Both the position numbers and the translations under genes were made by a program. A DNA stretch of 36,052 nt, taken from positions 1-36,052 of the forward strand of contig JAAVHC010000059.1 in NCBI GenBank assembly GCA_014799925.1. The letters run 5' to 3'. The stretch comes from Oscillibacter sp. (GTDB taxonomy: Bacteria > Bacillota > Clostridia > Oscillospirales > Oscillospiraceae). Positions 1-36,052 of this stretch are shown here, in pieces (within the stretch, counting starts at the first letter, position 1; every line of letters begins with the position of its first letter). The notes under the pieces were generated by a model. The model saw only the letters and a program-made list of their open reading frames with translations, was not told the DNA's origin and made no database searches.

Positions 1-2
1 CT

Positions 3-215
3 CATTACACCCATCGCTGGAAAATTGAGGTCATGTTCAAGCAGCAAAAAATGTATATGGGCCTCAAATCCTTTATGGTTCGTTCCGCAACTGCCATTGA
101 CCGTCTGTTTGTCATCCTCCCCTTGGCCCATTTGTTTTTTATTGTCCTTTTTGATGCATCTCTGTCTTTGTCTGCCGCTATTCGTCGTTTTAGAACCCTT
201 TTGTGCGGTTTTTAA
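3..215 (+). CDS. IS4-like DDE transposase, C-terminal end only (cut by window edge)
   Basis: Only the last 70 residues lie in the window; the reading frame is already open at base 3 and stops at 213-215. The segment opens with Y-x2-R-x3-E-x6-K (Y2, R5, E9, K16 of the visible part), which is the YREK signature around the catalytic glutamate of IS4-family DDE transposases. It is followed by the GLKSFMVRSATAIDR stretch often seen near the C-terminus of these enzymes and then a hydrophobic tail. The role would be cut-and-paste transposition of an insertion sequence whose body lies to the left. I cannot identify the terminal inverted repeat in 216-423, which otherwise holds no gene that I can support. 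Whether the transposase is intact cannot be judged from here. Confidence 0.72.
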   Translation, partial: HYTHRWKIEVMFKQQKMYMGLKSFMVRSATAIDRLFVILPLAHLFFIVLFDASLSLSAAIRRFRTLLCGF

Positions 216-423
216 TTTTGCTCATTTAGAGTTGCCAAACTTTTTTCATATTTTTCCTCCATGAATTCCGAGTTGTAAATAAAGAAGTATACCATCCCAG
301 TACGAAATAAGTCAACCAAAGGACTTGTGTACTTTTTGTGTATCAGACACCGCCCAAGCACCTAAAAGCGTTGCGCCACAATGGGTTCGGGCAGTTGGTA
401 CCTTTAACTTTCAAGAAAAAGTA

Positions 424-1803
424 TCATTTCTGCTCCAGCTCCGCCATGGCGGGGCGGAACACGAAGAAAAACGTGACCGCCGCCGCGGTGATGGAGATGA
501 AGTCGCTGACCGGCTCCGCCAGGAACACGGCAAACACCTTGTTCTCAAAGAAATGGGGCAGAATAAAGATCAGGGGAATCAGCAGGATCACCTTCCGCAG
601 GCAGGCGATGAACAGCGACGCCTTGGCCTTGCCGATGGCCATGAAGGTCTGCTGCACCGACATCTGGATCCCGAACAGCCCCAGCACCGCCGTATATACC
701 CGCAGCGTCCACACCGCCGTTTCCATCAGCTCCGGGTCGTTGTTGAAGATCCGGATAAAGGCCTGGGGGAACAGCTGCACCAGCAGCCAGAAGCCAAACA
801 TCAGCGCGCAGCTGACCCGCAGCAGCGCCCGAAAAGCCTCCCTCACCCGCTTGGGGTTCCGGGCGCCGTAGTTGTAGCTGATAATGGGCTGGGCCCCCTG
901 GCCCAGGCCCTGGGAGGGGATCCACACCATTTGCAGCACCGTGCTGGCGATGGTCATAGCTCCCACCGCCACGTCGCCGCCGTAGCGCTGGAGGGAGGAA
1001 TTGAAGGAGATGTTCAGCAGCGCCTCGGTGGACTGCATGATAAAGGGAGAGATCCCCAGCGCCAGCACCGGCGCCATGATGCGCCAGCTGGGCCGCAGGC
1101 ACTCCCGCCTCAGACGCAGGGTGGTTTTCTTTCCCAGCAGGAAGCACACCACCCAGATGCCGGAAACGGCCTGGGAAATCACCGTGGCCAGCGCCGCGCC
1201 CCGGACGCCCATATGGAGGCCGTAAATGAAAATGGGGTCCAGAATGATATTGCTCACCGCGCCGATCAGGACCGTACGCATACTGACGATAGTAAAGCCC
1301 TGCGTGGTGACGAACAGATTCATTCCCAGAGCCATCATGACGAACAGAGAGCCGCTGGAGTAGATGCGCATATAGGGCAGGGCGTACTGGATGGTTTCCC
1401 CGCTGCACCCGAAGAGCCACAGCAGCCTCTCTCCAAAGACCCAGAACAGCGCCGTCAGCGCCACCGCCGCCGCCGCCAGACAGGTGAAGCAGCTGCCCAT
1501 GATCCGCTCCGCCTGGTCGCTGTCCCCCTCGCCCATGGCAATGGCGGCTCTGGGCGCGCCGCCCTGGGCGATCAGCATGGTGAACGCCCCCATGAGATAA
1601 ATGACGGGGAAGCACAGGCCCACCCCCGTCAGAGCCGTCCTGCCTACGTCCGGCATGTGTCCGATATAGATCCGGTCCACAATGTTATACAGAAGATTCA
1701 CCAGCTGGGCCACTACCGTGGGCACGGCCAGCTTCAGCAGCAGCTTCCCCACCGGGGCGGAAGCCAGCTGCCGGGAGACGGCGGTATCGTGTTCTTTTTC
1801 CAT
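424..1803 (-). CDS. MATE family multidrug/sodium antiporter
   Basis: Encodes 459 residues, the usual size for a MATE exporter with twelve membrane helices in two six-helix bundles. The N-terminal segment after a short polar leader (LLLKLAVPTVVAQLVNLLYN, then VDRIYIGH) is the typical first helix and loop of this family, and hydrophobic segments recur along the whole length. Known members expel cationic drugs or metabolites in exchange for Na+ or H+ at the cytoplasmic membrane; the substrate cannot be told from sequence. Two in-frame ATGs lie at 1809 and 1803. The GGAAAGGA ribosome site (1812-1819) is only two bases from the first but eight from the second, so 1803 is preferred. The gene stands alone, divergent from asnA. 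Confidence 0.9.
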   Translation of the reverse strand: MEKEHDTAVSRQLASAPVGKLLLKLAVPTVVAQLVNLLYNIVDRIYIGHMPDVGRTALTGVGLCFPVIYLMGAFTMLIAQGGAPRAAIAMGEGDSDQAERIMGSCFTCLAAAAVALTALFWVFGERLLWLFGCSGETIQYALPYMRIYSSGSLFVMMALGMNLFVTTQGFTIVSMRTVLIGAVSNIILDPIFIYGLHMGVRGAALATVISQAVSGIWVVCFLLGKKTTLRLRRECLRPSWRIMAPVLALGISPFIMQSTEALLNISFNSSLQRYGGDVAVGAMTIASTVLQMVWIPSQGLGQGAQPIISYNYGARNPKRVREAFRALLRVSCALMFGFWLLVQLFPQAFIRIFNNDPELMETAVWTLRVYTAVLGLFGIQMSVQQTFMAIGKAKASLFIACLRKVILLIPLIFILPHFFENKVFAVFLAEPVSDFISITAAAVTFFFVFRPAMAELEQK

Positions 1804-2081
1804 GCGCATCGTCCTTTCCAGGGCAGGAGCAGCCCAACAAAGGGGATTATATCATATATGGGACGGCTTGTCATCTCTATTTTGTTCGTTCAGGAACATT
1901 TTCAGGCCGGCGGCTTCGGCTTCTTATTCTTCAGGAGAAAAATTGTCGTGCATTTTCCTGATTTATGGTGTATGATAGGGTTGCTGTATTTTTCCAGGCG
2001 GCGGACGGCTCGTATGGCACGCCGCCCGCAAAGCCCGCGGCGGAAGCCGCCGGGAATCTTTCCATCTCAGGAGGAAGCATT

Positions 2082-3095
2082 ATGAACCACTGTGTGATCC
2101 CTCAGGGCTACCGCTGCCCGCTCTATGGTTATGACATGCAGCGGGCCATTGAGTTCGTGAAGAGCAGCTTTCAGGAAAATCTGAAATTCGCCCTGAATCT
2201 CCGCCGGGTTTCCGCGCCGCTGTTTGTGGACCGGCATTCCGGTCTCAACGATAACCTCAACGGCGTGGAGCGGCCCGTGGACTTTGATATTCCCGCCGTC
2301 GGCGGGGCCACCGGCGAGGTGGTCCACTCCCTGGCCAAATGGAAGCGTCTGGCCCTCAAGCGCTACGGCTTCTACCCCGGCAACGGCCTCTACACCGATA
2401 TGAACGCCATCCGCCGGGACGAGAGTCTGGACAACATCCACTCCGTTTACGTGGACCAGTGGGACTGGGAGAAGGTCATCACCAGAAATGACCGGACCGT
2501 GGACTTCCTCCAGTACACCGTCCGCTCCATCGTGGGCGCCGTGTGCGACACCTGCGACGCCCTGCGCCGCGCCTTCCCCCAGGTAAAGACCCATCTGGAC
2601 CGGGAGGTCAGCTTCATCACCACCCAGGAGCTGGAGGACATGTACCCTCATCTGCCCCCCCAGGAGCGGGAGACCGCCTACATGCGGGAGGGCCGCAGGA
2701 CCGTGTTCCTCATGCAGATCGGCAAGGCGCTGAAAAGCGGCCTGAAGCACGACGGCCGCGCCCCGGACTACGACGACTGGGAGCTGAACGGCGACATTCT
2801 CATGTGGAGCGACGTGCTGGGCCGCGCCTTCGAGATCAGTTCCATGGGCATCCGGGTGGACCCGGAGAGCCTGGACCGGCAGCTGACCCTGGCGGGCTGC
2901 GAGGACCGGCGGGAACTGCCCTTCCATCAGATGCTCCTGGGCAACGAGCTGCCCCTGACCATGGGCGGCGGCATCGGACAGAGCCGGCTTTGCATGCTGA
3001 TGATCGGCTGCTGCCATATCGGCGAGGTGCAGGTGAGCCTGTGGGATCAGGAGACGCTGGATATCTGCGAGGAGGCAGGGGTGCAGCTGCTGTAG
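2082..3095 (+). CDS. asnA: Aspartate-ammonia ligase (asparagine synthetase A)
   Basis: A 337-residue protein matching the AsnA type of asparagine synthetase, which makes asparagine from aspartate, ammonia and ATP in the cytosol and is related to class II aminoacyl-tRNA synthetases. The signs are the N-terminal YGYDMQRAIEFVKSSFQENL helix, the LFVDRHSGLNDNLNGVERPV segment, VHSLAKWKR, YTDMNAIRRDE, VDQWDWEK and the C-terminal GGGIGQSRLCMLML-like motif (G-G-G-I-G-Q-S-R-L) that corresponds to class II motif 3. Length agrees with the roughly 330 residues of the family. The start is ATG at 2082, nine bases downstream of an AGGAGG site at 2069-2074; an in-frame upstream extension to 1965 lacks family similarity. 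The 1810-2081 leader holds a GC-rich palindrome (GGCGG-AAG-CCGCC, about 2042-2054) of unknown role. Confidence 0.95.
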   Translation: MNHCVIPQGYRCPLYGYDMQRAIEFVKSSFQENLKFALNLRRVSAPLFVDRHSGLNDNLNGVERPVDFDIPAVGGATGEVVHSLAKWKRLALKRYGFYPGNGLYTDMNAIRRDESLDNIHSVYVDQWDWEKVITRNDRTVDFLQYTVRSIVGAVCDTCDALRRAFPQVKTHLDREVSFITTQELEDMYPHLPPQERETAYMREGRRTVFLMQIGKALKSGLKHDGRAPDYDDWELNGDILMWSDVLGRAFEISSMGIRVDPESLDRQLTLAGCEDRRELPFHQMLLGNELPLTMGGGIGQSRLCMLMIGCCHIGEVQVSLWDQETLDICEEAGVQLL

Positions 3096-3098
3096 TCA

Positions 3099-3122
3099 AA
3101 AAAGATGCTGACGCATCTTTTT
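3099..3122 (+). terminator. Short hairpin between asnA and the dipeptidase gene
   Basis: AAAAAGATGC (3099-3108) pairs with GCATCTTTTT (3113-3122) around a TGAC loop, starting four bases after the asnA stop and ending just before the next ribosome site. It resembles a weak intrinsic terminator whose own stem supplies the T-run, so partial read-through into the next gene is plausible. Confidence 0.5.
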
Positions 3123-3138
3123 AAAAGGAGGAAAAGCG

Positions 3139-4590
3139 ATGGAAAATCCTGTTTTAGCAAGCCTGGAGCCCAGGGGCGTGTTCCGCTTCTTTGAGGAGCT
3201 GACCCGTATCCCCCACGGCTCCGGCAACACCGCCGCCGCCAGCGATTGGGCGGTGCGCTTTGCCGGGGAGCGGGGCCTCCGGCACCGCCGGGACGGGCTG
3301 GGCAACGTGATTGTCTGGAAGGACGCCTCTCCCGGCTATGAGGACCACCCGGCGGTGATCCTGCAAGGGCATTTGGACATGGTGTGTGTCCAGGAAGCCG
3401 GCATGGACCACGATTTTGAGAAGGACCCGCTGGAACTGGAGATCGAAGACGGCTGGGTGCAGGCCAGGGGCACCACCCTGGGCGGAGACAACGGCATAGC
3501 CGTTGCTATGGCCATGGCGCTGATGGATGACGATTCCATCCCTCATCCGCCCATCGAGGCGGTGTTCACCGTGGACGAGGAAATCGGTCTGCTGGGCGCC
3601 GCCGGGCTGGACTGCTCCGACCTGAAGGGGCGGAGACTTATCAACCTGGACAGCGAGGACGAGGGGATTCTGACCGTCAGCTGCGCCGGCGGGAGCCGGT
3701 GCGACTTGCAGGCTTCCTTCCCCACAAGCCGAGCCTCGGGCATTGTCTGCGAGGTCCTGGTCAGCGGACTGCCCGGCGGGCATTCCGGCGCGGAGATCCA
3801 CCAGAATTACGCCAACGCCAACCGCCTGCTGGCACAGTGTCTGACGGAGGTGCCTGATCTGCGCCTGATCTCCCTCTACGGAGGCAAGCAGGACAATGCT
3901 ATCCCCAACTACGCCAAGGCCCTTTTTCATCTGCCGCGGGAAATGGAGTCGGGGGACGTGTCCGAAAGGATTTACAAGGCTTTCGGCGCGGCCAACGCCG
4001 CATATCACACGCCCGACAGCGCGGAGCCCAGCTGCGGGGTTTCCTTTGAATATCCGCGCATTTTCCCTGAGTCCCTCTCTGTGGAGGACAGCCGCAGGGT
4101 GCTGGAGCTGATTCTGGCTATGCCCAACGGGGTTCAGGCCATGAGCGGGGATATCCCCGGCCTGGTGCAGACCAGCCTGAACCTGGGCATCATGCGGCTG
4201 AAGGACGGAACGCTGAAGCTGTCCAGCTCGGTACGCAGCAGCGTGGCAGCGGAGAAGGAGGCGCTGTGCCGGCAGCTGGCGGAGCTGGCGGACCGGTACG
4301 GCGCGGATTACTCCCGCCGGGGGGACTATCCGCCCTGGGAGTACCGGAAGGACTCGCCGCTCCGTGATACGATGACGCGGGTTTACCGGCAGATGGCCGG
4401 AAAAGAGATGAAGGTGGAGGCCATTCACGCCGGACTGGAGTGCGGCCTGTTCGCGGGAAAGATGGGCGGCCTGGACGCGGTGTCCATCGGACCGGATATG
4501 CGGGATATCCACAGCACGCGGGAGCGGCTGTCCATTGCCTCGGTGCAGAGGACATGGGCGTATGTGAAAGAGGTTTTGCGGCAGCTGTAG
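3139..4590 (+). CDS. pepD: Aminoacyl-histidine dipeptidase (M20 family, PepD type)
   Basis: A 483-residue cytosolic dinuclear zinc peptidase of the M20 family, of the PepD/beta-alanyl-histidine dipeptidase type that cleaves Xaa-His and related dipeptides. Zinc-site motifs are visible in order: Q-G-H-L-D-M-V with H78 and D80, L-G-G-D-N-G-I-A with bridging D117, D-E-E-I-G with catalytic E147 and ligand E148, L-D-S-E-D-E around residue 170, and a C-terminal ECGLFAGK...S-I-G-P-D-x-x-D-I-H-S segment that supplies the last ligand. SGLPGGHSGAEIH marks the inserted lid/dimerisation domain. AGGAGG at 3125-3130 precedes the ATG by eight bases. It may be co-transcribed with asnA through the weak hairpin between them. 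Length is normal and nothing appears damaged. Confidence 0.93.
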   Translation: MENPVLASLEPRGVFRFFEELTRIPHGSGNTAAASDWAVRFAGERGLRHRRDGLGNVIVWKDASPGYEDHPAVILQGHLDMVCVQEAGMDHDFEKDPLELEIEDGWVQARGTTLGGDNGIAVAMAMALMDDDSIPHPPIEAVFTVDEEIGLLGAAGLDCSDLKGRRLINLDSEDEGILTVSCAGGSRCDLQASFPTSRASGIVCEVLVSGLPGGHSGAEIHQNYANANRLLAQCLTEVPDLRLISLYGGKQDNAIPNYAKALFHLPREMESGDVSERIYKAFGAANAAYHTPDSAEPSCGVSFEYPRIFPESLSVEDSRRVLELILAMPNGVQAMSGDIPGLVQTSLNLGIMRLKDGTLKLSSSVRSSVAAEKEALCRQLAELADRYGADYSRRGDYPPWEYRKDSPLRDTMTRVYRQMAGKEMKVEAIHAGLECGLFAGKMGGLDAVSIGPDMRDIHSTRERLSIASVQRTWAYVKEVLRQL

Positions 4591-4600
4591 TTGTAGGATG

Positions 4601-5041
4601 TACTTTTCCTGCGAGGGAAAGGTACCAAAAGCTCGCTCAAGGGGCCATGGCCCCTTGAGAATCCCTGAATGTTTTGTTTATTTGCGCTACGACGTACCGG
4701 GTTTGGTTCTACCCAAGTGCTTACCCGGATGCGCCGGTGCCTATCGTCTACCCACGGATTCTAACGATAGACAGAGGAGCTAAGCCGGTGCCGGTTGAGC
4801 TGCGCACCATCGCCGGGAGTTCCCAAAGCAATACGGTAGGGTCTGGCGATAATATCCTATAATAGACGCTTTGCAGAAGAAACCGCACTGGAAGCTCGGT
4901 TTAGGCCGGACGGACTACAGGATGAGCGCAAAACAAATAAAAAAATAGGGGATTCTCAAACCGCAGGTTTGAGCGACTTTTTGGGTACTTTTTGTTCGCA
5001 CAAAAAGTACCCGCGGGGTCCGGGGCCGCGCAGGCCCCGGA
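4601..5041. repeat. Dispersed structured intergenic repeat, copy A
   Basis: This 510-base gene-free gap is largely filled by one copy of a repeat that recurs at 8811-9255. Its hairpins, in order, are a TACTTTTCC/GGGAAAGGTA pair (4601-4624), a perfect CTCAAGGGGCCA/TGGCCCCTTGAG palindrome (4636-4659), a central block with conserved words CGACGTACC, GTCTACCCACGG, TTCTAACGA, CGCCGGGAG and ATACGGTAGGG (about 4690-4840), CTCAAACC-GCA-GGTTTGAG (4955-4973), GGGTACTTTTTG/CAAAAAGTACCC (4983-5012) and TCCGGGGCC/GGCCCCGGA (5019-5041). Several stems differ in sequence between the copies but still pair. It follows a gene on the plus strand and precedes another on the plus strand. No convincing ORF is present. 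It could be a non-coding RNA, a non-autonomous mobile repeat or a transcription attenuator. Confidence 0.8.
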
Positions 5042-5100
5042 GTATCAAATCGAAACAATTCACCCTCGCGCCGGAACGGCGCGAAGAAAGAGGAGAAGCG

Positions 5101-6789
5101 ATGAAATTTTCAGAAATGCCCTACACCAGGCCCGACCTGGAAAAAATCAGGGAAGAATCCGCCAAAACGCTGGAGCGCATCCGCTCCGCCGCCACGGCGG
5201 AGGAGCAGATCGAGGCATACCTCGCCTATGAGGAGGCGCAGAAGGAGCTCAGCACCGCCTTCTCCCTGGCCTATGTCCGGCATACCATCGACACCAGAGA
5301 CGAGTTCTATGAGAAGGAGAGCGACTATATCGACGAGATCAGCCCCGCCATTCAGGAGCTGGACCAGAAGATCGACACGGCCCTGCTGGAGTCGAGGTTC
5401 CGTCCCCAGCTGGAGGAGCGGTTTGGAACGCTCCTCTTTAAGAATCTGGATATCTCCGTGCGCTGCATGAAGCCGGAAATCATGGAACTGATGCAGGAGG
5501 AGAACAAACTGACCAGCGAGTACCAGCGGCTCTATGCCTCCGCCATGGTGGAGTGGGAGGGAGAAACCCTTCCCCTGACCAAGCTGGGGCCCTTCCTGCA
5601 AAGCCCTGACCGGGCCGTCCGCAAGGCCGCCTGTGAGACCAGGGGGCGCTGGTTTGACGAGCATCAGGCGGAGCTGGACCAGCTCTACGACAGACTGGTA
5701 AAGAACCGAGACGCCCAGGGCAGGGCCATGGGGTACAGAAATTATATCCCGCTGGGCTATGACCGCCTGGGCCGCAACAGCTGGGGTCCGGGGGAGTGCG
5801 CCGCCTTCCGGGAGCAGATTGCCAGAGACATGGTTCCCCTGGTAGCCAGGGTCAAGGAGGACCAGGCCAGGCGTATCGGCGTGGACGAGATGAAGTTTTA
5901 TGACGATCCCCTGATGTTCCCCGACGGCAACGCCGAGCCCCAGGGTACGCCGGACGACATTCTGGCCGCCGGGCGGAAGATGTACCATGAGCTCAGCGGA
6001 GAGACAAAGGAGTTCATCGACTTCCTCTATGACGGTGAGCTTCTGGACGTGCTCAGCAAGGAGGGCAAGGCCCCCGGCGGCTACTGCACGGACTTCCCGC
6101 TGTACCAGGCTCCCTTCATTTTCTCCAACTTCAACGGCACCGCCGGGGACGTGAACGTGCTGACCCATGAGGCGGGCCACGCCTTCGCCTTCTACCGCGC
6201 CGCGCGGAAGGGGTATCTCTCCTCCCTCATGAATCCTACCATGGAGGGCTGCGAGACCCACTCCATGTCCATGGAGTTCCTGACCGCGCCCTGGCATGAG
6301 CTGTTCTTCGGCCCCGCCACCCGGAAGTATGAAATCGGGCACTGCGAGTCCAGCCTGATCTTCATCCCCTACGGCTGCATGGTAGACGAATTCCAGCACA
6401 TTATGTACGAGCAGCCGGAGCTGACCCCCGGCCAGCGCAACGAGGTATGGCTGAAGCTGGAGAAGAAGTACCGTCCGTGGATCGACTTCGACAATCTGCC
6501 CTTCTACAGCCGGGGCGCGCTCTGGCAGCAGCAGATGCACATCTATATGAACCCCTTCTACTATATCGACTACTGCATGGCCCAGACCATGGCCTTCCAG
6601 TTCTGGCTGGCCTCTCTGGAAAACCGGGAGGAAGCCTGGGAGAAGTATCTGGCCTTCGTGGACCAGGGCGGCACCAGGACCTTCGAGGAGTTGGTCACCG
6701 GCGCGGGCATGAAGCTGCCCTACGCAGCCGGGTGCATCAGGGAGATCGGGGAGAAGATTTCCCGGTGGATCGACGGGAACCCGCTGTAA
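5101..6789 (+). CDS. M3 family oligoendopeptidase (PepF/M3B-like)
   Basis: A 562-residue zinc oligopeptidase of family M3, acting in the cytosol on short peptides. The catalytic site is plain: T-H-E-A-G-H with zinc ligands H356 and H360 and general base E357, followed by the third ligand E385 in the M-E-G-C-E-T-H-S-M-S-M-E-F segment, which is the M3 arrangement. The N-terminal half is the expected long alpha-helical region that forms one wall of the substrate channel; the size is right for M3B. The start at 5101 follows AGAGGAG by a short spacer; an upstream in-frame extension reaches back into the structured repeat and is rejected. It stands between two unlinked genes, and with the upstream dipeptidase it suggests peptide scavenging. 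Confidence 0.92.
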   Translation: MKFSEMPYTRPDLEKIREESAKTLERIRSAATAEEQIEAYLAYEEAQKELSTAFSLAYVRHTIDTRDEFYEKESDYIDEISPAIQELDQKIDTALLESRFRPQLEERFGTLLFKNLDISVRCMKPEIMELMQEENKLTSEYQRLYASAMVEWEGETLPLTKLGPFLQSPDRAVRKAACETRGRWFDEHQAELDQLYDRLVKNRDAQGRAMGYRNYIPLGYDRLGRNSWGPGECAAFREQIARDMVPLVARVKEDQARRIGVDEMKFYDDPLMFPDGNAEPQGTPDDILAAGRKMYHELSGETKEFIDFLYDGELLDVLSKEGKAPGGYCTDFPLYQAPFIFSNFNGTAGDVNVLTHEAGHAFAFYRAARKGYLSSLMNPTMEGCETHSMSMEFLTAPWHELFFGPATRKYEIGHCESSLIFIPYGCMVDEFQHIMYEQPELTPGQRNEVWLKLEKKYRPWIDFDNLPFYSRGALWQQQMHIYMNPFYYIDYCMAQTMAFQFWLASLENREEAWEKYLAFVDQGGTRTFEELVTGAGMKLPYAAGCIREIGEKISRWIDGNPL

Positions 6790-6857
6790 AATGTTTCCTT
6801 AACTTTTGACAGGTATCTGCCGAAGAACAGGATAGGAAGAACAAAGGAGGCGGACCT

Positions 6858-7427
6858 ATGGAGATCAACGCTGTAAACCGTCAGAACCGCATCGAGCAAT
6901 CCATCCGGTCAGAGACCAGGAAAAAGAATTCCTCAACCGGGGGAGCCGTTTCGTCCTCCGCGGGCGCTCGGACGGACAGTCTGACTCTGTCCGGGGACAT
7001 CGTGGAGCGGCTGAAGGAGCAGAGCCAGCGGCTCATGGCCCTGTTCCAGCAGGACCAGCCGGTGGAGAAAAAGCCGTCCATATGGGACATATTGGACGGA
7101 GAGGAGAAGACCGGGGACGGCGAAGCGGGCGCCCTGGGCGAGCAGATTAAAACCATGGAGCGGTGCCATAAGATCGCGGCCCGCATCATGCGGGGCGACA
7201 AGGTCCCTCCGGAGGACGAGCGGTATCTGATGGAAAACGACCCCGACGGCTACAAGCTGGCCCTGGCCATGCGCCAGCCCAGGAAACATCCCAAGAAGTG
7301 GGAGAGCGTCCTGAAGGATGAGGATAAGAAACAGGACCAGAGTCAGGCGGCGGAGTCCTCAGGTGAAGAAGCCGTGGCGGAATCCGGCGAAGCCTCCGGC
7401 GGAGACACCTCCTCCAGTGAAGAATAA
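6858..7427 (+). CDS. Unrecognised low-complexity cytosolic protein
   Basis: A 189-residue protein that I cannot assign with confidence. It has no signal peptide or membrane segment. Residues 1-35 are polar and Ser-rich, then comes TDSLTLSGDIVERLK (about 35-50), a D-x-L-x-L-S pattern loosely like the start of FlgM-type anti-sigma factors. A folded-looking middle (about 95-145) has CHKIAARIMRGDKVPPEDE and a YLMENDPDGYKLALAMR stretch; the last 45 residues are acidic, Gln/Ser/Glu-rich and probably disordered. AAAGGAGG at 6845-6852 supports the ATG. The D-G-Y-K-L-A-L-A-M segment suggests a small helical domain. A flagellar or secretion-related role would be speculation, since no flagellar gene is near. 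Confidence 0.75.
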   Translation: MEINAVNRQNRIEQSIRSETRKKNSSTGGAVSSSAGARTDSLTLSGDIVERLKEQSQRLMALFQQDQPVEKKPSIWDILDGEEKTGDGEAGALGEQIKTMERCHKIAARIMRGDKVPPEDERYLMENDPDGYKLALAMRQPRKHPKKWESVLKDEDKKQDQSQAAESSGEEAVAESGEASGGDTSSSEE

Positions 7428-7443
7428 GAACGCGCGAAACAGC

Positions 7444-7471
7444 GCCCGGGACCCGCTCACAGGTCCTGGGC
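7444..7471 (+). terminator. GC-rich hairpin after the 189-residue protein
   Basis: GCCCGGGACC (7444-7453) pairs with GGTCCTGGGC (7462-7471), one G-T pair included, starting 16 bases after the stop codon. The following bases are only loosely T-rich, so it may act with the stronger hairpin at 7553. Confidence 0.5.
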
Positions 7472-7552
7472 GGACAGCCGATTTCGCTCTTTTCTGCGGC
7501 GCTTAACCAGGCTTGCCGCCCGGCAGCGAGAGACGCTCTTATTAAAAACTAT

Positions 7553-7594
7553 CAAAACTGCCGGACGGGATATCTCTCCCGTCCGGCAGTTTTG
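7553..7594. terminator. Strong bidirectional terminator between converging genes
   Basis: A perfect 18-base-pair stem (7553-7570 with 7577-7594) starts CAAAACTGCC and ends GGCAGTTTTG around the six-base loop TATCTC. The A-run and T-run inside the stem ends make it usable in both directions; it sits three bases from the stop of the minus-strand gene that begins at 8419. Confidence 0.85.
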
Positions 7595-7597
7595 GCG

Positions 7598-8419
7598 CTA
7601 TCTCAGCATAAGAAAGTCCGTCCCCACGTCCGGGAACATGCCGATAATATGCTTCCCGTCGGGCTGGGGAGCGTCCATGGCCGGCCTCCCGCCGTTCCGG
7701 TGCATCGCGTATTCCGGCGCGTACTTCCAGAGGGCGTTCATCAGGGCGGGAGCGTTAACATAGCACTTCCCCCATATCGGGCGCTCGATCGCCAGCTCAT
7801 AGATGGGGACACAGCTGTTCTCCTTGGAGAAAAAGGCATAGCACAGGGACTTTGACGCGCCGGCGAGCCGGTCCTGGTCCGTCATTTTTGCCAGCGCGAT
7901 CGCCGCGTCGGACAGCTCCGTATTCCAGATGGGGAAACAGAGCGCCAGCAGCTCCCTGCCGCGGCTGGTCTCCAGCCAGTAGATGCCGTTGGCCAGTCTA
8001 TGGTGGCGCAGGGTATAGCCCTCGGGCGTGTGGTAGGGGACGGGAAACTCCCCGAAATATTCCTCGTAGGCGTCCATGGCGTGGACCGCCCTGTCGTGGA
8101 AAACCTCTTCCGGTACGGTCTCCTTCCCGGCGGCCAGGTTGTACTTGGTGATCTCATACTGCATTACTTCCCAGCCGCTGCCGTACCTCCCTATCTCAAA
8201 CAGGTACAGATATTCCTTGAACCACTCTCCATAGTTCCATAGGTTCCCGGTAAACGGCGCGCCTTCCATCAGGACATAGTATTCCTTATAAAACCTCTCC
8301 CCCTTGTCCACCGTCACATAGTATACGCGGGGACAGCACTCCTTCACGTCCACGATCGGGCCGAGCTTCGCCTCCAGGTCGGGCATAAAATCTTCTATTT
8401 TCAAGTCTTCTAATTTCAT
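7598..8419 (-). CDS. Unrecognised soluble protein, 273 aa
   Basis: I do not recognise a family. The protein is soluble, acidic, rich in Tyr and Trp, and has no signal peptide or metal motif. It opens MKLEDLKIEDFMPDLEAKLG, carries a YYVTVDKGERFYKEYYVLME beta-rich segment at about 30-50, a WNYGEWFKEYLYLFEIGRYG segment, and ends with GKHIIGMFPDVGTDFLMLR. The start is taken as the ATG at 8419, seven bases downstream of a GGGAGGG ribosome site (8427-8433); an in-frame extension to 8443 has no site of its own. The gene converges with the 189-residue gene and is divergent from a small Cro-like regulator 79 bases away, so the regulator could act on it. That link is inference only. Confidence 0.75.
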   Translation of the reverse strand: MKLEDLKIEDFMPDLEAKLGPIVDVKECCPRVYYVTVDKGERFYKEYYVLMEGAPFTGNLWNYGEWFKEYLYLFEIGRYGSGWEVMQYEITKYNLAAGKETVPEEVFHDRAVHAMDAYEEYFGEFPVPYHTPEGYTLRHHRLANGIYWLETSRGRELLALCFPIWNTELSDAAIALAKMTDQDRLAGASKSLCYAFFSKENSCVPIYELAIERPIWGKCYVNAPALMNALWKYAPEYAMHRNGGRPAMDAPQPDGKHIIGMFPDVGTDFLMLR

Positions 8420-8497
8420 ATTGATCCCTCCCTTTGCAGGCATTATAGCATATTGCGGATATATTCACAATACCCAAATTGCAATAAGAAAAATATA

Positions 8498-8743
8498 ATG
8501 GTAGCATACGCAAAGGTCAGGAGGTGTATTGCGATCATTGATTTTTCTCCGCTCTGGACAACAATGGACAAAAAGGGCGTAACGCAATACCGCCTGCTGA
8601 AAGATAAGATTATTGATAACAAAACGCTGGATGGGCTCAAACACGGCCGCAATATTACCCTGTTGACATTAGAAAAATTGTGCCGCGTGTTGGATTGCAC
8701 GCCAAACGATGTTGTCCAGTTTATAGAAGTTCCTAAAACATGA
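8498..8743 (+). CDS. Small Cro/C1-type HTH regulator (start uncertain)
   Basis: The conserved part, from IDFSPLWTTMDKKGVTQYRL to LDCTPNDVVQF, is a complete Cro/C1-type helix-turn-helix domain of the HTH_26 kind: a leading helix, a Q-Y-R-L-L turn, the K-T-L-D-G-L-K-H-G recognition region and the closing L-C-R-V-L-D-C-T-P-N-D motif. Such proteins are stand-alone repressors of about 70 residues. The only ATG (8498) adds about ten unrelated residues and has a poor ribosome site, whereas an AGGAGGTG match to the 16S tail lies at 8519-8526, just before ATT at 8528 where family similarity begins. So the true start may be the ATT, or the ATG may be right and the match accidental. It is divergent from the 273-residue gene. 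Confidence 0.75.
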   Translation: MVAYAKVRRCIAIIDFSPLWTTMDKKGVTQYRLLKDKIIDNKTLDGLKHGRNITLLTLEKLCRVLDCTPNDVVQFIEVPKT

Positions 8744-8750
8744 TACAGAA

Positions 8751-8781
8751 CGGGGGAGGGCGTGCCCTCTCCCGCTTATTT
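8751..8781 (+). terminator. Terminator after the Cro-like gene
   Basis: CGGGGGAGGGC (8751-8761) pairs, with one G-T pair, to GCCCTCTCCCG (8764-8774), followed by CTTATTTTTT. It begins eight bases after the stop codon of the regulator. Confidence 0.8.
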
Positions 8782-8810
8782 TTTCTTCGCCCTGTGTGGG
8801 GCGGGGCGTC

Positions 8811-9255
8811 ACTTTTCCCTCGTGGGAAAAGTAACCAAAAGCACGCTTAGGAAACTACGTTTCCTAAGAACCTTCCTGAATGACGGGGGTTATGATTTAC
8901 GCTCCGACGTACCTGGTTTAGTTCTACCTGCGATTCTTCGTTGGTGCGCCGCACTTCTGCGTCTACCCACGGGTTCTAACGAGAGCCAGAGAGGCTGAAC
9001 CGCTGCTTGTCGGACTGCTTACCGTCGCCGGGAGGACCCAAAGCGATACGGTAGGGATTGCCGGTGACCACACTCAAATAGACGCAGAAGAGGAACGAGG
9101 CGGACGGCAGTATGATAGACAAAACCAGACTGTGCCACGGGCGCAAACAAAACAAAAATGAGGGATTCTCAAACCGCAGGTTTGAGCGACTTTTTGGGTA
9201 CTTTTTGTTCGTACAAAAAGTACCCGAGGGGTCCGGGGGCGAGAAGCCCCCGGGA
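8811..9255. repeat. Dispersed structured intergenic repeat, copy B
   Basis: Second copy of the repeat at 4601-5041, in the same orientation and again between two plus-strand genes. The hairpins are ACTTTTCCC-TCGT-GGGAAAAGT (8811-8832), CTTAGGAAAC-TAC-GTTTCCTAAG (8846-8868), the central block with CGACGTACC, GTCTACCCACGG, TTCTAACGA, CGCCGGGAG and ATACGGTAGGG, then CTCAAACC-GCA-GGTTTGAG (9168-9186), GGGTACTTTTTG/CAAAAAGTACCC (9196-9225) and CCGGGGGC/GCCCCCGG (9233-9253). The second and last stems are different sequences from those of copy A yet remain paired, which indicates selection on structure. The 8744-9308 gap has no supported ORF. Confidence 0.8.
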
Positions 9256-9308
9256 GCATGCCGCGCGTGGCCCCGGGGGCAACGATTAGAAATATGTAAA
9301 ATTTATGA

Positions 9309-9364
9309 TTGACAAACGTCTACCACTGTGGTATATTCTCGGTAGACGAAGGTGTACCGACACC
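9309..9364 (+). promoter_or_regulatory. Promoter with overlapping BlaI-type operators
   Basis: TTGACA (9309-9314), a 17-base spacer and TATATT (9332-9337) form a near-consensus promoter. A perfect TACCAC-T-GTGGTA palindrome (9321-9333) covers the spacer and the start of the -10, GTCTACC (9318-9324) has an inverted partner GGTAGAC (9341-9347), and GGTGT-ACCG-ACACC follows at 9351-9364. BlaI/MecI repressors bind such short palindromes over their own promoters, so autorepression of this unit is likely. Confidence 0.8.
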
Positions 9365-9382
9365 GATGAGGAGGGCTCCGCT

Positions 9383-9766
9383 GTGGAAAAGAAAAGAATC
9401 AGCCTCTCGGACGGCGAATGGAAGCTGATGAACCGTCTCTGGGAGAGACCCCCCATGACCATTATGGAGCTGACCGCCGCCCTGCGGGAGGAAACCGGAT
9501 GGGGGAAAAACACCGTTATCACCATGCTTTCCCGGCTGGAGGCAAAGGGAGCCGTACAGTGCGAGAAGCTGGACCGGGCAAAGCAGTATTTCCCGGTATT
9601 GAAGAAACAGGACGCCGCCAGAGCGGAAACGGAAAATTTTCTGGGGAAGGTCTACGGCGGAAGCCTGGGGCTGATGATGAGCGCCATGGTAGAGAGCCGC
9701 CGCCTGACGGAGTCTGACGTGGCGGAGCTGTCCGCCATTCTGGAAAAGGCGGGAGGCGCGAAGTGA
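9383..9766 (+). CDS. BlaI/MecI-type transcriptional repressor
   Basis: A 127-residue winged-helix repressor of the BlaI/MecI/CopY class. The pattern L-S-D-G-E-W-K-L-M-N-R-L-W, then MTIMELTAALREETGWGKNT and VITMLSRLEAKGAV are the wing-helix DNA-binding domain (residues about 5-75); the C-terminal half is the helical dimerisation domain cleaved by the cognate peptidase in BlaR1 systems. The start is GTG at 9383, six bases after a GAGGAGGGC site (9368-9376). The operators over the promoter at 9309 are its probable target. Its TGA overlaps the GTG start of the M56 gene by four bases, so the two proteins are translationally coupled. The regulated output is probably the three-gene unit itself. CopY-like copper sensing is an alternative, but no C-x-C metal hook is seen. 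Confidence 0.88.
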   Translation: MEKKRISLSDGEWKLMNRLWERPPMTIMELTAALREETGWGKNTVITMLSRLEAKGAVQCEKLDRAKQYFPVLKKQDAARAETENFLGKVYGGSLGLMMSAMVESRRLTESDVAELSAILEKAGGAK

Positions 9767-11538
9767 GGGAGGTGCTGCTGACTTCCTCGGCGCTGATTCT
9801 GGCATTGCTGGCTGTGAGAAAGGTCTTCCGGGAGAAGATCTCCCGGTGCGCACAATATGCCCTGTGGGGGCTGGCACTGCTGCGGCTGCTGATTCCGGCC
9901 AACCTTCCGGCGGTGAATTTCAGCCTGCTGTCCGTCTCCGAACCCGCGCGGGCGCAGATAGCTGAACGGCTGGAAAAGGAGCCGGTGTATGTGCTGCCGG
10001 TGTCTACCCGGGAAATCGCGGTTTCTTCATCCGCGCCCAATGTGATCCCGCCGGTGGAGGGCCGCTATTCGGCGGTCAAGCAGGAGGAGGGCCGGCCGGC
10101 CGTTCTGACAGAGTATGCCTTCACCCTGGAGGAGGCCCTGGAGCTGGTATGGAAAACCGGCATGGCCGGCATGGCCGCGTGGCTGGTCATCCTGAATTTC
10201 GGCCTTTGGAGAAGGCTGAGGAAAAATCGGATTCCGCTTGATCTGCCGGAGTGCGAATATCCGGTGTATCTGGTGGAGGAGGGCCTGGTTTCGCCATGCC
10301 TGTTCGGCCTGTTCCGGCCGGCCGTGTACCTGACTCCGGCCGCTCTGGAGAGTGAGGAGAGTCTGCGCCATGTGCTGGCCCACGAGGAGACCCACGCCCG
10401 GCACCTGGACCCCCTGTGGTCGCTGCTGCGGAACGTCTGCCTGACGGTTTACTGGTTTCACCCGCTGGTCTGGTGGGCGGCGGCGGCCTCCAAAGAGGAC
10501 TGCGAGCTGGCCTGCGACGAGGGCGCGCTGAGGCGTCTGGGAGCGGACGAGCGCGTCCCCTATGGCCAGACCCTGCTGCGGCTGATTCCGGTACGGAAAA
10601 GCGTGGGCGGCGTGCTGGTCGCGGCCACCACCATGACGTCGGATAAGAAACGGCTGAAGGAGCGCATTACCCGTATCGCGGAGAACCGGAAAACGAAAGC
10701 CGCGGCCCTCTGCGCCGCGCTGGCGGTGACGGCGGCGGTGTGCGCGGTGACGTTTACCGGATGCGCCGCCGCGGAAGAGCCGGCGGAGGCGCCTGCCGCG
10801 CCGGTAGACCCGGTCAATGCCGCCGAGCCGGACGAAGCGGTGCTGACCATCCCCCTGACGGATTTGTCCCCGTATGCGCCGGTAAAAGTGGTCCCCCTTC
10901 CGGCGGATACACCGGACGCGGGGCATCACCATGGAGATCACCATCAGAATCGGCTCAGGGCGGGCGGCGGCTGCCGCACAACGGAAAACTGCGGTACCTT
11001 CGTCTGGAATTACGGCGGAAACACCTACGTCTCCTCCCATGATCTCCGCCTGAGCTCCTATCCCGACAGCTACTTCCTTGTCTTCCCGGAGCAGGAGTAT
11101 CAAGAGGAGCCGTTTACCGGCCTGCTGGGCTATAACGGGGTGAAGATTACCTACCAAGTGGAGCTGGAGACGGGTGAGTGTACCGTCAACGACTACTACA
11201 TCTTCGAGGAGAGCGGGGACAGCGCGGACATCTATCTGCTGGCCCGGACTTATGGTCAGTCGGAAACCGCCGATATAGACGGCGATGGGGAATTGGAGCT
11301 GATTGCCGGCGACTTCCTGAAGCACTGTCAGCTGATTTTCCGGCGGGACGGACGGCTCTATGAGGCGGACATCCACGCGCTGGTCCATGAAAACTGGCCC
11401 GGGACGGGGGACTTCACAGGCTTCCTCTGGTCTCCGGAGGAAAACTGCCTCCATATATTTTACAGTCTCTTCTCCAGCGACAGCCGGCAGGACCGGCAAC
11501 TCCGTTTTGACGGCGAGAATCTGTTGCTATATAAATAG
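9763..11538 (+). CDS. M56 (BlaR1/MecR1-like) membrane metallopeptidase with extracytoplasmic domain
   Basis: A 591-residue membrane sensor-peptidase. N-terminal helices (about 3-18 and 32-46), a third near 132-150, then the zinc site LAHEETHARHLDP with H207, E208 and H211, the FHPLVWWAAAASKEDCELACDEGAL segment that is diagnostic of M56 (helix plus E-x-x-C-D-E), and a helix at about 304-322. BlaR1 proteins sense a ligand outside and cleave BlaI inside. Here the outer domain is not a penicillin-binding sensor. It begins with a lipoprotein-like TFTGC segment, has a His-rich HHHGDHH patch (388-394), and contains a D-I-D-G-D-G-E-L-E-L calcium-type loop near 507. GTG start overlaps the repressor stop. 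A metal or envelope signal is inferred from the His patch and from the next gene. Confidence 0.85.
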   Translation: MREVLLTSSALILALLAVRKVFREKISRCAQYALWGLALLRLLIPANLPAVNFSLLSVSEPARAQIAERLEKEPVYVLPVSTREIAVSSSAPNVIPPVEGRYSAVKQEEGRPAVLTEYAFTLEEALELVWKTGMAGMAAWLVILNFGLWRRLRKNRIPLDLPECEYPVYLVEEGLVSPCLFGLFRPAVYLTPAALESEESLRHVLAHEETHARHLDPLWSLLRNVCLTVYWFHPLVWWAAAASKEDCELACDEGALRRLGADERVPYGQTLLRLIPVRKSVGGVLVAATTMTSDKKRLKERITRIAENRKTKAAALCAALAVTAAVCAVTFTGCAAAEEPAEAPAAPVDPVNAAEPDEAVLTIPLTDLSPYAPVKVVPLPADTPDAGHHHGDHHQNRLRAGGGCRTTENCGTFVWNYGGNTYVSSHDLRLSSYPDSYFLVFPEQEYQEEPFTGLLGYNGVKITYQVELETGECTVNDYYIFEESGDSADIYLLARTYGQSETADIDGDGELELIAGDFLKHCQLIFRRDGRLYEADIHALVHENWPGTGDFTGFLWSPEENCLHIFYSLFSSDSRQDRQLRFDGENLLLYK

Positions 11539-11560
11539 TCTGAATAGGAGGAACACAACC

Positions 11561-12070
11561 ATGAGGAATTTACCCACAACAAGAAAGCCCCTGCAAAAAC
11601 GCACCCTTGTCCTGCTGCTGGCCCTTGTAACAGCCATGGCGCTGATGGTCCCGGCCATGGCCCACGGTCACCACGGCGGCAGAACGGGCCAGACTCAGGT
11701 GACCGTCTGCACCGTCGCGGACTGTGATCAGGCGGGCCGCCACGTCCACAACGGCGTGACCTACTGCGGCTACGCCCATACCGGCGGCGTGTGCGACAGC
11801 AAGTGCCTGGCCCTGTGCCCTGTGGAGGGCTGCACTCTTACCGGACGGCACGTCCATGATGGCACGACCTATTGCGGCAACCACCACGAGGCGGGCTTCT
11901 GCGACGGCAAGTGCCTGGAGCTGTGCCCTGTGGAGGGCTGCACCCTTACCGGCCAGCACGTCCACGACGGCACGACCTACTGCGGCAACCACCATGAGGC
12001 GGGCTTCTGCATTGGCAGCTGCGCTGTCAGTGATACCGGCGGGCATCATCACGGCGGATGTCACCATTGA
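11561..12070 (+). CDS. Secreted Cys/His-rich protein with three 36-residue repeats
   Basis: 169 residues. Residues 1-35 are a signal peptide (basic start, LVLLLALVTAMALM core, A-M-A cleavage). The mature part is three tandem repeats of exactly 36 residues starting at residues 50, 86 and 122, with the pattern C-x4-C-x5-H-V-H-x-G-x-T-Y-C-G-x2-H-x4-C-x3-C (small variations), so each repeat holds five Cys and three or four His. His-rich clusters flank the repeats (HGHHGG near 35 and HHHGGCHH at the end). The invariant Cys and His suggest metal binding or a disulfide-rich fold outside the cell; function is not known to me. It follows the M56 gene by 22 bases with an AGGAGGAA site, apparently the output gene of the BlaI/M56 unit. 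Confidence 0.85.
   Translation: MRNLPTTRKPLQKRTLVLLLALVTAMALMVPAMAHGHHGGRTGQTQVTVCTVADCDQAGRHVHNGVTYCGYAHTGGVCDSKCLALCPVEGCTLTGRHVHDGTTYCGNHHEAGFCDGKCLELCPVEGCTLTGQHVHDGTTYCGNHHEAGFCIGSCAVSDTGGHHHGGCHH
11708..12031 (+). repeat. Three in-frame 108-base tandem repeats
   Basis: Units at 11708-11815, 11816-11923 and 11924-12031 encode the three Cys/His repeats. Units 2 and 3 are nearly identical at the DNA level and unit 1 is more diverged, suggesting a recent duplication of the last unit and possible length variation between strains. Confidence 0.9.
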
Positions 12071-12119
12071 CGCTTTTCCTTGAAAGAAAAAGGTCCTGGA
12101 TGGACCGCCAATTCCGTTC

Positions 12120-12156
12120 CATTCTGCGCAGGCGCATCGAGCGCCTGCGCAGAATG
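12120..12156. repeat. Perfect 16-bp hairpin, first of an adjacent pair
   Basis: CATTCTGCGCAGGCGC (12120-12135) pairs perfectly with 12141-12156 around ATCGA. It lies between converging genes, but no T-run follows, so a simple terminator does not explain it. Confidence 0.85.
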
Positions 12157-12193
12157 GATTGCGCATGACCGTTCGATGCGGTCATGCGCAATC
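12157..12193. repeat. Perfect 15-bp hairpin, second of an adjacent pair
   Basis: GATTGCGCATGACCG (12157-12171) pairs perfectly with 12179-12193 around TTCGATG, starting at the base after the first hairpin ends. The two loops share the word TCGA. The pair ends 30 bases from the stop of the pseudouridine synthase gene. Confidence 0.85.
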
Positions 12194-12223
12194 TGTACAT
12201 CCCTCAAAAGGAACAATATGAAT

Positions 12224-13144
12224 CTACAACATCCGCCGCAGTTTTTCCAGCACCGCCGCGAACTCCCTGTCCAGCGGACAGCTCAGCTCCATCGTTTCCC
12301 CGGTTCGGGGATGCACGAACCGCAGGCCCACCGCGTGGAGGCACTGTCCCGTCAGCCCCGGCACGGGCTTCTGCGCTCCGTACACCGTGTCTCCATAGAT
12401 GGGATGGCCGATATAGGCCATATGCACCCGGATCTGGTGGGTCCGTCCGGTCTCCAGGCGGCAGCGGACGTGGGTGAGGCCGGGGAAGCGCTCCAGCACC
12501 TCCCAGTGGGTGACGGCGCTCTTGCCGCCGCGGTCTGTCACCGCCATTTTTTTCCGGTCCGTATGGTGCCGCCCGATGGGCGCGTCCACCGTACCGGTTT
12601 CCTCCCGGAGGTTCCCCGCCACCACCGCCTCGTAGGTCCGGGCCAGGGTATGATCCTGAAGCTGAGCGGAGAGGGCCAGATGGGCGGCGTCGTTCTTGGC
12701 GGCAATGATGAGACCGCTGGTGTCCCGGTCGATCCGGTGGACGATGCCGGGGCGCAGGGCGCCGCCCACACCGCTGAGGCTGTCTCCGCAGTGGTAGAGC
12801 AGGGCGTTGACCAGGGTGCCGTCCGGATGTCCCGGCGCGGGATGGACCACCAGGCCGGAGGGCTTGTTGACCACGATGACGTCGGCGTCCTCGTACACCA
12901 CGTCCAGAGGGATGTCCTGAGGCAGAGCTTCGATGGGCTCCGGGTCCGGGAGGACAGCGGAGATGTTTTCCCCGCCGGAGAGGCGGCAGCTTTTGGAGGC
13001 GGGCCTGCCGTTCACCGTCACCTGCCCCGTCTCAATGAGCCGCACGGCGGCGGAGCGGGTCAGATCCGGCAGCCGGGCGGCCAGGAAGCTGTCCAGCCGG
13101 ACGCCCCCGTCCTCACTGCCCGCCGTCAGGTGAATCGGTTCCAT
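12224..13144 (-). CDS. RluA-family rRNA pseudouridine synthase (RluD-like)
   Basis: A 306-residue RNA-modifying enzyme. An S4 RNA-binding domain occupies about residues 13-75 (V-R-L-D-S-F-L, T-R-S-A-A-V-R-L-I-E-T-G-Q-V-T-V-N-G), followed by the catalytic domain with VNKPSGLVVHPAPGH, the signature R-P-G-I-V-H-R-I-D-R-D-T-S-G with nucleophile D139, and E-T-G-R-T-H-Q-I-R-V-H near 240. Such enzymes convert uridine to pseudouridine in 23S rRNA. The ATG at 13144 has AAGGAG upstream and lies inside the end of lspA (31-base overlap), the usual lspA-rluD arrangement in Firmicutes. It is the last gene of a minus-strand operon with lspA and the phosphatase. Confidence 0.93.
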   Translation of the reverse strand: MEPIHLTAGSEDGGVRLDSFLAARLPDLTRSAAVRLIETGQVTVNGRPASKSCRLSGGENISAVLPDPEPIEALPQDIPLDVVYEDADVIVVNKPSGLVVHPAPGHPDGTLVNALLYHCGDSLSGVGGALRPGIVHRIDRDTSGLIIAAKNDAAHLALSAQLQDHTLARTYEAVVAGNLREETGTVDAPIGRHHTDRKKMAVTDRGGKSAVTHWEVLERFPGLTHVRCRLETGRTHQIRVHMAYIGHPIYGDTVYGAQKPVPGLTGQCLHAVGLRFVHPRTGETMELSCPLDREFAAVLEKLRRML

Positions 13145-13610
13145 GCTCCGGCTCCTTCTTCTCCGTCCCCTTGTCATGGAGCAGCAGATAATATGCGGCA
13201 AATCCGATGACGCCGCACACCACCAGGATGTCCGCCACATTGAACACGGGGTAATTCATAAACTGGAAGTTGAACATGTCCACCACGTATCCCAGCCGCA
13301 CCCGGTCGATGAGGTTCCCCAGTCCGCCGCCCAGTATGACCGTCAGCGTCCACATGGCCAGGGGATGGGAGAAATATCTCTTTACCAGCAGCGCCGCGAT
13401 ACCGGCCATCAGCGCCGCCGTCACAACGGTGAGAATCCAGGTATGACCCGTGAGGATGGAGAACCCGCCGCCGGTGTTCCGGATGTAGAGCAGCTCCACC
13501 ACCCCCGGCAGCAGGGGCGCGGACTCATACAGCGCCAGGCGGGACACCACATAGAGCTTCACCGCCTGATCCGCGGCGACGCACAGGATGATGGCAAGGA
13601 TGTAGGGCAT
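13113..13610 (-). CDS. lspA: Lipoprotein signal peptidase (signal peptidase II)
   Basis: A 165-residue membrane aspartyl protease that removes signal peptides from lipidated prolipoproteins. Four membrane helices are evident (about 3-20, 57-77, 84-101 and 124-143). The conserved N-T-G-G-G-F (45-50, usually NxGAAF), G-N-L-I-D-R (98-103), V-V-D-M with catalytic D111, and F-N-V-A-D with catalytic D127 identify it. The polar C-terminal tail overlaps the start of the pseudouridine synthase gene. It begins three bases after the stop of the upstream phosphatase gene. One of its substrates in this window is probably the lipoprotein at 19014-19751. Confidence 0.94.
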   Translation of the reverse strand: MPYILAIILCVAADQAVKLYVVSRLALYESAPLLPGVVELLYIRNTGGGFSILTGHTWILTVVTAALMAGIAALLVKRYFSHPLAMWTLTVILGGGLGNLIDRVRLGYVVDMFNFQFMNYPVFNVADILVVCGVIGFAAYYLLLHDKGTEKKEPEHGTDSPDGGQ

Positions 13611-13613
13611 CGG

Positions 13614-14378
13614 TTATACCTCCAGCTCTTTGAGCACGTCCTGATTGACCTGATTGCTGGCCCAGACGCTGCACCGGTCCGCGAGGGGCAGAGGGCCTCC
13701 CTCCAGGGTGGAGACAAAGCCGCCGGCCTCGGTAATGATGAGGCTTCCCGCCGCGTAGTCCCAGGGGCACAGGCTGTACTCGAAAAACAGCTCTGTCCGC
13801 CCGCAGGCCACGTCGCACAGATCCAGCGCCGCCGCGCCCAGGCGGCGGAAATCGCAGCTGCGCCGGAAAAGCTGCTCCGCTAAGCGCATGGTGGGTTCCA
13901 GATATTCCCGGCGGTAGATGGCGGTGCCCATGCCGAATACGCCCTCCGACAGGGGCCGCCGGCTGACGTGGATGGGCCGGCCGTTCAGAAACGCGCCGCC
14001 GCCCCGCCGGGCAGAAAACAGCTCGTCCTTGTAGGGATCGTACACCACGCCGTACTCCAATACGCCGTCATGGGCCAGGGCCACGGAGATGGCGCTCTGC
14101 CGCAGGCCCCGGACAAAGTTGGTGGTGCCGTCAATGGGGTCCACGATGAAGGCCCAGCCCCGGCCGGGGTCGGCGTTCTCCGTCTCCTCCTCGCCGAAAA
14201 AGATGGAGCCGGGCGCCAGGGGCGGCAGCTTCTCCTTCAGGAAATTCTCCACCGCCAGATCGTACTCCGTCACCAGGTCGGCGGCGGAGGTTTTTTCATG
14301 GGTATGGGACCAGATATCATGGGCGGAGAGGACGATATCCCCCGCCTCGCGGACGATGGGAATCATTTTCTCTAACAT
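13614..14378 (-). CDS. Inositol monophosphatase family phosphatase
   Basis: A 254-residue Mg2+-dependent phosphatase of the IMPase/SuhB/FBPase-like fold. Metal-site motifs are complete: F-G-E-E-E at 61-65, D-P-I-D-G-T-T-N-F at 80-88 and W-D-Y-A-A-G near 207-212. T-E-Y-D (37-40) precedes them as expected. Bacterial members hydrolyse inositol-1-phosphate or other small sugar phosphates; SuhB also contacts rRNA transcription complexes in Escherichia coli. The actual substrate cannot be inferred here. It is the first gene of the operon with lspA and the pseudouridine synthase, and is divergent from the flavodoxin-like gene, 91 bases away. Confidence 0.92.
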   Translation of the reverse strand: MLEKMIPIVREAGDIVLSAHDIWSHTHEKTSAADLVTEYDLAVENFLKEKLPPLAPGSIFFGEEETENADPGRGWAFIVDPIDGTTNFVRGLRQSAISVALAHDGVLEYGVVYDPYKDELFSARRGGGAFLNGRPIHVSRRPLSEGVFGMGTAIYRREYLEPTMRLAEQLFRRSCDFRRLGAAALDLCDVACGRTELFFEYSLCPWDYAAGSLIITEAGGFVSTLEGGPLPLADRCSVWASNQVNQDVLKELEV

Positions 14379-14469
14379 GGTGAGACTCCTTTTTCGCTTG
14401 TTTCCCTATGGACTTGTGAGCCGGTTTTTGCTAAAATAGATACGGCTTTCAGCCGCAGGGAGGATTTAT

Positions 14470-15024
14470 ATGAAAACTTTGATCATCAACGGTTCGCCCC
14501 GGCCCAACGGCGATACGGTCAGCCTGATCCGCCGCCTGGAAGGGGGCCTTGCCGGGGAATGCAAGGTGATAGACGCTTACCGGTGCAAAATTTCGCCCTG
14601 TGTGGACTGCCGGTATTGCCGGGACCACAGCGGCTGCGCCATTCAGGATGAAATGCAGGCGGTCTATCCGTATATCCAGGAATGTGACAATATCGTGATC
14701 GCTTCCCCCATTTACTTTTCCGAAGTAACCGGAAAAGTCCTGGATGTTTGCAGCAGATTGCAGACCTGGTTCTGCGCCAGATTTTACAGAGGGGAAACGC
14801 CCATCCAAAAAACAAAGCGGGGCGCGGTCATCCTGACAGGAGGCGGCGACGGCGCACCGGATAAGGCTTACGGCACGGCGTGTACACTGCTGCACCAGAT
14901 GAACTGTCGGAGCATCCATCCCATGGTGTGCTCCCACGATACCGACCGACGGCCCGCCATTGAGGATGCGCAGGCGCTGGCGGGGGTGGAAAGCATCGTC
15001 GGGTTTTTCAATCAGGAGAACTGA
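14470..15024 (+). CDS. Flavodoxin-fold NAD(P)H/FMN-type oxidoreductase with Cys cluster
   Basis: A 184-residue flavoprotein. It opens with MKTLIINGSPRPNGDT, the phosphate loop of the NADPH-dependent FMN reductase/iron-sulfur flavoprotein group, followed by a four-Cys motif C44-x2-C47-x2-C50-x5-C56 as found in iron-sulfur flavoproteins, then NIVIASPIYFSEVTGKV, the isoalloxazine loop. The C-terminal half (VILTGGGDGAPDK and later) completes the Rossmann-like fold. It would bind FMN and perhaps a cluster, transferring electrons in the cytosol of an anaerobe, but the redox partner is unknown. AGGGAGG (about 14457-14463) precedes the ATG. Its 3' end overlaps the converging HExxH gene by 17 bases. 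Confidence 0.85.
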   Translation: MKTLIINGSPRPNGDTVSLIRRLEGGLAGECKVIDAYRCKISPCVDCRYCRDHSGCAIQDEMQAVYPYIQECDNIVIASPIYFSEVTGKVLDVCSRLQTWFCARFYRGETPIQKTKRGAVILTGGGDGAPDKAYGTACTLLHQMNCRSIHPMVCSHDTDRRPAIEDAQALAGVESIVGFFNQEN

Positions 15025-15952
15025 GATACTTCCGCTCCATCTCCCCGTCGCTCTCCCGGAACAGCGCCAGAGCGGCGGCCCGCGCCTCCGGAATGGGGAG
15101 GACCGTCAGTTCCTCGCGGGTCTTGCGCAGCCGCTCCCCAAATCCACGGATAATCCGCTCGGCGGCCAGGGCGTGGCCGTTTTCCGCTCTGCCGGCGTCC
15201 GCCTCCCGCAGGAACCGGTCCAGCATCCGCCGCTCCTCCGAATAGATCAGCTCCACCAGCTTGGCCCGGTACTCCAGATCCTCGGGGGACATGCCCGGAT
15301 AGCGGTCCTGATCCGCCGCGTGCTGGGCCTCGTGCTTCAGGAGGGACACCCGGAAGTTCTCCGAGTCCAGATCATAATTGGATTTGATGCAATGGATCAG
15401 CCCGTCACCGTTGGACCAGCCGCCGGTACCGGACATACCGAAGGTCAGATAGCTCAGCCAGCTCTCCATGATAAAGCCGTCCAGCAGCTTTACGGCGTAG
15501 TCCCGCGTACCGTCCGGCAGCTCCACCTCATAATGCTTCAGCTCCTCCGTTCTCCAGATGTAAGGCCCGTAATAGCCGTTGGTCCGGCCGCACAGAGCGT
15601 ACAGCGATCGGCTGCGGAAGGCCTCCGCCACCTTCCCCTCCAACTCATCCAGCGGGGCGGCGGGGTCAGCCTGAAACAGCTCCGCCAGCCGGAAGCGGAG
15701 CTGTTCGGCGGCGTCCTCCGCGCTCCGCTCCAGATAGAAAACCTCACGGTAGTACTTTTGATACATTAAAAGGATCTCATTCAGGCCGTCGTCTATGTCA
15801 TAGGTGAGATAATTCTCTTCCTGAAACAGGGACTCGTACCTCCGGCACAGCTCCGCCAGCTCAGAAAACCGCGCGGCGTACTCCATCGCGGCGCGCAGCT
15901 TCCCCTTTTCAAGGTACGCAAGGCACAGATTCCGGTCAAATGCGCTGCTCAT
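15008..15952 (-). CDS. Orphan protein with an HExxH zinc-peptidase motif
   Basis: A 314-residue soluble protein I cannot place in a named family. The first 110 residues look helical (TPR-like). The C-terminal half has LLKHEAQHAADQDRYPG with H207, E208 and H211, an HExxH zinc-peptidase motif, and 20-30 residues later RAKLVELIYSEE, whose Glu could be the third ligand as in gluzincins. There is no signal peptide, so a substrate would be cytosolic. The ATG at 15952 follows a GTGGAG site and overlaps the stop of the upstream 54-residue gene as ATGA, so the pair is translationally coupled. An in-frame GTG at 15967 is a less likely start. Confidence 0.8.
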   Translation of the reverse strand: MSSAFDRNLCLAYLEKGKLRAAMEYAARFSELAELCRRYESLFQEENYLTYDIDDGLNEILLMYQKYYREVFYLERSAEDAAEQLRFRLAELFQADPAAPLDELEGKVAEAFRSRSLYALCGRTNGYYGPYIWRTEELKHYEVELPDGTRDYAVKLLDGFIMESWLSYLTFGMSGTGGWSNGDGLIHCIKSNYDLDSENFRVSLLKHEAQHAADQDRYPGMSPEDLEYRAKLVELIYSEERRMLDRFLREADAGRAENGHALAAERIIRGFGERLRKTREELTVLPIPEARAAALALFRESDGEMERKYLSSPD

Positions 15953-16113
15953 GCGATCAGGCTCCACTCAAAGTTTTCCCACAGCAGGCGGCTGCCCACA
16001 TCGGCGCCGTCCGGCAGCAGGAACATGGCGACCTGATTCTCCACGCCGCTGTCGCTGGTCATGTAGGCATAGTCCCCGTTGATGGTATTGACGGTATAGT
16101 AAACGGGCTCCAT
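15949..16113 (-). CDS. Small DUF3006-like protein, 54 aa
   Basis: A 54-residue ORF with a good GGGAGGG ribosome site (about 16122-16128). The sequence MEPVYYTVNTINGDYAYMTS, then V-A-M-F-L-L-P-D-G-A-D-V-G-S-R-L-L-W resembles DUF3006 proteins: a beta-strand start with x-R/x-x-G-D-Y-A and a central L-P-x-G-x-x-x-G-x-x-L turn. Function unknown. Its TGA overlaps the ATG of the HExxH gene by four bases (ATGA), so both are made together. It begins 100 bases from the divergent PerR promoter. Confidence 0.72.
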   Translation of the reverse strand: MEPVYYTVNTINGDYAYMTSDSGVENQVAMFLLPDGADVGSRLLWENFEWSLIA

Positions 16114-16213
16114 AAAAGGCCCTCCCTTCTTTTGGACAGAAGTAATATATCATAAAACTCTCCGCTTTACAAGGCGGGTGGGAATCTTTCCCACCCGTTC
16201 ACAAAAAATTCAC

Positions 16214-16261
16214 TTGACTTTCCGAAAGGCGCATAGTATATTCCTTTTTAGGATTTAATCC
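16214..16261 (+). promoter_or_regulatory. Promoter and candidate operator of the PerR-like gene
   Basis: TTGACT (16214-16219), a 17-base spacer and TATATT (16237-16242) form a clear promoter. A short perfect palindrome GGATT-T-AATCC (16251-16261) lies just downstream in an AT-rich context and is a candidate site for autoregulation; it is not a good match to the textbook Per box. Confidence 0.72.
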
Positions 16262-16279
16262 CATTAAGGAGCAAAATTG

Positions 16280-16660
16280 ATGGCGGACAGAAACACCGTG
16301 CAAAAGGAAATTATCCACCATACCCTGCGCAGGATGGGAAACCACCCGACCGCCGCCATGGTGTATGACGAAGTCCACCTGAGCCATCCAACCATCAGCC
16401 GCTCCACAGTCTACCGGGTTCTGGCCCGGATGGCGGAGGAGGGCAAGATCCTGCGCCTGGAGCTGGCCGGCTGCGACAGCCGCTATGACGGCGAGATGAA
16501 GCCCCACAGCCATGTCCGCTGCCGCTTGTGCGGCGCGGTGGAGGACCTTCCTCCCGTGCATGTGGAAAAGCCTGCCGGTGACCTGGGCTTCCTGCTGGAG
16601 GACTGCTCTGTGATCTACCGGGGCCTGTGCCCCGCCTGCCGGAAGCGGTCCGGACAATAA
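16280..16660 (+). CDS. Fur-family peroxide-type regulator (PerR-like)
   Basis: 126 residues. A winged-helix domain (about 1-70, with H-P-T-I-S-R-S-T-V-Y-R-V-L at 36-48 as recognition helix) is followed by the Fur dimerisation domain with H-S-H-V-R-C-R-L-C-G (76-85) and C-P-A-C (117-120). C81/C84/C117/C120 are the structural zinc site. The assignment to PerR rather than Fur or Zur rests on its place directly upstream of rubrerythrin, a classic peroxide-response target. The ATG at 16280 has AAGGAG at 16266-16271; a TTG directly before it is ignored. In PerR, Fe-catalysed oxidation of a His ligand lifts repression. Whether that chemistry holds here needs the ligand set (H33, H36, D70, H76, H78 are candidates). 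Confidence 0.85.
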   Translation: MADRNTVQKEIIHHTLRRMGNHPTAAMVYDEVHLSHPTISRSTVYRVLARMAEEGKILRLELAGCDSRYDGEMKPHSHVRCRLCGAVEDLPPVHVEKPAGDLGFLLEDCSVIYRGLCPACRKRSGQ

Positions 16661-16684
16661 CCGATAGCTACGCCGGGAGGCGTC

Positions 16685-16705
16685 TATAATAAAATCATTC
16701 AGGAT
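16685..16705 (+). promoter_or_regulatory. -10 region of rubrerythrin with AT-rich operator-like sequence
   Basis: TATAAT (16685-16690) lies 42 bases before the rubrerythrin ATG, with no good -35 match upstream. TATAATAAAATCATT (16685-16699) partly matches the TTATAAT-N-ATTATAA type of Per box, consistent with control by the neighbouring regulator. Confidence 0.5.
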
Positions 16706-16731
16706 ACTTATTTGAAAAGGAGATTTTTGCT

Positions 16732-17274
16732 ATGAAAAAGTGGGTTTGCCCTGTCTGCGGTTATGTTCATGAGGGGGAGACCGCCCCTGAGAAGTGCCCC
16801 CAGTGCGGCGTCGCCGGCTCCAAGTTCACCGAGCAGAAGGGTGAGATGACCTGGGCCGCCGAGCACGTGGTGGGCGTGGCCAAGGGCGTGGACGAGAAGA
16901 TCCTGGAGGGTCTGCGCGCCAACTTCGCCGGCGAGTGCACCGAGGTCGGCATGTATCTGGCGATGGCCCGTGTGGCCCATCGCGAGGGCTATCCCGAGAT
17001 CGGCCTGTACTGGGAGAAGGCCGCTTACGAAGAGGCCGAGCACGCCGCCAAGTTCGCCGAGCTGCTGGGCGAGGTCGTGACTGACAGCACCAAGAAGAAC
17101 CTGGAGATGCGCGTTGAGGCCGAGAACGGCGCCACCGCCGGCAAGATGGAGCTGGCCAAGATGGCCAAGGAGCAGGGTCTGGACGCCATCCATGACACCG
17201 TGCATGAGATGGCCCGCGACGAGGCCCGTCACGGCAAGGCTTTCAAGGGCCTGCTGGAGCGTTACTTCGGCTAA
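16732..17274 (+). CDS. rbr: Reverse-type rubrerythrin, chimeric host/element gene
   Basis: 180 residues: an N-terminal rubredoxin-like iron site (C6-x2-C9 and C22-x2-C25) followed by the four-helix di-iron domain (G-E-C-T-E at 67-71, E-E-A-E-H at 100-104, D-E-A-R-H at 163-167). The rubredoxin-first order is that of clostridial reverse rubrerythrins, which reduce hydrogen peroxide to water in anaerobes with NADH-derived electrons. The mobile element entered at codons 95-100: bases up to the core 17014-17030 are host DNA, and the rest, with the terminator behind it, arrived with the element. The protein is nonetheless complete because the element's 3' end encodes the same residues. AAAAGGAG (16717-16724) is the ribosome site. 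Confidence 0.93.
17014..17030 (+). repeat. Left attachment core (attL)
   Basis: GAGAAGGCCGCTTACGA, identical to 28739-28755; the bases on each side differ (17013 G against 28738 A, 17031 A against 28756 G). It encodes residues 95-100 of rubrerythrin. Strand exchange took place within it. Confidence 0.9.
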
Positions 17275-17305
17275 TTCAAAACCGCTGAAAATCAAGGGAT
17301 TTTCG

Positions 17306-17340
17306 AGGGGGAACGGGGAAGCCTGTTCCCCCTCTTTTTG
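17306..17340 (+). terminator. Terminator carried behind the element's rubrerythrin 3' end
   Basis: AGGGGGAAC (17306-17314) pairs with GTTCCCCCT (17325-17333), then CTTTTTG. It replaces the host terminator at 29017, which was separated from the gene by the insertion. Confidence 0.85.
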
Positions 17341-17368
17341 CGTCTTTTTAGCCCCGTTGTGGTAGTTT

Positions 17369-17516
17369 TTGTGGATAGATTCCTGCCGCCGCCACTGATA
17401 ATTTGCCACATGTGGATATTCAGTTTTTTGCCCTATAATCAAGCGTTTTCGCGCCTAATTAACGGATTTTCAGACAATTTTAGCAAGTTTTTAGAAGTTC
17501 CCGCGTCCTTGCCACA
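17369..17516. promoter_or_regulatory. Left-end arm-type integrase sites
   Basis: Repeats matching those at the right end: TTGTGGATAG (17369-17378), TTTGCCACA (17402-17410) directly joined to TGTGGATATTC (17411-17421), and TTGCCACA (17509-17516). They are the inverse or same words as those at 28589-28653 and are probable arm-binding sites for the tyrosine integrase in attP. The rest of the gene-free stretch 17341-17786 shows only a terminator at 17627 and a weak TATACT at 17712. Confidence 0.7.
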
Positions 17517-17626
17517 AGATACACGCTGATTTCTTTAATACTCAACGTCTTTTTACAAGTTTTAGAGCCGCCGAGCAAAAAAGTGAATGGAAATTTCTAA
17601 AAAATGCCGCTTGCCGCTGGATTTTT

Positions 17627-17655
17627 GCAGACTGTTTCATGGTCTGCTTTTTTCT
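17627..17655 (+). terminator. Small terminator-like hairpin
   Basis: GCAGAC (17627-17632) pairs with GTCTGC (17642-17647), followed by a TTTTTTCTTTTCTT tract. It would block transcription entering the element's gene block from the rubrerythrin side. Confidence 0.6.
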
Positions 17656-17786
17656 TTTCTTCATTATAGCACATGTCCTGGTTAAAGTACAAGTATTTTT
17701 TTGCCCCGTGCTATACTAAATCCAGAAAGAGCGAAAGACACAACCTCTTGAAAAACAAAATTCAAAATGAAAAGGAGCTTATCACC

Positions 17787-18161
17787 ATGAAGAAGAGCGG
17801 ATACACTGTTGACCATGTCCAGAATACCATCACCATCACTAAGGCTTTTGCTACACGCGCCGCCGATATTACCACGGAAGAATATAAGACATTCCTCCAA
17901 CTTCGTGCAGACTTGCCGGGGTACAAAATCCTGCGTAGAACAGCCGATATCAAAAAGGCAAAGGAAACCCACAAGGGCCTGTCTATCGAGTACATGGAGA
18001 AATGTATCAGCACCATCACCCACGGCGACAAGGACGCGCTGGACGCTTTTAAGGCGGTCAAGGAGTATTTCAAAGGCCAGCCCGCCTATTACGCAAAGGT
18101 AAAAGCGTGGTTCCTTAATAAATATAGCAACTACACCGAAATTGACCCCGCCGCTAAATAA
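17787..18161 (+). CDS. Unknown element protein A (paralogue of protein B)
   Basis: 124 residues, first gene of the element's left block, ATG seven to eight bases after AAAGGAG (17771-17777). I do not recognise the family. It shares a run of positions with the next gene: N-T-I-T-I-T-K-A-F-A near the N-terminus, an S/T-E-x-Y/C-K spacing, a P-G-Y/M-K/R-I-L/V segment, K-G-L-S/T-x-E/D-Y/R-M-E, F-K-A/T-V-K-E and a closing W-F-L/M-x-x-x-x-x-Y motif. So both come from one ancestor. No signal peptide, no membrane helix and no catalytic signature are visible. The two are separated by 44 bases and probably share a transcript. Confidence 0.75.
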   Translation: MKKSGYTVDHVQNTITITKAFATRAADITTEEYKTFLQLRADLPGYKILRRTADIKKAKETHKGLSIEYMEKCISTITHGDKDALDAFKAVKEYFKGQPAYYAKVKAWFLNKYSNYTEIDPAAK

Positions 18162-18205
18162 GACCGTCACTCAACAAATTCTATTAAAACATGGAGGTTA
18201 TCAAA

Positions 18206-18685
18206 ATGAAAGAGTACAAAATCAACTTCACCGCCAACACCATCACCATCAGCAAGAGCTTTGCCGATGCTGCCAGCGACCCAACTTCCGCCGAATGTGA
18301 AAAGCTGTCCAAGCTCCAAGCGGCTTACCCCGGCATGAGGATTGTCCACAAGACCCACCGCTCCCCCTCCAAGGCCAACGTGAATAAGGGCCTGACCTAT
18401 GACCGCATGGAGGGGTACATCAATTTGCATGAGAACGCCGCCGAGCTGCTTACTACGTTTAAGACAGTCAAGGAGATTGCCGCCAAACAGAAAAATCCTT
18501 ATCAGTTCACAAAGGGCTGGTTTATGCAGCAGTTCCCCGACTATGGCAAGCTCCCCAACATCAGCGACAACGGGAAAATTTTGTATGTCCTCCCCGTTGA
18601 CCCTCCCGCCGCCGAAAAGGACGGGGACGTAGAGAACAGCACCGCCGCCGAGCATATCGAATTTGCAAAGGTCGTTAATCAGTAA
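18206..18685 (+). CDS. Unknown element protein B (paralogue of protein A)
   Basis: 159 residues with ATG after a TGGAGG site (18190-18195). It aligns along its first 125 residues to protein A (ANTITISKSFADAASDPTSA and KGLTYDRMEGYI against their equivalents in A; FKTVKEI; KGWFMQQFPDY), then adds an acidic, Pro/Ala-rich tail of about 35 residues. Sequence has diverged strongly while the pattern of aromatic and basic positions is kept, so the duplication is old. Basic patches in the core would allow nucleic-acid binding, but that is only a guess. A related pair may travel with this class of element. Confidence 0.75.
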   Translation: MKEYKINFTANTITISKSFADAASDPTSAECEKLSKLQAAYPGMRIVHKTHRSPSKANVNKGLTYDRMEGYINLHENAAELLTTFKTVKEIAAKQKNPYQFTKGWFMQQFPDYGKLPNISDNGKILYVLPVDPPAAEKDGDVENSTAAEHIEFAKVVNQ

Positions 18686-18744
18686 CAAAAAAGCAATTAG
18701 CTTTTTGAAATACACTCTACAAAATTTGAAAAGGAGAAATGAGC

Positions 18745-18960
18745 ATGAACGATGAACGCCGCAACATGATTGACCTGCTGCTGTCCCACTACACGGAGGA
18801 CGAAGAAGCCGAGCGCGAACAGGAACGGGCCGAGTTGGAAAACATGTCCGATGAAGATTTGTATTATACCCTGGAATCAATCAGGTATGAGGCTGAACAG
18901 GAGGCCAGAAAGGATTATGAAGCGGACAGAATGGAAATCCTGGAAGAACGCGGCTGGTAA
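18745..18960 (+). CDS. Small highly acidic helical protein
   Basis: 71 residues, almost entirely Glu/Asp/Arg/Lys helix: MNDERRNMIDLLLSHYTEDE, then a long E-R-E-Q-E-R-A-E stretch and a Y-E-A-E-Q-E-A-R-K-D-Y-E-A-D coiled-coil-like end. Two ATGs (18739 and 18745) follow AAGGAG at 18731-18736; spacing of eight bases favours 18745. Such acidic small proteins in mobile elements can be DNA mimics or anti-restriction factors, but no family is recognised. Third gene of the left block, followed by a strong terminator. Confidence 0.7.
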   Translation: MNDERRNMIDLLLSHYTEDEEAEREQERAELENMSDEDLYYTLESIRYEAEQEARKDYEADRMEILEERGW

Positions 18961-18974
18961 AGGAATATGAACGT

Positions 18975-19009
18975 AAGAGGGGCGGCACGTTTGATGTGCC
19001 GCCCCTCTT
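18975..19009. terminator. Strong terminator between converging genes
   Basis: AAGAGGGGCGGCAC (18975-18988) pairs perfectly with 18996-19009 around GTTTGAT, followed by GCTTTT. It serves the left block and, in reverse, the lipoprotein gene. Confidence 0.85.
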
Positions 19010-19013
19010 GCTT

Positions 19014-19751
19014 TTATCCATTTTTTTCTATTTTGGCATTTTGAACCTCAAATAATATTTTTTCTCCATTGTATTCATGCACTCCACCCTCCAAAGGGTT
19101 AGTGCTTAAGCAATAAACATTCCCGCTAACGGCAATTCGCTGTTGTACTTCAAGCGTAGCCAAACTATCACCATCAAGATAGATATTGCAAAGAATATTA
19201 GAAGAATTATCCATGGAATCGACCATTGCGGTGCAATAATACGGTTTATCGCTACTTGTAGAGGCATATACAAGGGATAAAACAGTAGCTTCAATTTCAA
19301 AACTGTCACTCACAAGAGAGGCGGAAGTAACAAGGATTTGCCTACCCTCAATCGCCTCTATGGTTCCTTCAACAGTAACTCTTTGTCCCTTGCTTAACTC
19401 CATTAAATCATCTGTTGGAAGTTCCACTTTGAACACATAGTCTTGTGCAACAGCTCCCAAGATTTCTAAAATGCAAAAATCACTTTCCACGTTTCTGACA
19501 AAGGCAGAAATCTTGTAATTACCGCCAATATAGGTGCTTTTTGCTTTAAGTTCATTATCATTAAACGCAGATATAAAGCTACTATAACTAAAAGCAGTTG
19601 CATTACTCTCATTTCCGGGTTTATCGGTGCTCGTTGTGTCCCCGTTCCCGCCGCCGGGCGTGCTGTTGTCCCCTGTTCCTCCACTGCCGCCACAGGCCAC
19701 CAGAGAGAGGGCCAGAGCCGCCGCAAGCGTGAGTGCCAAAAGTCTTTTCAT
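19014..19751 (-). CDS. Lipoprotein with OB-fold (tRNA_anti-like) domains
   Basis: 245 residues. The signal peptide ends in a lipobox L-V-A-C with lipidated C20; a Gly/Ser/Thr/Asn linker (21-50) follows. The mature part has an OB-fold-like segment, Y-K-I-S-A-F-V-R-N-V-E ... V-T-V-E-G-T-I-E-A-I-E (about 80-145), and a second similar half (ICNIYLDGD ... R-I-A-V-S-G-N-V-Y), in the manner of the tRNA_anti-like lipoproteins common in Firmicutes. It would be anchored outside the membrane; ligand unknown. It is cargo of the element and the only gene in its left half read from the minus strand. Promoter at 19799-19828. Confidence 0.82.
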   Translation of the reverse strand: MKRLLALTLAAALALSLVACGGSGGTGDNSTPGGGNGDTTSTDKPGNESNATAFSYSSFISAFNDNELKAKSTYIGGNYKISAFVRNVESDFCILEILGAVAQDYVFKVELPTDDLMELSKGQRVTVEGTIEAIEGRQILVTSASLVSDSFEIEATVLSLVYASTSSDKPYYCTAMVDSMDNSSNILCNIYLDGDSLATLEVQQRIAVSGNVYCLSTNPLEGGVHEYNGEKILFEVQNAKIEKNG

Positions 19752-19798
19752 TCTTTGTTGCCTCCTGTAATACAGAGTGATAGTCTAAACGACATCTA

Positions 19799-19828
19799 AT
19801 TGTATTATACTTTGTGCCTCTTTGTCAA
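19799..19828 (-). promoter_or_regulatory. Promoter of the lipoprotein gene
   Basis: Read on the minus strand: TTGACA (19828-19823), an 18-base spacer and TACAAT (19804-19799). A TATAAT lies nearer but at a 13-base spacing. Confidence 0.6.
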
Positions 19829-19863
19829 GCTATAATTCATTACAGATTGAGAGGTGCAGCGAT

Positions 19864-20046
19864 ATGAAAAGTGAACCCTTGAAAATCAAGAGGCGCGGGG
19901 AGGACGGGAACAAGGTTATTACTGTTCGGATTAGAGAAGATACCCTTGACGCGCTGGACAAAATCGCAGCGGAAACAAACCGCTCACGCAACGAACTAAT
20001 CAACATTATTCTTAGTCATGGTGTGCAAAACCTGGAAATTGAGTAG
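19864..20046 (+). CDS. Ribbon-helix-helix (CopG/Arc-type) DNA-binding protein
   Basis: 60 residues. The second half has the ribbon-helix-helix layout: strand K-V-I-T-V-R-I-R, helix T-L-D-A-L-D-K-I-A-A-E, turn T-N-R-S-R-N, helix E-L-I-N-I-I-L-S-H-G-V. Such proteins are small repressors, antitoxins or plasmid copy-number controls. No toxin-like partner lies next to it. The ATG at 19864 follows a weak GAGAGGTG site (19850-19857). It is followed by a strong terminator, so it is monocistronic. A role in regulating the replication gene downstream is possible. Confidence 0.82.
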   Translation: MKSEPLKIKRRGEDGNKVITVRIREDTLDALDKIAAETNRSRNELINIILSHGVQNLEIE

Positions 20047-20090
20047 CCACAGGGCGGGGTAACCCGCCCTGTGGCTTTGCCTTTTTTGCA
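20046..20090 (+). terminator. Terminator after the RHH gene
   Basis: GCCACAGGGCGGG (20046-20058) pairs with CCCGCCCTGTGGC (20063-20075) around GTAA, followed by TTTGCCTTTTTT. Confidence 0.88.
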
Positions 20091-20448
20091 TGGGGTATAA
20101 CTTCCGCCGCGTCCGCCGTTTTCGGTCGTTTCCGCCGTGATCTTGTGTCGGGAGGGAAATCCGCCGAGAAAAGCAGCATTGAAAAGTCAAAATGAGATTT
20201 TCCCAAAACCATCCCCCCGGTGGGCTGCTGGCTGCTACCCTCTGACGAATAGGGGGTACACCGCTCGTCATTCAAAATTGAAAGTGCAGACACAAGATTG
20301 CCAGCCGCCGAGCCAAAAAAGAAAACAGGGCGAGAAGCAACATCTTCCGAGAAGCTGCTACGTCTTTTTGCGTGGCGGCAACGTGTTTTTATAAGAGTGA
20401 AAGAAAAAAGTGCGTAATCGTACTTATTTGTGTGAAAACTACCGCGAA

Positions 20449-20477
20449 TTGCGACAAAAAAATTTTTGTGATATAAT
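20449..20477 (+). promoter_or_regulatory. Promoter of the primase-like operon
   Basis: TTGCGA (20449-20454), a 17-base spacer containing an A7-T5 run, and TATAAT (20472-20477). The preceding 20091-20448 is gene-free; I see only scattered AT-rich and GC-rich words in it and no supported ORF. Confidence 0.72.
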
Positions 20478-20555
20478 ATTTATAGAAAGTGAGAGAGAGG
20501 TGAAAGCCCTTTGACTGTCACTTAAAAAACACATGGATGAAAGGAGGCGCTTCAT

Positions 20556-21797
20556 GTGCCGTTCAATGCTCTGACAAACCAAATGGAACCGGACTATGAG
20601 GACAAAATCTCCCTTTTGAGCGCAGAGGATTTCTTTGCCCTGTTCGAGAGCCTTGACGCTTGCCCTTATTGGGTGACAAGCAACGGCAAACGGTCAATTC
20701 AAATCCTTGGCCTGTGTCATTGTGGGAGCCATCACAGCGCACTATTTGACCCTACCACTCATAAAGTCCACTGCTTTGCAGATTGTGGCGGTGGGATGAT
20801 GTTGCACACATGGGTAATGCGGGCATTACATCTTCCCTATGCACAAGCCGCAAAAGATGCGATTGAGGATTGGATTGAGGGACATGGTATCGACCTTTCC
20901 GACTGTCAACCGCGAACAGGTGACGAATATGACTACATCGAAAAGCCATATGAGCCAACACACATTGAGCCTGTTCCTGGTATTCCACAAGAGATCATTG
21001 ACCGCCTGTATGCCCAATGGGATAAACGTGAGGAAACGCTTGCACGGCTTGTCTGGCACACAGAGGATGGAATTGACGTGGAACAGCTAAAGCGGTTTGA
21101 CGTGGCCTGTTGTCCCGCCATTCCGGGCAGTAGTCCGGGCATGGTCAAGAGAATGGGAACGATTATTTTGCCGCACCACAACGCGGACGGGCAGATTGTC
21201 GGCCTGTATGAGAGAAGTTTTGATTACACGCGCAGGGAGGCAAAAGATGTGTTCAAGCTAGATTTGCAAGATGTCGGTGACCGCAAATTTTGGTGGACTT
21301 TTCCGCGGGCAAAATATCTTCCTGTTTTGCGGCCTGAATGGGATAGTGATGCAAAACTGAACTGCTATTCATTTCCCAATTCCTGCAATCTCTACGGCTT
21401 GCACATGGCAAAAGACGCTATCCAGCAGACAGGGAAAGCCATTGTCTTTGAGGGGGCAAAAAGCGTCATGTTGGCCCATCAATACGGCTACCCCTTTTCC
21501 GTGGCAAGTCACACTTTCGGCGCACACGTCAACCACGTTTCCATGCTTATTGAGTACGGCGCAAAGGAGATAATTCTTGCCTTTGACCGCCAGTATGAGA
21601 ATACAGAGGACGATAATCTTAATTGGCATTTTTATGAGAAAAAGACAAGGGAACTTGCTGAAAAAGTGGGCCAATATGTAAAGGTGAGCCGCATTTTGGA
21701 CAAAGGCAATTTGCTCCAATACAAGGATGCACCCATTGACCAGGACAAGGATGTTTTTGAATGTTTATATTCAAATCGGGAGGTGCTGACGATGTGA
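20556..21797 (+). CDS. DnaG-like primase with CHC2 zinc finger and TOPRIM-type region
   Basis: 413 residues. An N-terminal zinc finger, C54-H-C56-x2-H59-H-S-A-L-F-D and V-H-C73-F-A-D-C77-G-G-G, matches the CHC2 finger of DnaG primases (with CxxxC rather than CxxC in the second half). The C-terminal part has TOPRIM-like KAIVFEGAKSVMLAHQYG with E299 and EIILAFDRQYE near 340-350. Such proteins make RNA primers for element replication. The start is GTG at 20556, eight bases after AAGGAGG (20541-20547). The stop overlaps the GTG start of the next gene. It implies the element can replicate, at least transiently as a circle. Confidence 0.85.
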   Translation: MPFNALTNQMEPDYEDKISLLSAEDFFALFESLDACPYWVTSNGKRSIQILGLCHCGSHHSALFDPTTHKVHCFADCGGGMMLHTWVMRALHLPYAQAAKDAIEDWIEGHGIDLSDCQPRTGDEYDYIEKPYEPTHIEPVPGIPQEIIDRLYAQWDKREETLARLVWHTEDGIDVEQLKRFDVACCPAIPGSSPGMVKRMGTIILPHHNADGQIVGLYERSFDYTRREAKDVFKLDLQDVGDRKFWWTFPRAKYLPVLRPEWDSDAKLNCYSFPNSCNLYGLHMAKDAIQQTGKAIVFEGAKSVMLAHQYGYPFSVASHTFGAHVNHVSMLIEYGAKEIILAFDRQYENTEDDNLNWHFYEKKTRELAEKVGQYVKVSRILDKGNLLQYKDAPIDQDKDVFECLYSNREVLTM

Positions 21798-22924
21798 GCA
21801 GATTTGAGGAAAAGGAAAGCGCGGCACCCGCTCCGCTCCCGCTCGAAAGAGCGGGGCGGGGAGCCGCCGAGGAACAATCAGCCGCCGAGCAATCATTTTT
21901 TCGTGGAAAGCCGATTGCATGGGTGACCGTTCCAACGGCGAAAACTGTTGTCACTGAAAATGCCTTTGGTGACAGCGAGGCCAGCGAGAGGCCGGGGCGG
22001 AAAAATCACTTCATTCTCTATGACGGCAATCAGTACAAACGGGAAGAATTTTATCAAATGGCGTTCCCGTAGGTCTACCGCAAATATCCGTACAAAGTGA
22101 TCTTTGCCACGGATGATATTTACAGGCTGGGCGGGAGCCAGCGGGCAAAACTGCAATATCACATTTTGGCCCAAAAGTTTCCGCTGGTCGAGGTAGCCGC
22201 CGAGGACAAAGAAGATTTAGAGGCGTTCGCCGCTCGATCTGAAACGGAGGCCGCGCAACTGTGGCTTGCGCGTATGCGCTGGCCCCAAGGCCACGAAAAA
22301 ATGGTGACATTCGGGCAAAACATTGGCGTAGAGGATAAGGCTAGCGGGGGACGGGTCAAGGGCCTTTGGTGCTACACGGCTGATATGGATGCTGTGAGAG
22401 CCGTTTACACAGGTTGCCCCATGACATGGGAACTGTGGGCCGCGCCCATCGTAGGTTATCTACAAGGCCGGAGAGATGCAAGAACCGCCGCCGCGTTGGA
22501 GATCATCCAAACGGTCATGCGCCTTTTGTACTATCAGAACGGCCTTTATCTGACTGTCCCCGGAGATGTGCGGCGGGCAATCGTCAAGTGGGTTTATCAA
22601 TATATGAAAGATGGAACCACGTCATTTCCCTTTGCCGGGGACATGGGGAACGATAGCCGCCGAGTTACTATTAACTTTGAGCGCGACACGTCCCTAAAGG
22701 ATAACCGCGTCATTCATGACAATATGGCAGAATATAACAGGGAGGCCAACGCAGAGAAAGCCGCCCGCCGAACAAAACAACGTTTTGAGGATTTGACCGG
22801 GGAGCGGTGGACAACTGCCGAACTCCACGCGCAAGGTTTCACTGATAGAAATATTAAGACGTTCTGTAAAGACGGCCTGATAAAAAGGCTGTATCAGGGC
22901 CACTATCAGAGAATTTCCAAGTGA
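21794..22924 (+). pseudogene. Replication-region gene interrupted by an in-frame TAG
   Basis: A 376-codon frame opening with GTG at 21794 (GGGAGG at 21778-21783; start overlaps the primase stop). One TAG at 22070-22072 (codon 93) breaks it, and the frame continues without any other stop to TGA at 22922-22924. The text across the break, YKREEFYQMAFP then VYRKYPYKVIFATDDIYRLG, reads as one protein. A CAG-to-TAG change is the simplest cause. No ribosome site precedes the next GTG (22097), so reinitiation is doubtful. The intact protein is unrecognised; it is basic at its end (R-F-E-D-L-T-G-E-R-W ... K-R-L-Y-Q-G-H-Y), probably helix-turn-helix-like, and lies between a primase and an origin-like palindrome, which suggests a replication initiator. 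Confidence 0.7.
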
Positions 22925-22928
22925 CTGC

Positions 22929-23004
22929 TGTGACTTTGCAAACGCTCCCGGAAGTTGGTAATAAGAGAATAAAACCAACTTCCGGGAGCGTGATGAAAGT
23001 CACA
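22929..23004. repeat. Nested long inverted repeat, origin-like
   Basis: An outer pair TGTGACTTT (22929-22937) with AAAGTCACA (22996-23004), a five-by-five internal bubble, then an inner perfect 17-bp pair 22943-22959 with 22974-22990 (CGCTCCCGGAAGTTGGT) and a 14-base AT-rich loop. No T-run follows, so it is not a plain terminator. It begins five bases after the probable replication gene and 48 bases before the next gene, as single-strand or rolling-circle origins or protein-bound cruciforms often do. Confidence 0.8.
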
Positions 23005-23051
23005 GGCGGAACTTGAAAATACACATTCAAAATAGAAAGGAGCCAAAAAAT

Positions 23052-23384
23052 ATGGCTGATATTACGATTAACTTTGATAATTTGATTGATAACATCGTTT
23101 TCGCATTTGAGATGGAAATGGGGACAATAGAAACCCGCCGAATAAAGGGGGAGATTGCGCGAAATACTCCACCAACAGCTATGGACGCACTCAACCGACA
23201 AACACGGCGCGGCCCATTCTATGATGAGGAAAGGAAAGTCTTGCGCAATGTTCTGCGGAAATTTTTGGGGAATGATAAACAGCTAAAAGAGTTGATACGC
23301 CCTGCCGCCGAACAAGCAATAAAAGAAGCGATTGAAAAATTCAAAAAAGGTCTGGGTGATCTGACAATCAATCTGGGTTTTTAA
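23052..23384 (+). CDS. Unknown small element protein, 110 aa
   Basis: 110 residues, ATG after AAAGGAG (23037-23043). The sequence begins MADITINFDNLIDNIVFAFE and ends in a helical, Lys/Glu-rich tail (EQAIKEAIEKFKKGLGDLTI). It is soluble, probably mostly helical, with a basic middle (R-R-I-K-G-E-I-A-R ... N-R-Q-T-R-R-G-P-F). No family recognised. It is read in the same direction as the primase gene but beyond the nested palindrome and ends at a strong terminator. Confidence 0.7.
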   Translation: MADITINFDNLIDNIVFAFEMEMGTIETRRIKGEIARNTPPTAMDALNRQTRRGPFYDEERKVLRNVLRKFLGNDKQLKELIRPAAEQAIKEAIEKFKKGLGDLTINLGF

Positions 23385-23394
23385 GGACAGGCTA

Positions 23395-23437
23395 CGGCGG
23401 GAGATGTAACAATCTCCCGCCGACTTCTTATTTTTTG
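23395..23437 (+). terminator. Terminator after the 110-residue gene
   Basis: CGGCGGGAGAT (23395-23405) pairs with ATCTCCCGCCG (23412-23422) around GTAACA, followed by ACTTCTTATTTTTTG. Confidence 0.88.
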
Positions 23438-23450
23438 TAGAAAGACGCTA

Positions 23451-23555
23451 CTAACTTGTAGAATCTTCTTTGTCCTTGTCGCTATCTTCTTTCTTTTCCC
23501 ATCCAAGAATTTCCTCCATGACAAGAGCAAGGGGCAAGTCTGTATCTGGAAACAT
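23451..23555 (-). CDS. Possible 34-residue acidic peptide
   Basis: ATG at 23555 follows an excellent GGAGG site (23563-23567) by seven bases and the frame runs MFPDTDLPLALVMEEILGWE then a charged D/K/E-rich tail to the stop at 23451. The frame stays open upstream to a GTG at 23636. It is small and could be chance; the ribosome site and the acidic, non-repetitive composition favour a real gene. The rest of 23556-23714 holds nothing else that I can support. Confidence 0.38.
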   Translation of the reverse strand: MFPDTDLPLALVMEEILGWEKKEDSDKDKEDSTS

Positions 23556-23714
23556 GTGCAATCCTCCATTTTGACAGGCCGCGCAGCGGCGGCGAAACTT
23601 GTTCAATAAAACAGATGGTTTTGTGAACACTTGCACAGCGGTGGAAACAGGGCAAATGCCCCCGGTATTAGGGCCGATTTTGTCCAGGAAAATAAAGCGG
23701 CCTTTTTGTGGACA

Positions 23715-23924
23715 CTACCCCTCTCTGACGTATTCCAGCAAATCCCCCGGCTGACAGTCCAGCAGTTCGCAAATTTTGGAAACATTCTGCAAAGAAATGT
23801 ATTTGCTTTCTCTTAGGGCTTGTATTACACCCTCTGACAGTAATTTATCTTTCCGTAGTGTGCTGGTATTGTACCCTGCCGCTTTCAGAGCGGCGATAAT
23901 GTCAATCTTGTATTTGATGCCCAT
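23715..23924 (-). CDS. Cro/C1-type repressor facing a three-operator array
   Basis: 69 residues, with a GGAGG site nine bases before the ATG at 23924. The fold is a Cro/C1-type HTH: IDIIAALKAAGYNTSTLRKD, L-L-S-E-G-V-I-Q-A-L-R-E-S-K-Y as recognition helix, L-Q-N-V-S-K-I-C-E-L-L-D-C-Q-P-G-D-L-L-E-Y as the closing helices. It is distantly like the chromosomal regulator at 8498. It is divergent from the gene at 24138, and the region between holds three spaced copies of a TTTACAC-N8-GTGTAAA operator and two promoters. It is probably the master switch controlling the element's right block (24138-26200), by autorepression and repression of that block. Confidence 0.87.
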   Translation of the reverse strand: MGIKYKIDIIAALKAAGYNTSTLRKDKLLSEGVIQALRESKYISLQNVSKICELLDCQPGDLLEYVREG

Positions 23925-23994
23925 TGTATTCCTCCAATCCGGGTGACCGCTGAAAAATTGCGGCCCTTCTCCATTGTCCTTATTGTAGCACAGG

Positions 23995-24087
23995 ATTACA
24001 CAGAAAACAATGTAAAATATCAACAAAAATTTACACAGAATTTTGTGTAAATTGCGAATTGATTTTACACAGCTAATAGTGTAAAAT
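23995..24087. promoter_or_regulatory. Operator array and divergent promoters
   Basis: Three palindromes with consensus TTTACAC-N8-GTGTAAA: O1 23995-24016 (ATTACAC/ATGTAAA), O2 24030-24051 (perfect, arms TTTACACA/TGTGTAAA) and O3 24064-24085 (perfect). Centres are 35 and 34 bases apart. On the minus strand TTGTTT, a 17-base spacer and TACAAT form the repressor promoter, whose -35 overlaps O1. On the plus strand TTGATT (24059-24064), a 17-base spacer and TAAAAT (24082-24087) form the promoter of the right block with O3 inside its spacer. Confidence 0.85.
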
Positions 24088-24137
24088 AATAATCAGTTAA
24101 GGGGAACACCCCAATAAAAATAAAGGAGATCAAAACA

Positions 24138-24416
24138 ATGAGTAGAAACGAACTGGAAGCCAAAATCGAGGCCCTGACCGAATGGGAAGCCGTGATCGAA
24201 GAAGCCAAAGCGGAAGCCGAAGCCCTGCGGGATGCAATCAAGGCCGAAATGCTGGAACGCGAAACCGAAGAACTGACCGCCGGGAAGTATATCGTCCGCT
24301 GGACTTCCATCATCTCAAACCGCTTTGATACCACGGCTTTTAAGAAGGTCATGCCGGACGTTTACAAGGCTTATACGAAAGCCGTTTCCAGCCGCCGCTT
24401 CTCCATCAGCGCATGA
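24138..24416 (+). CDS. Coiled-coil element protein, 92 aa
   Basis: 92 residues, ATG after AAAGGAG (24122-24128). The first 50 residues are a Glu/Ala/Lys coiled coil (MSRNELEAKIEALTEWEAVI, then A-E-A-E-A-L-R-D-A-I-K-A-E-M-L), followed by L-T-A-G-K-Y-I-V-R-W-T-S-I-I-S-N-R-F-D-T-T-A-F-K-K and a closing S-R-R-F-S-I-S-A. This layout is seen in small proteins of clostridial phages and integrative elements; some are described as Gam-like nuclease inhibitors, but I do not claim that activity here. It is the first gene behind the repressor-controlled promoter. Confidence 0.8.
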   Translation: MSRNELEAKIEALTEWEAVIEEAKAEAEALRDAIKAEMLERETEELTAGKYIVRWTSIISNRFDTTAFKKVMPDVYKAYTKAVSSRRFSISA

Positions 24417-24482
24417 AAAACGGCCCTTGCCTGACAGCCGACCAAAGCCCAGGCAAGAGGCCATACCTTCCACCGCTACAAC

Positions 24483-24517
24483 GGAGAGGGCAAGAAATAT
24501 TATAGCTTGCCCTCTCC
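24483..24517 (+). repeat. Hairpin between coiled-coil and SprT-like genes
   Basis: GGAGAGGGCAAG (24483-24494) pairs perfectly with CTTGCCCTCTCC (24506-24517) around an AT-rich 11-base loop. No T-run follows, so it may stabilise or attenuate the transcript rather than end it. Confidence 0.7.
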
Positions 24518-24549
24518 CAAAAATCAAGATATAAAGGAGATTTTCAGAA

Positions 24550-25197
24550 ATGAAACAGTTGACAAGCTATAATCGGGTAGCCGGGTATTTGAACAAAATG
24601 TTCGACATGCTGAACGCCGAATTTTTTGAGGGTACACTTTCAAGGCCCACCATCACCATTCAGTCCACGCCCCGCGCATACGGTCACTTCTCTTTGCGGG
24701 ACAACACATGGATTTCTGCCGTAGGCGATACGCACGAAATCAACATCGGCGCGGGAACGCTGGCGCGGCCCATCGAGGAAGTAGCTGCCACCCTCTTACA
24801 TGAAATGGTACACTATTTCAATTATGAGAACGGGGTACAGGATTGCAGCCGGGGCAACACATACCACAACAAACGGTTTAAGGCAGCAGCAGAGGCCCAC
24901 GGCCTGACCGTCACCCATAGCGACAAATACGGCTGGTCACATACCGCCCCCGGTGATGCCCTGTTAGATTTCATCCTTGAAAACGGTTTAACCGATATTC
25001 TGATTAACCGAAACGAATACGGCGGTTTTCAAGTGACAGGAACGGGAACGCACAGCGGCACAGGAACGCCCCCACCGCGCCGCCCCACCAGCACAAGGAA
25101 ATATATCTGCCCTTGCTGCGGAAACTCTGTGAGAGCCACGAAAACAGTCAATATCGCTTGTTTAGACTGTGACGTGCAAATGGTAGTTGCCGGGTAA
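24550..25197 (+). CDS. SprT-like zinc protein
   Basis: 215 residues. The SprT-like domain covers about 5-125: a helix with Y-L-N-K-M-F-D-M-L-N-A-E-F-F, the strand-turn L-S-R-P-T-I-T-I-Q-S-T, then L-L-H-E-M-V-H with ligands H84 and H88 and general base E85, and a third His in T-Y-H-N-K-R-F (H106). A Gly/Thr/Pro linker leads to a C-terminal zinc ribbon, C-P-C-C-G ... C-L-D-C. Cellular SprT/Spartan proteins degrade DNA-crosslinked proteins; element-borne ones probably help replication or entry, but the substrate is unknown. ATG after AAAGGAG (24533-24539). It is in the repressor-controlled block. Confidence 0.88.
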   Translation: MKQLTSYNRVAGYLNKMFDMLNAEFFEGTLSRPTITIQSTPRAYGHFSLRDNTWISAVGDTHEINIGAGTLARPIEEVAATLLHEMVHYFNYENGVQDCSRGNTYHNKRFKAAAEAHGLTVTHSDKYGWSHTAPGDALLDFILENGLTDILINRNEYGGFQVTGTGTHSGTGTPPPRRPTSTRKYICPCCGNSVRATKTVNIACLDCDVQMVVAG

Positions 25198-25205
25198 CAT
25201 ACAGA

Positions 25206-25227
25206 GGGCGGGGAGCAATCCCCGCCC
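25206..25227 (+). repeat. Intergenic hairpin
   Basis: GGGCGGGGA (25206-25214) pairs with TCCCCGCCC (25219-25227) around GCAA, nine bases after the SprT-like stop and before the next ribosome site. No T-run; similar hairpins follow the next two genes. Confidence 0.75.
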
Positions 25228-25249
25228 CCGCAAAGGGGGATATAAAGAA

Positions 25250-25552
25250 ATGACGATTTTAGAAAATTTGTGGTTCGGGAATATTGCCCCGGTTGATAGA
25301 AGTTTCACACGGGGGAGCGAAATCAGAGAACTATTAGAGGCCCTAACTGCCTATGAGGATATATTTACCGCCGAATTATCCACCGAGGGCCAACGCGCAT
25401 ATACCGAGTATGACAAGCTGATTAGTAGAATTTCTGAAATTTCAGAATGTGACGCTTTCGGAAAAGGCTTTCGGCTGGGGGCGCGGTTGATGCTGGAAAT
25501 ACTGACAGAGGAAAATACACAGATGCCGACTATCATTGACGGTATGAGCTAA
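25250..25552 (+). CDS. DUF6809-like protein
   Basis: 100 residues with the layout of DUF6809 proteins of Clostridia: M-T-I-L-E-N-L-W-F-G-N-I-A-P at the start, a helical middle rich in Glu (E-I-R-E-L-L-E-A-L ... L-S-T-E-G-Q-R-A-Y-T-E-Y), and a closing F-G-K-G-F-R-L-G-A-R-L-M-L-E-I. Function unknown; these genes recur in clostridial phages and integrative elements. The ribosome site is a weak AAAGGGGGAT (25233-25242). It sits between two hairpins in the block controlled by the Cro-like repressor. Confidence 0.75.
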   Translation: MTILENLWFGNIAPVDRSFTRGSEIRELLEALTAYEDIFTAELSTEGQRAYTEYDKLISRISEISECDAFGKGFRLGARLMLEILTEENTQMPTIIDGMS

Positions 25553-25559
25553 ACAGAAT

Positions 25560-25582
25560 GGGCGGGGGACAGTCCCCCGCCC
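25560..25582 (+). repeat. Intergenic hairpin before the resolvase gene
   Basis: GGGCGGGGGA (25560-25569) pairs with TCCCCCGCCC (25573-25582) around CAG, in the 48 bases between the two genes. Like the hairpin at 25206 it is directly followed by the next ribosome site. Confidence 0.75.
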
Positions 25583-25600
25583 CATGAAAGGGGATATATC

Positions 25601-26200
25601 ATGATTTACGGATATGCACGTTGTTCCACCAATGAGAGCAAACAGGACATAAACAGACAAGTCCGCGAATTGAAAGCGGCGGGAGCGGAACAGATATTTT
25701 TGGAGTACGAACACGGGGACAGCAAAATCAAGAGCCAACAACGGGCCATGCTGGAACAAGCCCAGGCCGGGGACAGCATTATCACGCTGGAAGTCCCCCG
25801 TTTGGCCCGCAGCACACAGCAACTTTGTGAGATCATCGACACGGTGAGCGCGAAACACCTACGATTGCAGATAATAGGCAGTATCACCCTTGATTGCCGC
25901 AACGGACAGGCCGACCCCATGAGCGAGGCATTTTTACAAATGGCTGGGGTATTCAGTCAGTTAGAACTTTCCATGATACGCGCCCGCGTCCGTTCTGGAA
26001 TGGCAAACGCAAAAGCCAAGGGGAAGCAGATCGGGAGGCCACAAACCACCGCCGAGGACATACCCCCTATTTTCTTCCGCCATTACCCCGCCTTTGCTGC
26101 TGGAAGTCTGAATGTCAGCGAGTTAGCGCGGGTGTGCAATTTGAGCCGCACAACAGTCTATAAGTATATCGGCATGATGAATGGGGGACGCTCCGCGTGA
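25601..26200 (+). CDS. Serine recombinase (resolvase/invertase family)
   Basis: 199 residues. The catalytic domain opens MIYGYARCSTNESKQDINRQ with nucleophile S9, has Y-E-H-G-D-S-K-I-K-S-Q-Q-R-A-M-L, then S-I-I-T-L-E-V-P-R-L-A-R-S with the catalytic Arg pair, and the E-helix segment Q-L-E-L-S-M-I-R-A-R-V-R-S-G-M-A-N-A. A C-terminal HTH (V-S-E-L-A-R-V-C-N-L-S-R-T-T-V-Y-K-Y) binds the crossover site. It is of small resolvase size, not the large integrase type. It may resolve element multimers or invert a segment; no res-like site was found. ATG after AAAGGGGATA (25587-25596). Confidence 0.92.
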   Translation: MIYGYARCSTNESKQDINRQVRELKAAGAEQIFLEYEHGDSKIKSQQRAMLEQAQAGDSIITLEVPRLARSTQQLCEIIDTVSAKHLRLQIIGSITLDCRNGQADPMSEAFLQMAGVFSQLELSMIRARVRSGMANAKAKGKQIGRPQTTAEDIPPIFFRHYPAFAAGSLNVSELARVCNLSRTTVYKYIGMMNGGRSA

Positions 26201-26213
26201 GCGTCCCCCATTC
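26179..26213 (+). repeat. Perfect 15-bp hairpin overlapping the resolvase stop
   Basis: GAATGGGGGACGCTC (26179-26193) pairs with 26199-26213 around CGCGT; the TGA lies at 26198-26200. It is the third GC-rich hairpin closing a gene in this block and lies two bases from the next promoter. Confidence 0.8.
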
Positions 26214-26214
26214 A

Positions 26215-26243
26215 TTGACATATCGGCGATTTGGGGGTATGAT
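26215..26243 (+). promoter_or_regulatory. Promoter of the WYL regulator gene
   Basis: TTGACA (26215-26220), a 17-base spacer and TATGAT (26238-26243): a near-consensus promoter separating this gene from the repressor-controlled block. Confidence 0.85.
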
Positions 26244-26279
26244 GTACCATATAAAGCACATGGAGAGGGAGGCCCCCGA

Positions 26280-27305
26280 ATGGCAAAATCAGAAAATCAA
26301 AAGGTGAAGACACTTTTTGTTGCAAAATTCTTTCTGGAAAATTCAGACGAAAATCACCCCGTCACAGCTGGAGACATTACCGACTATCTCAAAAACGAAT
26401 GTGGTATTGAATCAGAACGCCGCGCCATTTACCGTGATATTGCCGCCCTCCGGGATGTGTTCGGCATGGATATAGACGGGGGACAGGGCGGAAAATACCG
26501 CTTGTTATCCCGGCAATTTGAATTTGACGATTTGCGGCTGCTGGCGGAATGTGTCCACGCTGCAAAGTTTATTTCCGCCCCTAAAGCAAAAGACCTTGTT
26601 TCCACAATAGCGGAATTTTGCAGCAGCTACCAGGCCGAGGAATTACAAAGGGAAGTTTTTCTATGCGACAGGGTAAAGACCACCCGCAAGGATATTCTAT
26701 TGATTATCGGTATTATTCAATCCGCTATGTCTACCAGGGAGAATGGAAAACCCAAGCCCCCGCAGAAAATCAGCTTCAAATATTTGAAGTACACTCTACA
26801 AAATGGCAAAACCCAGGTGGAACGCCGCAGGGGAGCCGCTTACAAAGTCAGCCCCTATAAGCTGCTGATAAATGAGGGCAATTATTATCTGTTGGCCTAT
26901 GATGATAAAGCCCAGGATATGCGGACATATCGCATTGACCGTATGAAAGAAGTAAAAGCCCTGGACGAGCCGCGAGAGGGTGAAGAAGCCTTTGCAGCTA
27001 TTGACATGGAAACATATACCCGCCGCGTGTTCTCCATGTATGGAGGCCCGCAAAAGCGTGTCAGCGTCCGCTTTATCAATCCCCTATTGGATACCGCAAT
27101 AGAACGGTTTGGAACGGCCCCCGATGTATTTTATAGACCAGACGGGGAGCGGCATTTTGTAGTGACCGCCGATGTAGAGATCAGCGACCAATTCTTTTCA
27201 TGGGTATGCGGCTTTCGGAAAAAAGCAAAAATTATCAATCCCCCCGATGTAGTGGAGAATATGCAAAAGTTCTTGAAAGATATTTCCGACAGATACGAAA
27301 CTTGA
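26280..27305 (+). CDS. WYL-domain transcriptional regulator
   Basis: 341 residues. An N-terminal winged helix (about 8-80, with A-G-D-I-T-D-Y-L and S-E-R-R-A-I-Y-R-D-I-A-A-L-R as recognition helix), a helical linker, then a WYL domain (about 160-280: V-S-P-Y-K-L-L-I-N-E-G-N-Y-Y-L-L-A-Y with the aromatic motif, R-T-Y-R-I-D-R-M) and a C-terminal WCX-like extension. WYL regulators sense nucleotides or DNA damage and often govern mobile elements and defence loci. GGGAGG (26267-26272) precedes ATG 26280. Single gene with its own strong promoter, convergent with the integrase, suggesting an independent regulatory input to the element. Confidence 0.9.
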   Translation: MAKSENQKVKTLFVAKFFLENSDENHPVTAGDITDYLKNECGIESERRAIYRDIAALRDVFGMDIDGGQGGKYRLLSRQFEFDDLRLLAECVHAAKFISAPKAKDLVSTIAEFCSSYQAEELQREVFLCDRVKTTRKDILLIIGIIQSAMSTRENGKPKPPQKISFKYLKYTLQNGKTQVERRRGAAYKVSPYKLLINEGNYYLLAYDDKAQDMRTYRIDRMKEVKALDEPREGEEAFAAIDMETYTRRVFSMYGGPQKRVSVRFINPLLDTAIERFGTAPDVFYRPDGERHFVVTADVEISDQFFSWVCGFRKKAKIINPPDVVENMQKFLKDISDRYET

Positions 27306-27316
27306 TAGGAGATGCT

Positions 27317-27353
27317 GAAAGCAGATAGAAACTTGCCGTTTCTATCTGCTTTC
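27317..27353. terminator. Bidirectional terminator between WYL and integrase genes
   Basis: GAAAGCAGATAGAAAC (27317-27332) pairs perfectly with 27338-27353 around TTGCC, with T-rich sequence on both outer flanks. Confidence 0.88.
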
Positions 27354-27366
27354 TTGTAAAAAGTTC

Positions 27367-28575
27367 TTAAAGCATGTTCAAATTGCCTTGCAGGATATTG
27401 ACCCCCGACTTTGAAACGGCGATATAATACCGCTGTGTCACCTGGATATTCCCATGCCCCATCTGATTACACAGCAAATGCGTGGGGGTATTCATTTCCG
27501 CCATGAGTGTACCGTAAGTGTGCCGCAAGTGGTGATACTTGAAGTCAATATGAAACCGGGCCTTGATTTCCCGTGTGGGGTATTTCATGGAATTGACCGT
27601 CTGGATTTTCCCGTTAGGCAGACAGTTGACAAGTTCCGTTGAAAAAATCTGCTTGCCGCCCAAGTCCTCAATCAGCCTTTGATTCTGTTCCCGCAGCGCG
27701 GCAAATTGAATTTCATCCTCTGACCGCCGCCGCGCCAATTCTTGAAAATACACTTTCAGTTTGTCGCACATGTAGATCATTCGTCTGGCGTTGTGGGTTT
27801 TCAGCGGCACTAACTTGATAAGCCCATCCTGATATTGCATTTGACGGTCAATCAAAATTGTGCCATGCTCCACGTCTACATTCTCCCATTTCAGCCCGAA
27901 ACATTCATTGATACGCAGACCACAAAACCGCCCCAACAGGTACGCCGTTTCCGCATTTGTCCCCCGGAAATAATCATCCAGAATTACAAGTTCCTCTCGG
28001 CTGAACGCGACAATATCAATATCATCATCACTTTTCAGCTTTGGCATGTGGATTTTCGTGTCCTTATTGACGCACAGCTTATTATAGTTATCCACAGCCA
28101 AATAATTGCGGGAATAGGCTTGACCGAAAATCAGATAGAACATTTTCAAAAAACTTTCTACATAGCGATAAGACAGCCCCCGGTTATAGTAAAGTTCCGT
28201 CAAGTAGTCTACAACTTCCGCCGCGCTGATTTCGTCAATGTACCGCTTGCCAAAAGCGGCACAAAGGTGATTGTCCCACAGGCTTTCTTGCTTGCGAATG
28301 GTGTTATAGGCTTTGCCGCTCCGCCCCTTTTCGCAATACTCTTGATAGACCTCCGCCACCGTCTTTCTGACCGTGGGCTTTGGCCTCCGGGAATTTTGTT
28401 CCGCTTCAATGGCAGCTTGCCGCGCCTTGATTGCCTCCCGCTTTGTTTTGAAAGGTGCGCCAAATTCATCTTTTGTCTTTCGCGCCTCTTTCCGTTCGCC
28501 GTTCACCATCAATACATAGCGATAGCCCCAGCATTTGTTGGGCAGTTGATAAACGCCCGTGTCGTTCTTTGCCAC
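27367..28575 (-). CDS. int: Tyrosine site-specific integrase
   Basis: 402 residues. N-terminal arm-binding domain (1-60, Y-Q-L-P-N-K-C-W-G-Y-R-Y) and SAM-like core-binding domain (70-165), then the catalytic domain with R221 (G-L-R-I-N-E), K259 (P-L-K-T-H-N-A-R-R), H348-x2-R351 (Y-H-H-L-R-H-T-Y-G), H374 (M-G-H-G) and nucleophile Y383 or Y384 (Q-R-Y-Y). All five catalytic positions are present. The start is GTG at 28575 with GGAGGGG at 28581-28587. It lies 163 bases from the right core, the normal place for the integrase of such an element. The target is rubrerythrin codons 95-100. Confidence 0.95.
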   Translation of the reverse strand: MAKNDTGVYQLPNKCWGYRYVLMVNGERKEARKTKDEFGAPFKTKREAIKARQAAIEAEQNSRRPKPTVRKTVAEVYQEYCEKGRSGKAYNTIRKQESLWDNHLCAAFGKRYIDEISAAEVVDYLTELYYNRGLSYRYVESFLKMFYLIFGQAYSRNYLAVDNYNKLCVNKDTKIHMPKLKSDDDIDIVAFSREELVILDDYFRGTNAETAYLLGRFCGLRINECFGLKWENVDVEHGTILIDRQMQYQDGLIKLVPLKTHNARRMIYMCDKLKVYFQELARRRSEDEIQFAALREQNQRLIEDLGGKQIFSTELVNCLPNGKIQTVNSMKYPTREIKARFHIDFKYHHLRHTYGTLMAEMNTPTHLLCNQMGHGNIQVTQRYYIAVSKSGVNILQGNLNML

Positions 28576-28588
28576 TGTAACCCCTCCA

Positions 28589-28653
28589 TTGTGGATTTTT
28601 TTGTGGCAAAAAGCCGAATATCCACAATGCGAAAATTACCAGTTGTGGCAAAG
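28589..28653. promoter_or_regulatory. Right-end arm-type integrase sites
   Basis: TTGTGGAT (28589-28596), TTTGTGGCAAA (28600-28610), GAATATCCACA (28616-28626) and TTGTGGCAAAG (28643-28653). The last three are the inverse of left-end words at 17402-17421 and 17509-17516. They overlap the integrase promoter region, so integrase binding could also control its expression. Confidence 0.72.
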
Positions 28654-28699
28654 AAAAACGTAGTTTAACTGCCCTGGGACATGTGAGCAACCCGCGCCG

Positions 28700-28733
28700 A
28701 AACGTCAAACGCCGGGTACGGCGTTTGACGTTT
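28700..28733. repeat. 14-bp palindrome next to the right core
   Basis: AAACGTCAAACGCC (28700-28713) pairs perfectly with 28720-28733 around GGGTAC and ends five bases before attR. It may be an accessory site for recombination or an insulating terminator toward the stranded gene fragment. Confidence 0.75.
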
Positions 28734-28738
28734 TGGCA

Positions 28739-28755
28739 GAGAAGGCCGCTTACGA
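28739..28755 (+). repeat. Right attachment core (attR)
   Basis: The 17-base copy of the core at 17014-17030, marking the junction back into host DNA. Confidence 0.9.
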
Positions 28756-28999
28756 GGAGGCCGAGCACGCCGCCAAGTTCGCTGAGCTGCTGGGCGAGGT
28801 CGTCACCGACAGCACCAAGAAGAACCTGGAGATGCGCGTCGAGGCCGAGAACGGCGCTACCGCCGGCAAGATGGAGCTGGCGAAGATGGCTAAGGAGCAG
28901 GGTCTGGACGCTATCCATGACACCGTTCATGAAATGGCCCGCGATGAGGCCCGACACGGCAAGGCTTTCAAGGGCCTGCTGGAGCGGTACTTCGGCTAA
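28739..28999 (+). pseudogene. Stranded original 3' end of rubrerythrin
   Basis: Encodes residues 95-180 of rubrerythrin with a protein sequence identical to the intact gene, but lacks the rubredoxin domain and any ribosome site or promoter. Joined to the 5' part at 16732 it would restore one gene, so it is the host's own 3' end, displaced 11.7 kb by the insertion. It differs from the element's copy at 14 of the 244 bases beyond the core, all third-codon positions and all silent. The host terminator still follows it. Confidence 0.92.
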
Positions 29000-29016
29000 G
29001 CAAAGTCCTTCTGTTA

Positions 29017-29054
29017 TCGTGGAAATACCGGCCTAAAAGCCGGTATTTCCACGA
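29017..29054 (+). terminator. Original rubrerythrin terminator
   Basis: TCGTGGAAATACCGGC (29017-29032) pairs perfectly with 29039-29054 around CTAAAA, followed by TTTCTAAATG. It is 18 bases from the stop of the stranded fragment and unlike the terminator the element brought. Confidence 0.88.
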
Positions 29055-29104
29055 TTTCTAAATGTTCCTGAGGGTTTATCTGTCCATACGGGGTATATCT
29101 ATAG

Positions 29105-29945
29105 ATGCAAAGTGATATCATAAAAGCCCAAACACTGCCAAATCGCGATACAGATACAGATTTCATTCGCATATTTGCCGCCATTGGCGTTGTGATGATC
29201 CATGTATCGGATATCAGTACTTTTTCCGGGCTCTTTCTGAATGCTGTAGCGCGTTTTTCCGTACCGGTGTTTGTCATGATCAGCGGATATTATATGCTGG
29301 CGCATAAACCCGACGGCAGACGGATCGCCCAAAAATGCGGCAAGCTCTTTGGCCTGATGCTGTTCTGGTCCGGAATTTACTATGGATATAACCTGCTGCA
29401 TGGCATTCACGACTATACCGGCGTGCGCAGTTTGCTGACCTGGCTGCTCACAATGCCTGTCCACCTCTGGTATATCTACGCGATTATCACACTGTATCTC
29501 TTTACGCCGCTGTTCTACGTTTTTGTGAACGCCGCATCCAGAGAGGAGTACCTTTACGCACTGGCGCTGATTTTTTTGTTTGGTTCTCCTGTTGTGATCC
29601 TTCTGCGTTCGGGATGGGTTCCGCTTCTAGCTGTCATCCTGGATAAAATGAAAGCGGCCTATTTGCTCGGCATGGTCTTCCTGTATCTTTTGGGCGGATA
29701 CCTGCGGAGATATGATGTTGATCGCGCGGAATGCCAGGGCGCAATTTATCTGCTGGGCGTTGTGGGAACGGCGGCGTCCATTGCAGGGACGGCTTTGCTG
29801 AGGGATAGCGGAGCTGCTGCTGAGTTTTTTTGCGCCCAACGTCATGGCGGAGGGCGTTATGGTGTTCCTGTTCTGAAGAGGATTGCCGGATAAGCGCCGC
29901 ATCTTTTGGAGCGGCTGATGCAGGAGAGCCGTTCGCCTGCAGCTT
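29105..29945 (+). pseudogene. Acyltransferase-3 family membrane protein, decayed
   Basis: The first 230 residues read as an acyltransferase-3 (OafA/WecH-like) membrane protein: D-F-I-R-I-F-A-A-I-G-V-V-M-I-H-V with the conserved His, F-S-V-P-V-F-V-M-I-S-G-Y-Y-M-L, W-Y-I-Y-A-I-I-T-L-Y-L-F-T-P-L-F. At about 29810 the frame shifts: the family-like continuation ELLLSFFAPNVMAEGVMVFL lies in the next frame as far as TGA at 29874, then K-R-I-A-G returns in the first frame and meets TAA at 29891-29893. Remnants (LLERLMQESRSP) continue to about 29945, where the gene is cut short by the neighbouring VOC gene. Intact members are about 340 residues. No good ribosome site is seen before 29105. Not expected to make an active O-acyltransferase. 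Confidence 0.75.
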
Positions 29946-30389
29946 CTATGGACCGTCGTGCTCAGGCGGTGTATGGCCTCCCGTACTCCCAATTTCAAGT
30001 AAATTTCCTTCGGGGTCAGCTGCATAAAAGTTTCGGATACCAAACGGATACGTTATGGGCCCTCCTGCTGGAAACGGCACACCCAGCTTCGACAGCCGTT
30101 CATATTCCAAATCCACATCAGCAAAACCAGGAAGCCAGAGGGCAATTTCAAAAGTCTGGTTAATACCCTTTGGCGGGACATAATCTTCACCTATTGCCTT
30201 TACAAATTCTTCCCTGCTGTACATAAACAGAGATAATTCGCCATTTGCTGTTTTAAAATCCGCAAAAGGCCCGCCGTTCCATTGTGTTTGAAAACCCAGG
30301 ATGTCTCTGTAAAAATGGACCATTTTTTCCATATTGCCCACCAACAGTCCCACACCCGTCTGCACATCTTTTCCAATCAATGTTTTCAT
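29946..30389 (-). CDS. VOC superfamily (glyoxalase/bleomycin-resistance fold) protein
   Basis: 147 residues with two beta-alpha-beta-beta-beta modules: G-V-G-L-L-V-G-N-M-E-K-M-V-H-F-Y-R-D-I-L-G-F at the start and Y-P-F-G-I-R-N-F-Y-A-A-D-P-E-G-N-L-L-E-I at 113-132, the latter carrying the last metal ligand Glu. Members bind metals and handle glyoxals, antibiotics or small aromatics; the substrate is unknown. The first ligand is not an obvious His. The AAGGAG site touches the ATG at 30389 with no spacer, so the real start may be the TTG three codons on (30380), which has normal spacing. It is convergent with the decayed acyltransferase, which it truncates. Confidence 0.82.
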   Translation of the reverse strand: MKTLIGKDVQTGVGLLVGNMEKMVHFYRDILGFQTQWNGGPFADFKTANGELSLFMYSREEFVKAIGEDYVPPKGINQTFEIALWLPGFADVDLEYERLSKLGVPFPAGGPITYPFGIRNFYAADPEGNLLEIGSTGGHTPPEHDGP

Positions 30390-30527
30390 CTCCTTAACGA
30401 CTTCCGATTTGCCGCTCTGATACTTTTTCTTGAAAAAGCATCAGAAAGAGCTTTTTATGCGAGCCTATACCCATTGCAAATCCCGGATTTTTGCCCGGTG
30501 ACGATATTGCGCTTTTAATCGGCGCAT

Positions 30528-30558
30528 ATTACTTCCGACCTTTTCGCTCGGAAGTAAT
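30528..30558. repeat. ATTACTTCCGA hairpin, copy 1
   Basis: ATTACTTCCGA (30528-30538) pairs with TCGGAAGTAAT (30548-30558) around CCTTTTCGC; the same stem recurs at 35935-35965. The gene-free gap 30390-30710 also holds a CTGAT/ATCAG hairpin near 30397-30425, and otherwise no supported ORF. Confidence 0.75.
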
Positions 30559-30670
30559 GGTATGAGTATATCACGGCCGCGTTCGGGTTTCAAGCCGTCA
30601 TTTGTGAAGCGGCCGGTGTTTGGAATCCACCAATGCAAAAGGCAGAACGAATTACTTTTCCCCAAAAAGT

Positions 30671-30707
30671 ATCAGGACCCGCAGAGCGCAGCCCCGCGGG
30701 TCCTGAT
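30671..30707 (-). terminator. Terminator of the CarD-like operon
   Basis: ATCAGGACCCGC (30671-30682) pairs with GCGGGTCCTGAT (30696-30707). On the minus strand it follows the CarD-like stop by four bases and is followed by a T-rich ACTTTTTGG. Confidence 0.85.
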
Positions 30708-30710
30708 TTG

Positions 30711-31229
30711 TTATTGCTTTGCCGCTTCGGGCTCCATGGCGGCGTACAAGCGCCCCCGCATAAAGTCCGGCGTGGTATCCAGCGCGGCGGCAAATTCCTC
30801 GCATACCAGGCGCTCCGCCAGCTTCTGATACCGGATGTCCACCTGCCCCAGCTTCCTGCTGCGGGCGGCCAGCTCTTTCTGCTTGCAGTAGAGTTCCTTG
30901 AGCAGGATCAGACAGTCCTCCAGACGGCAGGTGGACAGCAGCTTCTGGTAATGGTCGGTCAGGTCCGCCGGTCGTCTGGCATGAAAGGCCCTGACCTCCA
31001 GCCGGGGCAGCAGGGCCAGATAGCCGGAGGCCGCTCCGCTGTCAACCAGCGGGCGCATGGACGCCTCCGCGTCCACCGGGATATAGACCCGCTCGCCGCT
31101 GGAAGAGAACCGGGCCCGCAGCTTGTAGTAGGGGCGGCCGTTCCCCTCCGGAAACGGGGACGCGCCGATGCTTTCCACCTGGCATACCCCCATCCGGCCA
31201 TACAGAATGGATGTTCCTACCGCATACAT
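30711..31229 (-). CDS. CarD/CdnL-type RNA polymerase-binding regulator
   Basis: 172 residues. The N-terminal RNA-polymerase-interacting (Tudor-like) domain shows the expected V-G-T-S-I-L-Y-G-R-M-G-V-C-Q-V-E-S-I followed by Y-Y-K-L-R-A-R-F-S and E-R-V-Y-I-P-V-D (about 1-65). The C-terminal part (about 80-165) is the all-helical DNA-contacting domain with the usual L-E-E/D-C-L-I-L-L-K-E-L-Y-x-K-Q-K. CarD proteins bind the beta subunit and stabilise the open complex at promoters such as those of rRNA. The second gene of a two-gene minus-strand unit, ten bases after the 79-residue gene, with its own terminator. Confidence 0.88.
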   Translation of the reverse strand: MYAVGTSILYGRMGVCQVESIGASPFPEGNGRPYYKLRARFSSSGERVYIPVDAEASMRPLVDSGAASGYLALLPRLEVRAFHARRPADLTDHYQKLLSTCRLEDCLILLKELYCKQKELAARSRKLGQVDIRYQKLAERLVCEEFAAALDTTPDFMRGRLYAAMEPEAAKQ

Positions 31230-31239
31230 GACCGGCCTC

Positions 31240-31479
31240 TCAATCCAGGTAGCTGCCCACGGGCTGGGTATTGTTCTGCCGCTTGAGCCTGATGATCAGA
31301 GTGCCGTCCGGCTGTTCCCGCTCCTCCAGGATTTTGTAGGGGACTCTCCGGCGGTCCAGCTGTGCCTTGTAGAAAGCGTACTCCTGCCGGACCTGCTCTC
31401 TGGCCTCCCCCGGGGAGAGGCCCTCCTTCTGTTGAAAATGAATCGTCTGCTCCAGGCAGGCCGCCGTGATCCGTTTCAT
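31240..31479 (-). CDS. Small conserved-looking protein upstream of carD-like gene
   Basis: 79 residues, M-K-R-I-T-A-A-C-L-E-Q-T-I-H-F start, a basic helical middle (R-E-Q-V-R-Q-E-Y-A-F-Y-K-A-Q-L-D) and a beta-strand end (Y-K-I-L-E-E-R-E, T-L-I-I-R-L-K-R-Q). A GGAGG-like site (GAGGAAG at about 31486-31492) precedes the ATG. I do not recognise the family. Its tight spacing (ten bases) with the CarD-like gene indicates co-expression and possibly a joint role in transcription control. Confidence 0.75.
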   Translation of the reverse strand: MKRITAACLEQTIHFQQKEGLSPGEAREQVRQEYAFYKAQLDRRRVPYKILEEREQPDGTLIIRLKRQNNTQPVGSYLD

Positions 31480-31637
31480 GTGCAGCTTCCTCCGTTTCTT
31501 GATATACGACTATTTTATCAGGAAATTGCACAATTTTCAAAGGACATAATTCACAAAAACAGGCGAGGTGCATATAGGGCAAAATGACGGTAGGGCGGGC
31601 CGTCCGGCGCCGCGCCGATCCGCGCTGGAGGACCTTC

Positions 31638-31985
31638 TCAGAGCAGCACAATCAGCAGCGCAACAATGCCCCCAAGAGCGATCCAGAGGCAGGCGGAGGC
31701 CTTCCGATTGCTGTACCGCTCCATGAGCGTCTGGTGGACGACCATCCCCAGAGTGAACAGGACCATCGCAAGGAGGATATACCCCAGCACGCCGATCCAG
31801 GCGCTGAGAATCTCTTCCGGGCGATACCGGGCGAAATATCCTGTCTTCCAGCACAGGCCTATGGTGGAAAAGGCCACCCCGCACAGCAGCGAGCGGGTAA
31901 AGACGCCTCCGGAGCCGCTTTTTGTCCCGGGAGAGTCAGTTCCCTGCCGCAGGGCGTCAATCCAGTTTTGAAGGGGATGTTTCAT
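31638..31985 (-). CDS. Small membrane protein, 115 aa
   Basis: 115 residues with three or four hydrophobic helices (about 31-47, 60-82 and 97-115) and no motif that I recognise. The ATG at 31985 has GGGAGG nine bases upstream (31994-31999). It follows the YjiH-type gene by 28 bases on the same strand, so it is probably the last gene of the FAD-oxidoreductase/YjiH unit and could be a small subunit of the transporter. The 31486-31637 gap after it shows only a weak GC-rich palindrome. Confidence 0.72.
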   Translation of the reverse strand: MKHPLQNWIDALRQGTDSPGTKSGSGGVFTRSLLCGVAFSTIGLCWKTGYFARYRPEEILSAWIGVLGYILLAMVLFTLGMVVHQTLMERYSNRKASACLWIALGGIVALLIVLL

Positions 31986-32013
31986 CACTGACGTCCTCCC
32001 GTCCGTCTGGCGA

Positions 32014-33351
32014 TTAGCGGAACAGAAGCTGGCAGGCCAGGCCGTAGACAATGATGGTCAGATAGGCCCGTTCAAAATAAACCAGCAAAAAGTCCCGAAG
32101 CTTAATGGTGATTTTGGTAGAATAGAGCGAGGACATAAAGCTTCCAAAGAAGCAGAGCACCACCATTACATAGCCCACGCCAAACACCTTGGTCGCCATG
32201 GTGGCTCCCGCCGCCGTAATGATTCCGGTCTGGGAGGCAATGGTGGAGACGGTGCCCAGTCCCATCATGGGGGCGATAATATCCGCCTGCATACCCAGCA
32301 CCTTGAGAACGGGCCAGAAGATATAGCCCAGCAGGGTGAAAATGGGCGTATAGTAATTGATAAGGCCGAAGAAAACGATGGTCCCCACGCCCACAAAGCA
32401 GACGCTTGACACGGAGGGGAACGCTTTGCAAAAGGTCCTGCAATTCTGAAGAACAGGGATCTTGCCGGAATTCTTCTGGCAGGTTTCCACGCCGGTGTTG
32501 AAGGCGATGGTAAGCAGATTGCCCTTCTCATACACTTCGGGATTGGGTTCGATCCCCTCATAATATTCATCTGGATATTTGCTCAGAGGAGGGATGTGGG
32601 CCACGATAGAGGTAACCACGAGGACGCAGATCAGAATGAGGGCGCAGATCAGAGGAAACCTGTCCGTAACGCCGGCTGTGCTGCAAAGAGAGAGGATCAG
32701 ACCGATCGAGGGAGTAGAAAAGCCCAGCGCCATAACCAGAGCCTCACGGTGAGTTACCCGGCCCGAGGTGTAATACATGTTTGCCTGCACGTGTCCGACG
32801 GTAAAGTTTCCCAGGAAGGCGCTGACAATAATAACCGCCACACGTCCCGGAACAGCCCAGATAGCCCGGCAGAAGGGCTGCACGAAGACGCCGATGGCCT
32901 CGGGAAGTCCGTAATCCGTCAGAAAAGGAATAAAAAACATGATAATCATGATCTGAATGAACATTTTGCCCATCAGGGAATAGGCACCGCTGAGAGTGGA
33001 GTTGACCTCAAAGACAGGGGGGCAGATCCGGAGGAGGGTCAGGATAATGAGGACAAAGGCCATCAGGCCCATCAGGTCAAAGAAGAAGGCCAGTTTATTG
33101 CTCTTTGCCGTTTTCCAGAATTTTTTCTTCACGACGGTGAAATAGACCAGCAGGGCCGAGCCGAAAATGCTGACCTCAAGGTAATTGTTCCCCTTAAGCC
33201 AGGTGGTAAACAGATTATTGATATAATCAATGGGAAGAACGGAAGCTCCGCCCAGCGGGAACTTGACAAAGAAAACGCAGATGCCGATGATGGAGCAGAT
33301 CAGAAACCGTGCAATTGCGGCAGAGCGTGATATGACTTTAGCGTTATCCAT
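32014..33351 (-). CDS. YjiH-type nucleoside-recognition (Gate) domain membrane protein
   Basis: 445 residues with about ten membrane helices. The conserved features are F-F-V-K-F-P-L-G-G near the start, the G-L-P-E-A-I-G-V-F-V-Q-P segment, L-G-N-F-T-V-G-H-V-Q-A-N-M-Y-Y and M-A-L-G-F-S-T-P-S-I-G, and late P-M-M-G-L-G-T-V-S-T-I-A, matching the YjiH/Gate family related to nucleoside and dicarboxylate-type transporters. The true substrate is not known. ATG at 33351, with AGGGAGA (33360-33366) upstream; a longer frame to 33420 is not supported by similarity. Linked to an FAD-dependent oxidoreductase 172 bases upstream, so it may import that enzyme's substrate. Confidence 0.85.
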   Translation of the reverse strand: MDNAKVISRSAAIARFLICSIIGICVFFVKFPLGGASVLPIDYINNLFTTWLKGNNYLEVSIFGSALLVYFTVVKKKFWKTAKSNKLAFFFDLMGLMAFVLIILTLLRICPPVFEVNSTLSGAYSLMGKMFIQIMIIMFFIPFLTDYGLPEAIGVFVQPFCRAIWAVPGRVAVIIVSAFLGNFTVGHVQANMYYTSGRVTHREALVMALGFSTPSIGLILSLCSTAGVTDRFPLICALILICVLVVTSIVAHIPPLSKYPDEYYEGIEPNPEVYEKGNLLTIAFNTGVETCQKNSGKIPVLQNCRTFCKAFPSVSSVCFVGVGTIVFFGLINYYTPIFTLLGYIFWPVLKVLGMQADIIAPMMGLGTVSTIASQTGIITAAGATMATKVFGVGYVMVVLCFFGSFMSSLYSTKITIKLRDFLLVYFERAYLTIIVYGLACQLLFR

Positions 33352-33523
33352 AGTGATTCTCCCTTCCATCATTTTGTTGTTCAGATTGGATGAATTGACG
33401 GCGCGTATTGAAAAAGGCAACTAAAACCACACCCCCAGGACGCCATTTCGAAAAATTTCAGCTTCCTGCGGTACAAATGGGACCATCGTATTGCTTGCAA
33501 TAGTATGCTCTTCAGGCCAAAAC

Positions 33524-34834
33524 TCAGTGATAGGATAAGGCGTCCGCCTTGATCAGAGGATCGGCCAGATATTTGGGGTTATCGGTTTTATTCCGGTTTT
33601 TGTTTCCCTGCATATAGTCCGGAATGTGAATCAGGACGCCCGTCTCGGCCAGACGGTTCTGAAGGACCGTCAGATCCACCTCCTGAAGAGTTGTCCCCTG
33701 CTCCAGAGCCAGAGCGGTGGCGGTTCCGGCAACCTGGCCGGTAAAAACGGCGGCGGGAATGAGACGCATCATTTCCCAACCGGCGCCTCCGGCGGCGATA
33801 ATGCGTCCGGCGGCGGCAATATTTTCCAGCTTCGGATCCAGGAGCGTGCCGTAGGGCAGCTCATAGACCGGAGCGGGGCAGGCCAGAGCGGAGCAGACAC
33901 AGCCCACGGAGTCGTTCTGGAATTGATCCGCCGCGGTCATATCCAGCTCCTTCATGCCCCGGATACGCCGGGTCATGCGGAACTGCGCCATATAGGGCAG
34001 AGAGATCATAGCGTAATCGGGGGCGTCATTCTGGTCAAGATAGTTCCGGGCCAATTTGCGGCTGAGATTCAGATAGCCGTTGACGCCCTCAATTGTGGTG
34101 CCGTAAAAATGAGACAGCTCGCTGCTGGAATTGTCTACGTCCGGACGGAGCCCAAGCCACCGCAGACGCAGTGTGTTGATAATTTTGCCGCTTTCCAGAC
34201 CGGCGCGCATCACATCGGGCCGCAGCTCGTAGCACCAATGGGAGACAATGCTCTTCTGCTCCTCGCATTCGGCGCCGGCCCGGTAGAATACGTCCGCGTC
34301 ACCGGAGGCGTCTACCACCATGCCCGTCATCAATGCGACCCGGCCCTGCTTGGTCTCCAGGACAACCCCCTTGCAGCGGGAGCCTTCCATGATGGGCTCA
34401 GAAAACACGGCGTCGTAAATAACGGTTACGCCCTCCTGCTCCATGATCTCGTCCAGAGAGAACACAGCGGCAGGAATGTTAAAATGGGTACGATACCGGG
34501 CGGAGGGTTTTTCTACCCGCATAGTACCCTTCTGCCATTCCGGGGAGAGGGTGTTGTAGCTGCGCTTGATGCAGACGTGGAGCAGCTCCTCGGCCAAACC
34601 GCCGAATACTTTGTTTCCCACGCCGTCATCCAGGGGCAGATATACGCAAACGTGCCCCAGGGTGGCAAGGCCGCCCAAAATGCAGCTTTTTTCCACAAGA
34701 GTGACTTTTTTTCCGTTCCGGGCGGCAGCAATGGCGGCGCCGATGCCGGCAACGCCGCCGCCTACTACAACGACGTCCGTAGTGTCATAGATTTGAATTT
34801 CCGCCGGTTGGATGCAAATGGTATTTTCTGTCAC
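33524..34834 (-). CDS. FAD-dependent oxidoreductase (FAD_oxidored family)
   Basis: 436 residues. D-V-V-V-V-G-G-G-V-A-G-I-G-A-A-I-A-A-A-R (about 20-38) is the Rossmann GxGxxG for FAD, followed by V-T-L-V-E-K with the ribose-binding Glu and L-G-G-L-A-T-L-G. M-V-V-D-A-S-G-D-A-D (about 198-207) and an I-A-A-A-G-R-I-I-A-A-G-G-A-G-W motif near 365 complete the FAD_oxidored pattern. Members oxidise or reduce small organic acids, often with a separate electron carrier; the substrate is unknown. The GTG start at 34834 has GAGGTG six bases upstream; the long frame to 34921 lacks a site. It is divergent from a LysR gene that most likely controls it. Confidence 0.88.
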   Translation of the reverse strand: MTENTICIQPAEIQIYDTTDVVVVGGGVAGIGAAIAAARNGKKVTLVEKSCILGGLATLGHVCVYLPLDDGVGNKVFGGLAEELLHVCIKRSYNTLSPEWQKGTMRVEKPSARYRTHFNIPAAVFSLDEIMEQEGVTVIYDAVFSEPIMEGSRCKGVVLETKQGRVALMTGMVVDASGDADVFYRAGAECEEQKSIVSHWCYELRPDVMRAGLESGKIINTLRLRWLGLRPDVDNSSSELSHFYGTTIEGVNGYLNLSRKLARNYLDQNDAPDYAMISLPYMAQFRMTRRIRGMKELDMTAADQFQNDSVGCVCSALACPAPVYELPYGTLLDPKLENIAAAGRIIAAGGAGWEMMRLIPAAVFTGQVAGTATALALEQGTTLQEVDLTVLQNRLAETGVLIHIPDYMQGNKNRNKTDNPKYLADPLIKADALSYH

Positions 34835-34914
34835 ATGTCTCACCTCATTTTCAGATTGATTAGAGAAGTCGTGGCCGCAATCCTCTTCCATAAGACAAAA
34901 ATACCATAGAACTA

Positions 34915-34967
34915 TTGACAAGAAAAGCGAAAATGTGGCATAATTGACATGCCAAAATGGAATGGCA
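34915..34967 (+). promoter_or_regulatory. LysR promoter and TGGCA/TGCCA operator cluster
   Basis: TTGACA (34915-34920), an 18-base spacer and CATAAT (34939-34944) drive the LysR gene. TGGCAT (34936-34941) and ATGCCA (34949-34954) form one palindrome around AATTGAC, and TGCCA (34950-34954) with TGGCA (34963-34967) forms a second, sharing the middle half-site. LysR regulators bind such T-N11-A dyads over their own promoter. Confidence 0.75.
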
Positions 34968-34987
34968 GGCGGATAAAGGAGTGACAG

Positions 34988-35863
34988 ATGAAGCTCAGCA
35001 CATTACAGCTGTTCGTGCAGGTGATGGAACAGGGCAGTTTTTCCAAGGCGGCGATTGCCGCCTTTACCACTCAGTCCAATATCAGCAAACAGATCTGCAG
35101 CCTGGAAGAGGAAATAGGGGTCAGGCTTTTTGAGCGCAGCAATCAGGGCATACAGCCAACCCCCGCCGGCGTCTGCCTTGCGACAGGCCTGAAGGATCAG
35201 CTTCCCAGGCTCGGGCGGCTTCTGGACCAGACCCGGAAAGCCGCGGCGGCAGACGGCCTTTCCTTGAAAATCAGTATCAGCGATTCCATGTCCATCAACC
35301 ATATCGCGCCGCTGCTGACCGATTTTCGGGAAAGCTACCCCAGCGCGGAGCTGAAGCTGATTGCCATGCCGCAGGAGAGTATTCTGCGGAATCTGGCAAA
35401 CGGAACTGTGGATGTGGCCCTGATCTACTCCGTATGGCCTACTGACGCGGCCAGTGTGACCCGGAAGGCAATCACCAGAACCAACCCTTGTATTTATTAT
35501 TCCAGCCGGGAGTGGCCAGGCACCGTGAATGTGGACACATTCCGGAATGCCGCCTTTGTCCGCCTGGAGGCAAGCAGCGTGGATGCCACGTTGGATCTTC
35601 CCTATCTGCCCCGTCAAATCATTTTTGTGGACAGTTTGCGAAGCTTGCAGTTTTATGTAGCTGCGGGAATGGCCTGCGCTGTGCTGGGAAAATCCCAGCT
35701 GATGATGGACAGCGCGGATATCTCCACCTGCGAGCTGCTTTGCGCAAGGAACAAGGTCGGTACGGATGCGGTATGGATGTCCGCCAATAAGAATCCATCC
35801 ATCTATTTGTTCAAAAAGAACGTAGAAAAGTTTGTAATGGAGGGATCAAACAGACGCCGCTAG
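34988..35863 (+). CDS. LysR family transcriptional regulator
   Basis: 291 residues. The N-terminal winged helix is typical: MKLSTLQLFVQVMEQGSFSK, A-A-I-A-A-F-T-T-Q-S-N-I-S-K-Q-I-C-S-L-E-E-E-I-G-V-R-L-F-E-R (recognition helix), followed by T-P-A-G. The remaining 200 residues are the periplasmic-binding-like effector domain starting L-K-I-S-I-S-D-S-M. It probably activates the divergent FAD-oxidoreductase/YjiH unit in response to that pathway's substrate and represses itself at the TGGCA/TGCCA sites. AAAGGAG (34975-34981) precedes the ATG at 34988. No neighbour on its right is visible. Confidence 0.93.
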   Translation: MKLSTLQLFVQVMEQGSFSKAAIAAFTTQSNISKQICSLEEEIGVRLFERSNQGIQPTPAGVCLATGLKDQLPRLGRLLDQTRKAAAADGLSLKISISDSMSINHIAPLLTDFRESYPSAELKLIAMPQESILRNLANGTVDVALIYSVWPTDAASVTRKAITRTNPCIYYSSREWPGTVNVDTFRNAAFVRLEASSVDATLDLPYLPRQIIFVDSLRSLQFYVAAGMACAVLGKSQLMMDSADISTCELLCARNKVGTDAVWMSANKNPSIYLFKKNVEKFVMEGSNRRR

Positions 35864-35897
35864 GCGGGGACTGAACGCCTGGTTATCATCAAGCAAC

Positions 35898-35923
35898 TTG
35901 AAAAGAATCAAAATTCTTTTCAA
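35898..35923 (+). terminator. Hairpin after the LysR gene
   Basis: TTGAAAAGAAT (35898-35908) pairs with ATTCTTTTCAA (35913-35923) around CAAA, 34 bases after the LysR stop. Confidence 0.7.
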
Positions 35924-35934
35924 CTGCTTTGACT

Positions 35935-36052
35935 ATTACTTCCGAACCGAAAGGCCGGAAGTAATATATGCCATGTTTTGCGGTTGCCGCCGCTTGCGGC
36001 GGCGAGCAAAGCGGCTTGAATCAAATGATTATTTCCGAATTTTTAATTCGGA
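35935..36052. repeat. Cluster of palindromes at the window end
   Basis: ATTACTTCCGA (35935-35945) pairs with CCGGAAGTAAT (35955-35965), almost the same stem as at 30528-30558. GCCGCCGC-TT-GCGGCGGC follows at 35986-36003 and TCCGAATT-TTT-AATTCGGA at 36034-36052. No ORF is supported here. These may be the start of another dispersed repeat continuing past the window. Confidence 0.65.

Follow-up and report, generated by a model that had tools for sequence, protein, structure and literature searches.

Elements that insert into a protein-coding gene and complete it with DNA of their own have a well-described precedent in prophage e14, which is inserted inside the coding sequence of icd in Escherichia coli and supplies the 3' end of that gene; 163 bp are displaced, and a pseudo 3' copy remains at the other end of the prophage (excerpts of PMC6379469). 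According to excerpts of a review, IMEs that occupy the 3' end of a housekeeping gene are generally bounded by repeats of 8-60 bp (PMC5704250), and the dusA-, yicC- and trmE-specific genomic islands form families defined by their target gene, those in dusA restoring the reading frame (excerpts of PMC8409611).

The element described here is located in a 36,052-nucleotide stretch of DNA from Oscillibacter sp. (hereafter 'the window') and shares with e14 site-specific insertion into a protein-coding gene as well as the pseudo 3' copy; e14 is, however, a prophage of icd that changes one residue, whereas the window's duplication covers 261 bp and leaves the protein unchanged (compared with excerpts of PMC6379469). 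The two elements also have different host groups, integrase families and gene contents. As for the dusA, yicC and trmE islands, a single target gene defines the family, and the frame is restored as in dusA; the dusA islands, however, replace the 5' end together with the promoter, and their integrases and hosts are different (excerpts of PMC8409611). In contrast to the IMEs covered by the excerpted review (PMC5704250), the repeat is far longer, no relaxase was found and the target is rubrerythrin. The kind of element is thus already known from e14 in icd, and rubrerythrin appears to be a new target for that kind. The nearest solved sequences to the integrase are distant (6emz and 6en0, E 1.3e-4 to 3.6e-4) and are those of structures which we take to be the Tn1549 integrase. 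Tn1549 exhibits low target specificity. It is a conjugative transposon (excerpt of PMC5871717), unlike the window's element, the integrase family of which is tied to one gene. The initial annotation had remarked that this target is not commonly described, and indeed no description of rubrerythrin as an insertion target was found in PMC full-text searches, nor is the gene named as a target in the excerpts of PMC5025042 and PMC10434189.

A rubrerythrin gene with two 3' ends

The intact rubrerythrin gene and a 3' fragment downstream have 261 bp in common (Table 1), that is, a 261-nt direct repeat with 95% identity and a spacing of 11,725, which starts with an exact match of 17 nt (GAGAAGGCCGCTTACGA). 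In the 244 nt that follow, the copies differ at 14 positions, all of them third codon positions and all synonymous, and the same 180-residue rubrerythrin is encoded with either 3' end. Both the repeat and its silent differences had been pointed out in the initial annotation and were re-found. On sequence grounds, a chance origin of an in-frame repeat of 261 bp can be ruled out. The genome itself, a draft of 2.97 Mb (97.9% complete, 84 contigs), contains two rubrerythrin matches at E <=1e-3, namely the intact gene and the right fragment.

The DNA between the copies has a GC content of 47.7%, compared with 60.0 and 53.6% in the flanks, and encodes a tyrosine integrase located 163 bases from the right junction, whose catalytic residues (Table 1) are those of a tyrosine recombinase. 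Protein clusters were counted over 30 elements, with the integrase being present in 30/30 by selection. Defence cargo was considered and dismissed: PADLOC, applied to 10 proteins of the window and 10 cargo proteins of relatives, returned mostly weak or partial matches and no complete system.

Table 1. Features of the element and of its junctions in the window.
Feature	Positions	Strand	Evidence
Fur-family regulator (PerR-like by position), host	16277..16660	+	Pfam FUR 2.1e-19; beside rubrerythrin in 14/15 congener loci
Intact rubrerythrin, composed of host 5' part (16732-17013) and left tail	16732..17274	+	Pfam Rubrerythrin 6.3e-14, RUBY_RBDX 2.2e-14
Left copy, 17-nt leading exact block	17014..17030	+	Repeat comparison
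Left tail, codons 95 to stop, element side of junction	17014..17274	+	Repeat D1; 14 silent differences vs right copy
Intrinsic terminator directly after completed gene	17305..17334	+	Similar hairpin after rubrerythrin in about ten element-bearing genomes and in seven lacking a match to this integrase
Small ORF, family often a tandem pair in these elements	17793..18161	+	Cluster 2, 16/30 elements
Second member of the cluster 2 small-ORF family	18206..18685	+	Cluster 2
Cargo protein, tRNA_anti-like domain; by eye, start resembles that of a lipoprotein	19014..19751	-	Pfam 1.4e-6
Arc/CopG-like DNA-binding protein	19822..20046	+	PHROG matches
DNA primase-like protein	20556..21797	+	phrog_47 2.8e-17; dnaG 1.3e-7, below the model's cut-off
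Conserved element protein, no assigned function	22097..22924	+	Cluster 10, 5/30 elements
SprT-like metalloprotease-like protein	24550..25197	+	Pfam 7e-9; cluster 7, 7/30 elements
Serine resolvase	25601..26200	+	Pfam Resolvase 1.2e-27; cluster 1, 22/30 elements
WYL-domain regulator	26181..27305	+	PADLOC WYL model 1.1e-26; cluster 3, 16/30 elements
Tyrosine integrase	27367..28575	-	Pfam Phage_integrase 1.1e-13; R220, H347, R350, H373, Y382, Y383 invariant (53 sequences)
Hairpin, 19-bp arms, ends one base before right junction	28696..28737	.	Inverted repeat I6; z -7.0
Right copy, 17-nt leading exact block	28739..28755	+	Repeat comparison
Rubrerythrin 3' fragment at the right junction (by recombination logic the displaced host end)	28739..28999	+	Direct repeat; native continuation seen for G004 sister element only

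Linkage of the integrase family to rubrerythrin

Integrases of this family were detected in 13 of 400 genomes of the host family (window's genome included), and a rubrerythrin fragment adjoins the integrase in all 13 carriers, as the initial annotation had anticipated. That the integrase should always lie beside rubrerythrin was borne out for 49 of 61 loci in a second collection, which has at least 5 genomes in common with the 400-genome sample (locus L066, where the match lies outside the gene, is not counted among the 49); in 7/61 loci the fragment was expected but is not recognisable, although in three of these (L061, L064 and L065) an integrase relative is found directly beside an intact gene in reverse layout. 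The order gene, element, integrase is observed in 30 of the 31 loci that include both gene and integrase in a single stretch, 27 of these 30 with the fragment, and the gene-integrase distance ranges from 2.4 to 12.9 kb. At five other places of the window's own genome which encode distant recombinases, no rubrerythrin is present within the flank examined (<=1.5 kb). From the 13/13 carriers and the 49/61 loci we thus conclude that these are small (2.4-12.9 kb) integrative elements which form a family with rubrerythrin as its attachment gene.

The occurrence of the family is patchy (13/400 in the host family, 4/86 in one genus), and integrase distance correlates weakly with host distance (r 0.18). 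The arrangement recurs in near-complete genomes, that is, in G310 (2 contigs) and in G386 (1 contig), where the fragment is inverted. Close integrase pairs are represented by those of the window and of G004, a genome with a sister element (92% identical), and by L013 and L014 (0.065 changes per site apart in the tree). The hosts of these elements are anaerobic bacteria, and the target gene is one of oxygen defence.

Both configurations of the gene, that is, with the left or with the right 3' end, are open in 44/44 gene-fragment pairs, with a rejoined gene being scored as open if no stop occurs before codon 170. The left genes are intact in 40/44 cases with an assumed gene end and in 44/44 when scanned to the stop; four right ends (L043, L055, L057, L102; 4/44) lack a terminal stop in the register used, and L057 contains one in-frame stop. 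For 21/44 pairs the left gene was taken from a separate genome search as the full-length gene found, and in 11 of these 21 it is, judging from contig labels, on another contig than the integrase or is not placeable on the integrase contig. The pooled dN/dS between the two ends is 0.084 (43 pairs; L011 was left out because of an indel, yet is counted among the 44), which demonstrates, as judged from substitution patterns, that purifying selection acts on the exchanged segment. The all-silent divergence itself is ordinary here, being at the level of sister species: between the window's tail and the gene of G004 there are 12 silent and 0 replacement changes. This weakens what the initial annotation had read from the silent differences.

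Origin of the two ends, empty sites and host context

The initial annotation had further regarded the left tail as a replacement from another host lineage and had expected empty sites to resemble the right fragment. Neither finds consistent support in the comparisons made. Each of the 11 congeners examined lies closer to the left tail than it does to the right fragment (14 sites polarised), and distances scaled to local rates over 10 congeners amount to 0.876 for the left tail, 0.838 for the host 5' part and 1.057 for the right fragment, i.e., the left tail fits the host 5' part better than the right fragment does. Label swaps on rank correlations over 35 pairs revealed neither element-like left tails nor host-like right fragments, and GC3 showed no left/right difference (n 42). 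Per-segment distances, covering the six targets G303, G004, G464, window, G310 and G231, point to a foreign left tail in G303 and G004 and to a foreign right fragment strongly in G464 and weakly in the window, with neither direction being favoured in G310 and G231. A foreign left tail thus lacks consistent support from polarised sites, scaled distances and trees, label swaps, GC3, pairwise profiles and segment distances.

Full-length rubrerythrin is present in 15/23 genomes of the genus (window's and G004 excluded), so that element-free relatives possess the unsplit gene, as expected for an element that restores a 3' end. Two 3' ends in empty strains had initially been named as an observation that would speak against the proposal; short extra 3' pieces were found in four genomes with no match to the window integrase or with none seen (G005, G018, G020 and G274), which counts against the model. 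That the host's own 3' end is stranded on the right holds for G004, where the right fragment runs into the small gene which follows rubrerythrin in element-free G003 (93% over 334 bp between the G004 right flank and the G003 downstream region). For the window's own right flank, in contrast, no counterpart adjoins rubrerythrin in any of the congener loci compared, with two of its genes being located elsewhere or absent in congeners, and 38/67 right-flank loci compared (duplicates included) have no matching downstream region.

The suggested tie of element entry to the PerR regulon is not supported: the Fur-family gene precedes rubrerythrin in 14/15 congener loci, nearly all of them element-free, and a strong predicted terminator separates rubrerythrin from the first ORF of the element. 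The rubrerythrin terminator that follows the right fragment in L018 and L025 also turns up at 8 loci of 7 genomes in which the window integrase has no match; it is therefore at least partly native, and tandem insertion was rejected as the reason for its presence there.

Mechanism, rival readings and implications

We consider it very probable that the locus is a small integrative element, the tyrosine integrase of which mediates recombination between a circular form and an attachment site within rubrerythrin, and that the carried 3' coding end keeps the gene intact. The putative circle would carry the remaining coding sequence beside its own site, followed by the terminator (here and in about ten other genomes), so that insertion would swap one 3' end for an equivalent one, leaving an intact gene on the left and stranding the former 3' end next to the integrase at the right; upon excision the original gene would be re-formed. 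The repeat and its recurrence uphold the initial claim that the element sits in rubrerythrin and that the left gene is completed by element-side DNA. As to the exact strand-exchange point and the mode of transfer, we infer rather than observe. As for transfer of the element, the searches brought up no relaxase and no link to a phage or plasmid: a relaxase is absent from the window proteins scanned and from 20 large cargo proteins of relatives, except for a Rep_trans match below cut-off (L043), and the mating-pair formation genes of an ICE are absent from the element proteins scanned, which comprise not every small ORF. The primase-like and SprT-like genes and the PHROG matches could be taken to indicate a prophage or phage satellite instead of an autonomous or mobilisable island; this appears improbable, considering that the element proteins scanned include no capsid, terminase or lysis gene, nor any other structural or packaging gene, and that 50,697 phage records, queried with the integrase at E 1e-30, gave no match, nor did IMG/VR by peptide patterns. 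The draft state of the genome (84 contigs) and a right flank that is non-syntenic with the congener loci compared might even suggest that the fragment is a remnant of some unrelated duplication, or arose in assembly, beside an unrelated integrase. Recurrence in dozens of independent assemblies, including G310 and G386 with its inverted fragment, in our view refutes this reading, to which we assign hardly any probability.

Where strand exchange lies is a more delicate matter. The 17-nt block is the leftmost exact block, and exchange could have occurred in any identical block further to the right. Among related elements the boundary varies from codon 64 to codon 163, so that the family may have shifted its site within one gene, and the data leave the exchange point unfixed. 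We tentatively suggest, with slightly less than even confidence, that one integrase family repeatedly moved its crossover along rubrerythrin (to about codons 95, 141 and 155-163, and perhaps 64, 90, 123 and 130), each time carrying the matching coding tail and keeping the gene whole. If so, the carried gene tail, besides the integrase, would set the tolerated sites, and retargeting would occur within rather than between genes. Codon 130 has independent support from L019 alone: the integrase-side end of G004 resembles that of L025 up to a palindrome and then continues for about 107 additional bases that include a promoter-like stretch, and its codon-130 boundary may therefore be a rearrangement. 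A GAGA-like core motif was rejected as a general rule, with RAGA being found near 11/13 boundaries before codon 150 (5.3 expected) but near 10/30 later ones (10.8 expected).

Alternatively, exchange in the same element may take place near codon 160, as in most relatives (33/47 labelled integrases have their boundary at codons 152-163), with the right end having captured rubrerythrin codons 95-160; on this view the right fragment would begin with element DNA, and the left gene would consist mostly of host DNA. The host-like left tail and odd right fragment of the window are in accord with this, as are the right fragments of the sisters L013 and L014, which are identical for 60 nt past the later boundary. 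In G464, a MAG in which gene and fragment lie on separate contigs, the left gene is near to congeners over codons 100-158 (0.128-0.160) and the right fragment far (0.210-0.312), and over codons 162-180 both are alike (0.142, 0.162), as predicted. However, (i) WIN, L010, L025 and L105 are all bounded at codons 91-97 with two junction-sequence types, and the boundary of L011 fits codon 88, although only against a near reference, (ii) over codons 141-158 the left gene is farther from congeners than the right fragment in G303 (0.198 vs 0.130) and G004 (0.204 vs 0.127), opposite to the prediction, and (iii) from about codon 120 onwards the left tails of L014 and L015 are almost identical (4 differences/183 nt, vs 44/360 before), with their right fragments not being alike (18 differences/150). 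Capture combined with exchange near codon 160 thus seems to us unlikely, though it deserves to be kept in mind beside a crossover that moved along the gene.

The elements represent small islands that form one family across Oscillospiraceae, Butyricicoccaceae and Lachnospiraceae and for which no description was found in PMC full-text searches, and their single diagnostic locus allows any genome to be scanned for them. Close integrase pairs with differing boundaries (window/G004 and L013/L014) provide natural material on attachment-site change. Finally, if the proposed model is true, site-specific recombination would swap the 3' portion of this conserved stress gene between strains, and rubrerythrin-based trees and strain markers may be mosaic.

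A repeat within rubrerythrin and the interval it encloses

Direct comparison of the two copies of repeat D1, which lie 11,725 bp apart (Table), bore out both the positions and the silent divergence described in the initial annotation: past a 17-nt exact block, the copies differ at 14 of 244 bases, all of them third-position and silent, and the same 180-aa rubrerythrin is encoded with either 3′ end. The resident gene and the right fragment are the only rubrerythrin matches in the window's own genome at E 1e-3, and the GC content is 47.7% between the copies versus 60.0% in the left and 53.6% in the right flank. Among the element proteins scanned (small ORFs in part), no relaxase, conjugation, capsid or terminase protein was found.

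Table. Features of the window's element, read from left to right
Feature	Coordinates	Remarks
Completed rubrerythrin		leftmost item
D1, left copy	17014-17274	left tail
Terminator	17305-17334	13 pairs, with T run
Tandem pair of small unknown proteins
Protein with tRNA_anti-like domain
Arc-like regulator
Primase-like protein
SprT-like protein
Serine resolvase
WYL regulator
Tyrosine integrase		right end, reads leftwards; catalytic set intact
Hairpin	28696-28737	19-bp arms; last base one short of right junction
D1, right copy	28739-28999	right fragment

When left and right ends are compared pair by pair, the resident gene is intact in 44 of 44 pairs, and the rejoined host gene likewise has an open frame that reaches at least codon 170 in all 44. 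The dN/dS between the two ends, pooled over 43 pairs, is 0.084, which is what ordinary orthologues show; the level is judged ordinary because the window's tail and the gene of congener G004 exhibit 12 silent and 0 replacement differences.

The integrase beside rubrerythrin in other genomes

The link between integrase and rubrerythrin is general. In a family sample of 400 evenly drawn genomes, the window's own included, 13 carry the integrase (E 1e-60 or better), and all 13, own genome included, have a 3′ fragment of rubrerythrin immediately upstream of where the integrase gene starts. A second collection of 61 loci, obtained by a pattern scan and overlapping with the first (at least 5 loci are from genomes also in that sample), contains the fragment at the integrase start in 49 cases and lacks it in 7, while 3 loci end at a contig edge and 2 have no integrase start. 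The expectation that the same integrase would be encountered beside rubrerythrin elsewhere was thus confirmed. Gene and integrase lie in one stretch at 31 loci, 30 of which share the same order at a distance of 2.4-12.9 kb, with a recognisable fragment in 27, a resolvase in 22, a WYL regulator in 16, and otherwise variable genes; at the odd locus, from G386, the fragment is inverted. At E 1e-30, neither phage nor plasmid records gave a match to the integrase, none was found in IMG/VR by peptide patterns, and no rubrerythrin was detected in the available flank of five more distant recombinase places in the own genome.

The G386 locus (L198, 3400-15000) is a nested or inverted arrangement, in which an intact rubrerythrin is accompanied by the inverted 3′ fragment, adjoining a partly matching integrase, and, further along, by another 3′ fragment spanning codons 162-180. 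A reverse layout, with an integrase relative directly after intact rubrerythrin, is observed in L061, L064 and L065, and a fragment is present at the far end in L061 and L065. In genome G097 (contig C6), the integrase gene is in two parts ∼37 kb apart (101607-102119 and 139150-139866), as if split by a later insertion; in L057 (10001-12714), a 406-aa ORF separates two parts of the integrase match. In G437, the genome of L051, rubrerythrin is divided into separate pieces, which cover codons 1-64 and 37-180 and are oddly ordered, on contigs C143, C9 and C61.

Origin of the two 3′ ends

One of the window's two ends probably came from another strain or species. The proposal that it is the left tail which is foreign gained no consistent support. 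Each of the 11 congeners resembles the left tail more closely than it does the right fragment. The scaled distance of the left tail is 0.876, compared with 0.838 for the host 5′ part and 1.057 for the right fragment, and a tree places both ends with G004. The two observed statistics were reached by 913 and by 866 of 1000 label swaps over 35 pairs. Single cases disagree. L014 and L015 share a left tail, with 44 differences in 360 nt up to about codon 120 and 4 in 183 nt beyond it, and there are 18 differences in 150 nt between their right fragments, as predicted for an element-borne tail; L012 and L110 show the reverse pattern (26 differences left, 13 right). For G303 and G004, the left gene is farther from the congeners than the right fragment over codons 141-158, and for G464 the right fragment is the copy distant from the congeners over codons 100-158.

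As for empty sites, rubrerythrin is full-length in 15 of 23 genus genomes (the window's genome and G004 left out), but short extra 3′ pieces in G005, G018 and G020 make the picture not perfectly clean. In another genus, the integrase is present in 4 of 86 genomes; among 61 of these, searched with a cut-off that hides short fragments of late-site elements, two have a 3′ piece next to a gene that is complete or almost so: the carrier G464, and G274, which has no integrase match. In G005, a genome without match to the integrase, 49 nt of the rubrerythrin 3′ end are repeated (L081, 44-92) ∼200 bp downstream of the gene; this repeat may be a scar that a late-site insertion left behind. On the minus strand of L117 (G020, 3837-3890), rubrerythrin codons 162-179 run into sequence 83% like the left end of the window's element, representing a remnant or another element.

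The sister element of G004, with an integrase 92% identical to the window's, is a clean test of the native right-hand end: its right fragment leads into the small gene which element-free congeners have after rubrerythrin (93% to G003, over 334 bp). The native continuation proposed initially is thus upheld for G004, but rubrerythrin does not have the genes of the window's right flank as neighbours in the congener loci that were compared. Moreover, a search of the own genome, run without positive control, did not detect the small gene, and 38 of 67 right flanks, the window's included, had no match in the comparison, for the most part because close relatives are wanting. Hence, the assignment of the window's right fragment as the native host end rests on the logic of the recombination. 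A conserved 109-aa ORF (MKIRIxKDIVEI...) directly follows rubrerythrin in 7 of the 11 congener loci listed (G003/L111, G024/L112, G002/L120, G006/L114, G008/L122, G010/L116 and G017/L125), and also begins after it in G009, G011 and G012; the search of the window's genome yielded no copy.

The suggested tie to PerR was not sustained. Of the 15 congener loci examined, 14 have a Fur-family gene ahead of rubrerythrin whether or not the element is present, so that this gene is uninformative on the element, and the predicted terminator behind rubrerythrin argues against read-through into the element.

Position of the boundary within the gene

Depending on the relative, the left limit of the right fragment's similarity to rubrerythrin is located at codons 64, 88-97 (the group of the window), 123, 130, ∼141 or 152-163, the last for 33 of 47 labelled integrases, and at least 8 changes are needed to map it onto a quickly built integrase tree in which several forks are weak. 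Since the limits differ between relatives, and L013 (codon 64) and L014 (codon 90) have closely related integrases and almost identical integrase-side ends, these alignments suggest that the attachment site moved within one gene. The similarity limit is not the exchange point itself, because L013 and L014 are identical over 60 bases beyond the later limit and the limit of G004 may be a rearrangement. Best supported are boundaries near codons 95, 141 and 160, each of which recurs with different integrase-side ends.

Within ∼107 extra bases between the integrase start and the rubrerythrin fragment, L009 of G004 contains a promoter-like TTGACT...TATAAT adjoining the fragment. Many elements, the window's included, possess a hairpin at the right junction; z is below -2 for this hairpin in 13 of 55 loci, whereas the preceding 50 nt reach such a value in 0 of 52. 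The type GCCGAACGGC...GCCGTTTGGCT is common to L012, L013, L014, L015, L018, L024 and L110, which otherwise differ in integrase-side sequence.

Elements that complete the 3′ end of a target gene are well known. For e14, displacement of 163 bp of icd is stated in PMC6379469, and according to PMC5704250 the 3′ ends of housekeeping genes are common sites for IMEs. No report of rubrerythrin as an attachment gene was found in searches of PMC full texts, in accordance with the initial view that it is not a commonly described site. Rubrerythrin is thus a new target, and its elements form a new family within a known kind; it is their differing boundaries that are worth pursuing.
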